This document shows, piece after piece, positions 1-64,000 of a stretch of 64,000 bases of DNA. Below the pieces are notes generated by a model. That model made no database searches. It saw nothing but the letters and a program-made list of their open reading frames with translations, and was not told the origin of the DNA. The DNA is taken from the NCBI GenBank assembly GCA_027600665.1, contig JADGJL010000007.1:62001-126000 (forward strand). Direction: 5' to 3'. Made by a program: the position numbers and the translations under genes. Source of the DNA: Irineochytrium annulatum (Eukaryota; Chytridiomycota; Chytridiomycetes; Chytridiales; Chytridiaceae). The first letter of the stretch is position 1. Every line of letters begins with the position of its first letter.

Positions 1-167
1 AAAAAGATAATGATACCGGCCAGCAAATAGGCAAGCAGCACGGATGGACCTGCCCATTTGATCGTACTCGCCGATCCCATGAACAAGCCAACACCGATTG
101 TACCTCCGAGTGCAATCAGCTCAACATGGCGGGGCTTTAGCCCTCTAGATAGTTGCTTTGATTCCAA
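1..167 (-). CDS. Amino-acid permease (APC superfamily, AAT family), N-terminal fragment cut by the window edge
   Basis: Only about 55 N-terminal residues are inside the window; the rest lies to the left. The reverse strand opens with TTG at 165-167, preceded six bases upstream by an AAGGGGAG ribosome binding site. The peptide has the family's N-terminal signature: a short cytoplasmic stretch ending in [17 protein letters not shown], a glycine-rich first membrane helix, then the start of a second helix. Proteins of this kind are proton-coupled importers of amino acids at the cytoplasmic membrane. The substrate cannot be read from this fragment. The family call is fairly secure; the specificity is unknown. 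Confidence 0.8.
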
Positions 168-534
168 GCGATTCTCCCCTTTTCTTGTGTACAGCTTCTT
201 GATGTAATTTTTTAATTTTCACATTCACATTAACGCAATGCAGAATTGCTTCACCAAATTGTACGAGATGTGCCGCAGAAATACAACAAGGAATGTGAGG
301 AAACGGATTCACTACACATATAGGTATAGGATAACCGCTTAATGAATATGGCAGACAACTGATTCAACAATTCCTCGCAGTGTTGTGTAATCATAGCGCC
401 AGACTTCCTTTTCCCTGACTCTACAGGGAGGTCACTGGAACCCCTATGGACAGCTCACGTATTGTAACTTTGGGTATTATGCGACTTGTCGTTATCGATC
501 TGCTTGTATAAAATTGATAAATAGGAGGCTTCAC
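168..534. other. Intergenic region between divergent genes
   Basis: These 367 bases separate the permease (leftward) from a small membrane protein (rightward) and must carry both promoters. A short stem-loop, TCCCT/AGGGA at 412-429, has no T-run and is not a terminator. An AGGAGG at 523-528 is the ribosome binding site of the next gene. I see no RNA gene or repeat. Confidence 0.4.
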
Positions 535-900
535 ATGCCTGACTTCTTACTGGTCTTATTTTTGTTTAACCTTTCTCTATTCCTGCTTCATGAAATGGAT
601 GCGATCAGGCGGTCCGAGTGGAAATTGTTTATTGTATTAAAAGATATGAAAGATGATAAAGCCTACAGGTATTTCACCTGGATTCACTTGCCAATGTACA
701 CTATCATCCTCTCTCTGCTCTTTAGCTCCTATCAAACGATTACATTCTGGGTGCTGGATATCTTTTTCATCATACATACCGTGTTGCACTTCTTTTTCGA
801 GAAGCACCCGCACAATGAATTTAAAAATGGATTCTCCAGAACATTCATATATCCAATGGGAATAATTGCTTTAATTCATTTAATATTCCTAATCATCTAA
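535..900 (+). CDS. Small membrane protein, DUF6713-like
   Basis: A 121-residue protein with about four hydrophobic segments (roughly 3-19, 50-65, 69-88, 103-121), so an integral membrane protein. The conserved-looking part is HEMDAIRRSEWK right after the first segment, which I associate with the uncharacterised family DUF6713. An in-frame ATG lies upstream at 514, but AGGAGG at 523-528 sits six bases before the ATG at 535, which decides the start. Function is unknown. It is followed closely by a DUF4003 gene on the same strand. Confidence 0.65.
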   Translation: MPDFLLVLFLFNLSLFLLHEMDAIRRSEWKLFIVLKDMKDDKAYRYFTWIHLPMYTIILSLLFSSYQTITFWVLDIFFIIHTVLHFFFEKHPHNEFKNGFSRTFIYPMGIIALIHLIFLII

Positions 901-963
901 TCTCTCAATGACGGCGGGTTGAAAGACTGACTAAGATATTTTCTTAAAATGGAGGTAAGCCCT

Positions 964-1956
964 ATGCAACAACCTCATGCAGAACGAGTTGAATTATTCG
1001 TTTCCAACACTCAGATCATCAAGAAGTCGTTCAAATGGCAACATGGGATGATTCACCGTCTGGCCGCCCTGCTCTATGCAGCGGAGAATAAAGTTGCTGA
1101 TGCAGAAGCCATACGCCAAAGCCAAGAGTTGATTAAACAAAACACAAAACTCTTCTCTGCCTTCAGAGGTAATTCTGCCATTAGCATTGCTACCATGCTC
1201 TCCCTTACAACGGATGAGAACACAAAGCTGGCAGATACCCTGCATGTCTATGATCTGATGAAAGAGATCAAATTCCGCAACTCGGATTATCTCGTTATTG
1301 CCGCCTATCAGATTGCAACTCAGGTGTCACCCGATCAGTTTCAACCTACGGTGGAGCGAGCAAAATCATTTTATGACGGCATGAAAGCAGAGCACCGCTT
1401 CCTTACTGGGCAGGATGACTACATTTTCGCTGCCATGTTAGCCCTTTCCGATCTCGACGTGCATACTGGTGTGGCACGAATGGAACAACTCTACGGGGAA
1501 TTGAAACCAGAGTTCTCTTTCAGAAACAGTGTGCAGGCGTTAACACAGGTACTCGTTCTTGGAGAGGATACCCCGGATGCAGGGACTCGTGTGATTGCCT
1601 TAAATGAAGCTTTTCGTAAAAGGGATCTCCGAATGGATAAAACGTACACATTACCTTCTCTCGGGTTACTTTCCCTACTGCCCTCGGACAGAGACGCATT
1701 AGTGGATGAAGTCGCGGAGACAAATGACTGGTTACGGACTCAAAAAGGTTTCGGTGCCTGGTCGATCGATAAACAGGAGCTGCTCCTTTTCTCATCCGCG
1801 TTGATAGCCATTCAATATGTGGAGAATCTGCGAAACGGTATGCTAACGACAGCGATCTCAACCAGCATCACGAATATTATCATCGCTCAACAAGCAGCCA
1901 TGGCCGCAGCTGCCGCAGCATCGGCTGCTGCCGCTTCTTCATCATCTTCCAACTAA
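964..1956 (+). CDS. DUF4003 family protein
   Basis: A 330-residue soluble, mostly helical protein without signal peptide or membrane segment, matching the uncharacterised DUF4003 family found in Bacillus and Paenibacillus. GGAGGT at 951-956 is seven bases from the ATG at 964, so the longer frame from 949 is rejected. The C-terminus is low-complexity: a run of alanines followed by a run of serines (last 25 residues), likely a flexible tail. It lies 63 bases after the small membrane-protein gene and may be co-transcribed with it. No biochemical role is known to me. Confidence 0.7.
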   Translation: MQQPHAERVELFVSNTQIIKKSFKWQHGMIHRLAALLYAAENKVADAEAIRQSQELIKQNTKLFSAFRGNSAISIATMLSLTTDENTKLADTLHVYDLMKEIKFRNSDYLVIAAYQIATQVSPDQFQPTVERAKSFYDGMKAEHRFLTGQDDYIFAAMLALSDLDVHTGVARMEQLYGELKPEFSFRNSVQALTQVLVLGEDTPDAGTRVIALNEAFRKRDLRMDKTYTLPSLGLLSLLPSDRDALVDEVAETNDWLRTQKGFGAWSIDKQELLLFSSALIAIQYVENLRNGMLTTAISTSITNIIIAQQAAMAAAAAASAAAASSSSSN

Positions 1957-1990
1957 CAAGGACCAGGTTGCCTTGAATATGAGTTAAAAA

Positions 1991-2028
1991 AAGACCCTCC
2001 CGAGTTCAAGTTCACTCGGAAGGGTCTT
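1991..2028. terminator. Bidirectional terminator between convergent genes
   Basis: A stem of about 15 pairs (AAGACCCTCCCGAGT with ACTCGGAAGGGTCTT, one mismatch) around a small loop. Read leftward it is followed by a long T-run, so it mainly ends the phosphotransferase gene. Read rightward the tail is weaker. Confidence 0.85.
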
Positions 2029-2068
2029 AAAGCATTCATGCATACATCTTAAATAATATTCATCTTCG

Positions 2069-3064
2069 CTATGATACAATCCCCGTATCTCGGAACTCTT
2101 CCAGAAAATCATTCAGCCAATCCTCGCCATAATCCAGAGCTCCCATATCACTTTCGATAAAAGCAACATCCAGACCCATCACCCAGAACCTTCGAGCGAT
2201 AATAAAGAGATCAACCGCCTGTTCATCTGCATCCGTAAACTTCCGAACCGACCGGTATCCTTTCATCAACGCATCCCATAGTCTTTGTTTCTGCCCTGAA
2301 TCACCCGACTGCCGTTTCCGAATTTTCACTTGGGCCAAATCGTAAGCACGCCAGCTTTTGGCTGCCCATTCGAAGTCATAATGGATAAACGAATGCTCCT
2401 GTTGAAATGCATTGTTATTCCCATGCATATCGCCATGGCACAGACCAAAGTCCAGGTCTTGGCTGGTAGTGGCAGCGATGCGTTCTTTTAATGCTGTTGC
2501 AAACGTATGGAGGAATGCTGCTGCTTCATGGTTCTCACCGATATACCGGATGATTCTTTCTAAGGGTTCGTCGATAAGAAATTTCAAATCAAGCTCATAT
2601 CGCGGCAGCCCCACGTTCACCTGATCCATAGCCTTATGCAATTCAGCGGCAGATTGACCAAAGGCGTAACAAGACTCCTCATCCTCCAAGTTGTTCTCCG
2701 TGCCCTCAATATAACTAAACATTACAGCAACCCGTTTGCCTTCTGCCGCCTCCAGCACCGTATATCCAGTCTCATCTCTCTTCTGAATATATTCTCCAAT
2801 ATCGGTATGTTCCGCAGAACCTAGAACGTTCTTGAGTTGAGACAATAACGAAAGCTCATACTGAACATCTTCCTCCGTGATTTCAGTGCGGTAGATCCGG
2901 AGAATATAGATACCACTGGACGTACGAACCCGGTAGGTATCATTCAATCCTCTAAGCCAAAACAAACATTCTTCCCATGTTCCAAGGTCATACTGATTGC
3001 TCAATGCAGACTCCAGATACCTGGGGTTAAGCACTGAACGTAAAGCAGTCGGTTGAATGGACAT
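2069..3064 (-). CDS. Aminoglycoside-phosphotransferase/homoserine-kinase-fold protein (APH family)
   Basis: A 331-residue cytoplasmic protein with the APH fold. The N-lobe (about 30-120) contains an LRIYR strand where the ATP-binding basic residue sits. The C-lobe has the Brenner-type motif HGDMHGNN at 210-217 (D212 the catalytic aspartate) and YDFEW at 229-233, whose aspartate should bind magnesium. Such proteins phosphorylate small hydroxylated molecules or, as in the stress-response kinase SrkA, protein side chains. The substrate cannot be told from sequence and nothing nearby points to antibiotic resistance. AAGGAG lies seven bases before the ATG. Confidence 0.75.
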   Translation of the reverse strand: MSIQPTALRSVLNPRYLESALSNQYDLGTWEECLFWLRGLNDTYRVRTSSGIYILRIYRTEITEEDVQYELSLLSQLKNVLGSAEHTDIGEYIQKRDETGYTVLEAAEGKRVAVMFSYIEGTENNLEDEESCYAFGQSAAELHKAMDQVNVGLPRYELDLKFLIDEPLERIIRYIGENHEAAAFLHTFATALKERIAATTSQDLDFGLCHGDMHGNNNAFQQEHSFIHYDFEWAAKSWRAYDLAQVKIRKRQSGDSGQKQRLWDALMKGYRSVRKFTDADEQAVDLFIIARRFWVMGLDVAFIESDMGALDYGEDWLNDFLEEFRDTGIVS

Positions 3065-3093
3065 ATGTATACTCCTTCACTCTGAAATGATAT

Positions 3094-4682
3094 TTAGTTC
3101 AACTTAACACCGAAACCGAGCTGACCCAGTTCATTACGATATCCTGCAAGCCACAACTTGCCACCCGATACCCAGTACATGTTACTCTTACTTGTTTCAA
3201 TGAGCGTCACATTCTGGTACGAACGTTGAGCTTCCTTTGTATCGGCATATACGATCGTGCCCGCATTATACCCCATGAAGAGCATCTCATTTTTGTCGGT
3301 AATCACTAGGGCTCCGTTATCCGCAGCAGATATGGACTTGTACACCAAATCTTCCTGAGGGTAGTAATATCCTGTTTTCGTAATCCGAATGGGTCCCCTG
3401 TTAATCATGATTGGCTTATACATCTTCTGAGTCACATTGAAGCCCAATTGGCGTGAAGAATTGCTACCCCAAGCCCATAGATTTCCTTTTTGATCAATTG
3501 CGATGAGGTACGGATTGTTCGCTCCTGAGGAAGAAATCTGCCGTATGTTCTTGAATCCTTGAATAGGTGTTGCTATCGTTTCGGTTTCTTTCATATTCGT
3601 GTCCCAGAACCAGACCGTACCATCCTTTTTCACAGCGTAAGCTCGATTCAGATCACCAATGGTTACATCAATAACACCTGTAATCCCAATTTTCCTCGAA
3701 TGATTTTTCAGAAGTTTCATACCTGTACCTGGAGCCCCACCAAGTTGATACACATTACCTGAATGAGTTAACAACACAACCCCGTTACTATAAACATCCA
3801 TCTTTTTGATTGCTTCAGGTACAAGAGTAACCTTCTGAGGTGTTCCAGTTTTCGTTTGAATGCCTAAATAGTTCAGATCACCCCAGCCAAACAGTTCCCC
3901 TTGCTTGGTTAAATACAGTGAAAAGCGATCTCCCGCTCCGACTTGGCTAACGTTAGATACCTTGTTGATTTTCGTAACAGGCAGTACTGGATAAATACTA
4001 TTGTTAAGTTCATTATGTAAATTATCTCCCCAACCATATAACGTACCGTCAGCGGTAAGAGCAATAACATGCGTATCACTTGCTGCTACTGATATCGGTT
4101 TAACCACTTGTTTGATCTGTTTTGCAAAATGCACATCGGGTGCAGCGCTGCCTACTCCATATTGGGAATAATCAATGATCACCTTTGTTTGCGGGGTATA
4201 GTCGTCCTTATATTTATCATATTCTCCCTCGGGGAGATGATCAGGATCTACATAGTAAATATTCGTATCCACCTTCGGCACGGGCAAAGGATAGTCCGGG
4301 GAGATACTGGATTCCTTTCCTCGTTCATCATAGAAGGATATTGTAATGGAATTTCGCTGTACCTGTGCAGCATCTATGGGAATAGTAGTCACGGCAAAAT
4401 ATCCATTTTTATTCGCTGGCACCGTTGTTTCAAACAAGATAACGCGCTTATACTCTTTCTTCTTCCCAACGATGACAAAATCTCCTGTACTCACTCGTAA
4501 GCTAACTTTTTCATTTTTGGAATTATAGCCTACCCCTTCAATAAAATGCTGCCATCCTCGTTCGGTGTATATCGGTAGCTTGCTATCGGCCCTTCCTCAG
4601 CATACGTGGGTTCAATGAATACCAGGGAAGACATCACTAGCGCAATCGTCAGGCAAACGGTGAACCATTTTCGGTAGAACAC
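3094..4682 (-). pseudogene. Secreted RCC1-repeat (beta-propeller) protein, frameshifted near the signal peptide
   Basis: The open frame from about 4590 down to 3094 encodes repeats of the RCC1 type (GTLYGWGDN, GELFGWGD, GNLWAWGSN), each a blade of a seven-bladed propeller, preceded by an Ig-like segment of about 100 residues. In another frame just upstream, a GTG at 4682 behind AAGGAAGG begins a clear signal peptide (MFYRKWFTVCL... ending PTYA). The two frames join if one G is restored in the GGG run on the reverse strand at 4590-4592: the signal peptide frame otherwise stops within 25 codons, and the body frame has a stop just upstream of the join. The full product would be about 529 residues and exported. 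It is either a genuine pseudogene, a phase-variable G tract, or a sequencing error. Confidence 0.75.
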
Positions 4683-4789
4683 ATTATTCCCTTCCTTCTT
4701 TATTAATATATTCTTAATATATCGTACATAGGAATTTATTGGAATGATATCTAGACCCTCTATAAATTAATCTTATGAAAAATAAAAAA

Positions 4790-4819
4790 AGACGTGAGCG
4801 CACACTGCTCCCACGTCTG
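4790..4819 (-). terminator. Rho-independent terminator after the SulP gene
   Basis: Read on the minus strand, GACGTGGGAGC pairs with GCTCACGTC around a short loop and is followed by seven T residues. It lies about 100 bases after the transporter's stop codon. Confidence 0.8.
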
Positions 4820-4914
4820 AAATTTGCCTGATGGGTGGAACCTTTTTTCAAAATGTCGATCTTACGGCCTATATTTATAATCAAAGTTCATTTTAACACG
4901 CACTCTTTTGGTGA

Positions 4915-6690
4915 TCATACAGGGTTATTTGCATTGGCCCGCTTTCCCGTCTTCAGCCGGTTCATACGCTCTGGATCGGTTCCAGCGCTCGACAATACAG
5001 CACATTCACGAAAGGCAAAATGTTTGCACCCCTTACACTTCTCCTCGTTCAACTGCTGTAACGCATAATTAATGGCTTCCCCAGTATGTTCAAACCGATG
5101 TGCAGGATTTAAACGCTCTAACAGACCTGTTCGTTTCAACATCTCAAGTGGCTGCTCCTGTATGCCCGATAACAATACAATCCCGCCCGACCGTTCAAAA
5201 TGCTTGATTAAACTCGCCAGGTTAGCCTCGCCTGTTGTATCCATAAAGGGTACCTTACCCATGCGCAACAGCAAAATGCCCGGTCGACGATGAATGGAAT
5301 CCATGACCGACTTCTCGAACATATCTGCCGCACCAAAAAATAAAGGTCCTTCAATCGTATATAAGCTGATCTGCGGACAGTCATGTCCTTCCCGAACCAT
5401 GTGGGCCATGACTTTCTCATGTTTATGCTCGGGATCGGGCAGTACTTTGGCAACCTTCAACATCTCACTCATCCGCTTAACGAATAAAACAACAGCCAGA
5501 ATCAACCCCACCTCTACAGCTGTCGTTAAACTTGTAAATACAGTAAGCAAAAAGGTAATGAGCAGAACGAGTGAATCGCTCGTTTTGGTTCTCATGACAT
5601 GCATGAAGGATCTCCGTTCACTCATGTTCCAAGCCACCAGCATCAGAACGGGAGCCATACTCGCAAGAGGAATGTGAGATGCGTATGGCGCAAAGAGAAC
5701 AAGTACCAGCAAAACCACCACACCGTGAATCACGCCAGACCATGGCGATACTGCGCCGGATTTGATATTTGTTGCTGTACGCGCAATCGCTCCTGTTGCA
5801 GGAATGCCCCCAAATAGCGGCGTCACCATATTAGCAATTCCCTGCCCAATCAACTCCCGATTGCTGTTATGTCGACTTCCGGTCATGCCATCGGCAACCA
5901 CAGCTGACAGCAACGACTCAATGCCACCCAGCATGGCAATGACAAAAGCGGGTTGCAGCAAGTTCATGATACGTTCCCAAGTGATCTCCGGCACATGAAA
6001 CTGAGGCAAGGCGTTAGGTATGGCGCCAAAGGACGAACCGATCGTAGCCACCTGCCCTTCAAAAAAGAACGCTGCGACGACCGTCGAAAGAATCAGTCCC
6101 ACCAGTGATGCAGGAACCTTCGGTGCAAACTTGGGCAAAAGCAGAAGAACAGCCAGACAGATTCCAGCTGTAAGCACACTGTATATATTAACTGTCGAGA
6201 TATGCATCCCAATTTCTTTCATATTGGACCAGAAGTCCTCATGCTTCTCGATGCCACGAAGTCCCAGGAAGTTCGTAATCTGTCCGCTAAAAATAATAAC
6301 GGCGATTCCTGCCGTGAAACCGATTGTCACCGGCCTGGGAATGAACTTGATTAATGCCCCAAGCTTGAATACGCCCATAAGAACAAGCATCAAACCAGCC
6401 ATCATTCCCGCGATCAACAGATTCTCATATCCATACTGCATCACAATGGCAAATAGAATCGGAATGAATGCACCCGTTGGCCCGCCAATCTGGAACTTGG
6501 ACCCACCCAGCAAGGAAATGAGAATCCCTGCGATTATTGTGGTATACAATCCATACTCCGGTTTGACCCCGGAAGCGATGGCAAAGGCCATACCGAGTGG
6601 AATTGCAATAATACCTACAATCAGCCCCGATAACAGATCCTTGCGAAAAGCGGCAGCATTGTAACCTGCATATCTCCCCATCCATCTCAT
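4915..6690 (-). CDS. SulP-family anion transporter with C-terminal STAS domain
   Basis: A 591-residue inner-membrane protein. Residues about 15-400 form the many-helix SulP core, starting with the conserved DLLSGLIVGIIAIPLGMAFA region and the GGPTGAF motif. Residues about 430-550 form a cytoplasmic STAS domain. SulP proteins carry sulfate, bicarbonate or other anions; the substrate here is not readable. After STAS there is a cysteine cluster (CKGCKHFAFREC), which could bind metal. An ATG at 6714 lacks a ribosome binding site, whereas AGAAGG at 6700-6705 is nine bases from the ATG at 6690, so I prefer 6690. It lies downstream of an ArsR regulator on the same strand but behind a terminator, so probably has its own promoter. 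Confidence 0.88.
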   Translation of the reverse strand: MRWMGRYAGYNAAAFRKDLLSGLIVGIIAIPLGMAFAIASGVKPEYGLYTTIIAGILISLLGGSKFQIGGPTGAFIPILFAIVMQYGYENLLIAGMMAGLMLVLMGVFKLGALIKFIPRPVTIGFTAGIAVIIFSGQITNFLGLRGIEKHEDFWSNMKEIGMHISTVNIYSVLTAGICLAVLLLLPKFAPKVPASLVGLILSTVVAAFFFEGQVATIGSSFGAIPNALPQFHVPEITWERIMNLLQPAFVIAMLGGIESLLSAVVADGMTGSRHNSNRELIGQGIANMVTPLFGGIPATGAIARTATNIKSGAVSPWSGVIHGVVVLLVLVLFAPYASHIPLASMAPVLMLVAWNMSERRSFMHVMRTKTSDSLVLLITFLLTVFTSLTTAVEVGLILAVVLFVKRMSEMLKVAKVLPDPEHKHEKVMAHMVREGHDCPQISLYTIEGPLFFGAADMFEKSVMDSIHRRPGILLLRMGKVPFMDTTGEANLASLIKHFERSGGIVLLSGIQEQPLEMLKRTGLLERLNPAHRFEHTGEAINYALQQLNEEKCKGCKHFAFRECAVLSSAGTDPERMNRLKTGKRANANNPV

Positions 6691-6714
6691 GTACAAAAAC
6701 CTTCTTTTCTTCAT

Positions 6715-6734
6715 ATATTTAAATATTTGAATAT
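6715..6734. promoter_or_regulatory. AT-rich palindrome, candidate ArsR operator
   Basis: A 20-bp inverted repeat of the form ATATTnAAATATTTnAATAT lies just upstream of the SulP ribosome binding site. Length and AT-rich symmetry resemble operators of the ArsR/SmtB family, and an ArsR regulator gene is the next gene upstream. Assignment by position and symmetry only. Confidence 0.5.
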
Positions 6735-6801
6735 AAACAAAAGACTACTCCCCCGCACACATCCTGTCAATCGGATTGCACACCATTTCCGGCAGGAGAC
6801 T

Positions 6802-6857
6802 AACACAAAAAACAAGAACCTCCGGTGATGACACCCAGTTGCTCTTGTTTGTTGTGT
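6802..6857 (-). terminator. Terminator between arsR-type gene and SulP gene
   Basis: On the minus strand the arms AACAAGA and TCTTGTT (6811-6849) enclose a second small stem (GGTG/CACC) and are followed by six T residues. The flanking ACACAA/TTGTGT extends the stem. It should end or attenuate the regulator transcript before the transporter. Confidence 0.65.
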
Positions 6858-7186
6858 CAGGACTCTTTACGAATGTCTTCCAACATGGAAATGGCATCAA
6901 CCAGATGATTGTCAAAAATCTGTTTAGTGACTGCCAGCAAGTCCTTAATCAGCGGATCACGCAGCGAATAGGTGACCGTTGTGCCTTCTTTGATTCCCTG
7001 GACAACATTTTTGCTGCGCAGTACAGCCAGTTGTTGTGAAACAGCAGAGCCTTCCGATCCCAGAATGCTTTGCAGTTCATTCACGTTCTTGGCTCCTTCA
7101 CTCAGCAGCTCCAGAATCTGAATCCGCATCGGGTGTGCCAACGCTTTGAAAAAATCCGCTTTAAACTGTTGTATGCTTTGATTCAT
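6857..7186 (-). CDS. ArsR/SmtB-family transcriptional regulator
   Basis: A 109-residue winged-helix DNA-binding protein. The family hallmark KALAHPMRIQILELL is at residues 14-28, and the recognition region (NVNELQSILGSEGSAVSQQLAVLR) follows. It has no cysteine at all, so it is not a thiol-based metal or redox sensor of the CadC or SqrR kind; the signal is unknown. It lies immediately upstream of the SulP anion transporter on the same strand and most likely controls it and itself. AAGGGG precedes the ATG. Confidence 0.85.
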   Translation of the reverse strand: MNQSIQQFKADFFKALAHPMRIQILELLSEGAKNVNELQSILGSEGSAVSQQLAVLRSKNVVQGIKEGTTVTYSLRDPLIKDLLAVTKQIFDNHLVDAISMLEDIRKES

Positions 7187-7383
7187 ACGCTATGCCCCTT
7201 CAATCGAACTTTTGAAGATGCAAATATCATAACATAGAACGGATACCATGCTTTAATCTAACCATAAACGGTTCGATGGAAAAATTAAGATTGACCTTGC
7301 AGTACACTTCAACCTTTATACTTTATTTATATTCTTCTTCACAGATCTTATATCTGAACTCCATCAGGAAGGGTGATTCCTCA

Positions 7384-8328
7384 ATGAATATGTATATCCA
7401 TAATCATAAACGCTCGTTGACGAGTTTTCTATTCGAGAAATATATCGCAACGTTAGATACCAAAAAGAATTTTTCAACACGCGAGCTTACTCGCAAACAT
7501 CTGGATCATATGGGCTTGGAAAACATTAAACCCTATACCTTGGCTAAAACAAAATGGTCATCTTCCATCAAAGAACGCTCCCATGAAGACATGCAGGTAT
7601 TCACATTAAACGATCAGCATTCCCGTGAACAGAGGGTCATTCTCTACATTCATGGCGGGGCGCATACACACCAGCCGCTGTCTTTACACTGGAAATTCAT
7701 GGACCGCATGGCTCAGGCTCTGAATGCCAAGGTGGTTGCTCCCATCTATCCAAAGGTTCCTCATTTTAACTATCAGCACACGTATCCGAAACTGCTCAAT
7801 CTATATCGGGATTTGCTCGCCTCTGTGGACGACCCGGCACAACTCACCATTATGGGGGATTCCGCAGGAGGCAACATATCCCTAGCCTTGGCCCATTATC
7901 TGAAAATGCATGATCTCTCGCAGCCCAAAGATATCATCTTGTTATCACCTTGTGTGGATATGGTGCTGGACAATCCGGTCATATTTGAATACGAGACCCG
8001 TGACCCGATGCTCGCTGTGGAAGGATATGATGTCATCCGGCGAATCTGGGCAGCTGATAAACCTCTAAATGACCCGTTAATCAGTCCAATCTACGGAGAT
8101 TTCGCCGGCCTTGGTAGAATCAGCATCTTTATCGGAACTCACGAAGGTTTGTTTCCTGATAATATGAAGCTCGACAAGCTGCTGACGGATCAGAAAATCG
8201 ATCACCAAACGTACGTTTATCCCAAAATGAATCATGTCTTCGTCCTCTATCCGATTCCGGAAGCCAGGGATGCTCAGCGTAAAATTGTTAACATCATAAA
8301 AAACTCAGCACATGAAGCTGGACAATAA
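7384..8328 (+). CDS. Alpha/beta-hydrolase (hormone-sensitive-lipase-like, esterase family)
   Basis: A 314-residue cytoplasmic hydrolase. HGGA at 90-93 forms the oxyanion hole of the hormone-sensitive-lipase group, and GDSAGG at 158-163 holds the nucleophile S160. The acid and histidine members are expected near DPMLAVEGYD and in KMNHVF near the C-terminus. Such enzymes hydrolyse short-chain esters. The open frame extends upstream to 7276, but that part is AT-rich. The ATG at 7384 follows AGGAAGGGTGAT with good spacing and decides the start. It is a single-gene unit, transcribed away from the ArsR gene. Confidence 0.85.
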   Translation: MNMYIHNHKRSLTSFLFEKYIATLDTKKNFSTRELTRKHLDHMGLENIKPYTLAKTKWSSSIKERSHEDMQVFTLNDQHSREQRVILYIHGGAHTHQPLSLHWKFMDRMAQALNAKVVAPIYPKVPHFNYQHTYPKLLNLYRDLLASVDDPAQLTIMGDSAGGNISLALAHYLKMHDLSQPKDIILLSPCVDMVLDNPVIFEYETRDPMLAVEGYDVIRRIWAADKPLNDPLISPIYGDFAGLGRISIFIGTHEGLFPDNMKLDKLLTDQKIDHQTYVYPKMNHVFVLYPIPEARDAQRKIVNIIKNSAHEAGQ

Positions 8329-8380
8329 ACTGTAACGCGGCCCCACTCCCCACAGTTTTCGCTTAAACAAAAAGAAAAAA

Positions 8381-8418
8381 AAGCTCAATCCCTGGACTAC
8401 CGCCACCGGATTGAGCTT
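8381..8418. terminator. Terminator shared by convergent genes
   Basis: AAGCTCAATCC pairs with GGATTGAGCTT around a 16-base loop. Leftward reading ends in eight T residues, so it chiefly terminates the GH43 operon; the other direction is weaker. Confidence 0.8.
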
Positions 8419-8442
8419 ACTTGCTGTTATTCTGTCATCTAA

Positions 8443-10023
8443 CTAACTTTCATAGGAACCATATTCAAACCAGTCAAAATCCGCTACCTGATCCGATGAA
8501 GTCCCGTTGCTACTGCTAAACATTCCGATACAGCAGCCAACAAAGCCGCCGGCCACTTCAGTGCTCAGGCTGCTTGTATCCACCTGTTCCGCAACCAGAT
8601 GATACTGACTTCCATCCGTGCTGTAGTAGAAGTTTAGTTGCTGACCTGTCGCGGCCAATTTGATATACACCCGCGATACTTCATCATCCAGCGCGACCTG
8701 CGCAATGTGAGTATCCTGACCATCTATACAGGTCACCACACGCAGCATCTGCTGTTTCTCAACCAGTGCACGCTCAATACGTACATGATACTGATCGTTC
8801 TGAGTGACGACAACACCAGCCGTCTCATTTGCATTCCCGGGCACAAATTCCATCGCTGTAGCTGCCACGTAATCCATATGCCTTTGCCGCAGGCAGACAA
8901 AGCTGGAATTCTCTTTTTCCTTCAATGTTTGCGGTTTCAGCTTCAATCGCAGATATCCTTTTCGCTCTGTTAATGAATACAGGTCTTCCTGAGGATTGCG
9001 CAAAAACATCCATTGCAAGCCCAGACGATCACTGTCAAAATGGTCAAAACGCAGTTGGGGCTCTACCGGAACAGGTTTTAAATCCAGCGTACCCTGCTCC
9101 TCCAGGATGCCGCGGCCCTCATTGACAACTGGCCATCCGTCCTCCCAAATGACCGAAGCAAGGAACGTCTCCCGCCCCAGATTGCTGAAGCTCCCACCGT
9201 AAGGACGCGAAGCAAGCATGACCATGAACCATTGACCGTTCGCAGCCTGCACCAAGTCTGCATGTCCTACATTAACAATAGGGTATCGTTTGCCCAAATG
9301 GCGATGCGTAATGATTGGATTATTGGGATTTCCAACGTACCCTTCGGTTAAGCTTTGGCTACGCGCAATGGTCACGGCATGGTTGGGTCCTGTGCCGCCC
9401 TCTGCAATCAATAAATAGTAATATTCGTCGATCTTATACAGATGCGGTCCTTCAGGCCAAATAACATCAACCATGGCCCCACGCCAGAGCACGTAACTGT
9501 CCCCCACCAGTTTCATGGTGGTCAGATCAAGCTCCCTAAGCCAAACTTCCCAGTTTCCGTTATAACGAACTCCCTCAGAGCAAGGACGTGTACCCAGGTA
9601 ATATGCTTTGCCGTCATCGAAGAAAATCGTAGGGTCTATTCCTTCTGCGCCTTCGATAAAATAAGGATCAGACCATGGCCCAGCCGGATCGGTAGCGGTT
9701 ACAACAAAATTGCCGCCATGTGATACGTTGGTTGTAATCATATAGAAGGTCCCTTCGTGATACCGAAGCGTTGGAGCGAATATTCCTTGTGAATGCCCTG
9801 CCCCCTGAAGATTCAATTGTGAAGGGCGATCGAGTACATTGCCAATCTGTTTCCAATGTGCAAGATCACGGCTCTGAAAGATCGGAACCCCAGGAAAATA
9901 GGCAAAAGTCGAGGTCACCAAATAAAAATCTTCACCCACCCGACAAACGGACGGATCTGGATAAAACCCGGGCATAATCGGATTGTTAAACGTGCATTGT
10001 TCGTTTTGATTTGCATTTTTCAT
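8443..10023 (-). CDS. Glycoside hydrolase family 43 (beta-xylosidase / alpha-L-arabinofuranosidase type)
   Basis: A 526-residue protein without signal peptide, so it acts on imported oligosaccharides. The five-bladed GH43 domain spans about 12-320 with the three expected acids: D23 in FYPDPS (base), D130 in GIDPTIF (pKa modulator) and E191 in WPEGPHLYK (acid). Residues about 335-520 form a concanavalin-like beta-sandwich typical of GH43 xylosidases. Whether xylose or arabinose is released cannot be decided. Its ATG overlaps the stop codon of the upstream permease (ATGA), so it is the last gene of the transporter operon and probably processes what that transporter brings in. Confidence 0.92.
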   Translation of the reverse strand: MKNANQNEQCTFNNPIMPGFYPDPSVCRVGEDFYLVTSTFAYFPGVPIFQSRDLAHWKQIGNVLDRPSQLNLQGAGHSQGIFAPTLRYHEGTFYMITTNVSHGGNFVVTATDPAGPWSDPYFIEGAEGIDPTIFFDDGKAYYLGTRPCSEGVRYNGNWEVWLRELDLTTMKLVGDSYVLWRGAMVDVIWPEGPHLYKIDEYYYLLIAEGGTGPNHAVTIARSQSLTEGYVGNPNNPIITHRHLGKRYPIVNVGHADLVQAANGQWFMVMLASRPYGGSFSNLGRETFLASVIWEDGWPVVNEGRGILEEQGTLDLKPVPVEPQLRFDHFDSDRLGLQWMFLRNPQEDLYSLTERKGYLRLKLKPQTLKEKENSSFVCLRQRHMDYVAATAMEFVPGNANETAGVVVTQNDQYHVRIERALVEKQQMLRVVTCIDGQDTHIAQVALDDEVSRVYIKLAATGQQLNFYYSTDGSQYHLVAEQVDTSSLSTEVAGGFVGCCIGMFSSSNGTSSDQVADFDWFEYGSYES

Positions 10024-10919
10024 TCTTTTACCCCTCCAATGGTGAGTCCAGTGACAAAGTATTTTTGCAAGAACGGATACAGTAAAACGATCGGCATGGC
10101 CGTCACAACCGTGATTGCTGCACGAATGGATACAGGAGTCACCATGTTGGTCACATTTTTGTATGAATCCACGTTGACGGTTCCACCCTGTGAGGTCGCA
10201 GAGGATAATAATTTCATAAGCTCATACTGCAAAGTGGTCAAATTCCGATTACCCGCCGTGTACAACATGGAGTCAAACCAGGAGTTCCACTGACCTACAG
10301 CAATGAACAGAGCAACTGTAGCCAACACCGGCTTGGACAGCGGAAGCACGATGCGCATGAAAATCCGAAAATCTCCAGCTCCATCCATCTTCGCTGATTC
10401 TATCAATCCCTCCGAGAGTCCCTGAATGTAGGTACGAATGACAATCATGTTGAACACCCCGATCAAGCCGGGAATAATGTATACCCAGAAGCTGTTCAGC
10501 AGCCCCACTTGTTTGATCAGCATGTATCCTGGAATTAAACCGCCGCTGAAATACATCGTTACTACGAATAGCGTCGTGACCAATTTGTTAAACATATACT
10601 CCTTGCGGCTCAGCACATAGGCCAACATCGCGGTACAGAACAGTTGCACAACCGTTCCAACCACGGTTCGGGCAACCGAAATAAATGCAGCTTGTGTCAG
10701 ATTCGGATTCTGGAATACGGAGACATAATTTTGCAGTGTCCATTCCCTCGGCCAGAGATAGATCCCTCCGCGGATCGTATCCAGCCCGTTATTGAAAGAT
10801 ACGGCAATGGTGTTTAAAAAAGGATATAACGTAACAACCATGACAAGCAACATAAATATGCCATTCGTGATGGAAAAAATTGAATCACCCAAGCTTCGTC
10901 TTCTACAAAATCGCTTCAC
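10020..10919 (-). CDS. Sugar ABC transporter permease, LplC/YtcP type
   Basis: A 299-residue membrane protein with six predicted helices and the permease EAA-type loop (ESAKMDGAGDFRIFMRIVLPLSKP) that contacts the ATPase. The group serves oligosaccharides in Paenibacillus and Bacillus. It starts at GTG behind AAGGGGG, 16 bases after the partner permease. No ATPase gene is in the operon; these systems commonly share a housekeeping MsmX-type ATPase, which is inference here. Confidence 0.92.
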   Translation of the reverse strand: MKRFCRRRSLGDSIFSITNGIFMLLVMVVTLYPFLNTIAVSFNNGLDTIRGGIYLWPREWTLQNYVSVFQNPNLTQAAFISVARTVVGTVVQLFCTAMLAYVLSRKEYMFNKLVTTLFVVTMYFSGGLIPGYMLIKQVGLLNSFWVYIIPGLIGVFNMIVIRTYIQGLSEGLIESAKMDGAGDFRIFMRIVLPLSKPVLATVALFIAVGQWNSWFDSMLYTAGNRNLTTLQYELMKLLSSATSQGGTVNVDSYKNVTNMVTPVSIRAAITVVTAMPIVLLYPFLQKYFVTGLTIGGVKE

Positions 10920-10934
10920 AGTTCTGCCCCCTTA

Positions 10935-11909
10935 TCATATCAACCGCTCTTCACCAAGAGACTTGGCAATCCCGTTGGCGATAAATATGAGCACGAGACT
11001 GACCACACTTTTGAAGATGCCTGCGGCGGTGGCAAGTGAGTAGTTGCCGAGATTAATTCCGTATTTCAAAACAAAAATATCGATTGTCTCGGACACATCC
11101 TGCACAAGTCCGTTCCCCAGCAAGTATTGAATCTCAAAGCCTGCGTTCAGTACGTTACCCACGTTGATGATAAGCAGGATAATGATCGTTGGTTTGATGC
11201 TTGGAAGTGTGACATTGAACATTTTGCGAAAGCGGCCGGCTCCGTCAATGGAAGCTGCTTCGTATAAGCTCGGATTAATCGACGCCATAGCCGCCAGATA
11301 GATGATCGTACCCCAGCCAATTTCCTTCCACATGCTGGACAGACCCACAATCCCCCAGAAGTATTCGGGTTCCGCAAAAAAGTTGATTGGTGCATCAATC
11401 AGACCCAATTTTGTCAGCAGTACATTCACAATTCCGGTTTCCGTTGACAATACATTCGCAACAATCCCTGTTACGATGATCCACGACAGGAAATGCGGAA
11501 GGTAAGAGACCGTCTGTACCACGCGTTTGAACAATACCATCCGCAGCTCATTTAATAAGAGCGCCAGACCAATTGAACCGACAAATCCCAGAAACAGACT
11601 GATCAGGCTCATCGCCAGCGTATTGCGAATGACACGTAAAAATGTAGGGTCCGTGAATAACGTTCGAAAATGATCCAGCCCCACCCAATCCTGCTCCATA
11701 AAACCAATGCCCGGTCTATAATTCTGAAAAGCCATCAACCAACCCCATAATGGCCCATACGCAAAAATAGCGATAAACGCAATAAACGGAAATGACATCC
11801 ACATTAATTGTCGCTGACTTTTCATTCTGGACAGGTTGTACCCGATCCAGCTTGTTCCCGCTGGGATATGGCTGGTCTTTAACGAAGGCTGCAGCTCCTT
11901 TTTGGCCAT
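10935..11909 (-). CDS. Sugar ABC transporter permease, LplB/YteP type
   Basis: A 324-residue permease with six main helices and the loop EAASIDGAGRFRKMFNVTLP that docks on the ATPase. The N-terminal 30 residues are cytoplasmic and polar. It pairs with the permease gene that follows and with the lipoprotein gene upstream to make one importer. GGAGAG precedes the ATG. The roughly 135-base gap to the lipoprotein gene has no clear terminator. Confidence 0.92.
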   Translation of the reverse strand: MAKKELQPSLKTSHIPAGTSWIGYNLSRMKSQRQLMWMSFPFIAFIAIFAYGPLWGWLMAFQNYRPGIGFMEQDWVGLDHFRTLFTDPTFLRVIRNTLAMSLISLFLGFVGSIGLALLLNELRMVLFKRVVQTVSYLPHFLSWIIVTGIVANVLSTETGIVNVLLTKLGLIDAPINFFAEPEYFWGIVGLSSMWKEIGWGTIIYLAAMASINPSLYEAASIDGAGRFRKMFNVTLPSIKPTIIILLIINVGNVLNAGFEIQYLLGNGLVQDVSETIDIFVLKYGINLGNYSLATAAGIFKSVVSLVLIFIANGIAKSLGEERLI

Positions 11910-12045
11910 GTTTTTCTCTCCTTGCTGACGAGTTTATCTATATCACCCAGTCTGGATGAATCGATTCCTTTCCTATCCAATCTCCCGAATCTGGCGTGTA
12001 AGAAAGGCTACGGAGTTCCCCATAGCCTTCCGGTGTGACAGGCCT

Positions 12046-13716
12046 TTATCCCCACAGTTCCATACGTCTGCGAACTTCTTCCGTCAGCGCATCTTCATAT
12101 GCTTTAATATCTGCACTCTCCTTGAGCGTGGCTTGATACTCTTCCCAAGCCTTATCAAATTCGGCTGGTGAAGTCATAATCACCTTTGGCAGCCATTTGC
12201 GTTTAACATCGTCCATCTTCTGTCTGGCAATGGTCTCCGGTTTATTCGGTTCGAAATTATAGGTATAGATCGGGAACCACGGTTCATTTTCCTCCGCAGG
12301 CTCCAGGAAGTCGGTAAACTTCGTATATCCATAAGCCTTGAGCACTTTTTTATCGATGTCATTCAATGTGGCAAGGTACTCCTCCGGCTGCTCCTTAGGA
12401 TCAAGAGCATTCTTCCCATCAGCGGTCATGCCTTCATGATGCGGGAAATAGACCAATGGGCTTCCCGTATTCGCAAGCACCCAGTCCGGATCTTTGGAAT
12501 TCGCACGTTGCTCTTCATTTCTGGAGAACACGCCTTTGTCATCCACCTGGTAATCCACGCCTTCCTGTCCCCAGGTTCTCAATACCTCTATCTCAGGGTC
12601 CAGCAAATCATTAATATATTGAAGTGCCCCTTCGATATCCTCGCAGCTCTTAGTAATGGCCAAGCCACCATTCACGTTAAGGATTGGATTGTTCTGATAA
12701 CGTCCTTTGACATCCTCGGAGAGTGTGATGGACAACGGTACATAGGTTTTGTCATACAATTTTTGCTTCACGAGTGATGCCTCGGCATCAAGGAACTGCC
12801 ATCCTTGATCCACCATACCCAGCACACGTCCGGTTGAAATTTTGGATATATATTGATCATAGTTTGCTGTAAAGGTTTCGTTATCGACTAGGCCTTGATG
12901 ATATGCTTCATTGATCTTCTTGAAATATGCCTTCGCTTCGGGAATAGTATTATAGTTTTTGGCCGTCAGCGTTTCTTTATCAACGATGGCTGCGCCTTCG
13001 TTAGGATAACCAGCCATGAAGAGCGGAGGGTTCTCCAGTGCGAAATAACGCCAGTCATAAGAGATAATCTCGAATCCAATGGTTGGCTGACCATCAACGG
13101 TCGGATGCGCTGCTTTGTACCGTTCAATCAAGTCAAAGTATTGGTCAAGTGTTTTGATGGTCGGATAATTATCCCATTCCAGTACGGCCTTCTGAATCCA
13201 GAACGCTTCTCCATCATGGGTTACTTTCATCGACTTTTCTTGTATATTGCCGAACTGAGGAATGAAGTAGATATGTCCATCCGTCGTATTTTTCATCTTC
13301 TTCCAGTCTTCACCCAGGTAATTTTTGATGTTTGGATATTTATCGATGTAATCCTCAAGTGGTACTAGCGCCCCTGCCGCTACCAGTTGCTGAGTACCAT
13401 CACTCCCATCGATAAAGTCGGGATATTCGCCGCCTGCAATGAGCACACCAATTCGTTCTTTGGCTGTTTGGCCCGTAAGCCAGTCCATCGTAACTCTGAC
13501 GCCTGTTTTCTCCTCAATGGCTTTTAACACCCGATTATCGTCAGGCGCAATTTTCCCAGGTACGGCAAAAAAGGCTGAAAATTGTTTCAATTCCCTTCCA
13601 TCTGCTGTTGTTTCCCCTTTCGAGGACGATCCCGGTGTACATCCAGCGAGTGCAATGACTAGTATTAAAGCTAGCAGAGCGCTATACTTGATTCTTTTTC
13701 TAACATCCTTTTTCAT
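12046..13716 (-). CDS. Extracellular solute-binding lipoprotein of the sugar ABC transporter (LplA/YtcQ type)
   Basis: A 556-residue lipoprotein. The signal peptide ends in the lipobox LAGC with C26 as the lipid attachment site, so the protein is tethered to the outer face of the membrane. The rest is a large substrate-binding fold of the type found with LplB/LplC permeases. The open frame reaches 13791, but GGAGGGG lies just before two adjacent ATGs (13719, 13716); the second has the better spacing. It is the first gene after the YesN regulator and has its own promoter and palindromic operator. Ligand is not readable; the downstream GH43 enzyme suggests xylo- or arabino-oligosaccharides. Confidence 0.92.
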   Translation of the reverse strand: MKKDVRKRIKYSALLALILVIALAGCTPGSSSKGETTADGRELKQFSAFFAVPGKIAPDDNRVLKAIEEKTGVRVTMDWLTGQTAKERIGVLIAGGEYPDFIDGSDGTQQLVAAGALVPLEDYIDKYPNIKNYLGEDWKKMKNTTDGHIYFIPQFGNIQEKSMKVTHDGEAFWIQKAVLEWDNYPTIKTLDQYFDLIERYKAAHPTVDGQPTIGFEIISYDWRYFALENPPLFMAGYPNEGAAIVDKETLTAKNYNTIPEAKAYFKKINEAYHQGLVDNETFTANYDQYISKISTGRVLGMVDQGWQFLDAEASLVKQKLYDKTYVPLSITLSEDVKGRYQNNPILNVNGGLAITKSCEDIEGALQYINDLLDPEIEVLRTWGQEGVDYQVDDKGVFSRNEEQRANSKDPDWVLANTGSPLVYFPHHEGMTADGKNALDPKEQPEEYLATLNDIDKKVLKAYGYTKFTDFLEPAEENEPWFPIYTYNFEPNKPETIARQKMDDVKRKWLPKVIMTSPAEFDKAWEEYQATLKESADIKAYEDALTEEVRRRMELWG

Positions 13717-13752
13717 CATGACCCCTCCATCGATTATATTGACAGAAGCTTT

Positions 13753-13770
13753 TTGGAAAGCGCTTTCCAA
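13753..13770. promoter_or_regulatory. Perfect palindrome TTGGAAAGCGCTTTCCAA, cre-like or LacI-type operator
   Basis: An 18-bp perfect palindrome whose core AAAGCGCTTT is that of catabolite-responsive elements bound by CcpA and of LacI-family operators. It sits just downstream of a candidate -10 box and about 35 bases before the solute-binding protein start, a position where a bound repressor would block transcription. Confidence 0.7.
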
Positions 13771-13781
13771 AGGCTGACTTA

Positions 13782-13810
13782 AAATTATCATGCTTCCATG
13801 CCCCTCTCAA
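13782..13810 (-). promoter_or_regulatory. Candidate sigma-A promoter of the sugar-transporter operon
   Basis: On the minus strand TTGAGA (13805-13810) and TAATTT (13782-13787) are 17 bases apart, directly upstream of the palindromic operator. Moderate match; the YesN regulator probably activates here. Confidence 0.45.
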
Positions 13811-13876
13811 CGGGATAAACTATAGACGGAATCCCACTAATTCCAGTATCTGCGAAAAAAATATCCCGCTGCTCCG

Positions 13877-15469
13877 TCAAGGAGTGCAGGATGTTGAATC
13901 AAGAGAGTACGCAGCATGGGCACTTTTACGATATTGTGCAGGCGTCTCCCCCATGAGTTTCTCGAACCGGCTAATAAAATAATCGGAGTCCCGATATCCC
14001 ACCATTGTTGCAATCTCGTATACTCTTTGATCTGTTCTGCGCAACAGCCGCGCGGCCTCCTCTATTCGCAATTGATTCAAATAATCACTGAAGCTGATCG
14101 AGTAATGCTTTTTGAAAATCTGTCCCAGATATGCGCTGTTCATGTAGAACTGCTCTCCCAGCAGCTTCAAGCTGATATTCTCTCTGTAATGCTCGTGAAT
14201 GAAGGCCTCAATCTTGGCTAATATGCCCATCCCTTTCGACTTTTGCTGCTCCTTCAGCTCCTCTGCGCACATAAGCGAGAACTCACATAAATGTTCAATG
14301 TTTTCCTCCATGGATAACATCGCGTAGTTCACCTTCAGAAAAGCCGATTCCATCAGCCCGGAATCTGGAGTAACCGTATCGTTATTCACAAGATCCAGCA
14401 AATTGTATGCCAAATAGTGCAAGTGGATTCGGACAATAGCAGGCTCGATTCGCTCATCCAGAAAATATTGAAAAATGGCCTTTGCATGGCTGTATAGCTC
14501 ATCCGTCTGCTGTTCCTCGATAGACTTGACCAGCCCATCAAACAATTGTTTTTCGAATTGACCAGGCCGATTAACAAATAAGTTCGTATCCATAAGCTCG
14601 AAATAATAAATGGGCCCACACGTGGTGAAGAAACGTAAGCTTTTCATTATGCCGCAGGATTGATAAGACTCATGCAGCGCCTCCAACCCCTGTACTTCCT
14701 TCCCGACATACCAAGCAACCACCGCCCCTTGATCGCGGCTCAGCTCGGTATGTAGTTGGGTCAAATAGTGCTCCAAGGCCGCTGCCTTACGTTTCACCAT
14801 CGAATCCGTAACAATGAGCAGAATCGCATTTTTATCACCTGTGAACGGCTTCAAAACTTGCCCCGGCAAGGGCTCACCCACCCATGCCTCAACCCGAGCG
14901 CACCAATCCGTTCCCTGTTCTGGAATGCCTTCCACCTCAATCAGAATGCAACGCATTGTGCCAGCATCTTGATAGTGCGGCTGCAGACTCGTAACAGCCT
15001 CCTCCTCAGCCACCCCAAGCAAGATTGACTGCATATGCTGAGCCATAATCATTTGATCCTTTTTTTGCTGATAACGCTTCTCTTCTGTCCGCGCATGAAA
15101 TGCATCCCTGAACTCCTCAAGCACCTGTACCAGTTCTGTCTTCACGATAGGCTTGAGAATGTAGTCATTCACCTGATATTTAATTGCCTGCTTGGCATAT
15201 CCGAACTCATAGAATCCACTAAGCAGAATCAGCTTGATATCACCGTTATATTGCTCATACAAGGTTTGAGCAAGCTGCATGCCGTCCATTTCCGGCATCT
15301 TGATGTCGGAAATGACCAGATCAGGCTGCACAGCGCGTATGGCTTCCAATGCCTGCTTGCCATTGGAAGCCTGACCACAAATCTGGAAACCGTAAGACTG
15401 CCAATCAATTAACAATTGAAGTCCTTGGCGAATAAATGGCTCATCGTCCACAATCAGCACGTTGATCAT
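13877..15469 (-). CDS. Response regulator, YesN type (REC plus AraC HTH)
   Basis: A 530-residue regulator. The receiver domain (1-125) has the acidic pair D8/D9, the phosphorylation site D55 in ISDIKMP and K106 in YILKP. A long middle region of unknown fold links to two AraC-type helix-turn-helix motifs at about 425-525 (NSAYLGQIFKKHY, and the RRTDQRVYEIATMVGYRDSDYF segment). It is paired with the YesM-type kinase just upstream (11-base gap) and stands directly before the sugar transporter genes it is expected to switch on. AAGGAG precedes the ATG. Confidence 0.92.
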   Translation of the reverse strand: MINVLIVDDEPFIRQGLQLLIDWQSYGFQICGQASNGKQALEAIRAVQPDLVISDIKMPEMDGMQLAQTLYEQYNGDIKLILLSGFYEFGYAKQAIKYQVNDYILKPIVKTELVQVLEEFRDAFHARTEEKRYQQKKDQMIMAQHMQSILLGVAEEEAVTSLQPHYQDAGTMRCILIEVEGIPEQGTDWCARVEAWVGEPLPGQVLKPFTGDKNAILLIVTDSMVKRKAAALEHYLTQLHTELSRDQGAVVAWYVGKEVQGLEALHESYQSCGIMKSLRFFTTCGPIYYFELMDTNLFVNRPGQFEKQLFDGLVKSIEEQQTDELYSHAKAIFQYFLDERIEPAIVRIHLHYLAYNLLDLVNNDTVTPDSGLMESAFLKVNYAMLSMEENIEHLCEFSLMCAEELKEQQKSKGMGILAKIEAFIHEHYRENISLKLLGEQFYMNSAYLGQIFKKHYSISFSDYLNQLRIEEAARLLRRTDQRVYEIATMVGYRDSDYFISRFEKLMGETPAQYRKSAHAAYSLDSTSCTP

Positions 15470-15480
15470 ATCCTCGCTCC

Positions 15481-17283
15481 TTATTCTTGGGATGCCAGCA
15501 TAAGAGGAATTTGAATGCCAATCGTTGTCCCCTTCCCCTTTTCACTGAATATGTGCACCTGAACGAAATCATCAAAATACATCCGTAGCCGAATATATGC
15601 ATTCATCATGCCAATGCTGCTAAGCTCGCTCATCCGATCCATACTCGGGTCTTGCATCATTTTGCAGAGCGAGGACAGCTTGTCCTGATCCATACCGACG
15701 CCGGTGTCTCGAATGGAAATGTAGAGCGCATTACTTCGAATTTCGAATAATACCTCCACGACCCCATCATTTGCTGTCCCTTCAATGCCATGGATACAAG
15801 CATTCTCCACAAAGGTGAGAACGGTTAGTTTGGGTATCATCATCGCAGCAATGGATTCGTCAGTGATCCTGATTGCAAATTGCAGCTTTTCGCCAAAGCG
15901 ATACTGCTGAATACTCAGATAACTTTCCACGAAATTGATTTCTTGTGCGATGGTAATCAGATCGTCGCCCCAATTGATCGTCTGACGCAGCAGCAGTGCC
16001 AGTCTATGAATGACATCGGAGGTCTCAAGCTCTTGCTTGATCAAACTCCGCATACGGATCGTTTCAAGCGTGTTGAACATGAAATGGGGATTCACCTGAC
16101 TCTGAAGGGCTTTCAGCTCCGCCTGCTTCTTGGAGAGCTCAAGGGCTTGCCGCTCCACTTGACCCTTAAACACAATTTCAATCAAGTTCTTGATCTTGAT
16201 GACCATCATGTTATAACTATGGGTCAGGCTACCGATCTCGTCCTTGCCCACAGGTCCCGATATCACTTCAAATTTCTCATGCTTCACTTGATCCAGGTGC
16301 TTCGCTATCCGATCAACTCTGATGACCAGTGATCTGGATATCAACCAGATCAGCAGTGTGGGCACCAACAGATTAAGAATGATCAGCAACGTCAAATTAA
16401 GCTTGGAATTAACAATCTCCGACAGAACGTCCAATTTCTCTGTGCTGACGAAAATCTGCCAATCCTCGGATACGACGGGAATCGATTGCATGGATTGAAC
16501 AGGATCAATTGGACTGTTCGCAATCAGATTAAATGGCTGGCGCGTCTGATTCATTTCGGAATCGTTCGAGAAAATGACCCTGCCATCCGAAACGACATAT
16601 ACCTTCCCGTTCGCTCCCTCATTTTTAAGCGATTTGTTGATGAAAGAATAGTCCAGATCAACCTTTAACACCTTTTCAACCTGCTGCTCCCCAAAGTAAT
16701 CCAGCTTGCGAATAATGCTGACTTTGCGTCCTCCCTGACTTTGCGACATCTCTGCCTGCTGCTTGTCAAAATACGAATAGATCATGATATGGTCGCTTGT
16801 GTTCATAAGCGCTTGATACCAATCACTTTTCTTCACCTCATCATCCAGCTTAATGAAGTTTCCTCCATTGACGAAGGTATCATTTCCAACATAAAACGTA
16901 ACTTGGTTCACCTGCTGGTAGCTGTAATAGTACCTGACCAGATTGTTGTTGCTAAGCATATCATAGTAGGCAGAGTAATAGTCTTCCTGATCGCGGTACT
17001 TGGACTCCATGAACCGGTTCAGCGTTCCATCGGTATAGAGAAAATTGGACACATACAAGCTATTGTCTATACTGTTTCGCAGGTTGAACTTGATCCTTTG
17101 CTGCATTTCATTGAATCGGTTATGCTCCTTCTCCTCAATGTTACCTTTGATGCTTAGGTAAAACACGGTATTTGTGACCAGAACCGGAACCAGCACACAA
17201 AAAATGAACAATATGTACAACTTCGTTTTGAGGCTCCAATCATCCAGAAACTGAATGCGCTTACAGTGCATCTTGCGGCTCAT
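15481..17283 (-). CDS. Sensor histidine kinase, YesM type
   Basis: A 600-residue membrane sensor. A transmembrane helix at about 18-40 and another near 290-312 flank an extracellular sensing domain. A HAMP linker, the LytS/YesM-type phosphoacceptor region with NPHFMFNTLETIRM, and an HATPase domain with the N box (ENACIHG) and DTGVGMD follow. It should sense an external sugar or the loaded binding protein and phosphorylate the YesN regulator encoded next. The 195-base upstream gap holds two small inverted repeats (17343-17357 and 17366-17393) but no definite promoter. Confidence 0.92.
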   Translation of the reverse strand: MSRKMHCKRIQFLDDWSLKTKLYILFIFCVLVPVLVTNTVFYLSIKGNIEEKEHNRFNEMQQRIKFNLRNSIDNSLYVSNFLYTDGTLNRFMESKYRDQEDYYSAYYDMLSNNNLVRYYYSYQQVNQVTFYVGNDTFVNGGNFIKLDDEVKKSDWYQALMNTSDHIMIYSYFDKQQAEMSQSQGGRKVSIIRKLDYFGEQQVEKVLKVDLDYSFINKSLKNEGANGKVYVVSDGRVIFSNDSEMNQTRQPFNLIANSPIDPVQSMQSIPVVSEDWQIFVSTEKLDVLSEIVNSKLNLTLLIILNLLVPTLLIWLISRSLVIRVDRIAKHLDQVKHEKFEVISGPVGKDEIGSLTHSYNMMVIKIKNLIEIVFKGQVERQALELSKKQAELKALQSQVNPHFMFNTLETIRMRSLIKQELETSDVIHRLALLLRQTINWGDDLITIAQEINFVESYLSIQQYRFGEKLQFAIRITDESIAAMMIPKLTVLTFVENACIHGIEGTANDGVVEVLFEIRSNALYISIRDTGVGMDQDKLSSLCKMMQDPSMDRMSELSSIGMMNAYIRLRMYFDDFVQVHIFSEKGKGTTIGIQIPLMLASQE

Positions 17284-17478
17284 GTCTTATCGTTGTCTCC
17301 TCTTACATTGACATCCACATTATTATAACGAGTAAGGGAATGATTGGATACTCCAATCCAGGAATTCGGGAGGCCTATAATTCAACCTCCCGATCGACTG
17401 GCCCAACAGGACAGATACGAATATCTCACATATTTTCGTATGAACCCGATTTGATCCTACGTCGAGACGACGATCACG

Positions 17479-18327
17479 TTATAATTTCAGGAGCATTTCA
17501 TACTGGCCAACATGATACGTAAAACCTGATTTGACCAGGAGGAAATCTACCATCGGTTTGAGATGAGATTCCACATTGAGGACACTGATTATTGGCGATT
17601 CTGTGCGCTTGACCATCTCTGTCAGGATGCTGCTTGCAATACCTTTGCCCCGGTAATTTGGGTTCACTGCAAGCTGTGGAATATCACCTGTTTTTTGATC
17701 TATAATGCCATAGCCAACAATTTTGTCATCCTGACGTGCAACTACATAGCTAAAAGCTTCTGGTACAGCGTAGATGGAATCTATTGAATTTTGCCAGGAG
17801 GGCTCCACATCCCAAAATTCCTTAAACTGCTCCAAATCAATTCTCTCCACACATTCCACCGTGCAGGTCGTTTTCGGTATGAATTTATCTTTTTCCAGCT
17901 GGAAACATGCGAATTCCCTTTGAATTTTGAAGTTTTGTTTACTGTAAAGCTGAACTGCAGATTCGTTGGATTGGATGACTTCCAGCAGATATTGCCCTAT
18001 ATTTTTTTCTTTTAGCAGTTTTCGAATATTCAAGAGCAGATGGCTTGTAACGCCCTGCCGTCTGCATTCTTGTACAACGCCTGTCCCAAGGTCATACGCA
18101 GTTGCCTTTCCATTCCAACTTCGAAGTCCATTGATAACAAATCCGACCATTCTCCCATCTTTAAAGGCTCCCATAGATATTTCGGGGTGATACCCTCTTC
18201 GTTGGAGCATTTGTTGAAACTTCCAAAAGGGCAGATCCATTTTAACCTGATAGTCGGAGAACGCATCCACAAACGCTTGGTGAAGTGTTTCCGTGCTTAT
18301 CTTGTCCAACATTTTATAACTGTACAT
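17479..18327 (-). CDS. GNAT N-acetyltransferase with two GNAT domains
   Basis: A 282-residue cytoplasmic protein made of two acetyl-CoA-binding folds in tandem. The first (about 5-140) has the degenerate binding loop QECRRQGVTSHLL. The second (about 155-280) has the canonical NYRGKGIASSIL loop and is probably the active half. Double-GNAT proteins acetylate small molecules such as amines, but the acceptor here is unknown. AAAGGAG lies before the ATG at 18327. It stands alone between two sugar loci. Confidence 0.8.
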   Translation of the reverse strand: MYSYKMLDKISTETLHQAFVDAFSDYQVKMDLPFWKFQQMLQRRGYHPEISMGAFKDGRMVGFVINGLRSWNGKATAYDLGTGVVQECRRQGVTSHLLLNIRKLLKEKNIGQYLLEVIQSNESAVQLYSKQNFKIQREFACFQLEKDKFIPKTTCTVECVERIDLEQFKEFWDVEPSWQNSIDSIYAVPEAFSYVVARQDDKIVGYGIIDQKTGDIPQLAVNPNYRGKGIASSILTEMVKRTESPIISVLNVESHLKPMVDFLLVKSGFTYHVGQYEMLLKL

Positions 18328-18450
18328 TAGGGCACTCTCTCCTTTGAAAGGATGAAAACAATAATATATTAGGGCTCATGATCCCTATCCTTATTTAAAT
18401 ATTCTACTAAATAGTTTTAACACGATACAGTAATATCCGTACTATACAAT

Positions 18451-18480
18451 CTGCTTCCTTGAGAGTTTTCAGACACGCCC
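18451..18480. repeat. Truncated copy of the end of the MITE-like element
   Basis: These 30 bases match the terminal 30 bases of the element at 62681-62840 with three or four differences, including an identical run AGAGTTTTCAGACACGCCC. The opposite end is missing, so this is a remnant. Confidence 0.65.
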
Positions 18481-18488
18481 TAATCACT

Positions 18489-18526
18489 AAATAGACCGCT
18501 CCCTGGTTGAGGGATACGGTCTATTT
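18489..18526 (-). terminator. Stem-loop terminator after the GH112 gene
   Basis: AAATAGACCG pairs with CGGTCTATTT, with an inner TCCCT/AGGGA stem. It lies 15 bases past the stop codon; the T-run is short, so it may be a modest terminator. Confidence 0.6.
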
Positions 18527-18540
18527 AATCATTATTTATT

Positions 18541-20721
18541 CTATGGGGATACAGATTTGGTCAAACCAATTTTGGTGATCACCGTATCATACGGCTCCAA
18601 TTCCATGGTCTGTTTTCCATGCTCTGTATGGATCGTCGTGGACTGAACCTGATCGCTATTATTGATCACAACCAATATGTTGCTTTCAGGATAGTAAGCG
18701 CACTCGGTATACAAGTTATCCGTGATGTACAATGTTTCATGGAATTCATTGCCCGCAAATCGAATCAAATTCAGAAGTAGTCTTGTATTTGCCCAGCTGA
18801 ATTCGAAGGAAGGCAGGTAGATCCCTTTTCCTTTTCCAAAAGCATGTGTGGACAGTGTGATCTGACCATTCGTTTCACTCACTACAGCTGCTGATCCATC
18901 AGTAAGATAAATGTTCTTTTTCGGAAGTATGTTGGCCCCCTCAGGCACCAAACCATACTCATCATTAGCCTCAACCGACCATTTTCCATGAACAACTCTG
19001 GCGCCTGTATCCTCATCCACCCCAAGCACGTGGGCCATTCTAAAATAGCTGTCGTACCCGTGGGTCGCTGTGGGCTGGTTGATCCCCATAAATGTACCGC
19101 CTTCGTACACCCACTGGGTTAGGATGTCTACACATTGGTGGTCTTTCCAGTGCTCTCCACCGCTCCATGCTGAACCCGCAGAACCCGCATTAATGACAAC
19201 ATCCACATCCTTCAACGCGCCCTGATAAATATCATCAAAATCAATAAACTGCACGTCAACAGGCAACCCGGCTAATGCCTCATTCACATGAATCAGATCA
19301 TGCATATGCGTTTCGTGAAAATGACCGGACAAGGTCCACGATCTTAACTTGCCCCAGCTATGCAGAACGGCTACTTTTGTCTTGATCTGATAAGGTTTTC
19401 CCTTCTGATGGAGCTCTTTCATTTCCCTGAATTCATGGGCAATCTTCTCAATGTAATCCACAAAATCAGGATAAGGCTCAACCAGATGCAAATACCCACC
19501 CAATCCTATCCGATCGATCGACTCACGCAGCAGCGCACGCCGAATATTGATCCAATATTTCTTTGCATCAAGGGTAGGATCTCCGCCTTCCTTGAAGGTA
19601 GGAAGCCCTCCTAGGCCAACCGGGAACAAGTAGGGATGCAAGCGAATCTCATGGGTATCCACCTTAACGCCTGAGCACATTCTCGCCTCATATCCGGAGA
19701 ATACACATTTGATCATGCCGTCGAATCCGAACTCATGAAAGCGATCATTGTACGGCTCCATGCCTACCCAGCTGTCATCATAGAAGACATAAGCCAGCTT
19801 GTCATGCTTGTGCACCATATCAATTAATTTCTTGCCGAATTCAATCACAAAATCATTGATAAAGGCCATCCAATCCAGCTTTCGCTGATTCGCAGGCATA
19901 TGAGTGACCTGATATTTACCGCCATTCACAAAGTCCTCGGCTGAGAGTGAATACCCAAATTTCTGAGCAAATAGATCCAGCGCTCTCGAACTTACCGTGA
20001 AATCATAGGAACCCCAATCCGAGAACAGATGGCGGTTCCGCTCATCACTGCCCCAGATCCAGGCGAAATTATAAAATAGCGATGTAAAACGTACAACCGT
20101 TGTTTCCGGATGGTTTTGGCACCAATTTTCCATCCAATCCAGCAGATAGGTTTGCGTTTCCGTATAGATTGGGTCAATCTGCATCAGATGCTCTTTATCC
20201 CAGTTATTCGTCGTATGATTGTACATGGAGATCTCTTCCCAGATCCGATAGACCATGAAACTTACCGTGTATTTATGCCAGGGAGCAACGCCAGTAATCA
20301 CTACATTGCCAGATTCCCTTTCATAATTCCATTGTACTCTTGGTACCTCTTCTCCAGTCGTTCGATCATAAACCTGCCAATACTTAAATGCTTCTTTGGA
20401 ATCATTCACCCTGAATTGTTCAGCAAAAAAATCCTCCATCAGATAGATGGATACATAATCTTGTACAGCGACCTTCGGATTCGTAATGAGAAAACATTGC
20501 TGCAGCTTATCCAGATTACGGGATGCCCACTCATTATGATCCCGAATGATGCAAATGGTTGAATAGATGCCATATCCGGCATTAATAATCTCGTCGGACA
20601 ATTTCGTACCGTCACTATCACGGATCACATCAGCACCCCAGCGATCGGCAAGTTCCAGCGTAAGTGCCTCATAACCGGATTCTCCCGGCAGTGTAAAGGA
20701 GCCTTTGGTTAATTTGGACAA
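18541..20721 (-). CDS. GH112 phosphorylase (galactosyl-N-acetylhexosamine or galactosyl-rhamnose phosphorylase)
   Basis: A 726-residue cytoplasmic enzyme that looks like 1,3-beta-galactosyl-N-acetylhexosamine phosphorylase along its length: LPGESGYEA, RDSDGT, an AHNEW-like DHNEW, the TVSFMVYRIWE segment, and YDDSWVGMEPY at 314-324, where D316 aligns with the catalytic acid. Family members cleave a beta-galactosyl disaccharide with phosphate, giving galactose 1-phosphate and either an N-acetylhexosamine or rhamnose. The neighbouring GH105 unsaturated rhamnogalacturonyl hydrolase favours the D-galactosyl-beta-1,4-L-rhamnose specificity; that is inference. Start is TTG behind GGGAGG, 13 bases after the GH105 stop, so the two are one operon. 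Confidence 0.9.
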   Translation of the reverse strand: MSKLTKGSFTLPGESGYEALTLELADRWGADVIRDSDGTKLSDEIINAGYGIYSTICIIRDHNEWASRNLDKLQQCFLITNPKVAVQDYVSIYLMEDFFAEQFRVNDSKEAFKYWQVYDRTTGEEVPRVQWNYERESGNVVITGVAPWHKYTVSFMVYRIWEEISMYNHTTNNWDKEHLMQIDPIYTETQTYLLDWMENWCQNHPETTVVRFTSLFYNFAWIWGSDERNRHLFSDWGSYDFTVSSRALDLFAQKFGYSLSAEDFVNGGKYQVTHMPANQRKLDWMAFINDFVIEFGKKLIDMVHKHDKLAYVFYDDSWVGMEPYNDRFHEFGFDGMIKCVFSGYEARMCSGVKVDTHEIRLHPYLFPVGLGGLPTFKEGGDPTLDAKKYWINIRRALLRESIDRIGLGGYLHLVEPYPDFVDYIEKIAHEFREMKELHQKGKPYQIKTKVAVLHSWGKLRSWTLSGHFHETHMHDLIHVNEALAGLPVDVQFIDFDDIYQGALKDVDVVINAGSAGSAWSGGEHWKDHQCVDILTQWVYEGGTFMGINQPTATHGYDSYFRMAHVLGVDEDTGARVVHGKWSVEANDEYGLVPEGANILPKKNIYLTDGSAAVVSETNGQITLSTHAFGKGKGIYLPSFEFSWANTRLLLNLIRFAGNEFHETLYITDNLYTECAYYPESNILVVINNSDQVQSTTIHTEHGKQTMELEPYDTVITKIGLTKSVSP

Positions 20722-20734
20722 TTGGGTTCCCTCC

Positions 20735-21754
20735 CTATCTCAACATATCGGACAGAAAAGCGAGTGCCAGGCCCTGACCCCAGCCTTGAATCCAGTCTTT
20801 AGGAATATTGCGATAGCCATCCCGATCCTTCATCACGGCTGTACCGCCAGATACACCAAGCACACGGCCATCTTCGCTAATGTTGTTCAGGATGCCTTCG
20901 AGTGCCTTTTGCACATATTTGGTATGCAGTGGGTTGCCGTTATTAATCATTGCCGCTGCAATACCCGCGGAAGCTGATACCTCTTCATACGATTCTACGT
21001 CATCCAGCACCGTACGCCACAAGCCGTTCTCGGTCTGTACCAGCTTCAGAGCCGCCAATTGATCGCGAAGAGCACATTCTACATCCATACATTGCGGATA
21101 CAGATACCAGTCGTTCAGTTGCGGCTTCACTTGAGACATCGTATAGGCGCCCCAAGCGTTCGCTCTTCCCCAATAAAATCCGGACATGTGGTCCTTGTTG
21201 ATATTGTTATAACCGTGATACCACAGACTGCTGCTTGGATCTTGAAGGTACTTGATATGCCAGTAATACTGATTCAGCGCATCCTGAATCATGGCTTCAT
21301 CCTTTAATTTGCTACCTACACGGAGCAGGAAAAATGCCGCCATAAACAAGGTGTCCGCCCAAGCCTGTTCCGGAAAATCATTGGACACGGATACTGTATG
21401 CTGAAGCACATTGTCTCCAAAGCGAAGTGCATGGTTCTGGAGATAATCAACCTTGCTGAGAACAATATCCCAATACTTCTGATCCCCTGTTTCTTCATAT
21501 AAAGTGATGAGCACATGACCCATGGCACATGTATTTACCGTCCAACTTGGCAGACCCAGCTCGATATATTCGTCTGCCCATTTCACCAGCCTGTCCAGAA
21601 TCTCTTGGTTGCCTGTCGTCTGATAGGCTCTGGATACACCATAATAGGCCACACCGCCGGGCCAATCCCATGTCAGATCCATATCCAGTGTTTTCTTGGT
21701 AACATTCTCGATTACGTGAAGAATCTGTTCTCTGTCATATTTCACTTGAAGCAT
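20735..21754 (-). CDS. GH105 unsaturated rhamnogalacturonyl hydrolase (YteR/YesR type)
   Basis: A 339-residue (alpha/alpha)6-barrel enzyme without signal peptide, so cytoplasmic. AWADTLFMA at 131-139 carries D134, matching the catalytic aspartate of YteR, and the final GWGQGLALAFLSDML is typical. GH105 enzymes remove the unsaturated uronic acid left by rhamnogalacturonan lyases, yielding rhamnose-ended fragments. The ATG at 21754 follows GAGGGG by seven bases; a longer frame to 21814 runs over the operator region and is rejected. It leads an operon with the GH112 phosphorylase. Confidence 0.9.
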   Translation of the reverse strand: MLQVKYDREQILHVIENVTKKTLDMDLTWDWPGGVAYYGVSRAYQTTGNQEILDRLVKWADEYIELGLPSWTVNTCAMGHVLITLYEETGDQKYWDIVLSKVDYLQNHALRFGDNVLQHTVSVSNDFPEQAWADTLFMAAFFLLRVGSKLKDEAMIQDALNQYYWHIKYLQDPSSSLWYHGYNNINKDHMSGFYWGRANAWGAYTMSQVKPQLNDWYLYPQCMDVECALRDQLAALKLVQTENGLWRTVLDDVESYEEVSASAGIAAAMINNGNPLHTKYVQKALEGILNNISEDGRVLGVSGGTAVMKDRDGYRNIPKDWIQGWGQGLALAFLSDMLR

Positions 21755-21815
21755 TGTTATTCCCCTCTCCCTGCGCACACACCCCCAAGTGCGCCTTGAG
21801 AGGTGTCCGTCCATT

Positions 21816-21829
21816 TGTAAACGCTTTAC
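21816..21829. promoter_or_regulatory. cre-like site TGTAAACGCTTTAC
   Basis: Matches the catabolite-responsive element consensus at 12 of 14 positions by my count and lies about 60 bases before the GH105 start, between it and the divergent AraC gene. CcpA repression of the pair during growth on preferred sugars is likely. Confidence 0.6.
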
Positions 21830-21923
21830 TTATTCCATTGTACGCAGTAAAATAGTCTCAATCTAAGCATATTCACAACAAAAGTGCGCAATTTCAATCA
21901 TTTATACATAGGAGCCCTCGACA

Positions 21924-22871
21924 ATGCCCAAACCGAAGAAACCTGTCATTGAATATCGTCACTACAGCCTGCCCATTGATTTCCCTGTCCTGTTACTCAG
22001 TGGAGACCGCTGGAGAATATCCGATATCAAGAGTGAGCATCTTCATTTCCATAACCACATGGAGATTGGCATCTGTTATTCGGATGAAGGGGTCATGGAG
22101 ATTAAGGGGGAATCTGTACCGTTTCGGGCAGGCGACGTCACGTTCATTCCCCGTTACCTTCCGCATACCACATATAGTTCACCTAATAACGCCAGCCTGT
22201 GGGCTTATATCTTTTTTTCACCGGAAGAACTCTTCCGCCATTCACTCAAAACAGCCCAAAACCACATTGAACCGAATTTATGGGCGATTCAGGGAACCAA
22301 TTGCATTCTGAATAAGGAGCAGCATCCCAAAATTCACTCACTCGCAACATCAATCGTAGAAGAGATTAAGCAGCAGTCCCCCTATTATCGGGAGAGCGCG
22401 TACGGCTTATTGGTGTCTCTATACATCGAACTGCTTCGACTTCATGCAAGCAACGAGAGCTGGTCAGCGCAGAATCAGGAACGGGAACGAGACCTCCAAG
22501 GAGACTTGGTCATCTCACCCGTGTTGGAGTTTATCACCAAAAACTATATGATGCCTGTGACCATCGATTACCTCGCTGATCTGTGTCATCTGAGTACAAC
22601 GCATTTTCGCCGCAAGTTCCATGAAATTATGGGAACCACACCGCTTGATTTTCTGAACAGTACCCGAATTGAAGAGGCATGCAAGCGATTGAAAAGCACG
22701 GACGCCTCCATCCTGTCCATCTCCGAGCAAGTCGGCTTCCGATCCATCTCCAGCTTTAACCGCTGCTTCGTCAAACTGATGGGACAATCACCCAAAGCCT
22801 GGCGCAAAGCAGCCCATACAGAAGCACAGTCTGCAAAAGCATCAATACTGGAATTCACGGGGTGGGTATGA
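21924..22871 (+). CDS. AraC-family regulator with N-terminal cupin
   Basis: A 315-residue regulator. The N-terminal cupin (about 20-115, with HLHFHNHMEIG and the GDVTFIPRYLPHTT strand) binds a small effector. The C-terminal 100 residues hold two helix-turn-helix motifs (CHLSTTHFRRKF and ISEQVGFRSISSFNRCF). It is transcribed away from the GH105-GH112 operon across 170 bases containing a cre-like site, so it very probably regulates that operon. TAGGAG precedes the ATG by nine bases. Confidence 0.9.
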   Translation: MPKPKKPVIEYRHYSLPIDFPVLLLSGDRWRISDIKSEHLHFHNHMEIGICYSDEGVMEIKGESVPFRAGDVTFIPRYLPHTTYSSPNNASLWAYIFFSPEELFRHSLKTAQNHIEPNLWAIQGTNCILNKEQHPKIHSLATSIVEEIKQQSPYYRESAYGLLVSLYIELLRLHASNESWSAQNQERERDLQGDLVISPVLEFITKNYMMPVTIDYLADLCHLSTTHFRRKFHEIMGTTPLDFLNSTRIEEACKRLKSTDASILSISEQVGFRSISSFNRCFVKLMGQSPKAWRKAAHTEAQSAKASILEFTGWV

Positions 22872-22991
22872 AGGATTTTGTCGAAATATGATTGCACCCC
22901 CCAGAGATATTCGCTACAATGCCGATAGAATACAAGAGATTTGGTTCGAATCTACCAATGGTTCACACAACCTCTAAAGGAGCAGCATTTC

Positions 22992-25900
22992 GTGTTATTA
23001 AAAATTTCAGGCGTGGTCCTGACGGTTGTAGTTGCTGTTACCGTACTGCTCCTGTCAACAATCAGAGAACCCCAATCTGCGGCTCTTCTTGCCCGTCAAG
23101 GTGTTATGGATCTATCGGGCTGGAACCCGGAACAAGACGAGCGGATCAAGCTGGACGGTGAGTGGGAATTTTACTGGAACAAGTTGCTTCCTGTTGAATC
23201 TGCAACTCCGAATCAGGTTGGTCCAACAATAGCACCCGATACATATGCAAAGGTTCCCGGTTCATGGAATCGAATTAAAATGGACGGCGAACGACTGCCA
23301 ACCCACGGCTTCGCCACGTATCGACTGGTGCTCCGAAATGTACCAGTTGAAGGAACGCTGGCTATCAAAAAAATGAACATCCGTTTTGCCAGCGAAATCT
23401 ATATCAATGGCAACAAGCTACTGGAAGACGGACATGCCGTGGAGAAATCAGCGGGATATCGACCGGGAAACTCCCCACAAATCGGCTTCTTTCCTTATCA
23501 TGGCGGTGACATTGAAATTGTGATCCGGGTGGCTAATTATGATTACACGGACGCTGGCATTCCGGGGCCACTCTTTTTCGGCGAACAAGCAGCCATGCTG
23601 AAAAAACATCAAATCAGCACAGCCGTTGAATTCGGCACACTTGCTGTCCTGGCTACCATTTCGATCATATTCCTTATCAGTTACCTGGGGTCTGCGCTCT
23701 ACCGAAACAGAGACGATTCGCTGCTGCTGCTTGGTCTAATCTGTCTGCTGTATGCGCTCTATAACGGCATGATCAGCGAACGTGTGTTATCCATGGTGAA
23801 CACGGAAATCTCCTTTAGCACGCTTTATAAATTAAAAGATTTCTGCTCCGTTGCATGCCTGGGTCTGCTGACCTTTTACTTCTACCGATTCAAAACAGGC
23901 ATCCTGACCAGTCTGCTTACAACGGTAATCCTGATTATCTTCGGAGCTTACTTATGCATGGTTGCGCTCCTGCCTATTTCCATCTACGGACTGGCTGCAC
24001 CTTACGTTGTCGTTATGTACACGTTAATGTTGCTCTGGTTGTTATATCAATGCGCATCACAGTTTCTGACGAGTGAGAAGGGTGATCGGCTGTCTACTTT
24101 CTTGTGGTATGCGGCTCTCTTAAGCATCATGCTGTACTGTCTGGACATTAACCTCTTCTCCATCTCGCTAAAGGAAAATATGAACATCGGGCAGGTCTCC
24201 ATTGTCCTGTTCAGCATCCTGATGTTGTTTCTGGCGGTACTTCGGTTCTTCGAGTCATATCGTACAGTCCGTGCGCTCAAAGATCAGTTGCTCTTGCTGG
24301 ATAAGGTGAAAGATGACTTCCTGTCGAACACCTCGCATGAGCTCAAAACACCGCTGAATGCCATTGTGAACATCAGTGAGAGCCTGCTCAAAGGTGCCGA
24401 AGGTCCGCTTACCAACGAACAGGCGCATAACCTGGCGATCGTGACGGGTAGCGGCAGACGATTAACCTACCTGGTCGATGAATTACTGGATTATTCGAAA
24501 ATGAAACATGGCGACATCCCGCTTTACCGGTCTTCAACCGATCTGTACTCGTTTGTCGAATCCGTCATGCGTATGCACTCCTTCCTGCTTGGCTCGAAAA
24601 AGGTGGAACTCATGAACCACATCCCGGCGAATTTCCCGCCAATCTATGCGGACGGCAACCGACTGATTCAGATCTTGCATAATCTGATCGGTAATGCCGT
24701 CAAGTTCACGGAACAAGGCACGGTAAGCATCCGTGCTGCGGTTGTTCAAGGCAAAGCGGAAATCCGCATTATCGATACCGGTCGTGGCATCGGCAGGACA
24801 AGCTGGAACATATCTTCCTGCCGTTCGAGCAGGAAGCAGATACAGGACCAGTCGTTGCCGGAGGCACCGGACTTGGACTAAGTATTACACGCAAGCTGGT
24901 AGAGCTGCATGGAGGAACCATTCATGCAGAATCGGCACCTGGCATGGGGGCCACGTTCATCCTGACTTTTCCGTTGGCCGATGGCAAAGGTGAGAAACGA
25001 TCCAACGTCAAGCCAATTACCATAGCTCCTACAAGTCATGGTAATCAGTTACTAAGGTTCGAAGAACCAACGATTGTGGAAGGGCATCTCAACGAATGGA
25101 TCATCGTTGTGGACGACGACTCGGCTAATTTACAGACCATAGTGAATCTCTTGAAATTGGAAGGCTACAGTTATGCGGTAACCTCACGCTCCCCTTCTGT
25201 ACTGGATCTGCTCGACCAGCTCCCTGCCGTACATCTGGTCATTGCTGACATTATGATGCCGGACATGTCGGGGTACGAATTGTTGGAACGGATCAGGGAA
25301 CGTTACTCTCCTTCCGAGCTTCCGGTGCTTATGCTGACGGCAAGTAATAAAGCCAACCAGTTGAAGCTGGCTTTGGAGAAAGGTGCCAATGATTTCGTAT
25401 CAAAACCGTTTGAATCAGAGGAATTGCTGGCACGGATCGGCGGTTTGACCCGGATGATAACGTCTGTTCAAGCCGCGCGAGATGCCGAGATCTCCTTTTT
25501 GCGGTCACAGATGAACCCGCACTTTCTGTATAACGCTCTGAATGCCATTGCCGAATTGTGTGTAGATGCGCCGAATCAGGCAGAACAATTGATTTTGCAA
25601 TTATCGAGTTACTTAAGGCGCAGTGTGCACTTCAAACATCTGGACTCCAAAACCAGCCTGATGAACGAACTGGAGATGATCGAAGCATACGTTGCCATTG
25701 AGCAGGCACGCTTTGGCTCACGGCTGGAGGTCATTATCGATGTGGATGCGGACGTGAACCGAAATATGGATATTCCGCCCCTCACGTTGCAACCCCTGAT
25801 CGAAAACGCGATTCGGCACGGGCTAATGTCCAGCATTCGCGGTGGTCGCGTCATATTGTCCATTCGTAATCTGAATGATACGGAAACACGTTTCTCTATC

Positions 25901-26122
25901 GAGGACAACGGAATCGGCATAACCAAGCAAAGAATGGAGGAAATTCGGCAATCCACGGACGGCAGTAACGGCGTGGGAATATGGAATATCTCCAGCCGGT
26001 TGAACCTGCTGTATGGCAGACACCTTCAGATGGAAAGTCTGGACGGCGAGGGAACGCGCATTACATTTGATCTTCCTAATCAACGTATTAGCACAGATGG
26101 GAACGGGGGTTATGAGACATGA
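22992..26122 (+). pseudogene. Hybrid sensor histidine kinase (7TMR-DISM, HisKA, REC, LytS-type kinase), single-base frameshift
   Basis: GTG at 22992 follows AAAGGAG (an upstream TTG at 22941 lacks one). The first frame runs to 24881: signal/TM helix, 7TMR-DISM-type extracellular domain, seven-helix region, HisKA phosphoacceptor (SNTSHELKTPLN) and the start of HATPase. After DTGRGIG the frame changes: the correct continuation QDKLEHIFLPFEQ and the ATP lid GGTGLGLS are read one frame over from 24794. The second frame then gives REC (VVDDDSANL, phosphosite in IADIMMPDMSGYE) and a second, LytS-class kinase core (NPHFLYNALNAI, HATPase to the end). One base is missing within 24792-24794. The intact architecture is that of the 1017-residue paralogue at 48737-51790. 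It overlaps the next gene's ATG by four bases. Confidence 0.85.
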
Positions 26123-27237
26123 TAAAAGTCATCATCGTGGATGATGAGGATCTGTCGCTCAAGCGACTGAATCGTATTTTGACAGAAAGCGGAGAAGTTG
26201 AAGTATGTCGTGCGTTTCACGATCCGGAGGAAGCCTGTGAATACGCGGCAGAGAATAGCTTCGATGCAGCATTTTTGGACATTACAATGCCGCGCATTTC
26301 GGGTATGCACCTCATTGGTGAATTGCGGAAACATCACCCTTTGCTTCCCATCGTGTTGGTGACCGGATATGAGGAATATGCGGTGCAGGCCTTCGACAAA
26401 GAGGTGATCGATTACGTTATTAAACCGGTCACGGCAGAGCGACTGAACCGCAGCATTCAGCGGTTGCAGCAGCAGCTTCACAAATCCGTGACAACGCCAG
26501 GGCCAGCGGTGCCAGAACCGAAACTGAACGTTCGTCTGTTTGGTGAATTCACCGTGTTCGGTGGAACCGGAGCAGATAGCCCCATCAAACTTAGAACGCC
26601 CAAAACGGAAGAGTTACTCGCCTTCTTGTTGTATACCAAGTCAACCACCCGCGATGCATTGGCTGATACGTTGTGGAAGGACCTCAGTCCGCAGAAGGCC
26701 TGGACGAACATCAATTCCACACTGTACTACGTGCGACGTGCCATCGGTGATAACAGTGACGTACCGATCATTCTTAAGGACAGGAATGGTATTCGTATCG
26801 ACCGGGAAGCGATTAACTGTGATCTGTACGAGTTCGAGGTCTTGTTCCGACAGATGCGTCAGGCTTCGGCACATCGCCCCGAGCTCTTCGAGCGGATGGA
26901 CACATTGTATACGGGTGAACTCCTGAAAGGAAGGCATTATGAGTGGGCTTTCGCGTGGTCCAGACAGCTGGAACTGGATTTCCTCATGACGATGGAAACC
27001 GCTGCCCACTATCACGCGAAGAAAGGCGAGACGTTACGGGCGCTGTATTATTTTGAACGTATCCTCCAGATTGATTCGATTCGGGAAGATATTCATCGTG
27101 AGATCATCCTGTTGTATCTGTCGCTTGGACGAAGAACCGAAGCGCAGCGGCAGTATCTTGTTCTGGAGGAACTGCTCAAAGAAGAACTTGGCTCCAGTCC
27201 GGCAGCGGAAATCAAGCAACTGTTGCGACAATCATGA
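26119..27237 (+). CDS. Response regulator: REC, winged helix and BTAD (SARP-like)
   Basis: A 372-residue protein. Receiver domain 1-120 with D9/D10 and the phosphosite in FLDITMP; a winged-helix DNA-binding domain at about 135-225 (LFGEFTVFG, then ADTLWKDLSPQKAWTNINS); then a bacterial transcriptional activation domain (BTAD) of TPR-like helices to the end. Its ATG overlaps the hybrid kinase stop codon, so it is the cognate regulator. The same gene pair occurs at 48737-52935 in the other orientation. Targets are unknown. If the kinase frameshift is real, this regulator may lack its normal input. Confidence 0.9.
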   Translation: MIKVIIVDDEDLSLKRLNRILTESGEVEVCRAFHDPEEACEYAAENSFDAAFLDITMPRISGMHLIGELRKHHPLLPIVLVTGYEEYAVQAFDKEVIDYVIKPVTAERLNRSIQRLQQQLHKSVTTPGPAVPEPKLNVRLFGEFTVFGGTGADSPIKLRTPKTEELLAFLLYTKSTTRDALADTLWKDLSPQKAWTNINSTLYYVRRAIGDNSDVPIILKDRNGIRIDREAINCDLYEFEVLFRQMRQASAHRPELFERMDTLYTGELLKGRHYEWAFAWSRQLELDFLMTMETAAHYHAKKGETLRALYYFERILQIDSIREDIHREIILLYLSLGRRTEAQRQYLVLEELLKEELGSSPAAEIKQLLRQS

Positions 27238-27241
27238 AACA

Positions 27242-27347
27242 GCAAAAAAGCCCATGCCTTGGCATACTGAACTGCTCCTATCGTAGTCTTCTATCGTTTA
27301 CTACGACAGGGAGCCGTTCAGTGTTCCTTTAGGCTTGGGCTTTTTGC
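27242..27347. terminator. Very long imperfect palindrome, bidirectional terminator
   Basis: Two arms of about 45 bases (GCAAAAAAGCCCATGCCT... and ...AGGCTTGGGCTTTTTGC) contain matching blocks ACTGAAC/GTTCAGT, GCTCC/GGAGC and TCGTAG/CTACGA around a 14-base loop. It ends in T-runs in both directions, between convergent genes. It is far longer than needed for termination and may be a dispersed palindromic repeat. Confidence 0.75.
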
Positions 27348-27412
27348 CATAAATGGACGTTCATTCGTCCATAACTGATAATTTTACATCATCGGACAAG
27401 GTCTACAATCAA

Positions 27413-28594
27413 TTACTCATTGATAAGTTTTTCTGTATTAAGGGTAAATCCTTCAATCACGACATCTTCGTCCACTTCAATCATGATGCAACGTCTGCCT
27501 TGATAGTTCACCTGTTTCACATATCTTAGGTCTTGCGGGCTAACCGAAATCGTAGCAACCTTAGTTTCGATCTTGATGGACTTGGACGTAAACTTCGGCA
27601 TAACACTGGTCGCTTTCATCTCATAATTCTTGTTGTCCACGATCGTTTCGAAGGCACGCTCCACTTTCTCTGTTGTCAGATCTTCCACACCACTTGCGGT
27701 CAGTACACGTTCCAGATCTTTATAATCCAGCTTCGGAGGTTCTTCCTCATAGGACTCTTCGTTAATTTCGATAACGCGGTTGATCTCCTCATATACATGT
27801 GCAATGGTGGCTGAATCGAGCTGTTCACCGGCCACTTCCTTGACGATATCCTCGAAGATCGCCCGTTCTTCCAGTGCGGTTACGGATCTTTCGCCATTCA
27901 GTACATTTTCAACAAAATGCGGGTCCGGGAAATTGGATTTCCCTGTGCAATACAGAACACGATTCACATCGGAGTAGTTGTCCGTCACGCTAGGGTACAA
28001 GAATCCTTGCTCTGGCGTGCTTAATTTGATAATCGGATCGACAATAATATTGTATTTGAATTCTCTCTCCACGTAGTCAAACAAGAGCGTTTTCCGTTGT
28101 TTCTCCGTGGAGTTCACGCTGCACAGAATGAAGGGATGGGCGAACACCTCATTCTTCTCACTCTCTTCCGTGGCTTCGTTTCTAGCCTTGGTCGGCAGAT
28201 AATACTGTCCACGCACAAACGTAGCAACCATGTCCCGCTCATACTTGGCATCCACCAGCATTCGATCCACGAGCAACAGCATGAGGTCCTGCCATTCGTC
28301 CGGATCACCTGTGACCAAAGCCTGATGAAGCAGTACCTGAGCCGGGTCCTCCGCCGCTTCCTGGAATTTTAACTCAAACAACTTCTGATCCAAATCACCT
28401 GTCAGCAACTTTTTGAAATTGCCCATGTATAGTTCCTGCTTCTCTCTGTCCACCAGTTCGAATGGGTGACGCTCCCAGTGATAGACCTCGTTGGTTTCCT
28501 TCGTAATATAGACGTTGAGAATATCGTAAATATTCAGTAAATCGTGATCGAGTTTAAACTGCTTGCGTATATGCGCGACTTCTTTTTTATTCAT
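27413..28594 (-). CDS. DUF4317 family protein
   Basis: A 393-residue soluble protein matching the uncharacterised DUF4317 family of Firmicutes from its N-terminus (MNKKEVAHIRKQFK) to its end. It is acidic and has no signal peptide, membrane helix or recognisable catalytic motif. No function is known to me. It is monocistronic here, behind a 226-base leader region that may hold a very short ORF, and ends at the long palindromic terminator. Confidence 0.85.
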   Translation of the reverse strand: MNKKEVAHIRKQFKLDHDLLNIYDILNVYITKETNEVYHWERHPFELVDREKQELYMGNFKKLLTGDLDQKLFELKFQEAAEDPAQVLLHQALVTGDPDEWQDLMLLLVDRMLVDAKYERDMVATFVRGQYYLPTKARNEATEESEKNEVFAHPFILCSVNSTEKQRKTLLFDYVEREFKYNIIVDPIIKLSTPEQGFLYPSVTDNYSDVNRVLYCTGKSNFPDPHFVENVLNGERSVTALEERAIFEDIVKEVAGEQLDSATIAHVYEEINRVIEINEESYEEEPPKLDYKDLERVLTASGVEDLTTEKVERAFETIVDNKNYEMKATSVMPKFTSKSIKIETKVATISVSPQDLRYVKQVNYQGRRCIMIEVDEDVVIEGFTLNTEKLINE

Positions 28595-28717
28595 ATTGGA
28601 TTCGGCAACTCCTTAGATATGTTTCTGGCTTTATTAGTATAAAGGATCGACAGAGAATTTGTTGACTAACTTGTTGCTTGACGGTTAATGGATTTCAGTT
28701 ACACACGCACGTGATAA

Positions 28718-28756
28718 TCACAACAACACAAATAGGGAGACACTCTTTACATGCAT
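28718..28756 (-). CDS. Possible 12-residue leader peptide ahead of the DUF4317 gene
   Basis: On the minus strand AGGAGGTG, a near-perfect ribosome binding site, stands five bases before ATG, opening a 12-codon frame (MHVKSVSLFVLL) and TGA, 124 bases before the DUF4317 start. The strength of the site is unusual for noncoding DNA. I do not recognise the peptide, and no regulatory codon run or attenuator is obvious. It could be chance. Confidence 0.3.
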   Translation of the reverse strand: MHVKSVSLFVLL

Positions 28757-28820
28757 ACGAGCACCTCCTGTATGTGTTACATCCCTGATGTTCTAGTCTA
28801 TCACATTACAGCGATTGCCA

Positions 28821-29528
28821 TTAACATCTTACATATTTACGCTTGAACCCTGTCCGCCCTTTTTCCACTGCCTTTTGGATATTCTCTGAGGCATTCAGAA
28901 GCTTGCTCTTTGGCATGTCCTTGTTCACTTCGACAGGTCCCACGGCCTTGGCCGTCTCCACCGCCTGATCGTGCAACGGTTGATAGGATGTTGCAACGGT
29001 ATACAGGAAGTTGTTCATCGAATATTTCGTTCGTTCCGGAGATTCATGAATCGTCCTTTTCACCCGTTCCAGCATCTCCGTTAGTTTATTCTCAGAAAAC
29101 TCAGCATCCTTTCGACTGCCGAGCAACCAACAGTAACAGCTCCATCCTGCTGACATTTTCAGCTCATCTCCGCTCGCGATCCACTTATCCGAAACTTCTT
29201 GAGCAATATCCGTCTCTGCCAGTGTGACGGCAACGATGAAGTCAGAGATCATGTAAAAATAAGCAGCATCGATCCAACGGTCAAAATCAGCTTCCGTCAT
29301 CACTTCAGGATCGGCAATCACGCCCGCAAAGTACATCGCATCATAATTTCCCGTCGCGTATAGTTGCTCTGCCAAAGGCTGATCCTTTTTGATCCGCTTT
29401 GCCATTGGTTTCATCGCCCCGGTTGCCACGCCAAATAGCGGTTCATGCGCACCATTGGAGATATAAATTTTTTTCGTTCGTTCTTTGCCCAGCGCTTCAA
29501 GCTCCTGCATTACTTCATCCAGATTCAT
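28821..29528 (-). CDS. DNA alkylation repair protein (AlkD/AlkC-like, HEAT repeats)
   Basis: A 235-residue all-helical protein resembling the DNA alkylation repair enzyme family, in which HEAT-like repeats grip damaged DNA and release alkylated bases. The features seen are GVATGAMKPMAKRIKK near the start, an acidic region PEVMTEADFDRWIDAAYFYMISDF, and a C-terminal basic tail (GRTGFKRKYVRC). Some family members are divergent and lack glycosylase activity, so the enzymatic role is not certain. It appears monocistronic. Confidence 0.75.
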   Translation of the reverse strand: MNLDEVMQELEALGKERTKKIYISNGAHEPLFGVATGAMKPMAKRIKKDQPLAEQLYATGNYDAMYFAGVIADPEVMTEADFDRWIDAAYFYMISDFIVAVTLAETDIAQEVSDKWIASGDELKMSAGWSCYCWLLGSRKDAEFSENKLTEMLERVKRTIHESPERTKYSMNNFLYTVATSYQPLHDQAVETAKAVGPVEVNKDMPKSKLLNASENIQKAVEKGRTGFKRKYVRC

Positions 29529-29913
29529 TTGGCAACACTTCCAATCCTATAAATTATATATCTGATCATATCAAACAGAATCTTATGTTTAACGAACTAC
29601 CGATGGAAAATCACACCTTATCCTGTTCGAGCATGATTACCGACCATAGTATTCATAGTATCATTCCCCACAGATTCCTGAAAAGATAGCATAAATTCTG
29701 TGCAGATAGACATTTTTCCTTCCTTAAATGCTTCTACCCATCACTTCTGAACACCTGCCCAAAGTCTGGATTGAAGCAATCATTCCTCTCAGCACAGCTG
29801 AGCAACATATGTCCATGTCCAAGCAACGTTAAGCTATGGCAGGAATCATCGCTCATCGTTTATGTTCAGTTTAGTATCGTTAACGAAATTGAGGAGAGGA
29901 AGGATGCGAGATC
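29529..29913. other. Divergent intergenic region before the GH27 gene
   Basis: These 385 bases carry the promoters of the AlkD-like and GH27 genes. They include a short direct repeat CATAGTAT (twice near 29645-29661) and the motif GTTCAGTTTA-TATCGTTAA close to the GH27 start. I see no open frame or RNA. Confidence 0.4.
29864..29883 (+). promoter_or_regulatory. Candidate AraC-regulator site upstream of GH27
   Basis: GTTCAGTTTA followed after one base by TATCGTTAA. The same two blocks (GTTCGGTTTA, TATCGTTAA) recur between the AraC gene and the carboxylesterase at 32131-32155, separated by six bases. The shared blocks suggest one regulator binds both. Confidence 0.5.
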
Positions 29914-31077
29914 ATGAGCAACAATCAAGTATTAGGCTTTGCCCCTGCGCTGGGATGGAATTCGTGGAATACCTTTACGTGGGATATTAATGAACAATTA
30001 ATTCGGGATGTCGCTGATGTGTTTGTATCGGAAGGTTATCTGGCCGCTGGCTACGAGTATATCGTCATTGATGATTGCTGGAGCCTGAAGGAACGGGACT
30101 CAAGTGGCAATCTGGTGGCTGACCCAGAGAAGTTCCCCAGCGGAATGAAAGCGCTCTCTGATTATATCCATAGCAAAGGCTTGAAGTTCGGCATGTATTC
30201 ATGCGTGGGTACGCATACTTGTGCCGGGTATCCAGGCAGCTTTGAGCATGAATTCCAAGATGCTGCCCTTTTTGCCGAATGGGGCGTTGACTATTTGAAA
30301 TATGATTACTGCTTCAAGCCACGACATATCTCAGGAGAGCTGCTGTACAAACGAATGAGCCTGGCGCTGAAAAACTGCGGTCGCGATATCCTGTTCTCCG
30401 CCTGCAACTGGGGAGCTGACGACGTATACGACTGGATTCGGGAATCGGGTGCCCACATGTATCGCTCCACTGGCGATATCCGCGACAACTGGGACTCAGT
30501 AAAGGAACTTGCCCTATCTCAATTGGGGAAACAAAGCTACACCGGCTCCTTCTGCCATAACGATATGGATATGCTAATCGTTGGTATGTACGGTGGAAGC
30601 AACAATGATTATATTGGCAGTATCGGCGGATGCAACGACATCGAATATAAAACCCACTTCTCCCTCTGGTCCATGATGGGTTCTCCATTAATGATCGGAT
30701 GCGACGTGCGCAAGGCTAACCAGATTACCAAAGATATTCTTCTGAATCCTGACCTTCTTGCCATCAACCAGGATGTAGAAGCTCGCGGCGCTTACCGCAT
30801 TAAACCAGAGCCGCAATGGTTTCACACAGACGATGTCTTTATGCTGGTGAAGGTACTTACAGATGGTGATCTGGCTATTGGCTTCTTCAACCTGAGCGAC
30901 AGCCAGCGGGAGTTGTCTTTGCAGTTTTGGGATATGGGTCTGCCTTACGCTGCCGGTTATGCTCTGTCGATGTACGACTGCTGGGAACATAAAGAGCTTG
31001 GCGTGTTCCGTGAACGCTTCGCTCCCGTTGTCGCAGCACATGATTGCCTCATCGTCCGGGCCAAACTGGTGAAATAA
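29914..31077 (+). CDS. Glycoside hydrolase family 27 (alpha-galactosidase type)
   Basis: A 387-residue cytoplasmic (beta/alpha)8-barrel enzyme. LGWNSWNTF at 13-21, the VIDDCW strand at 51-56, KYDYC with nucleophile D131 and STGDIRDNW with acid/base D188 define GH27. Most members are alpha-galactosidases; a few act on beta-L-arabinopyranosides, so the substrate is not certain. Without a signal peptide it should cleave imported galactosides. GGAAGG is ten bases before the ATG. Its stop codon overlaps the start of a small zinc-ribbon gene, and an AraC regulator gene lies just beyond. Confidence 0.92.
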   Translation: MSNNQVLGFAPALGWNSWNTFTWDINEQLIRDVADVFVSEGYLAAGYEYIVIDDCWSLKERDSSGNLVADPEKFPSGMKALSDYIHSKGLKFGMYSCVGTHTCAGYPGSFEHEFQDAALFAEWGVDYLKYDYCFKPRHISGELLYKRMSLALKNCGRDILFSACNWGADDVYDWIRESGAHMYRSTGDIRDNWDSVKELALSQLGKQSYTGSFCHNDMDMLIVGMYGGSNNDYIGSIGGCNDIEYKTHFSLWSMMGSPLMIGCDVRKANQITKDILLNPDLLAINQDVEARGAYRIKPEPQWFHTDDVFMLVKVLTDGDLAIGFFNLSDSQRELSLQFWDMGLPYAAGYALSMYDCWEHKELGVFRERFAPVVAAHDCLIVRAKLVK

Positions 31078-31280
31078 TGGCTCAACATCGCCTATGCACC
31101 TCCTGTCAGGTTCCGCTCTCTTCAGACGATGTGGGCATCTACCTTAAACTGATCTCGCGCTCTGCCCAGCAATTTCTGTGCATCGATTGTCTTGGAGTGA
31201 AACTGAACTGTGGACGCGAGCCCATTGAAAAGCTGATACGTTATTTCCGCGAGTCCGGGAACTGCGCCCTGTTCCGTTAA
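31077..31280 (+). CDS. Small zinc-ribbon protein translationally coupled to GH27
   Basis: A 67-residue protein whose ATG overlaps the GH27 stop codon (TAATG). Two knuckles, CTSC and CIDC, are set 33 residues apart and would bind one zinc ion, followed by KLNC and a C-terminal helix ending in FRESGNCALF. The sequence reads as a real small protein and not as a shadow of the hydrolase. I do not recognise a named function. The coupling implies it is made together with the alpha-galactosidase. Confidence 0.7.
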   Translation: MAQHRLCTSCQVPLSSDDVGIYLKLISRSAQQFLCIDCLGVKLNCGREPIEKLIRYFRESGNCALFR

Positions 31281-31282
31281 CG

Positions 31283-32107
31283 TTATGCCTTGGTCTGGTG
31301 CAGCATCATGTATGCTGTTGGTGTATGTGAAGTGGATTTCTTGAATACTTTAGAAAAATATAACGGATCATTGTAGCCGACTGAGTAGGCTACCGATTGA
31401 ATCGGTAGACCCGACGTCTTCAGCAGCTCACAGGCGCGCTGGATTCGGCAGGAGGTAATATACTCCAGAACAGACTTGCCGGTTGCTCCTTTAAACAGAC
31501 GAAACAAATAACTGCGCTCCAGATTGACTGCCTTTACGATCTCTGTGACGGTCAATGTCGGCTTCCAGTAGTTCTGCTCGATGTACTTTCTCGCCAACCA
31601 GACATAATCCTTGGCCTCCACCTGCGGCCTCTTTGGATAAAACTCCATATAGTAGGAGAGCAGCAGACGCAAACGTGCATCCGCCCGCAGCAATTCATAG
31701 GATGATGCACCTGCGTTCCAGGCAAGGTGATAAAAAGGCTGCAGTGTCTCCGGTGAGATCGTCACTACGGGTTGTACTTCTGAAAGCTGCGTTAGCCCCA
31801 GCAACCGTCCGGCATCCTCACCGCTAAACTCCACCCAGACATACTCCCATGGATCTTGCGGGTCTGGATAATAATAAATCTCCTTTTGCGGAAATATGAT
31901 AAAGCTTTCCCCCGTGACTAACCGAAATACGCGGCCTCCAGTCTCCAGCGTCCCTTGACCGCGGATAATATAATGCAGCGCATAAACGTCACGCACGCCT
32001 GGCCCCCATTGATGAGAATTAGCTGGCTTGTGACCACCGCTGATAAAATACAAATTACTGGCTCTGTTACTCTCATGCCAAATCGGATTCAACCTTGATT
32101 CCCCCAT
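31283..32107 (-). CDS. AraC-family regulator with cupin sensor
   Basis: A 274-residue regulator. The N-terminal cupin (about 20-110; YALHYIIRGQGTLE and FIIFPQKEIYYYPD) resembles the sugar-sensing arm of AraC proteins. The C-terminal region from about 170 holds two helix-turn-helix motifs (LERSYLFRLFKGATG and VAYSVGYNDPLYFSKVF). It sits between GH27 with its small partner (convergent) and a carboxylesterase (divergent), and the same sequence motif lies before both transcripts, so it probably controls both. Confidence 0.9.
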   Translation of the reverse strand: MGESRLNPIWHESNRASNLYFISGGHKPANSHQWGPGVRDVYALHYIIRGQGTLETGGRVFRLVTGESFIIFPQKEIYYYPDPQDPWEYVWVEFSGEDAGRLLGLTQLSEVQPVVTISPETLQPFYHLAWNAGASSYELLRADARLRLLLSYYMEFYPKRPQVEAKDYVWLARKYIEQNYWKPTLTVTEIVKAVNLERSYLFRLFKGATGKSVLEYITSCRIQRACELLKTSGLPIQSVAYSVGYNDPLYFSKVFKKSTSHTPTAYMMLHQTKA

Positions 32108-32130
32108 TTCTACAGCTACCCTGTTCTCGC

Positions 32131-32155
32131 GTTCGGTTTATCTTAATATCGTTAA
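32131..32155. promoter_or_regulatory. Candidate AraC-regulator site between regulator and carboxylesterase
   Basis: Blocks GTTCGGTTTA (32131-32140) and TATCGTTAA (32147-32155) match those before GH27. A further GTTCGGTAA near 32162 repeats the first block about 31 bases on, giving the direct-repeat layout usual for AraC proteins. Confidence 0.5.
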
Positions 32156-32206
32156 TCAGATGTTCGGTAACGCTTACAACCTAAATCCAGAGAGGAGATT
32201 GTTGTT

Positions 32207-33742
32207 ATGCTTAGAATGGTTACGGTAGAACATGGACAAGTGCAAGGACTGCCTGCGGCGGATCCGCGGATTACCAGCTTCAAGGGAATTCCTTTTGCCG
32301 CGCCTCCTGTAGGTGAGAACCGCTGGCGTGCCCCGCAGCCGCAGTCGAACTGGGACGGTGTACTGCAAGCTTTCGATTTTGCCCCTATCTCCATGCAAGC
32401 CCCAACAGTCATCGATGATAACAATATCTACACCCGCGAATGGGCCGTTGACCCCGATCTGCCCATGGACGAGGATTGTCTGTATCTGAATGTCTGGACA
32501 CCCGCCAAGCGTAAGGATGAGAAGTTGCCTGTCTTTGTCTGGTATTTTGGCGGGGGCCTACAGGTTGGCCATACGGCCGAAATGGAATTTGATGGCGAAC
32601 GAATCGCTCGTAGAGGTATTGTCGTTGTGACGATTAATTATCGACTGAATGCCTTTGGTTTCCTGTGTCATCCCGAGATTAGCGCTGAATCTCCCCATGC
32701 ACCCGCCAACTTCGGTCATCTCGATCAGCAAGCAGGCACGCAGTGGGTCAAACGCAACATTGCCGCCTTTGGCGGTGATCCGGACCAGATCACCATCGGT
32801 GGACAGTCGGCAGGCGGAGGAAGTGTACTCAGCCAGATGACCTCTCCGCAAAATAAGGGCTTGTTCCAACGAGCCGTCATCATGAGCGGTATGGCTACGG
32901 AGTTGTACCCGAAAGTTCGTGTGCCTTCTGTCCGTTCCACACTGCGGGATGCAGAGCAAGCCGGAGTTGCATTTTTCGACTTTCTGGGCGTATCTTCCCT
33001 TGCAGAGGCGAGACAATTGGATGCTGAATTTCTCCGTGACAAAGCACTCGAATACAAAAGTTTCTGGGGAACCGTCATCGACGATCAATTCTGCGCAGGC
33101 GATCCGTTTACTCGTTTTGTTCAGCAAGAGCGCGAGGCGATCCCCGTCATGCTGGGGCATACGTCTTCCGAATTCTGGACTCGTCCCGCCGCAGCCAATC
33201 TGGAAGAACTGAAACAGATGGCAGTTGAGCTGTTCGGCGAGGATGCTCCTGCCTTTTTGAAGCTATGTGAGACCGAGACCGGTCAAATCGAGCAGGCTTT
33301 GCAACAAGCATCAGTACGCATGATCCAACATGCCATTCTGCTCGCCATCCGCGCGAACAGCGGTCATGCGTCTGAGACGCCTCTTTATTATTATAACTTT
33401 GACGCCGAGATTCCGGGATGGGACCAGCCGGGAACCTTTCACTCCGTCGATCTGTGGTTTTTCTTCGAGACATTGGCCAAGTGCTGGCGGCCTTTCACGG
33501 GCAAACATTATGATCTGGCGCGCCAGATGTGCAATTATTTATCCAATTTTATTGCTACAGGTGACCCGAACGGTCCAGATTCCACCGGAAAACGGATGCC
33601 TCATTGGATTCCTTGTACTACGGAACAGCCGTATCTCATGGAATTTGGCGATCAGTCTCAATTACAGCAGGCTGAGCCTGGACCGATGCTCTCGTTTCTC
33701 ATTGAACAATATTTCAAGAAACAGAATGAACCTGTTGTTTGA
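32207..33742 (+). CDS. Type B carboxylesterase (PnbA-like)
   Basis: A 511-residue alpha/beta-hydrolase. EDCLYLNVWTP at 89-99 is the type B signature 2, FGGG at 114-117 the oxyanion loop, and GGQSAGGGS at 198-206 holds the nucleophile S201; the catalytic histidine is probably in GTFHSVDLWF. No signal peptide, so cytoplasmic. Such enzymes hydrolyse ester groups, and here the context of an AraC regulator and an alpha-galactosidase suggests removing acyl groups from plant sugars, which is inference. AGAGGAG precedes the ATG. Confidence 0.9.
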   Translation: MLRMVTVEHGQVQGLPAADPRITSFKGIPFAAPPVGENRWRAPQPQSNWDGVLQAFDFAPISMQAPTVIDDNNIYTREWAVDPDLPMDEDCLYLNVWTPAKRKDEKLPVFVWYFGGGLQVGHTAEMEFDGERIARRGIVVVTINYRLNAFGFLCHPEISAESPHAPANFGHLDQQAGTQWVKRNIAAFGGDPDQITIGGQSAGGGSVLSQMTSPQNKGLFQRAVIMSGMATELYPKVRVPSVRSTLRDAEQAGVAFFDFLGVSSLAEARQLDAEFLRDKALEYKSFWGTVIDDQFCAGDPFTRFVQQEREAIPVMLGHTSSEFWTRPAAANLEELKQMAVELFGEDAPAFLKLCETETGQIEQALQQASVRMIQHAILLAIRANSGHASETPLYYYNFDAEIPGWDQPGTFHSVDLWFFFETLAKCWRPFTGKHYDLARQMCNYLSNFIATGDPNGPDSTGKRMPHWIPCTTEQPYLMEFGDQSQLQQAEPGPMLSFLIEQYFKKQNEPVV

Positions 33743-33772
33743 GACATGAGGCTTGCCCTCTGACGATATCGT

Positions 33773-33798
33773 AAGAGCCATGCGAATGCATGGCTCTT
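33773..33798. terminator. Strong terminator between convergent genes
   Basis: AAGAGCCATGC pairs perfectly with GCATGGCTCTT around a GAAT loop, followed by T residues on the plus strand and close to the stop codon of the kinase gene on the minus strand. Confidence 0.9.
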
Positions 33799-33826
33799 TT
33801 AATACAGTAACATCTCTCTTTTCCCA

Positions 33827-35170
33827 TTATATATGAGTCTGTGTTGGTTTATTGAAGATGACAGGTAGCGTAATTTGTAGTGAAAACGTATCTTCTTCCT
33901 GTGACACCTTCAACGTCCCGTTGTGCTGTTCGATCATTTTCTGACAACTAACGAGCCCAATTTCGTTGCTATCTTTCTTTTTGCCAACACGTTTAATCTT
34001 ATTCTCCACCTCAAGAGTGACCCATTGTTGCTTCAAAGAAATCTGGATATGAACGGGAAACACTGGATCGGCGTATTTTCGAATATTTGAAAATATGTTA
34101 TCCATTACGCGACGCATGGCGACCAGATTGAGTTCAAGTAAAAACTCCTCATGATGTGCACCTGTCTGAACCTGCACATCGATATCGTTTAAAACCACTA
34201 ATTGTTCATCGATGAGTTGATCGATAAGCGCTCTGCCCTCATACCTTTCAAATTCTATTTCCTCTTCTTCAGCGGCAGAGGATACCGTGAAATATTCAAA
34301 TAGTTTGTCCGACAGCACTTTGATCTGATAGGCCTTCTCCCGGCTATTATGAATATACTGCAACAGATCCTCATGTGTTTTATACTTGTTGAGCTCTATG
34401 ATATCCATATACCCTAATAGAATCGTGAGTGGCGTTCGTAAATCATGGGAAATCGCCGTGATCAATTCGCGGTTTGCCATCCTGACCCTCTCCTCGCTGC
34501 CGAGCCGCTCCACAAAAGATTTCCTCATCTCATCTATACTCTGGGCCAAAGATGACAGTTCATCCTTTCCCGATACCGTAATCGAATATTCCAAATTTCC
34601 ACCTTCGAGTATTTTAATCTCTTGTTCAAGCAGGCCAATATACGACGTTTTCTTATTAATTATCAGTAGAAAGGAAACGATGAACACGATAGCTGCTATG
34701 AAAACACCAATAATCAGAATGAGGTTGTAATATTGATACTCATAAAAGCCAACCAAATATATTTGGGCATCCTGATCCGCAAAATGGATGGTGGTGATGG
34801 GTATTTTTGATGGTACAAATTGAGTTAACAGCTCCTCGTTAATGGCAGGATCAATCTCCGTATTAGAGGAAAATATCAACTTTTCTTTTGCAAAAATATA
34901 CAGATTTAAGTAGCGCTCATGACTTATCCAATCAGACAATTGCTCATGATTACGTGTTGACACGTTCTGATTGTTCACGAACGCTTCGAATCGTTCAAGC
35001 GCATCTTGCTGCCTGTTCTCTACAAAAGTGGATTTGCTTAAATAACTATCCAATACAGTCTCGCCAACAACTTGTAAAATAACGAAAGCACTCATGGCTA
35101 TGAACAAAGAGATGACAACCGCCAAAACCAGTTTAATCTTCAGTTTTTTTCCCATTAGTAATCTATTCAA
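33827..35170 (-). CDS. Sensor histidine kinase (HisKA type, VanS-like)
   Basis: A 447-residue membrane kinase. Transmembrane helices at about 12-32 and 150-172 flank an extracellular domain of about 115 residues. HAMP, then the phosphoacceptor ITAISHDLRTPLTILLGY and an HATPase domain follow. The ATP-lid glycine box is shortened to NEIGLVSCQKMIE where GLGL is usual, as in some VanS-like kinases. Its start overlaps the response regulator's stop by eight bases, so the pair is translationally coupled. Confidence 0.9.
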   Translation of the reverse strand: MNRLLMGKKLKIKLVLAVVISLFIAMSAFVILQVVGETVLDSYLSKSTFVENRQQDALERFEAFVNNQNVSTRNHEQLSDWISHERYLNLYIFAKEKLIFSSNTEIDPAINEELLTQFVPSKIPITTIHFADQDAQIYLVGFYEYQYYNLILIIGVFIAAIVFIVSFLLIINKKTSYIGLLEQEIKILEGGNLEYSITVSGKDELSSLAQSIDEMRKSFVERLGSEERVRMANRELITAISHDLRTPLTILLGYMDIIELNKYKTHEDLLQYIHNSREKAYQIKVLSDKLFEYFTVSSAAEEEEIEFERYEGRALIDQLIDEQLVVLNDIDVQVQTGAHHEEFLLELNLVAMRRVMDNIFSNIRKYADPVFPVHIQISLKQQWVTLEVENKIKRVGKKKDSNEIGLVSCQKMIEQHNGTLKVSQEEDTFSLQITLPVIFNKPTQTHI

Positions 35171-35855
35171 TTTTGTACCCCTTCCCCCAAACGGTCTTCA
35201 CATATTTAGGGTTCTGCGGGTCATCCTCCAGTTTGCCTCTCAAATTACGAATATGAACCATCACCGTGTTATTACACGTATAAAAGAAGGGTTGCCCCCA
35301 AACACTCTCATATATGTTTTCTGCAGAGAACACCTTTCGTCGCTTCTTAGCCAGCAGCAGCAAAATCTGGTATTCAATTTCAGTTAGAGCAATTTCCTTC
35401 TTCCCAACAAACACGGCTTTTGAATCCTGATGGACGGTAAGATCTTTAACGATAATTTGGTCTGTTTCTTCAGTCTTCTCTTTGCCCCGATAAACATAAT
35501 ACCTCCGTAGTAAGGCCTTCACCCTTGAAACGAGTTCTGTATAAGAGAAGGGTTTGGACAAGAAGTCATCACTGCCGGAAGAAAAGGCCAATTGTTTGTC
35601 AGAATCCTGCGTTTTCGCCGTGAGAAACAGGATCGGTGCGCTTGTTTGTTCACGAATCTCCAGACAAGCCTTCAAACCTGATTTATTGGGCATCATCATA
35701 TCCAAGATAATGAGATCCGTCTCTTCATTCACTTTATCAATCGCATCTTGACCATCTATCGCTTCAATGACTTCATAATTCTCGCTCTCTAATAAAATCC
35801 TTACAATTTCACGAATTTCGCTGTTATCATCAGCAATTAGAATTTTCTTGCTCAT
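35163..35855 (-). CDS. OmpR-family response regulator (VanR-like)
   Basis: A 230-residue protein: receiver domain 1-118 with D9/D10 and phosphosite D52 in LILDMMMP, and a C-terminal winged helix at about 130-228 ending in VWGKGYKIE. GGAGGG before the ATG at 35855 fixes the start; a longer frame to 35915 is rejected. It precedes and overlaps the kinase gene. It faces a divergent TVP38-family gene across direct repeats that look like its binding site. Confidence 0.92.
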   Translation of the reverse strand: MSKKILIADDNSEIREIVRILLESENYEVIEAIDGQDAIDKVNEETDLIILDMMMPNKSGLKACLEIREQTSAPILFLTAKTQDSDKQLAFSSGSDDFLSKPFSYTELVSRVKALLRRYYVYRGKEKTEETDQIIVKDLTVHQDSKAVFVGKKEIALTEIEYQILLLLAKKRRKVFSAENIYESVWGQPFFYTCNNTVMVHIRNLRGKLEDDPQNPKYVKTVWGKGYKIE

Positions 35856-35919
35856 CTGATCCCTCCGTCTAATTTCAGTATAATATGCGCTATTAGCGAC
35901 TACCAGCAAATACAATCGA

Positions 35920-35964
35920 CTTAAGAATTCTTCAGAAGTTATGTAGGTATCTCTTAAGAACTTC
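35920..35964. promoter_or_regulatory. Direct repeats, candidate response-regulator site
   Basis: CTTAAGAATTCTTC (35920-35933) and CTTAAGAACTTC (35953-35964) are direct repeats 33 bases apart, about three helical turns, in the gap between the VanR-like regulator and the TVP38 gene. A TATACT at 35969-35974 right after them could be a -10 box with no good -35, as expected for an activated promoter. Confidence 0.55.
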
Positions 35965-36014
35965 GACTTATACTGTAAATATCTAGAGGTTACTATACAA
36001 AGGGGTCGTCAGCT

Positions 36015-36749
36015 ATGCCACAACCTTCAAAAAAAGTAATGATTAACCTATTGTTGGGTCTATTCATCATGTTGTCCATTGGTCTGCTGGTCTATTATTC
36101 TCCGGCCATTATTAAAATCATGTCTTCCATGGACAACTTCAGAGAATATATTCATTCAACCGGACATTGGGGTCCAATCATGTTCATCTTATTCCAGATT
36201 CTTCAGATCGTGGTTGCACCTATTCCAGGAGAAGTGGTGCAAGTCGCAGGCGGATATATTTACGGTACAGCCATTGGTTCATTGTATACAACGATAGGTT
36301 TGATACTCGGCTCAGCGATCGCCTTTTATTTCACTCGTTTTATCGGTCGGGCTTACATTTCACGGCTGCTGCAAAAGAAAAATTATAAGTGGATGTCGTT
36401 TATACATGATGAGAAGAAGTTCTCCGCTTTTTTATTTATCTTTTTCGTGATACCCGGCTTGCCCAAAGACATGCTTGTATTTGTTGCCGCTCTTACATCG
36501 ATTCGTTCGTTTAAGTTCTTCATGATTCTTATAATTGGTCGTCTGCCGTGGATCATTGCATCTGCCGCTGTGGGGTCCACCATTCATATGCAACAATATA
36601 CGATCGCCATTAGTATTTCTGTTATCGCTGTAATCGGGTTCGTGCTCGGTTATATCTATAGGGAGAAATTCGTGGGATTGTTCTCCCGGTCTGACACAAC
36701 CAGAACGAAAGCCAAACTCAAGGCTACACCCAGCTATAGTAAGGAATAG
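36015..36749 (+). CDS. TVP38/TMEM64 (VTT/DedA superfamily) membrane protein
   Basis: A 244-residue membrane protein with about six hydrophobic segments and the VTT-domain signature: PIPGEVVQVAGGYIYG after the second helix and VIPGLPKDMLVFVAA later, re-entrant loops typical of the family. Relatives move or scramble lipids in membranes. It is transcribed away from a VanRS-like two-component system, so it is the likely target, and a cell-envelope role is plausible. The C-terminus is basic and cytoplasmic. Confidence 0.88.
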   Translation: MPQPSKKVMINLLLGLFIMLSIGLLVYYSPAIIKIMSSMDNFREYIHSTGHWGPIMFILFQILQIVVAPIPGEVVQVAGGYIYGTAIGSLYTTIGLILGSAIAFYFTRFIGRAYISRLLQKKNYKWMSFIHDEKKFSAFLFIFFVIPGLPKDMLVFVAALTSIRSFKFFMILIIGRLPWIIASAAVGSTIHMQQYTIAISISVIAVIGFVLGYIYREKFVGLFSRSDTTRTKAKLKATPSYSKE

Positions 36750-36824
36750 TGTGTTTGGTAGAATAAAAAGAAATACAACATGAACAAAGTCAATCTATTG
36801 ATATGAACACTGGAGGTATATCTC

Positions 36825-37403
36825 ATGCAAAACCTTGAAACCAATCGATTAATCCTACGAAATTTCACCGCAACAGACGCAGCCGGACTGTTGGAATACA
36901 CAGCAAATCCCAGAGTGAATTGCTTTATGGATCACCGAATTTCAACACTGGAAGACGCGGCGGCGGAGGTCGCAAAAAGAAGCAATGACGATTCCCAAAT
37001 CGCAGTCTGCCTGAAAGACAGTAACGAGCTGATCGGTGAGCTGTTTGGCATGAGGGAAGATCAGGATCCTGATACAGATAAGGATTCGAATTTAGATACG
37101 TATAGTATTGGTTGGAATTTTAATGGAAGATTCGAAGGGAAGGGGTACGCAAGTGAAAGCGCTAATGCTTTCATCGAGCACCTCTTTATGGAACAGGGAA
37201 TAAGAAGAGTGTACGCCTATGTCGAGGATGATAACTTTCGTTCCCAGAAACTGTGTGAGAAGCTGGGCATGCGCCGGGAAGGTCTTTTTTTGGAGTTCAT
37301 TTCATTTGTCAATAATGAGGACGGCACACCGAAATATGAAAATACGTATCAATATGCTTTGTTGAAAAAGGAATGGCTGGCACAGCGTGAATCGGAGAAA
37401 TAA
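36825..37403 (+). CDS. GNAT acetyltransferase, RimJ/RimL type
   Basis: A 192-residue single-domain acetyltransferase. ETNRLILRNFTATDA at the start and the later SIGWNFNGRFEGKGYASES strand-loop, whose GKGYA binds the pyrophosphate of acetyl-CoA, followed by RRVYAYVEDDNFRSQKLCEK, are typical of the RimJ/RimL group that acetylates protein N-termini or small amines. Acceptor unknown. GGAGGT is seven bases before the ATG. Confidence 0.88.
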   Translation: MQNLETNRLILRNFTATDAAGLLEYTANPRVNCFMDHRISTLEDAAAEVAKRSNDDSQIAVCLKDSNELIGELFGMREDQDPDTDKDSNLDTYSIGWNFNGRFEGKGYASESANAFIEHLFMEQGIRRVYAYVEDDNFRSQKLCEKLGMRREGLFLEFISFVNNEDGTPKYENTYQYALLKKEWLAQRESEK

Positions 37404-37489
37404 AGAAAGACATGCCTATGCGTCATCATTAGTTTAAAAAAGTTATTGAAATGAGAATGTACCCATACGGCACGTACCACTACAAATAA

Positions 37490-37530
37490 GGCGACTTCTC
37501 CCTGGATGAGATTCCAGAGGAAAAGTCGCC
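37490..37530 (+). terminator. Terminator after the GNAT gene
   Basis: GGCGACTT pairs with AAGTCGCC with inner TCC/GGA and CTGG/CCAG pairs, then GTTTTATT. It lies between convergent genes and may also serve the MetE-like gene. Confidence 0.8.
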
Positions 37531-37602
37531 GTTTTATTATCGCGCAGAACACTATTGATCGAGCAATGTGTTTATAAGGTCACAATACATTCAACTTGAA
37601 TC

Positions 37603-38769
37603 CTAGACGGTGCCGCCCCAATATTGCTTTGCAATCTTCTGCCCTTGATCAATCTTCGCCCATTGCTGAGCTTCACTTAATTCGTTACCGCCATCACAGG
37701 ATGCAAAGCCGCATTGATGAGACAGCAGCAGTCGATCCTTATCGATGATTTTGGATGCTTCGTCCAGCAAACGGACAACACGTGTTTCATCATCAAGGGT
37801 ACTCGTTTTGGAGGAAAGCAAACCCAATACAATTTCCGTTTCCGGTCTGTCCTTGAACACTTCCAGAGCTTCGATGGAACCCGCACGATCATCATCCCAC
37901 TCCAGGAAGAAACGGTCATACTTCAATTGCTTCAGGAACAGATTGGCGATTTTCACATACGATCCACCGCCCATGTTACGGGAATCATAATTACCGCGGC
38001 AGTTATGTGTCCACATTTTCAAGCCCAGGCTATGTCCGAAGTCAATCACGGTATTGTTAATATCAATGAATTCAGAAGCGAGACCTTGTACTTCATCTTG
38101 ATTAATATGCTCCCCTGTAAATGGAGAGTTAGGGTTGTCGTCTGCAAACAGTTCCCACAAGCAATCATCGAATTGCAGAATTTTACCGCCCACTGCAGCG
38201 AATTCTTCGACGAATTCCTTATACGCGATTACTAGGCCCTCTTTGAGCTCCTGTTTGTTCTGATAAACGGAATCTGTACCCCCAATGTTATCTGACCAGG
38301 AGAGTTCACCGAAAATATGGGATGGCGATGGTACGCAAAGTTTCGTTTGCTGGTCACCCGCCGTGTCTTGCAGTTGTTGGAACAATTGAATGAAATGATG
38401 ATTTTTTCCGCTTAATTTGTCCGTGATGCGCAGTCCGATATCTTTGCGTGTTTCATACTTCGAAGTTCCGTCCACATCTCTGAAGAAATAGCCGTGATCC
38501 GCGATGTAACGCTTCACACCGCCAAATCCCCATACAAAGTCCAGATGCCACATCGATTTGGAGAATTCGCCATCGGTAACAACGGACAAGTTATGTTCGA
38601 TCTCTTTGGCTACAACTTGTTTGATAGCCTCCGTCTCGCACTTCTCATATCCTTCGTAGTTTTCATAGAACGGATATTGGATATCATCGTTATGTTCAAT
38701 TTGCGTTTTATATTTCAGCAGCTCTTCCGGCCGCAATAAACTTCCTACGATCTGGAACTTGTCAGTCAT
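37603..38769 (-). CDS. Cobalamin-independent methionine synthase-like protein (YxjG/YxjH type)
   Basis: A 388-residue protein with only the catalytic C-terminal half of MetE. TDGEFSKSMWHLDF near 100 and the zinc-site candidates H and C in MWTHNCRGN and C in LSHQCGFAS are as in the YxjG/YxjH group, which is thought to make methionine from homocysteine with a methyl donor other than the polyglutamated folate used by full-length MetE. The ATG at 38769 follows GAGGGGG; a longer frame to 38871 lacks support. Unlike the B. subtilis genes, there is no SAM riboswitch in the 164-base leader; a near-palindrome ATAACTGGTTAT lies near 38842. Confidence 0.85.
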   Translation of the reverse strand: MTDKFQIVGSLLRPEELLKYKTQIEHNDDIQYPFYENYEGYEKCETEAIKQVVAKEIEHNLSVVTDGEFSKSMWHLDFVWGFGGVKRYIADHGYFFRDVDGTSKYETRKDIGLRITDKLSGKNHHFIQLFQQLQDTAGDQQTKLCVPSPSHIFGELSWSDNIGGTDSVYQNKQELKEGLVIAYKEFVEEFAAVGGKILQFDDCLWELFADDNPNSPFTGEHINQDEVQGLASEFIDINNTVIDFGHSLGLKMWTHNCRGNYDSRNMGGGSYVKIANLFLKQLKYDRFFLEWDDDRAGSIEALEVFKDRPETEIVLGLLSSKTSTLDDETRVVRLLDEASKIIDKDRLLLSHQCGFASCDGGNELSEAQQWAKIDQGQKIAKQYWGGTV

Positions 38770-38933
38770 GTAAATTACCCCCTCGTTGTATACCATGATC
38801 ATATCACGCCGAGAGCAGTTAGAAGGGATACTTAAAAACCATAACTGGTTATAGTTAAAAGCTATACCCACTTGTTAGCAGATTTCATTGAATTCGTCAC
38901 AGTGTATCTCTATCCATGACAGTTATTTAAATT

Positions 38934-39503
38934 TCACACCGTACGACGACGCAGTTCATAGAAATATTGCACCGCTGGATGTTTTAATTTGATCTGCTCG
39001 GACATGTTTAGAATTCGTTTTTTGCCAACCCGTCTGTCCATTAAAGCCAGAATATTATACAAAATATCATTGCTCTCCAGATTATCTTCTATAGAAGTAG
39101 ATAAATATGTGGTAGCTGCAACGGTAAAATTTGATTTACTGAGTGCAGCCTGCGCCACCAAAAGCGCTTTGGCATGTACGGAGATTTTTCTGCTCCTTGC
39201 CATGATATGCAATCGATCCTCGGGGATATTGCCTTTGGACTCTTGCCGGATAACTTCAATCTCATCTTCACTTACAGGAATGAGAATGTTAGGATCGTTC
39301 TTAATCTCCTGTTCCGTCTGATACCAACGGATCGGCGTTGAAATATCACTCATATTCAGGATGTTCTTTTGATCTACGGTAATGTAACAATTGCCTGATT
39401 TATCAGGGGCATAGCGATAGCTGGTTGCACGATACTCCACTTTTCCAATTAACGCGGGACTAAGAAAACTCTCTAATTGTTGCTTCAGTTTACTCCAGGA
39501 CAT
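38934..39503 (-). CDS. Uncharacterised protein, SF0329-like
   Basis: A 189-residue soluble protein starting MSWSKLKQQLESFLSPALIG, which I associate with a widespread uncharacterised family labelled SF0329. The N-terminal half is beta-rich (VEYRATSYRY, GNCYITVDQKNILNMSD) and the C-terminal half helical. AGGAGG four bases before the ATG shows it is a real gene. I can suggest no function. It could share a transcript with the MetE-like gene downstream. Confidence 0.6.
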   Translation of the reverse strand: MSWSKLKQQLESFLSPALIGKVEYRATSYRYAPDKSGNCYITVDQKNILNMSDISTPIRWYQTEQEIKNDPNILIPVSEDEIEVIRQESKGNIPEDRLHIMARSRKISVHAKALLVAQAALSKSNFTVAATTYLSTSIEDNLESNDILYNILALMDRRVGKKRILNMSEQIKLKHPAVQYFYELRRRTV

Positions 39504-39802
39504 AGATCCTCCTATTATGAAAAACCTACCGCATGCATTGCGGCGATCATTTTATATACTTTTCAATCCATCAACCCTACGGAAACTCATCTAAAATTAT
39601 AACATAGCCAAACAAAGCAAAGTCCCCTATTCAATCTGAAAACAGATTCAATTCCTCTGTTCGTCGTATCCGCAGATTAAATCCAGTAATTGGTTTAACA
39701 TTCCTCATGTGATAAACTTGCAGAAATTATCTGCTTTCTATCCATCTATCATTGCCTATCATTACGAAAATACGATGTCATTCACAAGGAGAGGGATTTT
39801 AA
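39504..39802. other. Divergent intergenic region
   Basis: About 300 bases between the SF0329-like gene and the ankyrin gene. A small hairpin AATCTG-AAAA-CAGATT (near 39635-39650) and a repeated CTATCATT (near 39747-39765) are visible. I see no gene or clear consensus promoter. Confidence 0.35.
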
Positions 39803-40858
39803 ATGGCTAAGAAGAAAACAACATTACCTGCTCATATGGAAAAGCTCGTTAAAGATAATGATATCGCTGCGGTAAAAGAGGTTTTCGAGCAATGCGAATG
39901 GGATGCCCGTGGGGGCTACAGCAAAGGTACGGCCCTCAGCTTTCGGCATATTTCGGATGAATTGGTTCGCTGGCTGGTAGAGCAAGGGGCAGATATTAAT
40001 GCACGTGACAAATATCAACGCACGCCTTTACATGCCCATGCCTCACACTGGTCAGGAAATGTCCCCCTGTTCCTTGAATTAGGCGCGGATCTGGACGCTG
40101 TGGACTACCAAAATGAAACACCCTTACATGCAGCGGTCAGTGGATATAGAACCACAGTGGTTCAAGCGTTGGTAAACCAAGACGCTGCGATTAACGTAGA
40201 AAATAAACAGGGAAATACGCCATTAGCCAAGGGCTTAGTCAATTGCAGGAATAGTGATATTGTTAATCTAGCGGAGATTGCCGCAATTCTGCTGGATGCC
40301 GGAGCATCGCTCACCCCGGATATGAAAGAATCGGTGAAGCGGATCGGTAAGGATTTTGAATTCGCCCGTGAGAAGTTCAATAAGGACAAGGTCGATGGAG
40401 TTTCAGACGCGCTGATCAAACTGTACCAGCTATTTGATGTCGAGCCGGTCGCGAATCGGATCATGCACGATGGGACCACCCCCATTCAGGTAAAAGCAAC
40501 CACCTGGCCCAAGCAGCACCAAGAGCTGTGGGAATATCTTGTCCCGGCCCAGGGACATGCGCAAACGGTGCAGGGAGAGATGATCCGCATCACAGGGCGT
40601 GTGTCTCATGAAGTATTGGATAATGGCGGAGGTAACTGGGATAGGGAGTATCGCAAGATGCTGGATGCACTGATTCGTCACCTGGGCACTGGTGAACCAC
40701 TCGCCCCGGCACTTCTCCAAGAAGCATCAGACTTGGTCAGCAGGCTTCATGATGGATATGATTTTGATGCGCCTGCCAGATTATCCGAGTTGGCGGTATT
40801 ATGGGTAGTAACCAATCCTCAGCCGATCGCCATGGCCCAATCGGAGTATACGCGTTAA
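39803..40858 (+). CDS. Ankyrin-repeat protein
   Basis: A 351-residue soluble protein. Residues about 25-180 form four or five ankyrin repeats (LVEQGADINARDKYQRTPLH, FLELGADLDAVDYQNETPLH, LVNQDAAINVENKQGNTPLA). The remaining 170 residues are a separate region with no family I recognise, containing a WPKQHQELWEYLVPAQGHAQ stretch. Ankyrin repeats bind other proteins; the partner is unknown. No signal peptide. AAGGAGAGGG precedes the ATG, and a strong terminator follows. Confidence 0.85.
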   Translation: MAKKKTTLPAHMEKLVKDNDIAAVKEVFEQCEWDARGGYSKGTALSFRHISDELVRWLVEQGADINARDKYQRTPLHAHASHWSGNVPLFLELGADLDAVDYQNETPLHAAVSGYRTTVVQALVNQDAAINVENKQGNTPLAKGLVNCRNSDIVNLAEIAAILLDAGASLTPDMKESVKRIGKDFEFAREKFNKDKVDGVSDALIKLYQLFDVEPVANRIMHDGTTPIQVKATTWPKQHQELWEYLVPAQGHAQTVQGEMIRITGRVSHEVLDNGGGNWDREYRKMLDALIRHLGTGEPLAPALLQEASDLVSRLHDGYDFDAPARLSELAVLWVVTNPQPIAMAQSEYTR

Positions 40859-40875
40859 CGCTCCAAGGAGACGAC

Positions 40876-40923
40876 AACAGCTAAAAAAGAAGCGGAGTTG
40901 CTCCCGCTTCTTTTTTAGCTGTT
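40876..40923. terminator. Strong bidirectional terminator
   Basis: AACAGCTAAAAAAGAAGCGGAG pairs with its near-perfect complement ending AGCTGTT around a three-base loop, with A and T runs on both sides. Confidence 0.9.
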
Positions 40924-40956
40924 ATTTTCTTAATAACCGTCAATACATCATAACTA

Positions 40957-41190
40957 CTAATCTTTCCTAACTAAGTGCGAGTAATACTCGACATGGCTTG
41001 AGAGCCTACTATGGATGAAGTTGCTAATATGTCGGGATACCCTCATGATTTCCCACTTTGGAAGTACTCCTAAATAACGTAACTCTTCAATCCCTGTTAG
41101 TTTGTTGACCAGAGTATGACGCTTGCCCACACCAAAACTAACCTTACTTATCGTCCGTTCTTTCTCCGAACTCGGAAACTTAAATCCCAC
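40957..41190 (-). CDS. Possible small protein overlapping the end of the dihydrouridine synthase gene
   Basis: A 77-residue frame starting GTG at 41190, three bases after GGAGG and overlapping the last codons of the upstream synthase gene. It is basic ([26 protein letters not shown]) with no recognisable family. The 234 bases are otherwise unexplained and the coupling geometry is reasonable, but an unused frame of this length is quite possible by chance. Confidence 0.3.
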
Positions 41191-42172
41191 GTTCCTCCGC
41201 CTCAACTTGATCCTTATTTCCAAATTCATGGAGCAGCGTACGAACTTCACTTGTCGACTTGGCGTTCATTAGGCTGTTTCTGAGTTCACTTGCTCCTCGA
41301 AATCCGCGGACATAGACTTTAAAGAAACGGGCAAGCGCGCTGAACGAACGTGGCTCCTGTCCTGAATATTGATCATGGAGATCCAGATGCAGCCGTAGCA
41401 GATCAAGCAATTCCTCACTGCTGTGTTCTTTCGGCTCCTTTTCAAACGCAAACGGATTCTGGAAAATACCGCGTCCAATCATAATGCCATCCACACCATA
41501 TTGCTCCGCGAGTCTAACGCCTGTCTCACGGTCCGGAATATCCCCGTTAATCGTCAGAAGTGTATTCGGTGCGATCTCATCACGAAGCTGCTTAATCTCC
41601 GGAATCAGTTCCCAGTGAGCGTCTACCTTGCTCATTTCTTCTCTCGTCCGCAAGTGGATGGACAGATTCACGATGTCCTGTTGCAAAATATGAGTTAACC
41701 AGTCGCGCCATTCGTCGACTTCCGTGAATCCGAGACGCGTTTTTACACTGACCGGCAGTCCTCCGGCCTTCGCCGCCTGAATAATCTCCGCCGCAAGAGC
41801 CGGGCGGCAGATCAAGCCGCTTCCTTTTCCATTCTCAGCCACATTCGCTACAGGACAGCCCATATTAATATCGATACCTTTAAAGCCTTCCTTCGCCATA
41901 CCGATACTCATCTCACGAAAGAATTCCGGTTTATCTCCCCAGATGTGAGCCACAATCGGCTGTTCATCTGCTGTAAATGTCAACCGCCCACGCACACTCT
42001 TGTGCCCCTCCGGGTGACAATAACTCTCCGTGTTCGCAAATTCCGTAAAAAATACATCTGGTCGCCCTGCTTCGCTCACCACATGACGAAACACAACATC
42101 CGTCACATCCTCCATCGGTGCCAATATAAAAAATGGTCGTGGCAATTCACGCCAAAAATTGTCTTTCGTCAT
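41180..42172 (-). CDS. tRNA-dihydrouridine synthase
   Basis: A 330-residue FMN-dependent TIM-barrel enzyme that reduces uridines in tRNA. Seen: the [11 protein letters not shown] start at 15-25, the catalytic cysteine C106 in DINMGCP, K and R in SVKTRLGF, and the FMN-phosphate loop [20 protein letters not shown] seven bases before the ATG at 42172 decides against the frame start at 42193. It looks like one of the shorter Firmicutes Dus paralogues; which tRNA position it modifies cannot be told. The small frame at 40957-41190 overlaps its end. Confidence 0.9.
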
Positions 42173-42240
42173 ATCCAAAACCTCTCTATGCATACTAGGG
42201 AACTTCTTTATCCCGAAAATGTTAAATCCATCTGTAACCG

Positions 42241-42274
42241 ATTATATCACACCCCCGAGAGAAGCATACTTCTC
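42241..42274 (-). promoter_or_regulatory. Extended -10 promoter of the dihydrouridine synthase gene, with dyad
   Basis: On the minus strand TGATATAAT (TATAAT at 42241-42246 with the extended TG) lies about 70 bases before the start codon; no -35 is evident. A dyad GAGAAG/CTTCTC at 42259-42274 sits where the -35 would be and may bind a regulator. Confidence 0.5.
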
Positions 42275-42461
42275 CCGCCAGCCTGAATAAACAACGTCGA
42301 CTACGTAGGAATGGATATCTAAATCTCTTGAATGTACCATTATAAAACCACTGCTTGGCGCAAGACAACTTCATTATCCACATTTATACTAACTTCTTTT
42401 TCCATCTGTTCATTCCTATGCACTCACTTTATTTAACCCATCAAGGAGTAGCTATATATGT

Positions 42462-42490
42462 TTGACATCATAATACATCATATATATTAT
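42462..42490 (+). promoter_or_regulatory. Sigma-A promoter of the DinB-family gene
   Basis: Perfect -35 TTGACA (42462-42467), 17-base spacer, -10 TATTAT (42485-42490), in a strongly AT-rich stretch about 100 bases before the start codon. Confidence 0.75.
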
Positions 42491-42593
42491 AGATACATGT
42501 AATCTTTAATTAACACCAGACAGTGTCAGACCTTGCTCGAGATTGCAGTTTAACATACAACAGACAGTACAGTTAGAAAGGAGATCATTAAAC

Positions 42594-43061
42594 ATGGATG
42601 TACTAAAAAGTCAGTACGACATGATTAAACGGACAAGGGAATCCCTCTTCCGAATGTGTGAAAACATGTCCCCCACAGCGTATATTAAACCGGTAGAAGC
42701 TTTAGGTGGAGATTCAATTCGTAACCTGCATGTTCATGTTACAGATTGTTATCGCGTATGGTTAGGTGTGCGTGGTCTTGGGCGATCCATGCCCAAAATA
42801 AAACCAGAATCCATCCAAGATGTTCAGCAGATGCGTAAATTATTTGAGGCGACAGACTTACTCGTTAACGAATTCCTGCAGAATTTTAGAAGCAACTGGA
42901 ACCCCGACATTCAATCCAGTTGGATGAGTGAAACCGCCGAATTAAGTGAATTATGGCTTTTTACACATTGCACAACCCATGAATTCCATCATCGGGGACA
43001 AATCGCGAAAATAGCCAGACTACTCGGATACATCCCGCCCAAAATGAATTTAGCAAAATAA
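42594..43061 (+). CDS. DinB-family protein
   Basis: A 155-residue four-helix-bundle protein. The metal triad of the DinB/YfiT fold is visible as a histidine in NLHVHVTDCY near 50 and two in THEFHHRGQI near 128-137. DinB-like proteins include bacillithiol- and mycothiol-dependent transferases, so a thiol-transfer role is plausible but unproven. AAAGGAG before the ATG at 42594 sets the start inside a longer frame from 42543. A strong sigma-A promoter lies upstream. Confidence 0.82.
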   Translation: MDVLKSQYDMIKRTRESLFRMCENMSPTAYIKPVEALGGDSIRNLHVHVTDCYRVWLGVRGLGRSMPKIKPESIQDVQQMRKLFEATDLLVNEFLQNFRSNWNPDIQSSWMSETAELSELWLFTHCTTHEFHHRGQIAKIARLLGYIPPKMNLAK

Positions 43062-43380
43062 AATGAGCCTGGGAATCATCTATTTAACAAAATAGATCAA
43101 CGGTATGCCATTCTGCTTGATTCTTATCAAGTATAGGCTTTTTTTGTTATGCCTTTTTTTCGACACATTAAAGATAATGAATATCTTGCTAGGCTTCATC
43201 CTCTCTCTTTATGAAACGTGTTTTCATACCAGGAAATCAGGAAGATTAGGTATATTATGAATCCAACTGTACACCCTTAATGGGAAAAAAGCGGAATGAG
43301 CACTAATTAGCACTCATTCCGCTTTTCTAGCTTCCCCGGACTGTACCTTACAAATCATCCAAAAGTTTAACGATTACCAC
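43062..43380. other. Convergent intergenic region with several hairpins
   Basis: Between the DinB and SLH genes. ATCTATTT/AAATAGAT (about 43079-43098) and CTTGAT/ATCAAG (about 43116-43131, followed by GGCTTTTTTT) probably end the DinB transcript; the terminator at 43287-43325 ends the SLH transcript. The remaining roughly 140 bases show nothing. Confidence 0.5.
43287..43325 (-). terminator. Terminator after the SLH-domain gene
   Basis: Read leftward, AAAAGCGGAATGAGTGC pairs with GCTCATTCCGCTTTT around TAATTAGT, followed by more T residues. Confidence 0.88.
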
Positions 43381-46300
43381 CTAGATTAGATTCGACTTCT
43401 GTAACAATCTCTGCATGATCGTGGCAATCTCGGCACGTGTAACCTTACCTTTTGGTGCTAATAAAGTTTGGCTGCGCCCCTGCACAAGACCTGACTTCGC
43501 GCTGTCCACTGCACTGCTGCGTGCCCAGGCAGATACAGCAGCTGCATCATTGAATGACTGGAGCGTGGCATCCAAAGGCTCTGCGTTCAGGCTGTCTTTT
43601 AGCCCAGTAATCATCATCGCTTTCGCTAATATGACCATCGCCTGTTCTCTTGTAATGGTTTCGTTAGGATGAAAGGTGCCATCCTCGAAGCCGTTGATCA
43701 GCCCATATGCATGTGCTGTGCGGATAGCACCATTGTACCAATCCTCGGTCTTCACATCCGTAAATGGAGTTTCCCCATTCTCCGGACGAAGTCCCAGACC
43801 ACGAACCATGATTGCGGCGAACTCTGCACGGGTCACAGCTCGATCAGGATTGAAGGTTCCGTTGCCAACGCCCTCCACAATCATACGAGATCCCATATCA
43901 TTTACAGCTTCTTTACCCCAATGATGCATTACATCTGTAAATTGTAATGGATGCCACACTACTGCATATGTGCTATTGGTCAGGCTGTTAATTTGAGCTT
44001 CGTATCGGCCATTGTTTTGACGTACTTTGGTCGGGACATGACGAACTGATCCGTCTGGCTCCACGACAACGCCAGTTGTAATTTTGTTCGGATCTATGCC
44101 TTCTGGCATGGCTATCGTTCTTTCGACATATGCATCGAAGTTTTTTACTTCAACAGACTTGTCACCATAAACGGCATTAACTGTGAAATTAAGCGGCTGA
44201 GCAATCAGAGTTAAATCATTCTGAGCGACTGCGCGCCCTACAATGTCCGATTGAACTGAGGTCGGAGCTGCAATTTCAATCTGTACCTTGATTTCCTGCA
44301 AGTCATTAGACACTCCAACTTGGCTCGCAATCTCCCCAATGCGGATTTGTCCTGCAGGAACAGTGTACGAAGCCTGCTCTGTTTTGAATTCGAGAATAGC
44401 TTGATAATCTTCCATCGTTTTAATCATCTCGCCTGTAAGCTCACCCACAAAAACGTCGTACGTTTGATTAATAGGAATTGTGACAACCGCGTGTTGTCCT
44501 TCCTCTGCCAATCTGTCATTCAGCTTCTGCTGATCTACTACAATCGCCAATGCGGTTTGTTGGTCACGCCGGGATATGATCGCTTGTCCAGCATTTTCCA
44601 CTTTTCCATTAACCAAAATATTGACGCCTGTAGTTGGTGTTGTTGGTGGTGTGACAGGTGTTAACTGTGGGTTTGATGGAGCTTGTGTTACAGGCGGGTT
44701 GGTTGACGGAGCAGAGGCCGCTGCAGGCACAACTGCATTGGACCTAGCCGAATCTGTACTTTTGCCTGCACCGTTAATGGCTTTCACCGTAAACGTATAG
44801 CTTATTCCGTTACTCAATCCCGTTACTGTTATTGGACTAGTACTGCCTGTAATTATCGTATTCCCAGGCGATACAGTCACTTCGTATCCCGTAATTGGAC
44901 TTCCACCATCATGAACTGGCGCTGCAAATCTTACGGTCGCTTGTCCGTTGCCCGATGTCGCTGTCACATCTGTTGGCGATCCCGGAACGCTTGATGGAAT
45001 TACACTTACTTGATTGGAGGCTTCACTAAGCCCTCCCTTATTCTCTGCTTTTACAACAAAGTAATAAGTCTTGCCGTTAACCAACTCAGGAATGGTATAA
45101 GGTGATGATGCCTCGGCTGTGATTTCAACCCTATGATCAGGATCATCATCTGTTGCCATGTAAATTCGGTACTCTACATCGGGTTCCGTTTCCCATTTCA
45201 ACGTGACATGACCATCCCCAGGTTCGGCTGTCAGATTCCGAGGGTTGGCTGGCGCATTAGGCAGATTTACGGCCTGTATTACTTTGAAAGTAACTGGTAC
45301 CATAAGATCTGCTGTCAACGTAACCGTTGCTGTATATGTTCCTGCGGGCAATCCGTCCTTGGCACGGAGAGTGAAATCTGTCTGATCTCCAGCGATCAAT
45401 TCAGCATCCGGCTGCGTAATAACAAAGGCATCCGAATCATGCCCGCTCAGAGAGGCAGATAAATGAACAAGGTTTCCTGTTCCCGTATGCTGAATGGATA
45501 CGCTGTTCGTTTCCTGAGTACCGGATTCATAATCGAGCATGAGCGGTTCCAATGTGCGATCTTCAATTGGAGCAATCGTATACGTTGGAGCTGCTGTCAC
45601 CGTAAGAACCATGCTGCCTTTTTTGCTGATATCTGCTGTTGAGGTCGCGTAAATGGTATATTCCCCTGGCTCGGCATCGGCTTCTACCGTAACATAGCCG
45701 GAATCGCTGACCTTCACCTTGTTGGTTGCATCGCTACTGCTCCACATCACCGTTACATCCGCTCCGCCTACGGTATCAACCGTTGCCGTCAGTTGTCTGC
45801 TCTCTCCCTGCATAAGGCTGTCCGTAATCGGATTAACCGTGACGCTGTTCACGGCCGGTGCATACGTCACCTTAATGGTTGCCGTTGCAACCTTGGTTAG
45901 ATCGTACACGGATGTCGCTGTAATCACATAGTCACCTGGCACGGCATCGGAAGCAACGCTAACATTTCCCATGCTGCTTACGGTTACCTTGTTGCTGGAA
46001 TCGTTGCTCGTCCACATCACGGAAGAATCGGCTCCACCTACCGCAGTTACCGTGGCAGTGAGTTGCTCGGTTCTTCCTTGTGCGACAGAAGCATTTTCCG
46101 GATTGACAGCGATATTGTGAATAGCTGGCGCATACATCACGGTAACGGTTGCCCTTCCCATCTTGCTGCTGTCTTCAATCGATGTAGCTGTTATCGTATA
46201 ATCCCCTGGTACAGCATCCGCTGCAACCGTTACGAAGCCGGTATTACTTACAGAGACTTTGCCGGTTAGATCACTGCTGCTCCATGTTACCTCCGTCGAA

Positions 46301-48516
46301 GCTCCACCGACTGCCTCAACGATTGCCTCTAACTGTGTACCATCTCCTTGCACGATGCTTGCTGGATCAGGCGTAACGATAACTCCGTTTACTGCTGGTG
46401 CATACGTCACCGTAATGGTTGCTGTACCCACCTTACTGCTGTCTACCGTCGAAGTTGCCGTAATGGTGTAGTTCCCTGGCATAGCGTCTGGGGCAACCGT
46501 CACGAAGCCAGTATCGCTTACCTCAACCTTGTGATCCGTATCACTGCTGGCCCATGTCACCGTTGCTCCGGCCCCACCTACAGCGTTTACCGTTGCGACC
46601 AGTTGTCTGCTCTCTCCTTGCATCAAACTGTCGGTATCTGGGCTAACACTAACGCTATTAACAGCTGGTGCATAGGTAACCGTAATGACCGCTGATTGCC
46701 TCTTACCCGTATCATAAGTGGAAGATGCTGTAATGATGTAGTCGCCCGGTGCAGCATCCGATGCTACACTAACCTTCCCCGTTGCATCTACCGTTACTTT
46801 GTTACTGAGATCACTGCTATGCCAGCTTACCGTGTCTGGCGCTCCACCTACGGCAACTACCGTTGCCGTTAACTGGGTGCTCTCACCCTGCATCAGGCTA
46901 TCCGTACTTGGATTAACGGTTATACTCTGAACTGCTGGTGCATATGTCACCGTAACGGTTGATGTAGCTGTCTTGGTACTATCGAACGTGGAAGTCGCCG
47001 TGATGATGTAATTACCTGGTGTTGCGTCCCGTGCAACTGTAACTAAACCCGTAGCATTAACTGCGACCTTGTTCGTTGCATCACTACTGCTCCATGTCAC
47101 CGTTGTTGGCGCCTCTCCTACGGCGTTAACAGCAGCCGATAGTTGCCTGCTTCCACCCTGCATCGTACTTGTCGTGATCGGGCTCACAGTTACACTGGTG
47201 ACGCTTGGTGGAGGCGGCGGCGTGAATTGAGCTGCCCTTATATTTACCACTTTTCTGTCATCCTCGTCCCACACCGCATACAGCGCTCCATTCATTGCTG
47301 TTATGGCAGGACTTGTGGCAGTTTTAGTTGTAAAAACATTCAATCCACCATTCCTTCCATTTTCAGCCAGAACCCATCCATTGCCGTCATATTTTTTCAC
47401 ACGAATCTTAAAAATAGCAATAGCATTACTGATCACTCCGGAATATTCGCCCCAAACGGCATATAATTCATTATTCAGAGTTGCCAGCTCCACTGTGAAG
47501 GTACGAAAATCAGTGCCAACATTAATCCCTGTCTGTCCCCCACCGTCAATACTGGTCCAGTTGTTACCATCGTACTGTTTAACTCGGACTTGATCGTCTG
47601 TTCTACTGATTGGTTCTGTCCATGCCATGTATAAGATATCGTTAATAACAGCAAATGAGGGATTGGTTGGAATAACCGTAGAAGTTATATTTAATCCAAC
47701 CCCACCGTCTGCCAATGACCAGTTTGATCCAGCATATTTTTTGACACGCAACTGATACTTGGCACCGGTCAAATACTCGACCCACGCTACGTATAAATCA
47801 TCCCCCATTACTGTAATGATGGGCGTTGCTGCACCACTACCCGGGTTTACGTTTAATCCCTCTGTTCCGCCCCCATCGAGGCTTGCCCACGTGGTGCCAT
47901 TATACTTCTTCATGCGAATCTTAGCTGCTTCAACCCAAGTTGCGTACAACTCCCCTTTATATGCAGTTAACATGGGAGTACTCGCATTTAATGAGGGACT
48001 TTCATTAATTCCTTCTGTGCTTCCTCCTTCAGCATTTGTCCAGCTCGTACCGTCATATTTTTTGACCCGAATCTGGCCAATAGAAGAAGTTTTCATTTCC
48101 GTCCAAGACAAATATAGAGCGTTATTGTACACGGCGAGGGTCGGAGATACGACATCTTTGGTTAAATCGTAATTCAGACCATATGTTGGGTGACCGCCGT
48201 CAACACTAATCCAGTTTGAGCCATTAAACTTTTTAACTCTGATCTGGCTAATCGTAGGCGTACTCGGAATCGTTTCTTTCCATGCCACATAAATCTCACC
48301 ATTCCATTCCACTATGGCAGGTTTTTCACCCCTCATGGCTGAATTTACATTAATGCCAGTTGCTCCATTCCCATCAATGATCGACCAGCCGGATGCCGCC
48401 GAAGTTACACCGCCCCCAATCACTAAAGATGGTATAAAAAGAATGATGGCTAGAAACAGATGTGCCATTCTTCGAAAATTTCCGTATTTCTTACTTGCTC
48501 CCCCCACTGAAATCAT
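43381..48516 (-). CDS. Large SLH-domain surface protein with propeller-like, Ig-like and FN3 domains
   Basis: A 1711-residue exported protein. The signal peptide ends near TSAASG (about residue 42). About 42-440: seven imperfect repeats of about 55 residues (LYVAWVE then IRVKKYDG then WxxxDGG); the N-terminal GWSIIDGNGATG supplies the missing last strand, as in a closed seven-bladed propeller. About 440-985: six Ig-like (BIG2-type) repeats of exactly 90 residues. Then a beta-sandwich, two FN3 domains, a proline/threonine linker, an unrecognised domain and three SLH domains (TRAEFAAIMVRGLGL, TREQAMVILAKAM, TRAEIATIMQRLL) that anchor it to cell-wall polymer. The ATG at 48516 follows GGAGGGGGAG. 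It probably displays a binding head at the surface; the ligand is unknown. Confidence 0.92.
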   Translation of the reverse strand: MISVGGASKKYGNFRRMAHLFLAIILFIPSLVIGGGVTSAASGWSIIDGNGATGINVNSAMRGEKPAIVEWNGEIYVAWKETIPSTPTISQIRVKKFNGSNWISVDGGHPTYGLNYDLTKDVVSPTLAVYNNALYLSWTEMKTSSIGQIRVKKYDGTSWTNAEGGSTEGINESPSLNASTPMLTAYKGELYATWVEAAKIRMKKYNGTTWASLDGGGTEGLNVNPGSGAATPIITVMGDDLYVAWVEYLTGAKYQLRVKKYAGSNWSLADGGVGLNITSTVIPTNPSFAVINDILYMAWTEPISRTDDQVRVKQYDGNNWTSIDGGGQTGINVGTDFRTFTVELATLNNELYAVWGEYSGVISNAIAIFKIRVKKYDGNGWVLAENGRNGGLNVFTTKTATSPAITAMNGALYAVWDEDDRKVVNIRAAQFTPPPPPSVTSVTVSPITTSTMQGGSRQLSAAVNAVGEAPTTVTWSSSDATNKVAVNATGLVTVARDATPGNYIITATSTFDSTKTATSTVTVTYAPAVQSITVNPSTDSLMQGESTQLTATVVAVGGAPDTVSWHSSDLSNKVTVDATGKVSVASDAAPGDYIITASSTYDTGKRQSAVITVTYAPAVNSVSVSPDTDSLMQGESRQLVATVNAVGGAGATVTWASSDTDHKVEVSDTGFVTVAPDAMPGNYTITATSTVDSSKVGTATITVTYAPAVNGVIVTPDPASIVQGDGTQLEAIVEAVGGASTEVTWSSSDLTGKVSVSNTGFVTVAADAVPGDYTITATSIEDSSKMGRATVTVMYAPAIHNIAVNPENASVAQGRTEQLTATVTAVGGADSSVMWTSNDSSNKVTVSSMGNVSVASDAVPGDYVITATSVYDLTKVATATIKVTYAPAVNSVTVNPITDSLMQGESRQLTATVDTVGGADVTVMWSSSDATNKVKVSDSGYVTVEADAEPGEYTIYATSTADISKKGSMVLTVTAAPTYTIAPIEDRTLEPLMLDYESGTQETNSVSIQHTGTGNLVHLSASLSGHDSDAFVITQPDAELIAGDQTDFTLRAKDGLPAGTYTATVTLTADLMVPVTFKVIQAVNLPNAPANPRNLTAEPGDGHVTLKWETEPDVEYRIYMATDDDPDHRVEITAEASSPYTIPELVNGKTYYFVVKAENKGGLSEASNQVSVIPSSVPGSPTDVTATSGNGQATVRFAAPVHDGGSPITGYEVTVSPGNTIITGSTSPITVTGLSNGISYTFTVKAINGAGKSTDSARSNAVVPAAASAPSTNPPVTQAPSNPQLTPVTPPTTPTTGVNILVNGKVENAGQAIISRRDQQTALAIVVDQQKLNDRLAEEGQHAVVTIPINQTYDVFVGELTGEMIKTMEDYQAILEFKTEQASYTVPAGQIRIGEIASQVGVSNDLQEIKVQIEIAAPTSVQSDIVGRAVAQNDLTLIAQPLNFTVNAVYGDKSVEVKNFDAYVERTIAMPEGIDPNKITTGVVVEPDGSVRHVPTKVRQNNGRYEAQINSLTNSTYAVVWHPLQFTDVMHHWGKEAVNDMGSRMIVEGVGNGTFNPDRAVTRAEFAAIMVRGLGLRPENGETPFTDVKTEDWYNGAIRTAHAYGLINGFEDGTFHPNETITREQAMVILAKAMMITGLKDSLNAEPLDATLQSFNDAAAVSAWARSSAVDSAKSGLVQGRSQTLLAPKGKVTRAEIATIMQRLLQKSNLI
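45577..47196 (-). repeat. Six tandem 270-bp repeats coding for Ig-like domains
   Basis: Each unit encodes 90 residues from S-V/I-x-V-x-P to TYAPAVN, with no length variation between units; only the last ends differently (TAAPTYT). High similarity at DNA level makes unequal crossing-over and assembly collapse possible here. Confidence 0.85.
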
Positions 48517-48687
48517 TACATGTCTCCCCCTCCGCAATATTAATCAGTTGCATTCTACTCAGCATAACGGAGCACACCTTAAAAAAACCTTAAAAAACGA
48601 TGTTATTCGACTTTATTCGACGACATTAATCATACCCGTCCACCAATCCACATTTTCAGTTAACTATCCATCAAATAAATACAAAAA

Positions 48688-48715
48688 GAGCCCCACCGCA
48701 TGTACGATGGAACCC
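48688..48715 (-). terminator. Terminator after the hybrid kinase gene
   Basis: Minus-strand GGGTTCCATCG pairs with CGGTGGGGCTC (several G-U pairs) and is followed by five T residues, 20 bases past the stop. Confidence 0.6.
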
Positions 48716-48736
48716 ATTGATATAACATATGTTCTC

Positions 48737-51700
48737 TTAAGACAGCCCATTAGGAATATGAAAGGCAACGCTCGTTCCATGCCCAGGTTCACTCGTTAGT
48801 ACCAGTGAAGTTCCGTATTCAAATCTCAATCGCTTATCGATATTTCGTAAACCTACTCCTTGCTGGACGGCCGATTCGCTATGTTCAAGTAATATCTTCT
48901 TACGGTCGGGAGGAATTCCGACTCCGTCATCGGATACAACAAATAACCAATCCTCTTCTAATCTCTCCACTATCAATTTCACTGTTCCGCCTTCAATTCG
49001 ATCTCCGATGCCGTGACGAATCGCATTTTCGATCAACGGCTGAAGCAGCAACGGTGGTATCTGTAAACGATATGCCTCTTCAGGAATCTCATATTGGAAG
49101 CAAATACGGTCCCTGAATCTTGCCTGCTCAATCTGTACATAGGTTTGAATAAGCTTGAATTCCTCATCGAGTTCGATGCGTTTATCTGAATTGCTGAACC
49201 GAAAGCTTCCTCGCAAATAATCAGCCAACGCGATGATCATGCTCCGCGCACGCTCTATATCTGTATAACTGGAGGCAACGATACTATTAAGAACGTTATA
49301 TAGAAAATGCGGCTTGATCTGCGATTGAAGGAAAGCCACTTCCATATATACCGCACGTCCCAATGATTCCTTCATGGCAAGCAAACTTCCGATTCGGGCT
49401 TTTAATTCTTCCAAATCAAACGGTTTGGGCAAGTAGTCGTTTGCTCCAACCTGATATGCAGCCACCTTATCCTGTGGTTGAATTGCCGCAGTAACCATCA
49501 ACACGGGCAACTCCAGGAGTGAATAGCGCTTGCGAATTTCTTGACATACTTCGTATCCGGACATGCCTGGCATCATCAGGTCCAGAATGACAAGGTCAAT
49601 TCTGCCCGGTTCATCGATCTGGCGAAGTGCTTCGTATCCATCTTTGACTGCGATGATCCGATAGTCATGGGATTGTAGCGTATCCAGCAAAACCTTCAGA
49701 TTGACATATTGATCATCAACGATCAAAATCGTGCGCTTACCAGCGGCATTCGCAATATACGGTGTAGGAAACGAATACTCGTTCTCCAAAGGTTGAATGT
49801 ATGATGCTGATGAATGGTCCGAGCTAGCTATATTTTCATTATTTGACGTTGCCCGCTGCAGGGTAAACGTGAATGTCGTCCCCACGTCCAGGGTTGAGCT
49901 CACGGATAGTGTCCCCCCTTGCAGATTAATCAGCTGCTTAGCGATAGACAGCCCAAGCCCGGAGCCGCGTTGGCTTACTTCTTCCATGGATTTGAACGGC
50001 TCAAAAATATACGGCATATCCTCCGGATGTATACCCGCTCCCGTATCCTGTACTTCGAATTGCAACAGGCCTTCTTGTTCCTTCCCGGCAACAATGATCG
50101 TTCCGTTCTCTGTGTACTTCATTGCATTGTCCAGCAGATTGCTAATGACCTGACTTAACCTGATTTCATCAGCATAAGCGAGCGGCAAGTCCGCTGGCAC
50201 CTGATTGACGAGTTGAATCTCCTTTTCCGCACTGAGATAAGAGTAGAAACGGATTTGCATCTCTACGACTGAACGGACATCGACTGGCGCCGGATCAATT
50301 CTAAGCTCCCCCTGTTTAAGCTTCGACAAGTCCAGAATGTCATAGACAATCTGAGAAAGCTTCCTGGTAATATCGATCATCAACTGAAGCTTCTCTCGTT
50401 GCCCTGACGTAGGAGGTAACGCAGTATCATCAAGCATAGACCGGGATATGTTCATAACACCATGAAGAGGCGTCTTGAATTCGTGTGAGGTACGTGCGAG
50501 AAAATCATCCTTGTGCTTGTCCGCCTCCATTAACTGACCCGAGAGTTCCTCTATTCTCTGGAATGCGTTTGAGAAGCGGAGCGACATCAATAGTGCAAGC
50601 ATGAGCAGTACAAGAAATGGCTCGACGGGTGGCAGCGAATAGATCGGAACGCCAAAGTAGACGTTTAAGTTCTGGTTCAACACTAGCGCGTTCAAAGCCA
50701 TCGCCGCCACAGCCAGATACCAGCTGCCAGCCACTCTATTTAGAACAGCATATACAAACACATAGGTGGCGTACAACAAAGCTAACGTGACGTACAGTGA
50801 TGTCACAAGGCGAAACGGCCCTGTCGTAATTTGCGTAGCAAAGCCCATATGCAAGAGAAGTAAAGCACCTCCTGATAGTAGTCCTGCCTTCGTAAATCCT
50901 CTATAACTGTAGGGACGAAAAGCAGTATACACATACAAGAAAAATCCTACACCTACCCCAATGGTCAACACCATTTGAATGCGAAAATATAGCCAAAATG
51001 GAAGTGGGCCCAGCGCATCGAACAGCACCCTCTCCCCGCTGATGCTTGTAAACGCTGCAATAAATACACAGACGAGTCCAAATACAACAAGGGACTGATC
51101 ATTCCTGCGCTGAGAAAATAATCCGATAAAATACAGCCCCATGATCAGGAAGGCTGTTAGAGCAATCCAATCGTGTGCTGTCGCGACATCCCGAATTTTC
51201 GCAATTTGGTCAGCCTTTCCAAATTGGATAGACTCTCCGATTCCACTCGTTACCCGGAATTCATGGTTGGCAACTTCGATCACGATATCGTTCCAGCCTG
51301 GCTTTAAAGTGAAATAACTGACATATGGCTTGTTAAGCGCCCAATAATCGTCTTTGTGATCGGGATACCCGCTTGAGCCCACGACTTGCCCGTTGACGAT
51401 AAGCCTATTGCAGATCAATATGGCTGCCGTCTTCATTCCATATATGACGCTATCGTCATCAATTAAAAGCCTCAAACGATACGTTGCCACACCCAACGTA
51501 TCCATCTGTTTGGACCATGACCCGGGCACCTGAATGAAAGAAGGGGCTTCATCTCCCGCTTCCTCAGAGGTGAGGGGATGGCTGAAGAGTAGTCGATTCG
51601 GGTAAAACTCCCATTGCCCGTCCAGCCGGACGACACCCTTCTCCTGAAATGCCCAATTGGTTAAGTCCATGACTCCATTGGCCGCCATCGGCATCGTTTT

Positions 51701-51790
51701 CTTGTTAAAAGTAAAGTATGTTAACAGCATACCGTAAGTCGCGAACAACATTGTCAATGTAATTAGGATCGCAACGATTTTGCGTTTCAT
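48737..51790 (-). CDS. Hybrid sensor histidine kinase with two kinase cores (7TMR-DISM, HisKA, REC, LytS-type)
   Basis: A 1017-residue membrane sensor. Signal/TM helix at 4-25; extracellular 7TMR-DISM-type jelly-roll (about 40-190, WAFQEKGVVRLDGQWEFY); seven helices (about 210-400); HisKA (ARTSHEFKTPLHGVMN) with HATPase to about 650 (GSGLGLSIAKQL); REC (about 690-810, VVDDQYVNL-type start and VILDLMMPGMSGYE); then a LytS/YesM-class core (SQIKPHFLYNVLNSI) with its own HATPase. Two different kinase families in one chain is unusual. The start overlaps the stop of the regulator gene (ATGA). It is the intact paralogue of the frameshifted gene at 22992-26122 and lies next to the SLH gene. Confidence 0.93.
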   Translation of the reverse strand: MKRKIVAILITLTMLFATYGMLLTYFTFNKKTMPMAANGVMDLTNWAFQEKGVVRLDGQWEFYPNRLLFSHPLTSEEAGDEAPSFIQVPGSWSKQMDTLGVATYRLRLLIDDDSVIYGMKTAAILICNRLIVNGQVVGSSGYPDHKDDYWALNKPYVSYFTLKPGWNDIVIEVANHEFRVTSGIGESIQFGKADQIAKIRDVATAHDWIALTAFLIMGLYFIGLFSQRRNDQSLVVFGLVCVFIAAFTSISGERVLFDALGPLPFWLYFRIQMVLTIGVGVGFFLYVYTAFRPYSYRGFTKAGLLSGGALLLLHMGFATQITTGPFRLVTSLYVTLALLYATYVFVYAVLNRVAGSWYLAVAAMALNALVLNQNLNVYFGVPIYSLPPVEPFLVLLMLALLMSLRFSNAFQRIEELSGQLMEADKHKDDFLARTSHEFKTPLHGVMNISRSMLDDTALPPTSGQREKLQLMIDITRKLSQIVYDILDLSKLKQGELRIDPAPVDVRSVVEMQIRFYSYLSAEKEIQLVNQVPADLPLAYADEIRLSQVISNLLDNAMKYTENGTIIVAGKEQEGLLQFEVQDTGAGIHPEDMPYIFEPFKSMEEVSQRGSGLGLSIAKQLINLQGGTLSVSSTLDVGTTFTFTLQRATSNNENIASSDHSSASYIQPLENEYSFPTPYIANAAGKRTILIVDDQYVNLKVLLDTLQSHDYRIIAVKDGYEALRQIDEPGRIDLVILDLMMPGMSGYEVCQEIRKRYSLLELPVLMVTAAIQPQDKVAAYQVGANDYLPKPFDLEELKARIGSLLAMKESLGRAVYMEVAFLQSQIKPHFLYNVLNSIVASSYTDIERARSMIIALADYLRGSFRFSNSDKRIELDEEFKLIQTYVQIEQARFRDRICFQYEIPEEAYRLQIPPLLLQPLIENAIRHGIGDRIEGGTVKLIVERLEEDWLFVVSDDGVGIPPDRKKILLEHSESAVQQGVGLRNIDKRLRFEYGTSLVLTSEPGHGTSVAFHIPNGLS

Positions 51791-52935
51791 TGAAATGTGC
51801 GCCCCGATCCCTCCATCGTGTTCTGAATCAATAACAACGTCTCCTCCTCCAGTTCTGTTCCAAGTTGAATGCGCACGGCTTGCTCTAACTCCTGACTTAC
51901 ACGGTATGCCTCGCTCCGGTTACTGAGTTCCAGATGAATTCTAATCAACTCACGTCCATCGATCTCGGAGTCAGGAACAAGTGACAGTAATCGCTGTAAG
52001 CTATTCGCTGCAAACAAAAGCTTTCCTTGGCTACGATAATACATATACCATTTGCGAAGTGCACGGACATACAACGACTTGATATTCAACTGTCTGGCAA
52101 TTGCCCAGTCAAAATTGCATCCATCCATATAATCTCCGACGTACATCTCGTTCATCTGATCATAATGAAGCTCATTTATGTGCTCTTCCGCCAATATTTT
52201 ATTTAACAATGTCTCGAATTGAGAGACATCTATTGTAATGTCGTTCAGTTCAGCGGAAAACCCCTGATTTCCTTTACGGATATGAATTGCTACACCATGC
52301 TCTGTCAAGCTTCTTCGAAGATAAGAAAGACAGGTGTACAAATACGATTTGGCTTTATCGAGATCGTAACCCGGCCACAACGCCTCTATAATGACAGCGG
52401 CATTTACGCGCTTACCTTCATGATGAATTAGAAATGCACATAGCTCCCGCTCTTTTTTCGTTTTCCATATAACTTCCTTGCCCGTATCGCCTGGTGATAT
52501 GATATGGAATCCTCCGAGAGAAAGAACTGACGGAACTAAAGGCTTATTTTCTTCTGTTAGACTGGACTGCTTGTACAGATCTTTGGTTATCCGTGCCACC
52601 GTATTCTGTAAACGGCTCACCGTAAACGGTTTTAACAGATAGTCGGTTGAATCAATCTCAAACGCTTCTAATGCATACTCGGCATAGGCCGTCGTGAAAA
52701 TGATCGGCAACTCAGGAGAAATGCTTCTTATTCGCCGAGCTGCTTCGGTACCCTTCATACCCGGCATTTGGATATCCAAAAACACAGCATCTATCATGGT
52801 TCGGTTTAAATCTTCCAACGCCTGAAGGGGATTTAGATATCTTCCAGCGATCTCCACATTCCCCATTTGACCAAGCAATATCTCAAGCAGATCTAGTGCA
52901 TCTTCTTCATCGTCAATCAACATGACACGGATCAT
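51787..52935 (-). CDS. Response regulator: REC, winged helix and BTAD (SARP-like)
   Basis: A 382-residue regulator: receiver domain 1-120 (LIDDEEDAL, phosphosite in FLDIQMPG, KPF motif), winged helix at about 140-235 (LGGFHIISPG, IEALWPGYDLDKAKSYLYTC) and BTAD helices to the end. AAGGAG before the ATG at 52935 sets the start; the longer frame to 52998 is rejected. It precedes and overlaps the hybrid kinase, the reverse of the gene order at 22992-27237, where the kinase comes first. Confidence 0.9.
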   Translation of the reverse strand: MIRVMLIDDEEDALDLLEILLGQMGNVEIAGRYLNPLQALEDLNRTMIDAVFLDIQMPGMKGTEAARRIRSISPELPIIFTTAYAEYALEAFEIDSTDYLLKPFTVSRLQNTVARITKDLYKQSSLTEENKPLVPSVLSLGGFHIISPGDTGKEVIWKTKKERELCAFLIHHEGKRVNAAVIIEALWPGYDLDKAKSYLYTCLSYLRRSLTEHGVAIHIRKGNQGFSAELNDITIDVSQFETLLNKILAEEHINELHYDQMNEMYVGDYMDGCNFDWAIARQLNIKSLYVRALRKWYMYYRSQGKLLFAANSLQRLLSLVPDSEIDGRELIRIHLELSNRSEAYRVSQELEQAVRIQLGTELEEETLLLIQNTMEGSGRTFQ

Positions 52936-53051
52936 TGGCTGTTCTCCTTTTTCGTTCATGCTAAAGATTAGCGGCCTTGAATCAATGTTTACATCCAAAT
53001 TTATTTATACATATATATCGGGCGGTTGGCTTCGTCTCTTTAGATTCTGAT

Positions 53052-53363
53052 ATGTTGAGTGGAATTCATCTTGCCGAACTGGAAAAGCTCCTCTACAATG
53101 AAGCTCGACAGGCATTTAACCTGCAGATCGACATTCCGAGGAGGCTTGACTTAAATATGGAAATTTCACTGGATATCATAAAAGATAAAGTCGAATGCTT
53201 GCAGGCTTATGACTTTCATGAACTGGCGCGAGCGATCGAAGAACGTATTGAAATCAATAAGGCATTAATGCTGCGTGTAAAGCAAGTCCAACATCAAGTA
53301 ACGTTTGATCCTATTCGCACCAAAATGTTATATAGCGCAGTCGTGCATTTTGCCTTAGATTAA
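53052..53363 (+). CDS. Hypothetical protein, about 103 residues
   Basis: A helical, charged protein (LAELEKLLYNEARQAFN, LDIIKDKVECLQAYDF, ARAIEERIEINKALMLRVK) with no membrane helix or known motif. The open frame can start at TTG 52977, but that stretch is AT-rich and reads like promoter DNA; the ATG at 53052 has no clear ribosome binding site either, so the start is uncertain. It is divergent from the REC-BTAD gene. I do not recognise the family. Confidence 0.5.
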   Translation: MLSGIHLAELEKLLYNEARQAFNLQIDIPRRLDLNMEISLDIIKDKVECLQAYDFHELARAIEERIEINKALMLRVKQVQHQVTFDPIRTKMLYSAVVHFALD

Positions 53364-53465
53364 TGGACCAAGACTTTGAATAGTGAATACCAGATTACTG
53401 ACTTAATTGCAGTTACTGCATGGTCATATTATGTAGTTACTATTGAGGGTTAAGGAGAGAGTACC

Positions 53466-54347
53466 ATGCAAGAATTAACATTTATGAAGAATTATAAAAA
53501 CAACGAAGTACTGCGCAAGAGTTTTTTCGAGCTTGCTGCCGAGACTTTTGATATTGATTTTGAAAATTGGTACCAGCACGGATGCTGGGGCGAGAACTAC
53601 ATCCCTTTTTCATTTGTGGACGGAGATCGGGTTGTTGCCAATGCTTCCGTTAACATCCTTGAGCTCATCATTCACGGGGAGCAGAAAAAAGCGATTCAAA
53701 TCGGTACAGTGATGACACATCCCGACTATCGAGGGAAAGGACTATCCACTCGTTTAATGAACAGAATTTTAGAGGAATACGAGAACAAATACGATCTCAT
53801 GTACCTTTTTGCCAATGAATCGGTGCTTGATTTTTACCCCAAGTTTGGTTTTAAGCCGGTGGAAGAACATCTTTTTTCAATGGATTATACGGCAAAAAAA
53901 TCACCCAAACCTGTGAACCTTCGGAAACTCGATGTTGCTAACGCGGATGATTTACATCTTATTCAAAAATTCGCATCGGAAAGATTGCCTGTTTCTCGGC
54001 ATTTCGGAACCGCCCAGACGCAAGGCATACTGATGTTTTATTGCCTGAATGTCTTTAGTAATGATATTAATTACTTAGAAGATGAAAACGTCATTGTTAT
54101 TTATCAGAAAGAAGACAATCATATTGAGCTCTTCGACGTTGTTAGCTTAAACGAAATAAATATGAAAGATATCTTGGATAAGATTGCAGATGAGGATACA
54201 GAGACAATCACCTTCCATTTCACACCAGATGCAACAGAACATCTCGTTCTAAAAAGTACCCTCACCAATGACGGCTTATTCGTAAGAATACCTGGTGATC
54301 ATCTCTACCCAGTGCATGTTAAACATCCGATTACTTCAATCGCTTAA
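53466..54347 (+). CDS. GNAT acetyltransferase with C-terminal extension (Eis-like layout)
   Basis: A 293-residue cytoplasmic protein. The N-terminal GNAT domain (about 1-140) has the acetyl-CoA loop THPDYRGKGLSTRLMNRIL and the following NESVLDFYPKFGFKPVEE strand-turn. The C-terminal half (about 150-290) is a second alpha/beta domain without its own acetyl-CoA loop. Acceptor unknown. Its gene has AAGGAGAGA before the ATG and a good terminator after. Confidence 0.85.
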   Translation: MQELTFMKNYKNNEVLRKSFFELAAETFDIDFENWYQHGCWGENYIPFSFVDGDRVVANASVNILELIIHGEQKKAIQIGTVMTHPDYRGKGLSTRLMNRILEEYENKYDLMYLFANESVLDFYPKFGFKPVEEHLFSMDYTAKKSPKPVNLRKLDVANADDLHLIQKFASERLPVSRHFGTAQTQGILMFYCLNVFSNDINYLEDENVIVIYQKEDNHIELFDVVSLNEINMKDILDKIADEDTETITFHFTPDATEHLVLKSTLTNDGLFVRIPGDHLYPVHVKHPITSIA

Positions 54348-54395
54348 TGATTTATTTAATCATACTTTCCTCAGCCATACCTAAAAAAAGATCAA

Positions 54396-54420
54396 AAGGA
54401 GCAGGATTTCCCTGCTCCTT
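54396..54420 (+). terminator. Terminator after the GNAT gene
   Basis: AAGGAGCAGG pairs with CCTGCTCCTT around a short loop. The T tail is short (TTCGTT). Confidence 0.7.
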
Positions 54421-54530
54421 CGTTATGTGAAACTTCTTTCTCTCATCAAACGTAAATTCACAAGGTATAATGAAGTCAGATGACCGTTTGGCATAAATTG
54501 ATGAACATCATAACGAAGGAGAGGACATTT

Positions 54531-56396
54531 GTGGCGTTTATTCCGTTAAACTGTCCCAATTGCAACGGACGAATTGAGTACAAAGAGGGTCAAATTTTAA
54601 AGTGCCCCTATTGTGAAACAGAGCTTTTATTGAAGCAAAATAATGTCTATTACGTGGACCAGACCATTAATCATTACCATGGAACGCCTCCCAAGGCAAC
54701 GCCGAAGCAGGCTGTCTCCATAAAGCTTTTACTTATACTGATGTTGGCATTAACCGGTGCCATCGGTACTTATGTGTACTCCAATGTCAGCTCCACTCAT
54801 CCCCAAGCAGAAGCCAATCTGCCTGTGCGGAAGATGCCCGAAAGTGAGGTTGTACTCTCCTTTTTGCGAGATATCTTCGATAAAGGGACTGCCCTGCCGA
54901 CTGAGGATGAACTTGCTCGTATTCGTTACTTAACTGTAGATTATTCGGATCATGACCAGTGGGAGTTTACATACAGCTTCTCCGACCCCTTCAGCGATGA
55001 ACAGGCTGAGAAAATCACTTATGTGACTCAGGACAAGAAACTGAATAACCAGGAGATCGATCAGCGGGATTTTGAAGCCTTTACGGGACTGACGGCACTC
55101 GATCTGACGAATACCTATGAAATCTCCCAGACGGATCAAACCACTTTGGCCCATATGTCCGGATTAAAAAGTTATGGAGGTGCTTTTAACGAATCCTTCA
55201 GCAAATTTTCGGGCTACTTTGGCGACAAAACTAAAATTACGGAGCTTTCCACTCAGCTTCGCAGCAATCAGGAATTGGCCATGCTGCTGGAATTTCCTAA
55301 TCTGAGCTCATTATCCATTACCTATGTGGATGAATCCGTAACGGATTTCTTTCTGTTGAATAAGCTACCGCTCAAGTCCCTGTCGCTCACCTTTGTCGAT
55401 GAACTGGGATGGTTGTCCTCCATGACCGGGCTGTCATCCTTATCCATACAATACAGTGAAACCACAGACCTGCAACCGCTGTACGCCTTGACCCAGCTTC
55501 AGGAGCTTCAGCTATCCTTTTTAACAAATGTAAAGTCTATCGACTTTGTACAAAATATGCCTGCTCTACAAACGCTTGATCTCGAAAGCGTAAACTTCTC
55601 AAGCCTGGAGCCCTTGGACGGCAAGGCCTCCATTACTTCACAGCGCCTAGCTTCTCTAAGTCAACTTAGTTCGGTAAAGGCCATCAATAGCCTGTCCTCT
55701 TTGCGGGAATTAACGTTGTCCGGCTACTACGAGAATGCAGAAGCGCTGACATTACCTAAGGCAACGCGAGTAGAAATTTCAAGCGCTTTTCTCGCCGGAC
55801 TGAAAGCGCCCGCCGCAACCAGCCTGACGCTCAGTGGCGGAAGTGGCGAGTTGAATTTGGCGGCGCTGGGGAAATTCCCGAAACTTAAGCAACTCTCCCT
55901 CTCAGAGGTCAGTGAAGTAACCCGTCTGGGCGCCCTGGACGGCTTATCCAGCCTGGAGACTCTAAGCATTTACGACTCGTCACTATATCAGGAGAGCGAT
56001 GCTTTATTTCGTTTGAAGCAGATCAAATCTCTGATGTGTTCCGAGTGCAGGCTGAACTTTAAAGAAAAATCGGCCACGGAGAACAGCGTGCTTGAACATT
56101 TGACCTTAGAGCAACCATATTTCAGCATAAATAACACCTCTGTTGCTGAAGTTGACCAAATGATGCCTTACTTTGCGAAACTGCCCGCTCTGCGTTCCTT
56201 TACTCTGCAAGACAGCAATTTGGCTTCTCTCGAATTCATGAGTAACTGGCAGGCCATAGAAGAGCTTCATCTCGAGAATAATGCCATTTCCAATATCGAG
56301 ACCCTAAGCCAACTGCCTGATCTGAAAAAGGTGTATCTCTCCGGTAATTCCGTCCAAAACAAATCCGTGCTTGGTACGGGTGTGCATGTGTATTAA
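54531..56396 (+). CDS. Membrane-anchored leucine-rich-repeat protein with N-terminal zinc ribbon
   Basis: A 621-residue protein. CPNC (8-11) and CPYC (25-28) form a cytoplasmic zinc ribbon; a single transmembrane helix follows at about 62-84; the rest, about 130-620, is a leucine-rich-repeat solenoid of irregular repeats (LPLKSLSLTFVDEL, LTQLQELQLSF, MPALQTLDLESV, WQAIEELHLENN). The topology suggests an outside binding surface anchored by one helix. AAGGAGAGGA before GTG 54531 fixes the start inside a longer frame from 54480. No partner or ligand is evident. The last 135 bases of the gene and its 3' flank are repeated at 59474-59672. Confidence 0.82.
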   Translation: MAFIPLNCPNCNGRIEYKEGQILKCPYCETELLLKQNNVYYVDQTINHYHGTPPKATPKQAVSIKLLLILMLALTGAIGTYVYSNVSSTHPQAEANLPVRKMPESEVVLSFLRDIFDKGTALPTEDELARIRYLTVDYSDHDQWEFTYSFSDPFSDEQAEKITYVTQDKKLNNQEIDQRDFEAFTGLTALDLTNTYEISQTDQTTLAHMSGLKSYGGAFNESFSKFSGYFGDKTKITELSTQLRSNQELAMLLEFPNLSSLSITYVDESVTDFFLLNKLPLKSLSLTFVDELGWLSSMTGLSSLSIQYSETTDLQPLYALTQLQELQLSFLTNVKSIDFVQNMPALQTLDLESVNFSSLEPLDGKASITSQRLASLSQLSSVKAINSLSSLRELTLSGYYENAEALTLPKATRVEISSAFLAGLKAPAATSLTLSGGSGELNLAALGKFPKLKQLSLSEVSEVTRLGALDGLSSLETLSIYDSSLYQESDALFRLKQIKSLMCSECRLNFKEKSATENSVLEHLTLEQPYFSINNTSVAEVDQMMPYFAKLPALRSFTLQDSNLASLEFMSNWQAIEELHLENNAISNIETLSQLPDLKKVYLSGNSVQNKSVLGTGVHVY

Positions 56397-56466
56397 TTAC
56401 CGCCTGGGATGATGGGGAGTTTTAGACTACTACAGTTAATGGATGGTATTAAAACAAAGACAAAAA
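56262..56466 (+). repeat. Duplicated segment, copy A (3' end of LRR gene plus flank)
   Basis: These 205 bases match 59474-59672 with about 20 differences by hand count, plus a six-base and a one-base gap. Similarity covers the last 45 codons and 70 bases beyond the stop, then ends where each copy's own terminator begins. Confidence 0.85.
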
Positions 56467-56508
56467 GGGGTTCCCCTTATGCAGTTCTTCCTGCATGGGG
56501 GAACCCTT
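56465..56508 (+). terminator. Terminator after the LRR gene
   Basis: AAGGGGTTCCCC pairs with GGGGAACCCTTT, with inner ATGCAG/CTGCAT pairs, followed by T residues. Confidence 0.85.
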
Positions 56509-56516
56509 TCGGTGTT

Positions 56517-56594
56517 TTAAGTCAAGTCAGAAGCCTTCAATATTCTTTGGACGATAGCTGCAACCTCAGCACGGGTGATGTTGGCATCCAGAGA
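56517..56594 (-). pseudogene. Remnant of an SLH-protein gene (last 25 codons)
   Basis: The minus strand reads NITRAEVAAIVQRILKASD then a stop, closely like the end of the SLH protein at 43381 (VTRAEIATIMQRLLQKSN). A TGA lies directly upstream in frame, and no start or further SLH sequence is present. It is the decayed C-terminus of a second SLH-domain gene, lodged between the LRR gene and cysN. Confidence 0.75.
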
Positions 56595-56634
56595 TCAGTC
56601 TCCCCATATAAAGAGGGATCTTGACGAAACAAAC

Positions 56635-56661
56635 AAGCGGCTACCTAATCGGCAACCGCTT
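56635..56661 (-). terminator. Stem-loop after cysN
   Basis: AAGCGGTTGCC pairs with GGTAGCCGCTT with G-U pairs on the minus strand, 16 bases past the stop; the tail GTTTGTTT is only moderately T-rich. Confidence 0.55.
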
Positions 56662-56676
56662 TATCGGACATGCTTA

Positions 56677-58350
56677 TTAAATATCGTAGTTATTCGAAGG
56701 ACTGTGATCGATAACGGATTGCACGACTCGTTTAACCACGGATTTCGCGGCATCCTGGATGGACATTCCGCCGATCTCGTCCGCGTTAACTTCAATAAAT
56801 CCTTTGCCCCCGATGATCTCTCGAGCTGTCTCAAGTTCGCCCGCACTGATAGAATCATGGGATACCAGTGAGATCAGGCCGGCGTCGTTCAACACCTTTG
56901 CCATCTCTGCCGTGCCGCGGAGCGTTTCTCCACTGACGCTCTCAAGCAGCATCGTATGGTAACCGGATGACATTAGTCGCTTCTCCACTTCCTTGGCGAG
57001 AGCTACCGTATCCGAGCCAGCAAACCATACCGTGAGCGGAGATTGTCCTTTCTGCTGGGCGCGAACATCTCTCGTGATTCCCGTATCCAGCGTGGCAAAT
57101 CGGCTTTCTCCCTTCAGAGCTTGATCGATGACTCCGCAAGCAGACGTCATGTTGGTGACACGATCAATGAGGATAAAACCTCCGATGCTCTTATTGTGTT
57201 CAAAGGAATCGAAGACGATCTGATCCGACAGCGTGAATTCACACTTGGCCAATTCGTTCTTAACAATTTGATCGGCCGGAACGGTATGGCCCGTGTTAAT
57301 GTCAATTTTATGGGTAATCGCCGTTACAGTGCCTGGAAGAGTCTTCGTTCCGACCTTTACCCAATAATGCTTGCCCGGAGTCAGGACGGAATCGTCCATC
57401 CACAGGATTGTAGAAGCGAAGCTGTCAGCTTCTTGGACTTGATTGTCCATCGTGAGCACACAACCTCGCGAGACATCAACTTCGCGGTCCAGTTGTATCG
57501 TAACTGGTTGGCCAGCATAAGCCGAATCCTGAGCTTGGTCCGTCACCAAAATCCGCTTAACCTTAGCTTTCTCCCGACTTGGCAGAGTCATGAGTTCGTC
57601 TCCGACCGAAATCTTTCCAGCCTCGATCTGGCCCTGGAACCCGCGGAACGTATGGTCCGGTCTGCTTACACGCTGAACTGGCATCATGAAAGGCTTCGTA
57701 TCATCGGTAGTATGAACATCTATACTTTCCAAATACGGTAATAATGCTAACCCCTCGTACCAGGGTGCATTCGGCGACTGGGTTGTAATGTTGTCCCCTT
57801 CCGTAGCGGACACGGGAATGACCTGAATGCTCTTGATTTGGAATTCGGCCGTCGTTTGGATGAACTCTTCCTTGATTGCCTCGAACGTCCTCTGATCGAA
57901 GCCGACCAGATCCATCTTGTTCACAGCCAATACGAGATGCTTGATCCCCATCAGGGCGCAGATCCGGGCATGGCGTTTGGTCTGGGTAATGATGCCTTTG
58001 GTAGCGTCCACCAGAATGATGGCTAGATCGGCAAAGGAAGCGCCTACAGCCATGTTGCGCGTATACTCTTCGTGTCCCGGTGTGTCCGCCACAATGAAGG
58101 AACGATGAGACGTCGTAAAATAACGATATGCCACATCAATGGTAATCCCTTGTTCGCGTTCGGCCAGCAAACCATCCAAGAGCAGCGAGTAGTCGATTTT
58201 GCCGCCTCGGCTTCCCAATCGACTATCGAGCTCAAGCGCGCGTTCTTGATCGGCAAACAGCAGCTTGGCTTCATAGAGCATATGTCCGATCAGCGTGGAC
58301 TTGCCATCATCCACACTTCCGCAGGTAATGAATTTTAGTAGACTCTTCAT
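56677..58350 (-). CDS. cysN: Sulfate adenylyltransferase subunit 1 (CysN) with a degenerate APS-kinase-like tail
   Basis: A 557-residue protein. Residues 1-420 are the CysN GTPase: P-loop GSVDDGKST at 11-19, the switch region, DTPGHEEY and NKMD. It drives APS formation from sulfate and ATP by CysD. Residues about 430-550 align with the CysC APS kinase, but its P-loop (normally G-x-S-G-x-G-K-S/T) is replaced by FAGSDTVALA, without the lysine, so the tail should not bind ATP in the usual way. The ATG at 58350 lies one base after the cysD stop; a longer frame inside cysD is rejected. Confidence 0.92.
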   Translation of the reverse strand: MKSLLKFITCGSVDDGKSTLIGHMLYEAKLLFADQERALELDSRLGSRGGKIDYSLLLDGLLAEREQGITIDVAYRYFTTSHRSFIVADTPGHEEYTRNMAVGASFADLAIILVDATKGIITQTKRHARICALMGIKHLVLAVNKMDLVGFDQRTFEAIKEEFIQTTAEFQIKSIQVIPVSATEGDNITTQSPNAPWYEGLALLPYLESIDVHTTDDTKPFMMPVQRVSRPDHTFRGFQGQIEAGKISVGDELMTLPSREKAKVKRILVTDQAQDSAYAGQPVTIQLDREVDVSRGCVLTMDNQVQEADSFASTILWMDDSVLTPGKHYWVKVGTKTLPGTVTAITHKIDINTGHTVPADQIVKNELAKCEFTLSDQIVFDSFEHNKSIGGFILIDRVTNMTSACGVIDQALKGESRFATLDTGITRDVRAQQKGQSPLTVWFAGSDTVALAKEVEKRLMSSGYHTMLLESVSGETLRGTAEMAKVLNDAGLISLVSHDSISAGELETAREIIGGKGFIEVNADEIGGMSIQDAAKSVVKRVVQSVIDHSPSNNYDI

Positions 58351-58351
58351 G

Positions 58352-59251
58352 TTAGAAATAGCCCTCCCGTTTGCGTCGTTCCATGCTTCCCGCCGCTTCT
58401 TGATCGATAACCCGACTGGTCCGTTCGGAAGATAACGCACCCAATGTCTCCTCAATGATCTCATCCAGCGTAACAGCATCGGACTCGACTCCGCCCGTGA
58501 GCGGGTAACAACCCAACGTGCGGAAGCGAATCTTCTTCATCTCTACCTTCTCGCCAGGCTCAAGCTTTATCCGCTCGTCATCCACCATGATGATATGCCC
58601 GTCACGATTAACGATCGGTCTTACGTCGGCGGAGTAAAGCGGAACGATATCGATGTTCTCCCGACGAATGTATTGCCAGATATCCTTCTCAGTCCAGTTG
58701 GACAGCGGAAAGACTCGAATGCTCTCTCCCTTGTTGATTCTCGTGTTGAACAGCTTCCACATCTCCGGGCGTTGGTTCTTAGGGTCCCACGAGTGATTCT
58801 TGTTCCGGAACGAGAAAATCCGCTCCTTCGCACGCGACTTCTCCTCATCACGTCTTCCGCCACCGAACGCAACCGTGAATCCGTATTTGTCCAATCCCTG
58901 CTTCAGGGCTGTGGTTTTCATAATGTCGGTATATGCGGAACCATGGTCGAAGGGGTTAATTCCTTGTTGAATAGCCTCTTCATTTGAGTGCACGATCATC
59001 TCGATACCAAATTCCTTCGCTTTTCGGTCGCGGAACTCAATCATTTCCTTGAATTTCCAGGTTGTATCGATATGCATGAATGGGAACGGCGGCTTCTCGG
59101 GGTAGAAAGCCTTTAGGGCCAAGTGCAACATGACCGAGCTGTCCTTGCCGACGGAATACAACATGACCGGTTTCTCGCACTCCGCTGCTACTTCTCTGAT
59201 AATGTATATCGCTTCAGCCTCAAGTTGATCCAGATGTGTTAATTCTTGCAT
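58352..59251 (-). CDS. cysD: Sulfate adenylyltransferase subunit 2 (CysD)
   Basis: A 299-residue PP-loop ATPase of sulfate assimilation: it makes adenosine 5'-phosphosulfate together with CysN. The PP-loop [17 protein letters not shown] is at about 28-44, and [13 protein letters not shown] and the [13 protein letters not shown] stretch near the C-terminus are as in CysD proteins. AAGGAGG precedes the ATG by ten bases. It forms an operon with cysN. No cysteine-responsive leader or riboswitch is seen in the upstream 210 bases. The operon lies between two copies of an LRR gene end. Confidence 0.93.
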
Positions 59252-59464
59252 GGCAAGGCGGCCTCCTTTTTAATCCTCACTAAAACCATCGTATTTATAA
59301 ACTTATCCTATCAGATTCCATCTTTATTGCAAAGTGGAAAAAAGCAAAATTTATGATGTGTATGTGTTGGATCGACTATACTCAGCATGGAATAGCCGTT
59401 CCTCCTATAATAAAATCGCCTGAACGAATGAGTTGTGCTGAGCTGCAAATGGAATCGGAGGGAC

Positions 59465-59608
59465 ATGGGACTTGAGCTTCATCTCGAAAACAATGCCATT
59501 TCCAATATCGAGACTCTAAGTCAGCTGCCTAATCTGCAAAAGGTGTACCTATCCGGTAATACCGTACAAAACAAATCCGTGCCTGGTACGGATGTGCACT
59601 TATATTAA
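59465..59608 (+). pseudogene. Truncated copy of the LRR gene (3' end only)
   Basis: A 47-codon frame, MGLELHLENN... to the stop, reproduces the C-terminus of the LRR protein (NNAISNIETLSQLP is identical). ATG at 59465 happens to follow GGAGG, so a short peptide could be made, but the zinc ribbon, membrane helix and nearly all repeats are gone. It is best read as the remnant of a second LRR gene. Confidence 0.8.
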
Positions 59609-59672
59609 TTACCGCCTGGGATAATGGGAGTTTTGGACTAGTTAATGGATGGTATTGAAACAAAGACAAAAA
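59474..59672 (+). repeat. Duplicated segment, copy B
   Basis: Partner of 56262-56466, in direct orientation, about 3.2 kb away, with cysN-cysD and an SLH remnant between. Its 3' end runs into a different terminator. Confidence 0.85.
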
Positions 59673-59707
59673 AGAGGTCGAAAATATATGAAATTCTCGA
59701 CCTCTTT
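59671..59707. terminator. Bidirectional terminator after the LRR remnant and the TetR gene
   Basis: AAAGAGGTCGA pairs with TCGACCTCTTT, with A and T runs on both sides, between a plus-strand remnant and the minus-strand regulator gene. Confidence 0.88.
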
Positions 59708-59738
59708 TTGTTTATCTTTAGCTTTCTAACCATCATCG

Positions 59739-60320
59739 CTACACTCCAGAACGTTGCGGATTGACCGTGCCAAAGATATGATACGGTGTTATCCCCTTTG
59801 TAAATAGACTATCGATCAGCTTGATCAATTCCTCCGACGATAGATCTTTGTCTCTGTGTATCCAAAGACGAAACATAGATATTAATGTAGATATGTAAAA
59901 CTCGATGATGTATGGTGCCAAGACATCATCTGTTGAAAAATCCATAATCAATCGTTCAAAGGGAATTTCTCTTTTCAAGCGTTCCACAAAATGAACAGAA
60001 CCATAGTCGCCCAATACAGCTTTAAGAACTGAAATTTCCTCTGCATTTTCCAAGCATTGAAGTGCATCTTGGATAGTATGTGTAGAAAACTCTCTTCCTG
60101 CCATTTCCTCCTTAATCGATTTCAACATACGCTCTTCAACGCAGTCCAACAACTCATAGATATCTGTAAAGTATTGATAAAATGTACTCCGGTTATATCC
60201 TGATTGGTTAGCAATCTCTTGAATGGATATCTTTTCGATTGGTTTTCGGCAATATAAATCACAGAATACATTTATAAATGTCTGCCTTGTTTTTTCCGTA
60301 ATTTCAGGTTGCTTTTTCAT
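59739..60320 (-). CDS. TetR-family transcriptional regulator
   Basis: A 193-residue protein with an N-terminal TetR helix-turn-helix (about 10-55: TRQTFINVFCDLYCRKPIEK, then EIANQSGYNRSTFYQYF) and a C-terminal ligand-binding helical domain of unknown ligand. GGAGGT is five bases before the ATG. It is divergent from a ketopantoate-reductase-like gene, whose promoter carries two inverted repeats that are the likely operators, so it probably represses that gene and possibly itself. Confidence 0.9.
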   Translation of the reverse strand: MKKQPEITEKTRQTFINVFCDLYCRKPIEKISIQEIANQSGYNRSTFYQYFTDIYELLDCVEERMLKSIKEEMAGREFSTHTIQDALQCLENAEEISVLKAVLGDYGSVHFVERLKREIPFERLIMDFSTDDVLAPYIIEFYISTLISMFRLWIHRDKDLSSEELIKLIDSLFTKGITPYHIFGTVNPQRSGV

Positions 60321-60377
60321 TGTTAACCTCCATTTTCTGTTGAATTGATTATACGACAGATATTAAAAATCTGATGG

Positions 60378-60439
60378 TTGATGACCAAATAGTGAATCTA
60401 TACAATAACATTATACAACACGTTGTTGGATCATCAACA
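60378..60439 (+). promoter_or_regulatory. Promoter with two dyads, candidate TetR operator
   Basis: -35 TTGATG (60378-60383), 17 bases, -10 TACAAT (60401-60406). Just downstream, ACAAC-AC-GTTGT (60415-60426) and TGTTG-GATCAT-CAACA (60424-60439) are overlapping dyads covering the expected start of transcription, as for a repressor site. Confidence 0.65.
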
Positions 60440-60468
60440 AAGAGGAATATGGATATTAGGAGGCTAAG

Positions 60469-61407
60469 ATGAGAATTTTATTTTTCGGTAGAGGTGTAAT
60501 ATCGACCCAATACGCTTGGGCTTTAGAGAAGGCAGGGCATACCGTTGAGTTTTACGTTAGAAAAGGGAGAAAAGAAACGTTCGGAAGTCATATCGCGCTT
60601 GAAATGTGGGACGCACGAAAAGGAAAACAGTTCATCCAGGAAAGCTGGAAAATCAAGCTGCATGAGGAGATAAGCCCAAATTATGATCTCATTATTGCGA
60701 GTGTCAACACGGAGCAACTTCCCGAAGCAGCAAGAATACTTTCGACTACTGCTGGTAACACCCCGATCCTAATATTCAATAATATTTGGCAGGATTTAAA
60801 ATCATCAATCTTGCCCCTGTCTATGAACAATGTTGTCTTTGGGTTCCCAGGAGCAGGAGGCGGCATTGAGGACAATAAGCTTAAGGGCGGCTTTTTAAAA
60901 ACGATATTTCTGGAAAAACCACGGGTAGGCACGGAACAGATAAACAACAAGGTCAAAGAACTATTTGAAAGCGCCAATTTTAAAATCAATTGGATCAAGG
61001 ATATGCAAAGCTGGCTATGGAATCATTTTGCCATGAATGCGGCGATGGAGACCGAGGTGTTAAAACGAGGAAGTTTCCCATCAGTCTTGAATCATAGTGA
61101 CTCATTCGCAAATGTCGGTAAGAGTATGCGGGAAATGACCCCTGTACTTAAAGCAAGAGGCGCAAAGATGGACGCGATTACTCTATTGTTGACCAAGATC
61201 CCACCCGCACTTCTCGGCCTGCTGTTTAACAAGGTTATTTTTGCAAAGGGCAGCTTACCACGACTTTTCATTGAATACAATAATAGTAAAGCCGGTTTTG
61301 CGGTACTTGAAGTTGTGAGAGAAGCAAAAAAGTTAGGCATACCTTTGCCACGTCTTACTGCAGCATTAGAAAACAATGAACACCACAAAGTTATTAAAAA
61401 CGGATAA
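60469..61407 (+). CDS. Ketopantoate reductase family (ApbA/PanE-like) oxidoreductase
   Basis: A 312-residue protein with an N-terminal Rossmann domain (MRILFFGRGVISTQYAWAL; the usual GxGxxG is GRGVIS) and a helical C-terminal domain (WLWNHFAMNAAMETE onward) as in PanE. The family reduces 2-oxo acids with NADPH. The divergent glycine loop and the setting beside a TetR regulator suggest a paralogue with another substrate and not the housekeeping pantothenate enzyme. AGGAGG precedes the ATG. Confidence 0.8.
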   Translation: MRILFFGRGVISTQYAWALEKAGHTVEFYVRKGRKETFGSHIALEMWDARKGKQFIQESWKIKLHEEISPNYDLIIASVNTEQLPEAARILSTTAGNTPILIFNNIWQDLKSSILPLSMNNVVFGFPGAGGGIEDNKLKGGFLKTIFLEKPRVGTEQINNKVKELFESANFKINWIKDMQSWLWNHFAMNAAMETEVLKRGSFPSVLNHSDSFANVGKSMREMTPVLKARGAKMDAITLLLTKIPPALLGLLFNKVIFAKGSLPRLFIEYNNSKAGFAVLEVVREAKKLGIPLPRLTAALENNEHHKVIKNG

Positions 61408-61508
61408 ACTGGAAAACTTGATATTGTTCAGATCACCATCAACTCTACTATGATTATATAAACCATCGAACAACTCACCATTTAGGGGCTATAAAGACTG
61501 ATAGAAGC

Positions 61509-61535
61509 AGAGCCATCCTTGAAAAGGGCGGCTCT
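61509..61535 (+). terminator. Terminator after the oxidoreductase gene
   Basis: AGAGCC pairs with GGCTCT, with inner CCTT/AAGG, followed by TTTTATT. Confidence 0.8.
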
Positions 61536-61613
61536 TTTATTCTGCCTTACAGGGCTTGTACGGGTTTTAGTCTTTCCTGACCAGCCTGTTGATGCGGCTC
61601 ATTTCTAGCAATA

Positions 61614-62660
61614 TTAGATGTGATTATACCTGAAAGCCTTTAACATTAAAAATAATTGATTATTAAAATGTATTTCATTTGTATATATTTTTGTAAATAA
61701 ACCAATGCACTTGTCTATGATTTCCCCAGTGAACTTTTGGGACATGATGGCTTTATTCGAATAGATCCTTACTGTCTTCCAGTCATGAATAATTTGGTCC
61801 AATAACGGGTCAAGCGTATGTTTTGCATTGATATGATCAATGTTGTACTTATAGAGAGTATTTAACCTGTATTTCTCAGAACATTTTCTATAAATCGTAC
61901 TGCTCAGTGTTTCTATAATCGTTTCATTTTTTATAATGAGCTCGTAATTTTCTGCGAGCAACAGTATATTATTCAAACTTTCCGTTATTTCATTTTGATA
62001 CCTGCACATATTTTCTACGAATGTATTGATGGTTGTGTGTGCTGAATTCTTATTGTTCAATATCTCATGATTACCGGGGGCCTCTAGCGCATATTCCCAA
62101 AAGTAGTCTGGCATCTTTACGTGTTCCGAAGTCATGCATGACCATTTAAATTCTGAAAATGGCAGAGCATATTGTCTGTATTCTGTAATATCATCAACCG
62201 TATATATCTCCTCGTTCGTCAGATTGAAGCCATAGACAAAAACAGGATGCAGTCCATGTTTTTGGTTATAGTAAAAGTCTCTCCCGCGTTGATAAAATAA
62301 ATCAATAAATATGGAAATCGGATGACCACTAGAAATAGAATTGATGATCTCATCTTGTAACGTATCTAGTGCAGGGGATTTTTTACGAATAGAGATCCCC
62401 ATTTCCTCAAGGATCTGATCTCCCTCCTGAAGATCCAACACCTCTAACTTGAAATATCCTCTTGTTTGTATTTTTTGTTTATCAAATCTATAAATAGTAA
62501 TGACATTATTCAAAATCGACAGCTCATCTTTTTTAAAATACCTGGCAAGCGTTAATAACAAATTGTAGCCGCAATTAAAATAAGGAAAATTATGATGAGG
62601 AAACATTTTCGTCATGCCGTCGAAGGGCTGAAAGGTGTCCAGGGAAATAATTTCTTCCAT
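61614..62660 (-). CDS. BtrH-like protein (papain-like fold, natural-product type)
   Basis: A 348-residue protein. The N-terminal half resembles the BtrH N-terminal domain: a cysteine in FPYFNCGYNLLL near 31, the GHPISIFIDLFY strand, a histidine in GLHPVFVYGFN and an aspartate in YTVDD, placed as in papain-like acyltransferases or peptidases. The C-terminal 150 residues are helical. BtrH transfers an acyl side chain in butirosin synthesis, and relatives are common in Paenibacillus peptide-antibiotic clusters. The two genes upstream are methyltransferases, but a 160-bp MITE-like element lies between. AGGAG precedes the ATG. Confidence 0.7.
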   Translation of the reverse strand: MEEIISLDTFQPFDGMTKMFPHHNFPYFNCGYNLLLTLARYFKKDELSILNNVITIYRFDKQKIQTRGYFKLEVLDLQEGDQILEEMGISIRKKSPALDTLQDEIINSISSGHPISIFIDLFYQRGRDFYYNQKHGLHPVFVYGFNLTNEEIYTVDDITEYRQYALPFSEFKWSCMTSEHVKMPDYFWEYALEAPGNHEILNNKNSAHTTINTFVENMCRYQNEITESLNNILLLAENYELIIKNETIIETLSSTIYRKCSEKYRLNTLYKYNIDHINAKHTLDPLLDQIIHDWKTVRIYSNKAIMSQKFTGEIIDKCIGLFTKIYTNEIHFNNQLFLMLKAFRYNHI

Positions 62661-62680
62661 AAAATATTTCTCCTAACCTA

Positions 62681-62840
62681 GGACGTGTCTTGAAACCTAC
62701 TGAAGTGCATCTTTTACCGCCTTTTCGCCCCCTGCTACGTCAATTTCCCTTGACGTGCCCCGGCACGCCTGCGGAAAACTTCCTGGCTTGGAACGAAAAT
62801 TCAGCAAAATCTGCCGCCTTCAGAGTTTTCAGACACGCCC
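62681..62840. mobile_element. 160-bp MITE-like element
   Basis: Imperfect terminal inverted repeats: left GGACGTGTCTTGAAACC, right (reverse complement) GGGCGTGTCTGAAAACTC, both continuing into a TGAAG block. An internal palindrome ACGTCAA/TTGACGT lies at 62737-62756. No coding capacity. A remnant of the right end lies at 18451-18480. No target duplication is clear. Confidence 0.6.
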
Positions 62841-62868
62841 AAAAATTATTGTTGATATCACGGCTATA

Positions 62869-63822
62869 TTACCTCTTAACAAGGTTCATCATACGGTATT
62901 GCCGCGTTCCAGCCTTCATCTCTTCATATTTCTTCGAGCCGGGCAATGCGATGAATTCATGGATATCTCCAATGTTCGTGCTTGAATTGGCGTTATTCGC
63001 AATTCCTTGTGTGCCAGTACGCTGCTTCGCACTCTCATCACATGATAGAAGAACATTCGAAGTCACATCCTGATTGCGGATTACAGACAGGCCTGCTTCC
63101 TCTAACAGCCTGACGTTTTGCGCTACTTGATCTCCCAGCATCAGCTCCGTATACAGAAATACGCCGCCAACTCTCATGATCCGGTATACCTCTTCATAGA
63201 ATCGTGATCGGTTCGGATAGGCATGTGCGGATTCTATATTTAACACCACATCGAAGCTCTCGTCAGCAAACGGTATATTCTCCGCATCGCCGACGAGATA
63301 CAAAGATTCACCCAATCGGGATTTGGCATTGCAAAAGGCAATATTCGCCGGGCAGATGTCGAGACCCACAATAGACAGCGGCTTGAAATATTTAGACAGA
63401 GCCGCTATGTTCCCTCCCCTGCCGCATCCGATGTCGATCACCTGCCGCTCCCGAATCGCCGTCTTGCCCACTGTCTCAAGCAGCAGCTTGACCGAGTTTC
63501 TATTCCATGCATCGCCCGGCTCGAGCACCGCATGTTGCTCATTCTCGTGCGGGACGTAACCATAGTTCAAGAAGGTGGCGAATCGGCCTATACCGGACAG
63601 CGCAAGGGAGTGCGAAATCTCGCTATAATCCCGAATTTCAGCCTCTTTTCGGTTCCATTCGGAAGGGTGGACAAACTGCTCTCGCCGGTCGAGCATCGAT
63701 AAGTAACGATCATCGTTCGTATATACCGCATCGCAGCTGCAGCATTGCAGCACTGCTTCCAACTGCTCCAGCTCGCCCTTGCAGCTGGAGCATACCAACC
63801 TTGCATGCAGATGCTGTAACAT
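62869..63822 (-). CDS. SAM-dependent methyltransferase with N-terminal zinc ribbon
   Basis: A 317-residue protein. CSSC near 12-15 and CCSC near 27-30 form a Trm112-like zinc ribbon. From about 125 a class I methyltransferase fold follows: VIDIGCGRGGN is motif I and LVGDAENIPFADESFDVVLNIES motif II-IV, as in sterol- and polyketide-type C- or O-methyltransferases. The start codon lies two bases after the stop of the upstream gene, with little ribosome binding site of its own, so translation is probably coupled. Likely a tailoring enzyme of a natural product. Confidence 0.82.
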   Translation of the reverse strand: MLQHLHARLVCSSCKGELEQLEAVLQCCSCDAVYTNDDRYLSMLDRREQFVHPSEWNRKEAEIRDYSEISHSLALSGIGRFATFLNYGYVPHENEQHAVLEPGDAWNRNSVKLLLETVGKTAIRERQVIDIGCGRGGNIAALSKYFKPLSIVGLDICPANIAFCNAKSRLGESLYLVGDAENIPFADESFDVVLNIESAHAYPNRSRFYEEVYRIMRVGGVFLYTELMLGDQVAQNVRLLEEAGLSVIRNQDVTSNVLLSCDESAKQRTGTQGIANNANSSTNIGDIHEFIALPGSKKYEEMKAGTRQYRMMNLVKR

Positions 63823-63824
63823 GA

Positions 63825-64000
63825 CTATCGCCCAGCCGACGTATGCATTTGATTCAACGCGTACACATTATAGTAATTTGGGATATTCAAATCTTCGTAA
63901 TAATCGATCACGGCATAGAAGCCGTTGGTTTGGAAGATGTTCTCGAGCCTGCTGATCTGCTCTCCGTCCAGTCCGTGTACCTCCATTACAATTTGCCTGA
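63825..64000 (-). CDS. C-terminus of an FkbM-like methyltransferase (partial, cut by window edge)
   Basis: The last 57 codons of a gene that enters from the right: QIVMEVHGLDGEQISRLENI, then FYAVIDYYEDLNIPNYYNVYAL and a TAG at 63825-63827. The pattern of EVHGLDG, a helix, GFYAVID and YNVYAL is that of FkbM-type methyltransferase ends, seen as free enzymes or domains of polyketide and non-ribosomal peptide synthases. Only the tail is visible, so the full protein size is unknown. Confidence 0.55.
   Translation of the reverse strand, partial: RQIVMEVHGLDGEQISRLENIFQTNGFYAVIDYYEDLNIPNYYNVYALNQMHTSAGR

What the first reader, a model, noticed from the sequence alone, without database searches (positions are those of the whole stretch)
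22992..52935. Two paralogous kinase/REC-BTAD modules with two kinase cores in one chain
The pairs at 22992-27237 and 48737-52935 share the order 7TMR-DISM, HisKA-HATPase, REC, LytS-class core-HATPase, plus a separate REC-winged helix-BTAD regulator. A protein with two phosphoacceptor types of different families around one receiver could run an internal relay or integrate two inputs. Gene order within the pair is reversed between copies, so this is not a simple block duplication.
Basis: partly seen in the sequence, partly recalled or inferred. Interest (0 to 1): 0.75.

Follow-up and report, generated by a model that had tools for sequence, protein, structure and literature searches.

The report
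Two-kinase sensor controlling surface proteins
A widespread family of Paenibacillus sensors, on which no paper turned up here, carries two different kinases in one chain, the second apparently switched by the first, and seems to control neighbouring genes, often for cell-surface proteins, through its own DNA switch.

Summary
The architecture is real, but common. Module B (48737-52935) is intact. Module A's kinase is broken in this window (two ORFs, 22941-24881 and 24944-26122); a genome 98.9% identical there holds it whole. The same chain is in 328 of 394 genomes of the family, and the HK-receiver-HK-beside-RR topology has been counted in published surveys.

Best reading: the LytS-type second kinase (HK2) phosphorylates the separate REC-BTAD regulator; HK1 phosphorylates the internal receiver, which gates HK2 through a rigid helix, as in the receiver-controlled kinase LvrB. 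Evidence: 39-residue receiver-to-HK2 spacing in 313 of 313 sequences; HK2 residues kept where HK1 and receiver decay; relatives with the same sensor and HK2 but no HK1-receiver; HK2-regulator covariation. A TodS-like relay is not excluded.

New here: a SARP-like operator (heptamer direct repeats, 11-bp period, about 10 nt before a -10-like box) beside many modules. For B it is TTTAAGG-N4-TTTAAGG at 48577-48594, once in the whole assembly, before a 1718-aa S-layer-homology protein; exact in 27 of 35 B-type loci and no other fetched locus. Other subfamilies show other heptamers with the same geometry. Its function is inferred, not tested.

The parts
22941..24881 (+). Module A kinase, 5' piece: DISM-like/7TM sensor, HisKA, front part of HK1 HATPase_c (broken frame)
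   Evidence: open in L153
24944..26122 (+). Module A kinase, 3' piece: receiver, LytS-type His_kinase, HATPase_c
26119..27237 (+). Module A response regulator, REC + BTAD
48737..51790 (-). Module B kinase, 1017 aa, intact: sensor, HK1, receiver, HK2
50309..50512 (-). Module B HK1 HisKA domain (aa 427-494); phospho-acceptor His436 by family convention
49391..49729 (-). Module B internal receiver (aa 688-800); acceptor Asp737 by family convention
49103..49345 (-). Module B HK2 LytS-type His_kinase domain (aa 816-896); His828
51787..52935 (-). Module B response regulator, REC + winged helix + weak BTAD (open frame reaches 52998)
48577..48594 (-). Predicted module B operator: TTTAAGG-N4-TTTAAGG, direct repeat of 11-bp period
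48561..48566 (-). -10-like box TATGCT, 10 nt after the second heptamer
43381..48537 (-). Predicted target: 1718-aa protein with signal-peptide-like start, Big_2, fn3 and three SLH stretches

Best explanation
Each module is a one-input, one-regulator switch for neighbouring genes. The membrane sensor drives HK1 (HisKA type) through a continuous helix from the last membrane segment. HK1 phosphorylates the receiver tethered behind it. Phosphorylation changes the receiver, and its last helix, which runs straight into the LytS-type dimerisation helix, turns HK2 on or off. HK2 autophosphorylates on its own ATP and passes the phosphoryl group to the separate REC-BTAD regulator, which binds paired heptamers just upstream of the -10 box of a neighbouring gene, in module B the SLH surface protein. 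Shown by computation: domains, conservation, fixed spacing, naturally occurring forms with and without the HK1-receiver part, HK2-regulator covariation, operator geometry. Inferred: every phosphotransfer step, the gating step, DNA binding, and the direction of control. In this window module A is broken, and the A-type operator is absent from the assembly.
For: (1) Fixed coupling: receiver Lys789 to HK2 His828 is 39 residues in 313 of 313 kinases (below 80% identity), while the HK1-to-receiver tether has 35 lengths (a motif-only check gives 39 in 285 of the 291 it could read). The model has one helix 793-822 from receiver into HK2. (2) HK2 is the constant part: His 534 of 534, N-box Asn 533 of 534; HK1 His 522 of 534; in paralogues that lost HK1 or receiver residues, HK2 His828, Asn922 and Asp954 are kept, and all 9 HK1-His-less kinases that came with their locus have an adjacent regulator. 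(3) Simple forms: L014 and L403 join the same sensor directly to HK2, next to a REC-winged-helix regulator (BTAD just below cut-off in L014, not found in L403), with an operator of the same period 124 and 73 bp after the regulator gene; P0313 and P0340 match complex relatives in sensor and HK2 alike. (4) HK2 x regulator covariation is the most stable of four pairings (z 2.3-11.8, p <= 0.03 in every setting). (5) Operator period 11 with gap 9-11 stands out in three groups. (6) Precedent for receiver-gated kinases: LvrB (PMC13269768).
Against: HK1 x internal-receiver covariation is not stable: absent with 534 sequences, so HK1-to-receiver transfer rests on tethering and hybrid-kinase precedent. 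In one setting HK1 x regulator scored higher than HK2 x regulator (z 4.4 against 4.0). HK2 x receiver reached p 0.01-0.05 in several settings with 203 sequences, though not with 534. DCA was inconclusive. Of the 12 HK1-His-less kinases 7 keep the receiver residues checked, so front-end decay is only sometimes joint. A fixed linker and a working HK2 do not exclude phosphotransfer from receiver to HK2. The simple forms may descend from complex ones. Fixed spacing could partly reflect common descent. 80 of 302 modules have no regulator within 400 bp. The exact operator geometry was found in 68 of 302 modules. No experiment.
Confidence: 0.55

Rival explanations
1. TodS-type relay: HK1 phosphorylates the receiver, the phosphoryl group moves to the HK2 histidine and then to the REC-BTAD regulator. 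HK2 serves mainly as a phosphotransfer domain that kept kinase activity.
For: Same order as TodS/TodT (transmitter-receiver-transmitter-receiver), where this relay was shown (PMC4321377, PMC3018481; passages read). Acceptor residues are strongly conserved: HK1 His 522, receiver Asp 531, HK2 His 534 of 534, regulator Asp 202 of 203. HK2 x receiver covariation reached p 0.01-0.05 in several settings.
Against: The receiver is fused to HK2 by a helix of fixed length, which should make access of Asp737 to His828 harder than a flexible tether. HK2 keeps its N-box Asn in 533 of 534. HK2 x receiver covariation is usually the weakest and is absent with 534 sequences. Paralogues with a decayed receiver keep HK2, and one of them with both acceptors lost, L161, has an adjacent regulator.
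Confidence: 0.3
2. Two parallel kinases: HK1 and HK2 both act on the REC-BTAD regulator, and the internal receiver is a sink or brake.
For: HK1 x regulator covariation reached p 0.01 in several settings at the looser thresholds, once with z 4.4.
Against: That signal fades when relatedness is controlled more tightly (z 0.2-2.0 at the 0.5 threshold), while HK2 x regulator stays (z 2.3-4.1). Simple forms with HK2 alone have a like regulator.
Confidence: 0.1
3. The repeats are ordinary conserved promoters, not binding sites of the adjacent regulators.
For: They lie about where a -35 box would be; no binding has been shown; within B the site could be shared by descent; the reversed A pattern is also fairly common (17 against 31 in 30 genomes).
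Against: Exact repeats in diverged flanks, the same 11-bp period and gap with different heptamers in other subfamilies, and few at other periods. BTAD is the SARP output domain (recalled), and SARPs bind heptamer repeats with 4-nt spacers (PMC5930380).
Confidence: 0.12

Closest known systems
LvrB of Leptospira (receiver-controlled histidine kinase; PMC13269768)
   Same: Receiver directly N-terminal to a kinase core, its last helix continuous with the signalling helix; an upstream kinase phosphorylates the receiver; output to a further receiver. LvrB is among the Foldseek matches of the model (8vc9, rank 31, E 1e-12, but 21.8 A rmsd).
   Different: LvrA and LvrB are separate proteins; here the upstream kinase is in the same chain and the gated core is PF06580. 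Output here is a DNA-binding regulator, not an anti-sigma factor.
TodS/TodT of Pseudomonas putida (PMC4321377)
   Same: Kinase-receiver-kinase in one chain, with a separate DNA-binding regulator.
   Different: TodS lacks transmembrane regions and has PAS domains (PMC4321377); here a membrane sensor, an HK2 of another family, and no sensor domain between receiver and HK2.
LytS/LytTR-type systems (e.g. BtsS/BtsR)
   Same: HK2 core is PF06580; regulator REC best matches BtsR/LytR models, below their cut-offs; one relative (L002) has a REC-LytTR regulator.
   Different: HK1-receiver part ahead of the core; REC-BTAD or REC-winged-helix output instead of LytTR.
SARP regulators (PimR, AfsR; PMC5930380)
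   Same: BTAD-type output; heptamer direct repeats with 4-nt spacers, 11-bp units.
   Different: Fused to a receiver domain, in Bacillota, next to surface-protein genes.

Membership tests
HK1-RR-HK2 (transmitter-receiver-transmitter) proteins with neighbouring RR | Two kinase cores around one receiver in one chain | tested here: met
   Module B; module A only in the near-identical relative L153
HK1-RR-HK2 (transmitter-receiver-transmitter) proteins with neighbouring RR | RR gene next door | tested here: met
   Both modules in the window; of 302 distinct modules 206 have one same-strand RR, 11 one on the other strand, 5 several, 80 none
TodS-type phosphorelay | Transfer His1-Asp1-His2-Asp2 through the second kinase | not testable with these tools
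   Biochemical; HK2 x receiver covariation is weak, and absent with 534 sequences
TodS-type phosphorelay | Both cores of HisKA type with PAS domains ahead of each (TodS layout, partly recalled) | tested here: not met
   HK2 is PF06580, no PAS hit
Receiver-controlled kinases (LvrB type) | Receiver fused N-terminal to the core, last receiver helix continuous with the signalling helix | tested here: met
   39-residue spacing in 313 of 313; model helix 793-822
Receiver-controlled kinases (LvrB type) | Receiver phosphorylation changes kinase activity | not testable with these tools
   Biochemical
LytS-type kinases | PF06580 domain above curated cut-off | tested here: met
   83.1 and 80.4 bits against 25.2
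SARP-type regulators | BTAD domain above cut-off | tested here: inconclusive
   A 55.7 bits (met), B 14.2 against 22.1 (not met)
SARP-type regulators | Binds heptamer direct repeats of 11-bp period | not testable with these tools
   Repeats found beside the modules; binding not tested

The most novel reading that the evidence does not exclude
A kinase-to-kinase cascade in one polypeptide: an HK1-receiver cassette, gained or lost several times between sensor and LytS-type kinase, converts a one-step two-component system into a two-kinase cascade without changing its regulator; and each paralogous subfamily addresses neighbour genes, often for surface proteins, by its own heptamer operator of common geometry.
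Probability: 0.45. Interest if true: 0.7.

Novelty: new variant of a known kind. Interest (0 to 1): 0.55.

Why it matters
One group holds natural versions of the same system with and without the HK1-receiver cassette, with HK1 decayed, and with regulators of different output type. That makes the question of why complex sensor kinases exist directly testable. The predicted operators give an immediate reporter assay for a large family (up to 13 matches in one genome) on which no paper was found here, and point to S-layer-type surface proteins as what some of its members control.

Tried and rejected
Mean-field DCA over 203 kinase-regulator pairs gave no clear partner signal (effective depth 113). 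Circular-shift tests of interface windows were mixed (MIp p 0.034 and 0.028 for HK2 x regulator, 0.008 for one HK2 x receiver window, DCA p 0.076 at best). Covariation for HK1 x receiver, seen in part of the settings with 203 sequences, vanished with 534, so I do not use it.

A finer operator-to-recognition-helix code was tested and not supported: heptamer distance follows regulator relatedness in general (65 modules: r 0.80 with REC, 0.73 with the helix; helix given REC only 0.09, p 0.03), and with one regulator per heptamer (16) there is no correlation (p 0.30). The eye-catching helix differences are therefore only clade differences.

The AraC gene (21924-22871) as part of module A: rejected; good matches (79-99%) beside the module were found only in five genomes with close A-type modules. 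Block duplication: rejected. Rfam and tRNA scans of the window were empty. A first run of the permutation script failed on a missing column and was rerun.

Literature: by title and start of abstract, searches listed no paper on this Paenibacillus family or on a REC-BTAD operator in Bacillota; only open-licence papers are held, so this does not show that none exists. Seen: PMC13269768 (abstract, sections 8 and 11, passages), PMC4558063 (section 21, passages), PMC3018481, PMC4321377 and PMC5930380 (passages). Others: listings only. Names such as acceptor His/Asp and N-box are family knowledge, recalled and matched to alignment columns.
Full report
What is there. Module B is as described: a 1017-aa chain with sensor, HisKA/HATPase (HK1), receiver and PF06580/HATPase (HK2), and a regulator gene in front of it. 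Module A has the same parts, but its kinase is broken in the window inside HK1's ATP-binding domain. An open copy exists in a genome whose A locus is 98.9% identical (L153), so the break is recent or a sequencing error. The window lies in a 26.9-Mb assembly of 1082 contigs, too large for one bacterium of this kind; the module B kinase is 100% identical to a protein cluster named after Paenibacillus sp. FSL R5-0517.

How common. With one profile at E <= 1e-150 the chain is found in 328 of 394 genomes of the family, 90 of 398 of the class sample and 28 of 398 of the phylum sample (some matches are partial, and at most two candidates per genome were scored), and 4 to 13 times in each of 24 genomes that I picked as large and rich in first-look candidates. 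The topology is in print: hybrid kinases with two transmitters were counted (51 of 4650), and TRTR loci proposed as relays, by PMC3018481, and PMC4558063 lists 97 HK1RRHK2 proteins in Firmicutes, 69 next to an RR; whether these include this family was not checked. I found no paper on this family itself.

Which kinase serves the regulator. From 302 distinct modules, 206 have one same-strand regulator within 400 bp, 11 an opposite-strand one, 5 have several, and 80 none. The regulator's receiver is of the BtsR/LytR sort by best model, below those models' cut-offs, as expected of a LytS-type partner, while its output domain varies among the few scanned: BTAD, winged helix only (L087), LytTR (L002). 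Simple relatives L014 and L403 carry the same sensor joined straight to HK2, with no HK1 and no receiver, next to a REC-winged-helix regulator. A third, L013, looks alike but is frame-broken in its record; a fourth kinase, L404, has a more distant sensor. Another simple set (P0288, P0291, P0298, P0309, P0313, P0315) is 39-46% identical to A-type sensors and 58-65% to A-type HK2, and P0340 is 38% and 68% identical to L401 in the two parts. The close HK2 match begins at the helix ahead of HK2; BLAST also ran a weaker alignment of the simple proteins into HK1, which has a like ATP-binding domain. On a tree of 170 HK2 cores (116 from complex chains), simple forms fall in several places among complex ones, with uneven branch support, so the HK1-receiver part was probably gained or lost more than once; the direction is open. 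Covariation of the first receiver helix with the two dimerisation domains, with the receiver column block shuffled among relatives, is strongest for HK2 x regulator (z 11.8, 4.2, 2.8 at three thresholds) and lies at 2.3 to 4.1 with other weights and windows. HK1 x regulator falls to z 0.2 at the tightest threshold and 0.7-2.0, but is higher at looser ones, once above HK2 (4.4 against 4.0). HK1 x internal receiver was seen in part with 203 sequences but not with 534; HK2 x internal receiver is weak with 203 (z 0.7-3.0) and absent with 534.

How HK1 reaches HK2. In 313 kinases below 80% identity the distance from the receiver's lysine to the HK2 histidine is always 39 residues, and from the last membrane helix to the HK1 histidine 32 in 303, while the tether from HK1 to the receiver takes 35 lengths. 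A check by motif alone gave 39 in 285 of 291 readable cases; 6 lacked the lysine motif, and 22 had no single histidine motif. The AlphaFold2 model (mean pLDDT 80.3, pTM 0.50, so domain placement is uncertain; both junction helices drop to about 57-65 in confidence near 421-440 and 811-830) has one helix 389-453 from membrane into HK1 and one helix 793-822 from receiver into HK2. Conservation: HK2 His 534 of 534 and N-box Asn 533 of 534; HK1 His 522; receiver Asp 531. In some paralogues (such as P0238, P0239, P0242, L161, L287) HK1 and receiver residues are lost together while HK2 His828, Asn922 and Asp954 are kept; 7 others lost the HK1 histidine with the receiver residues checked kept, two of them with one further HK1 change. 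A published structure series of LvrB shows how a receiver switches a kinase core through such a helix (PMC13269768). I therefore favour gating over transfer, at modest odds.

What it controls. In 21 of 35 B-type loci, and in 2 of 267 others (both from L006), a downstream same-strand frame matches the N-terminal part of the window's 1718-aa SLH protein. The stretch between shows TTTAAGG-N4-TTTAAGG, with both heptamers exact in the window and all 13 loci aligned while most of the rest has diverged (the 13 were chosen among loci with a match). It occurs once in the window, and in 32 of 444 loci, all of them B-type (27 distinct and 5 refetched); 3 more B-type loci have it with one mismatch, one with two, 4 have nothing close, and the best of 266 readable non-B flanks has two mismatches. 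In 30 whole genomes, chosen mostly for having B-type modules, there are 28 matches against 6 for the reversed pattern, and by my count 22 of the 28 lie within about 300 bp downstream of a B-type kinase; the assembly of the window has exactly one (with places). A-type loci carry TGTTTAT-N4-TGTTTAT: 31 matches in 30 genomes chosen mostly for A-type modules, against 17 for the reversed pattern, so this one is less specific, but by my count 23 of the 31 lie within about 1.3 kb of an A-type module. A blind scan for any exact heptamer repeat followed by TANNNT found 20 of 55 A, 27 of 35 B and 21 of 212 other modules at period 11 and gap 10; at the other periods from 8 to 15 no gap from 6 to 14 exceeded 2, 2 and 5. 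Over the 362 complex-kinase loci, refetched ones included, the rate per 100 kb is 4.84 at period 11 and 0.51-1.10 at periods 9, 10, 12 and 13; the 68 control loci give 0.89 at period 11 and 0.30-0.79 at the others. The simple modules L013, L014 and L403 each have one period-11 site, 66, 124 and 73 bp after the regulator gene; L404 has none; two period-12 sites lie kilobases away. These numbers count sites, not independent origins. Downstream frames often start with a hydrophobic, signal-peptide-like stretch (score 1.8 or more: A 20 of 21, B 28 of 29, others 12 of 21, two of these being the module's own kinase; no background set was compared). Of ten downstream frames scanned, most of them cut by the locus end, Pfam finds SLH in L003, a trypsin-like domain in L145, GLUG, Big-like or NHL repeats in four others, weak matches in two, and nothing in two. 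In the 'other' group 11 of 40 sites face the module's own genes, which suggests autoregulation. The geometry matches the SARP operators of Streptomyces: heptamers with 4-nt spacers, 11-bp units (PMC5930380).

Module A in this lineage. Four genomes with the AraC gene beside module A at 93-99% identity (loci L153, L144, L149, L258; genomes G135, G085, G115, G150) have no exact A operator anywhere, and neither has the window's assembly; nine other genomes with A-type modules at 78-96% and no AraC match at their locus (G083, G084, G086, G088, G122, G125, G131, G132, G140) all have one or more. G136 has both AraC and operator. So the linked target may have been lost in the window's lineage, and the broken kinase would fit a decaying module, if it is not a sequencing error.

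Limits. All functional steps are inferred. Loci were taken from the best matches and from genomes with many copies, so fractions do not describe a random sample, and many loci are from close relatives. The B and A classes were defined by identity (>=50% to P0001, >=43% to P0126).

Noticed in passing
window, whole: The window is a Paenibacillus-like contig in a 26.9-Mb assembly of 1082 contigs, so the assembly is probably mixed or a contaminated eukaryote.
   Followed up: partly
22941-26122: Frame break in the HK1 ATP-binding domain of module A; an intact copy exists in a near-identical genome.
   Followed up: partly
21924-22871: AraC-type regulator beside module A in five close genomes; four of these and the window's assembly lack the exact A operator.
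   Followed up: partly
18541-21814: Lacto-N-biose phosphorylase (PF09508) next to a GH88 gene, divergent from the AraC gene.
   Followed up: no
L004, L005, L007, L008, L011, L012 and others: About a quarter of the two-kinase chains (80 of 302) have no regulator gene within 400 bp; their partner is unknown.
   Followed up: partly
L005:11042-11605, L012:11060-11599: A 180-188 aa frame without Pfam match begins at the stop of regulator-less kinases.
   Followed up: no
L358, L381: Tandem pairs of two-kinase genes.
   Followed up: no
P0226, P0238, P0239, P0242, L161, L165, L169: Paralogues with decayed HK1 and receiver residues but HK2 His828, Asn922 and Asp954 kept: natural test cases.
   Followed up: partly
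L405-L410: Standalone 5TMR-LYT kinases, whose relatives are about 47-59% identical to A-type HK2, sit beside receiver regulators; the three scanned (L405, L406, L410) are REC-LuxR.
   Followed up: partly
L014:11546-16657: A 1704-aa frame follows the operator of the simple Aquibacillus module; not examined.
   Followed up: no
G362:C1:838735, G376:C1:1201804: A second B operator about 42 kb from the module in two genomes; target not examined.
   Followed up: no
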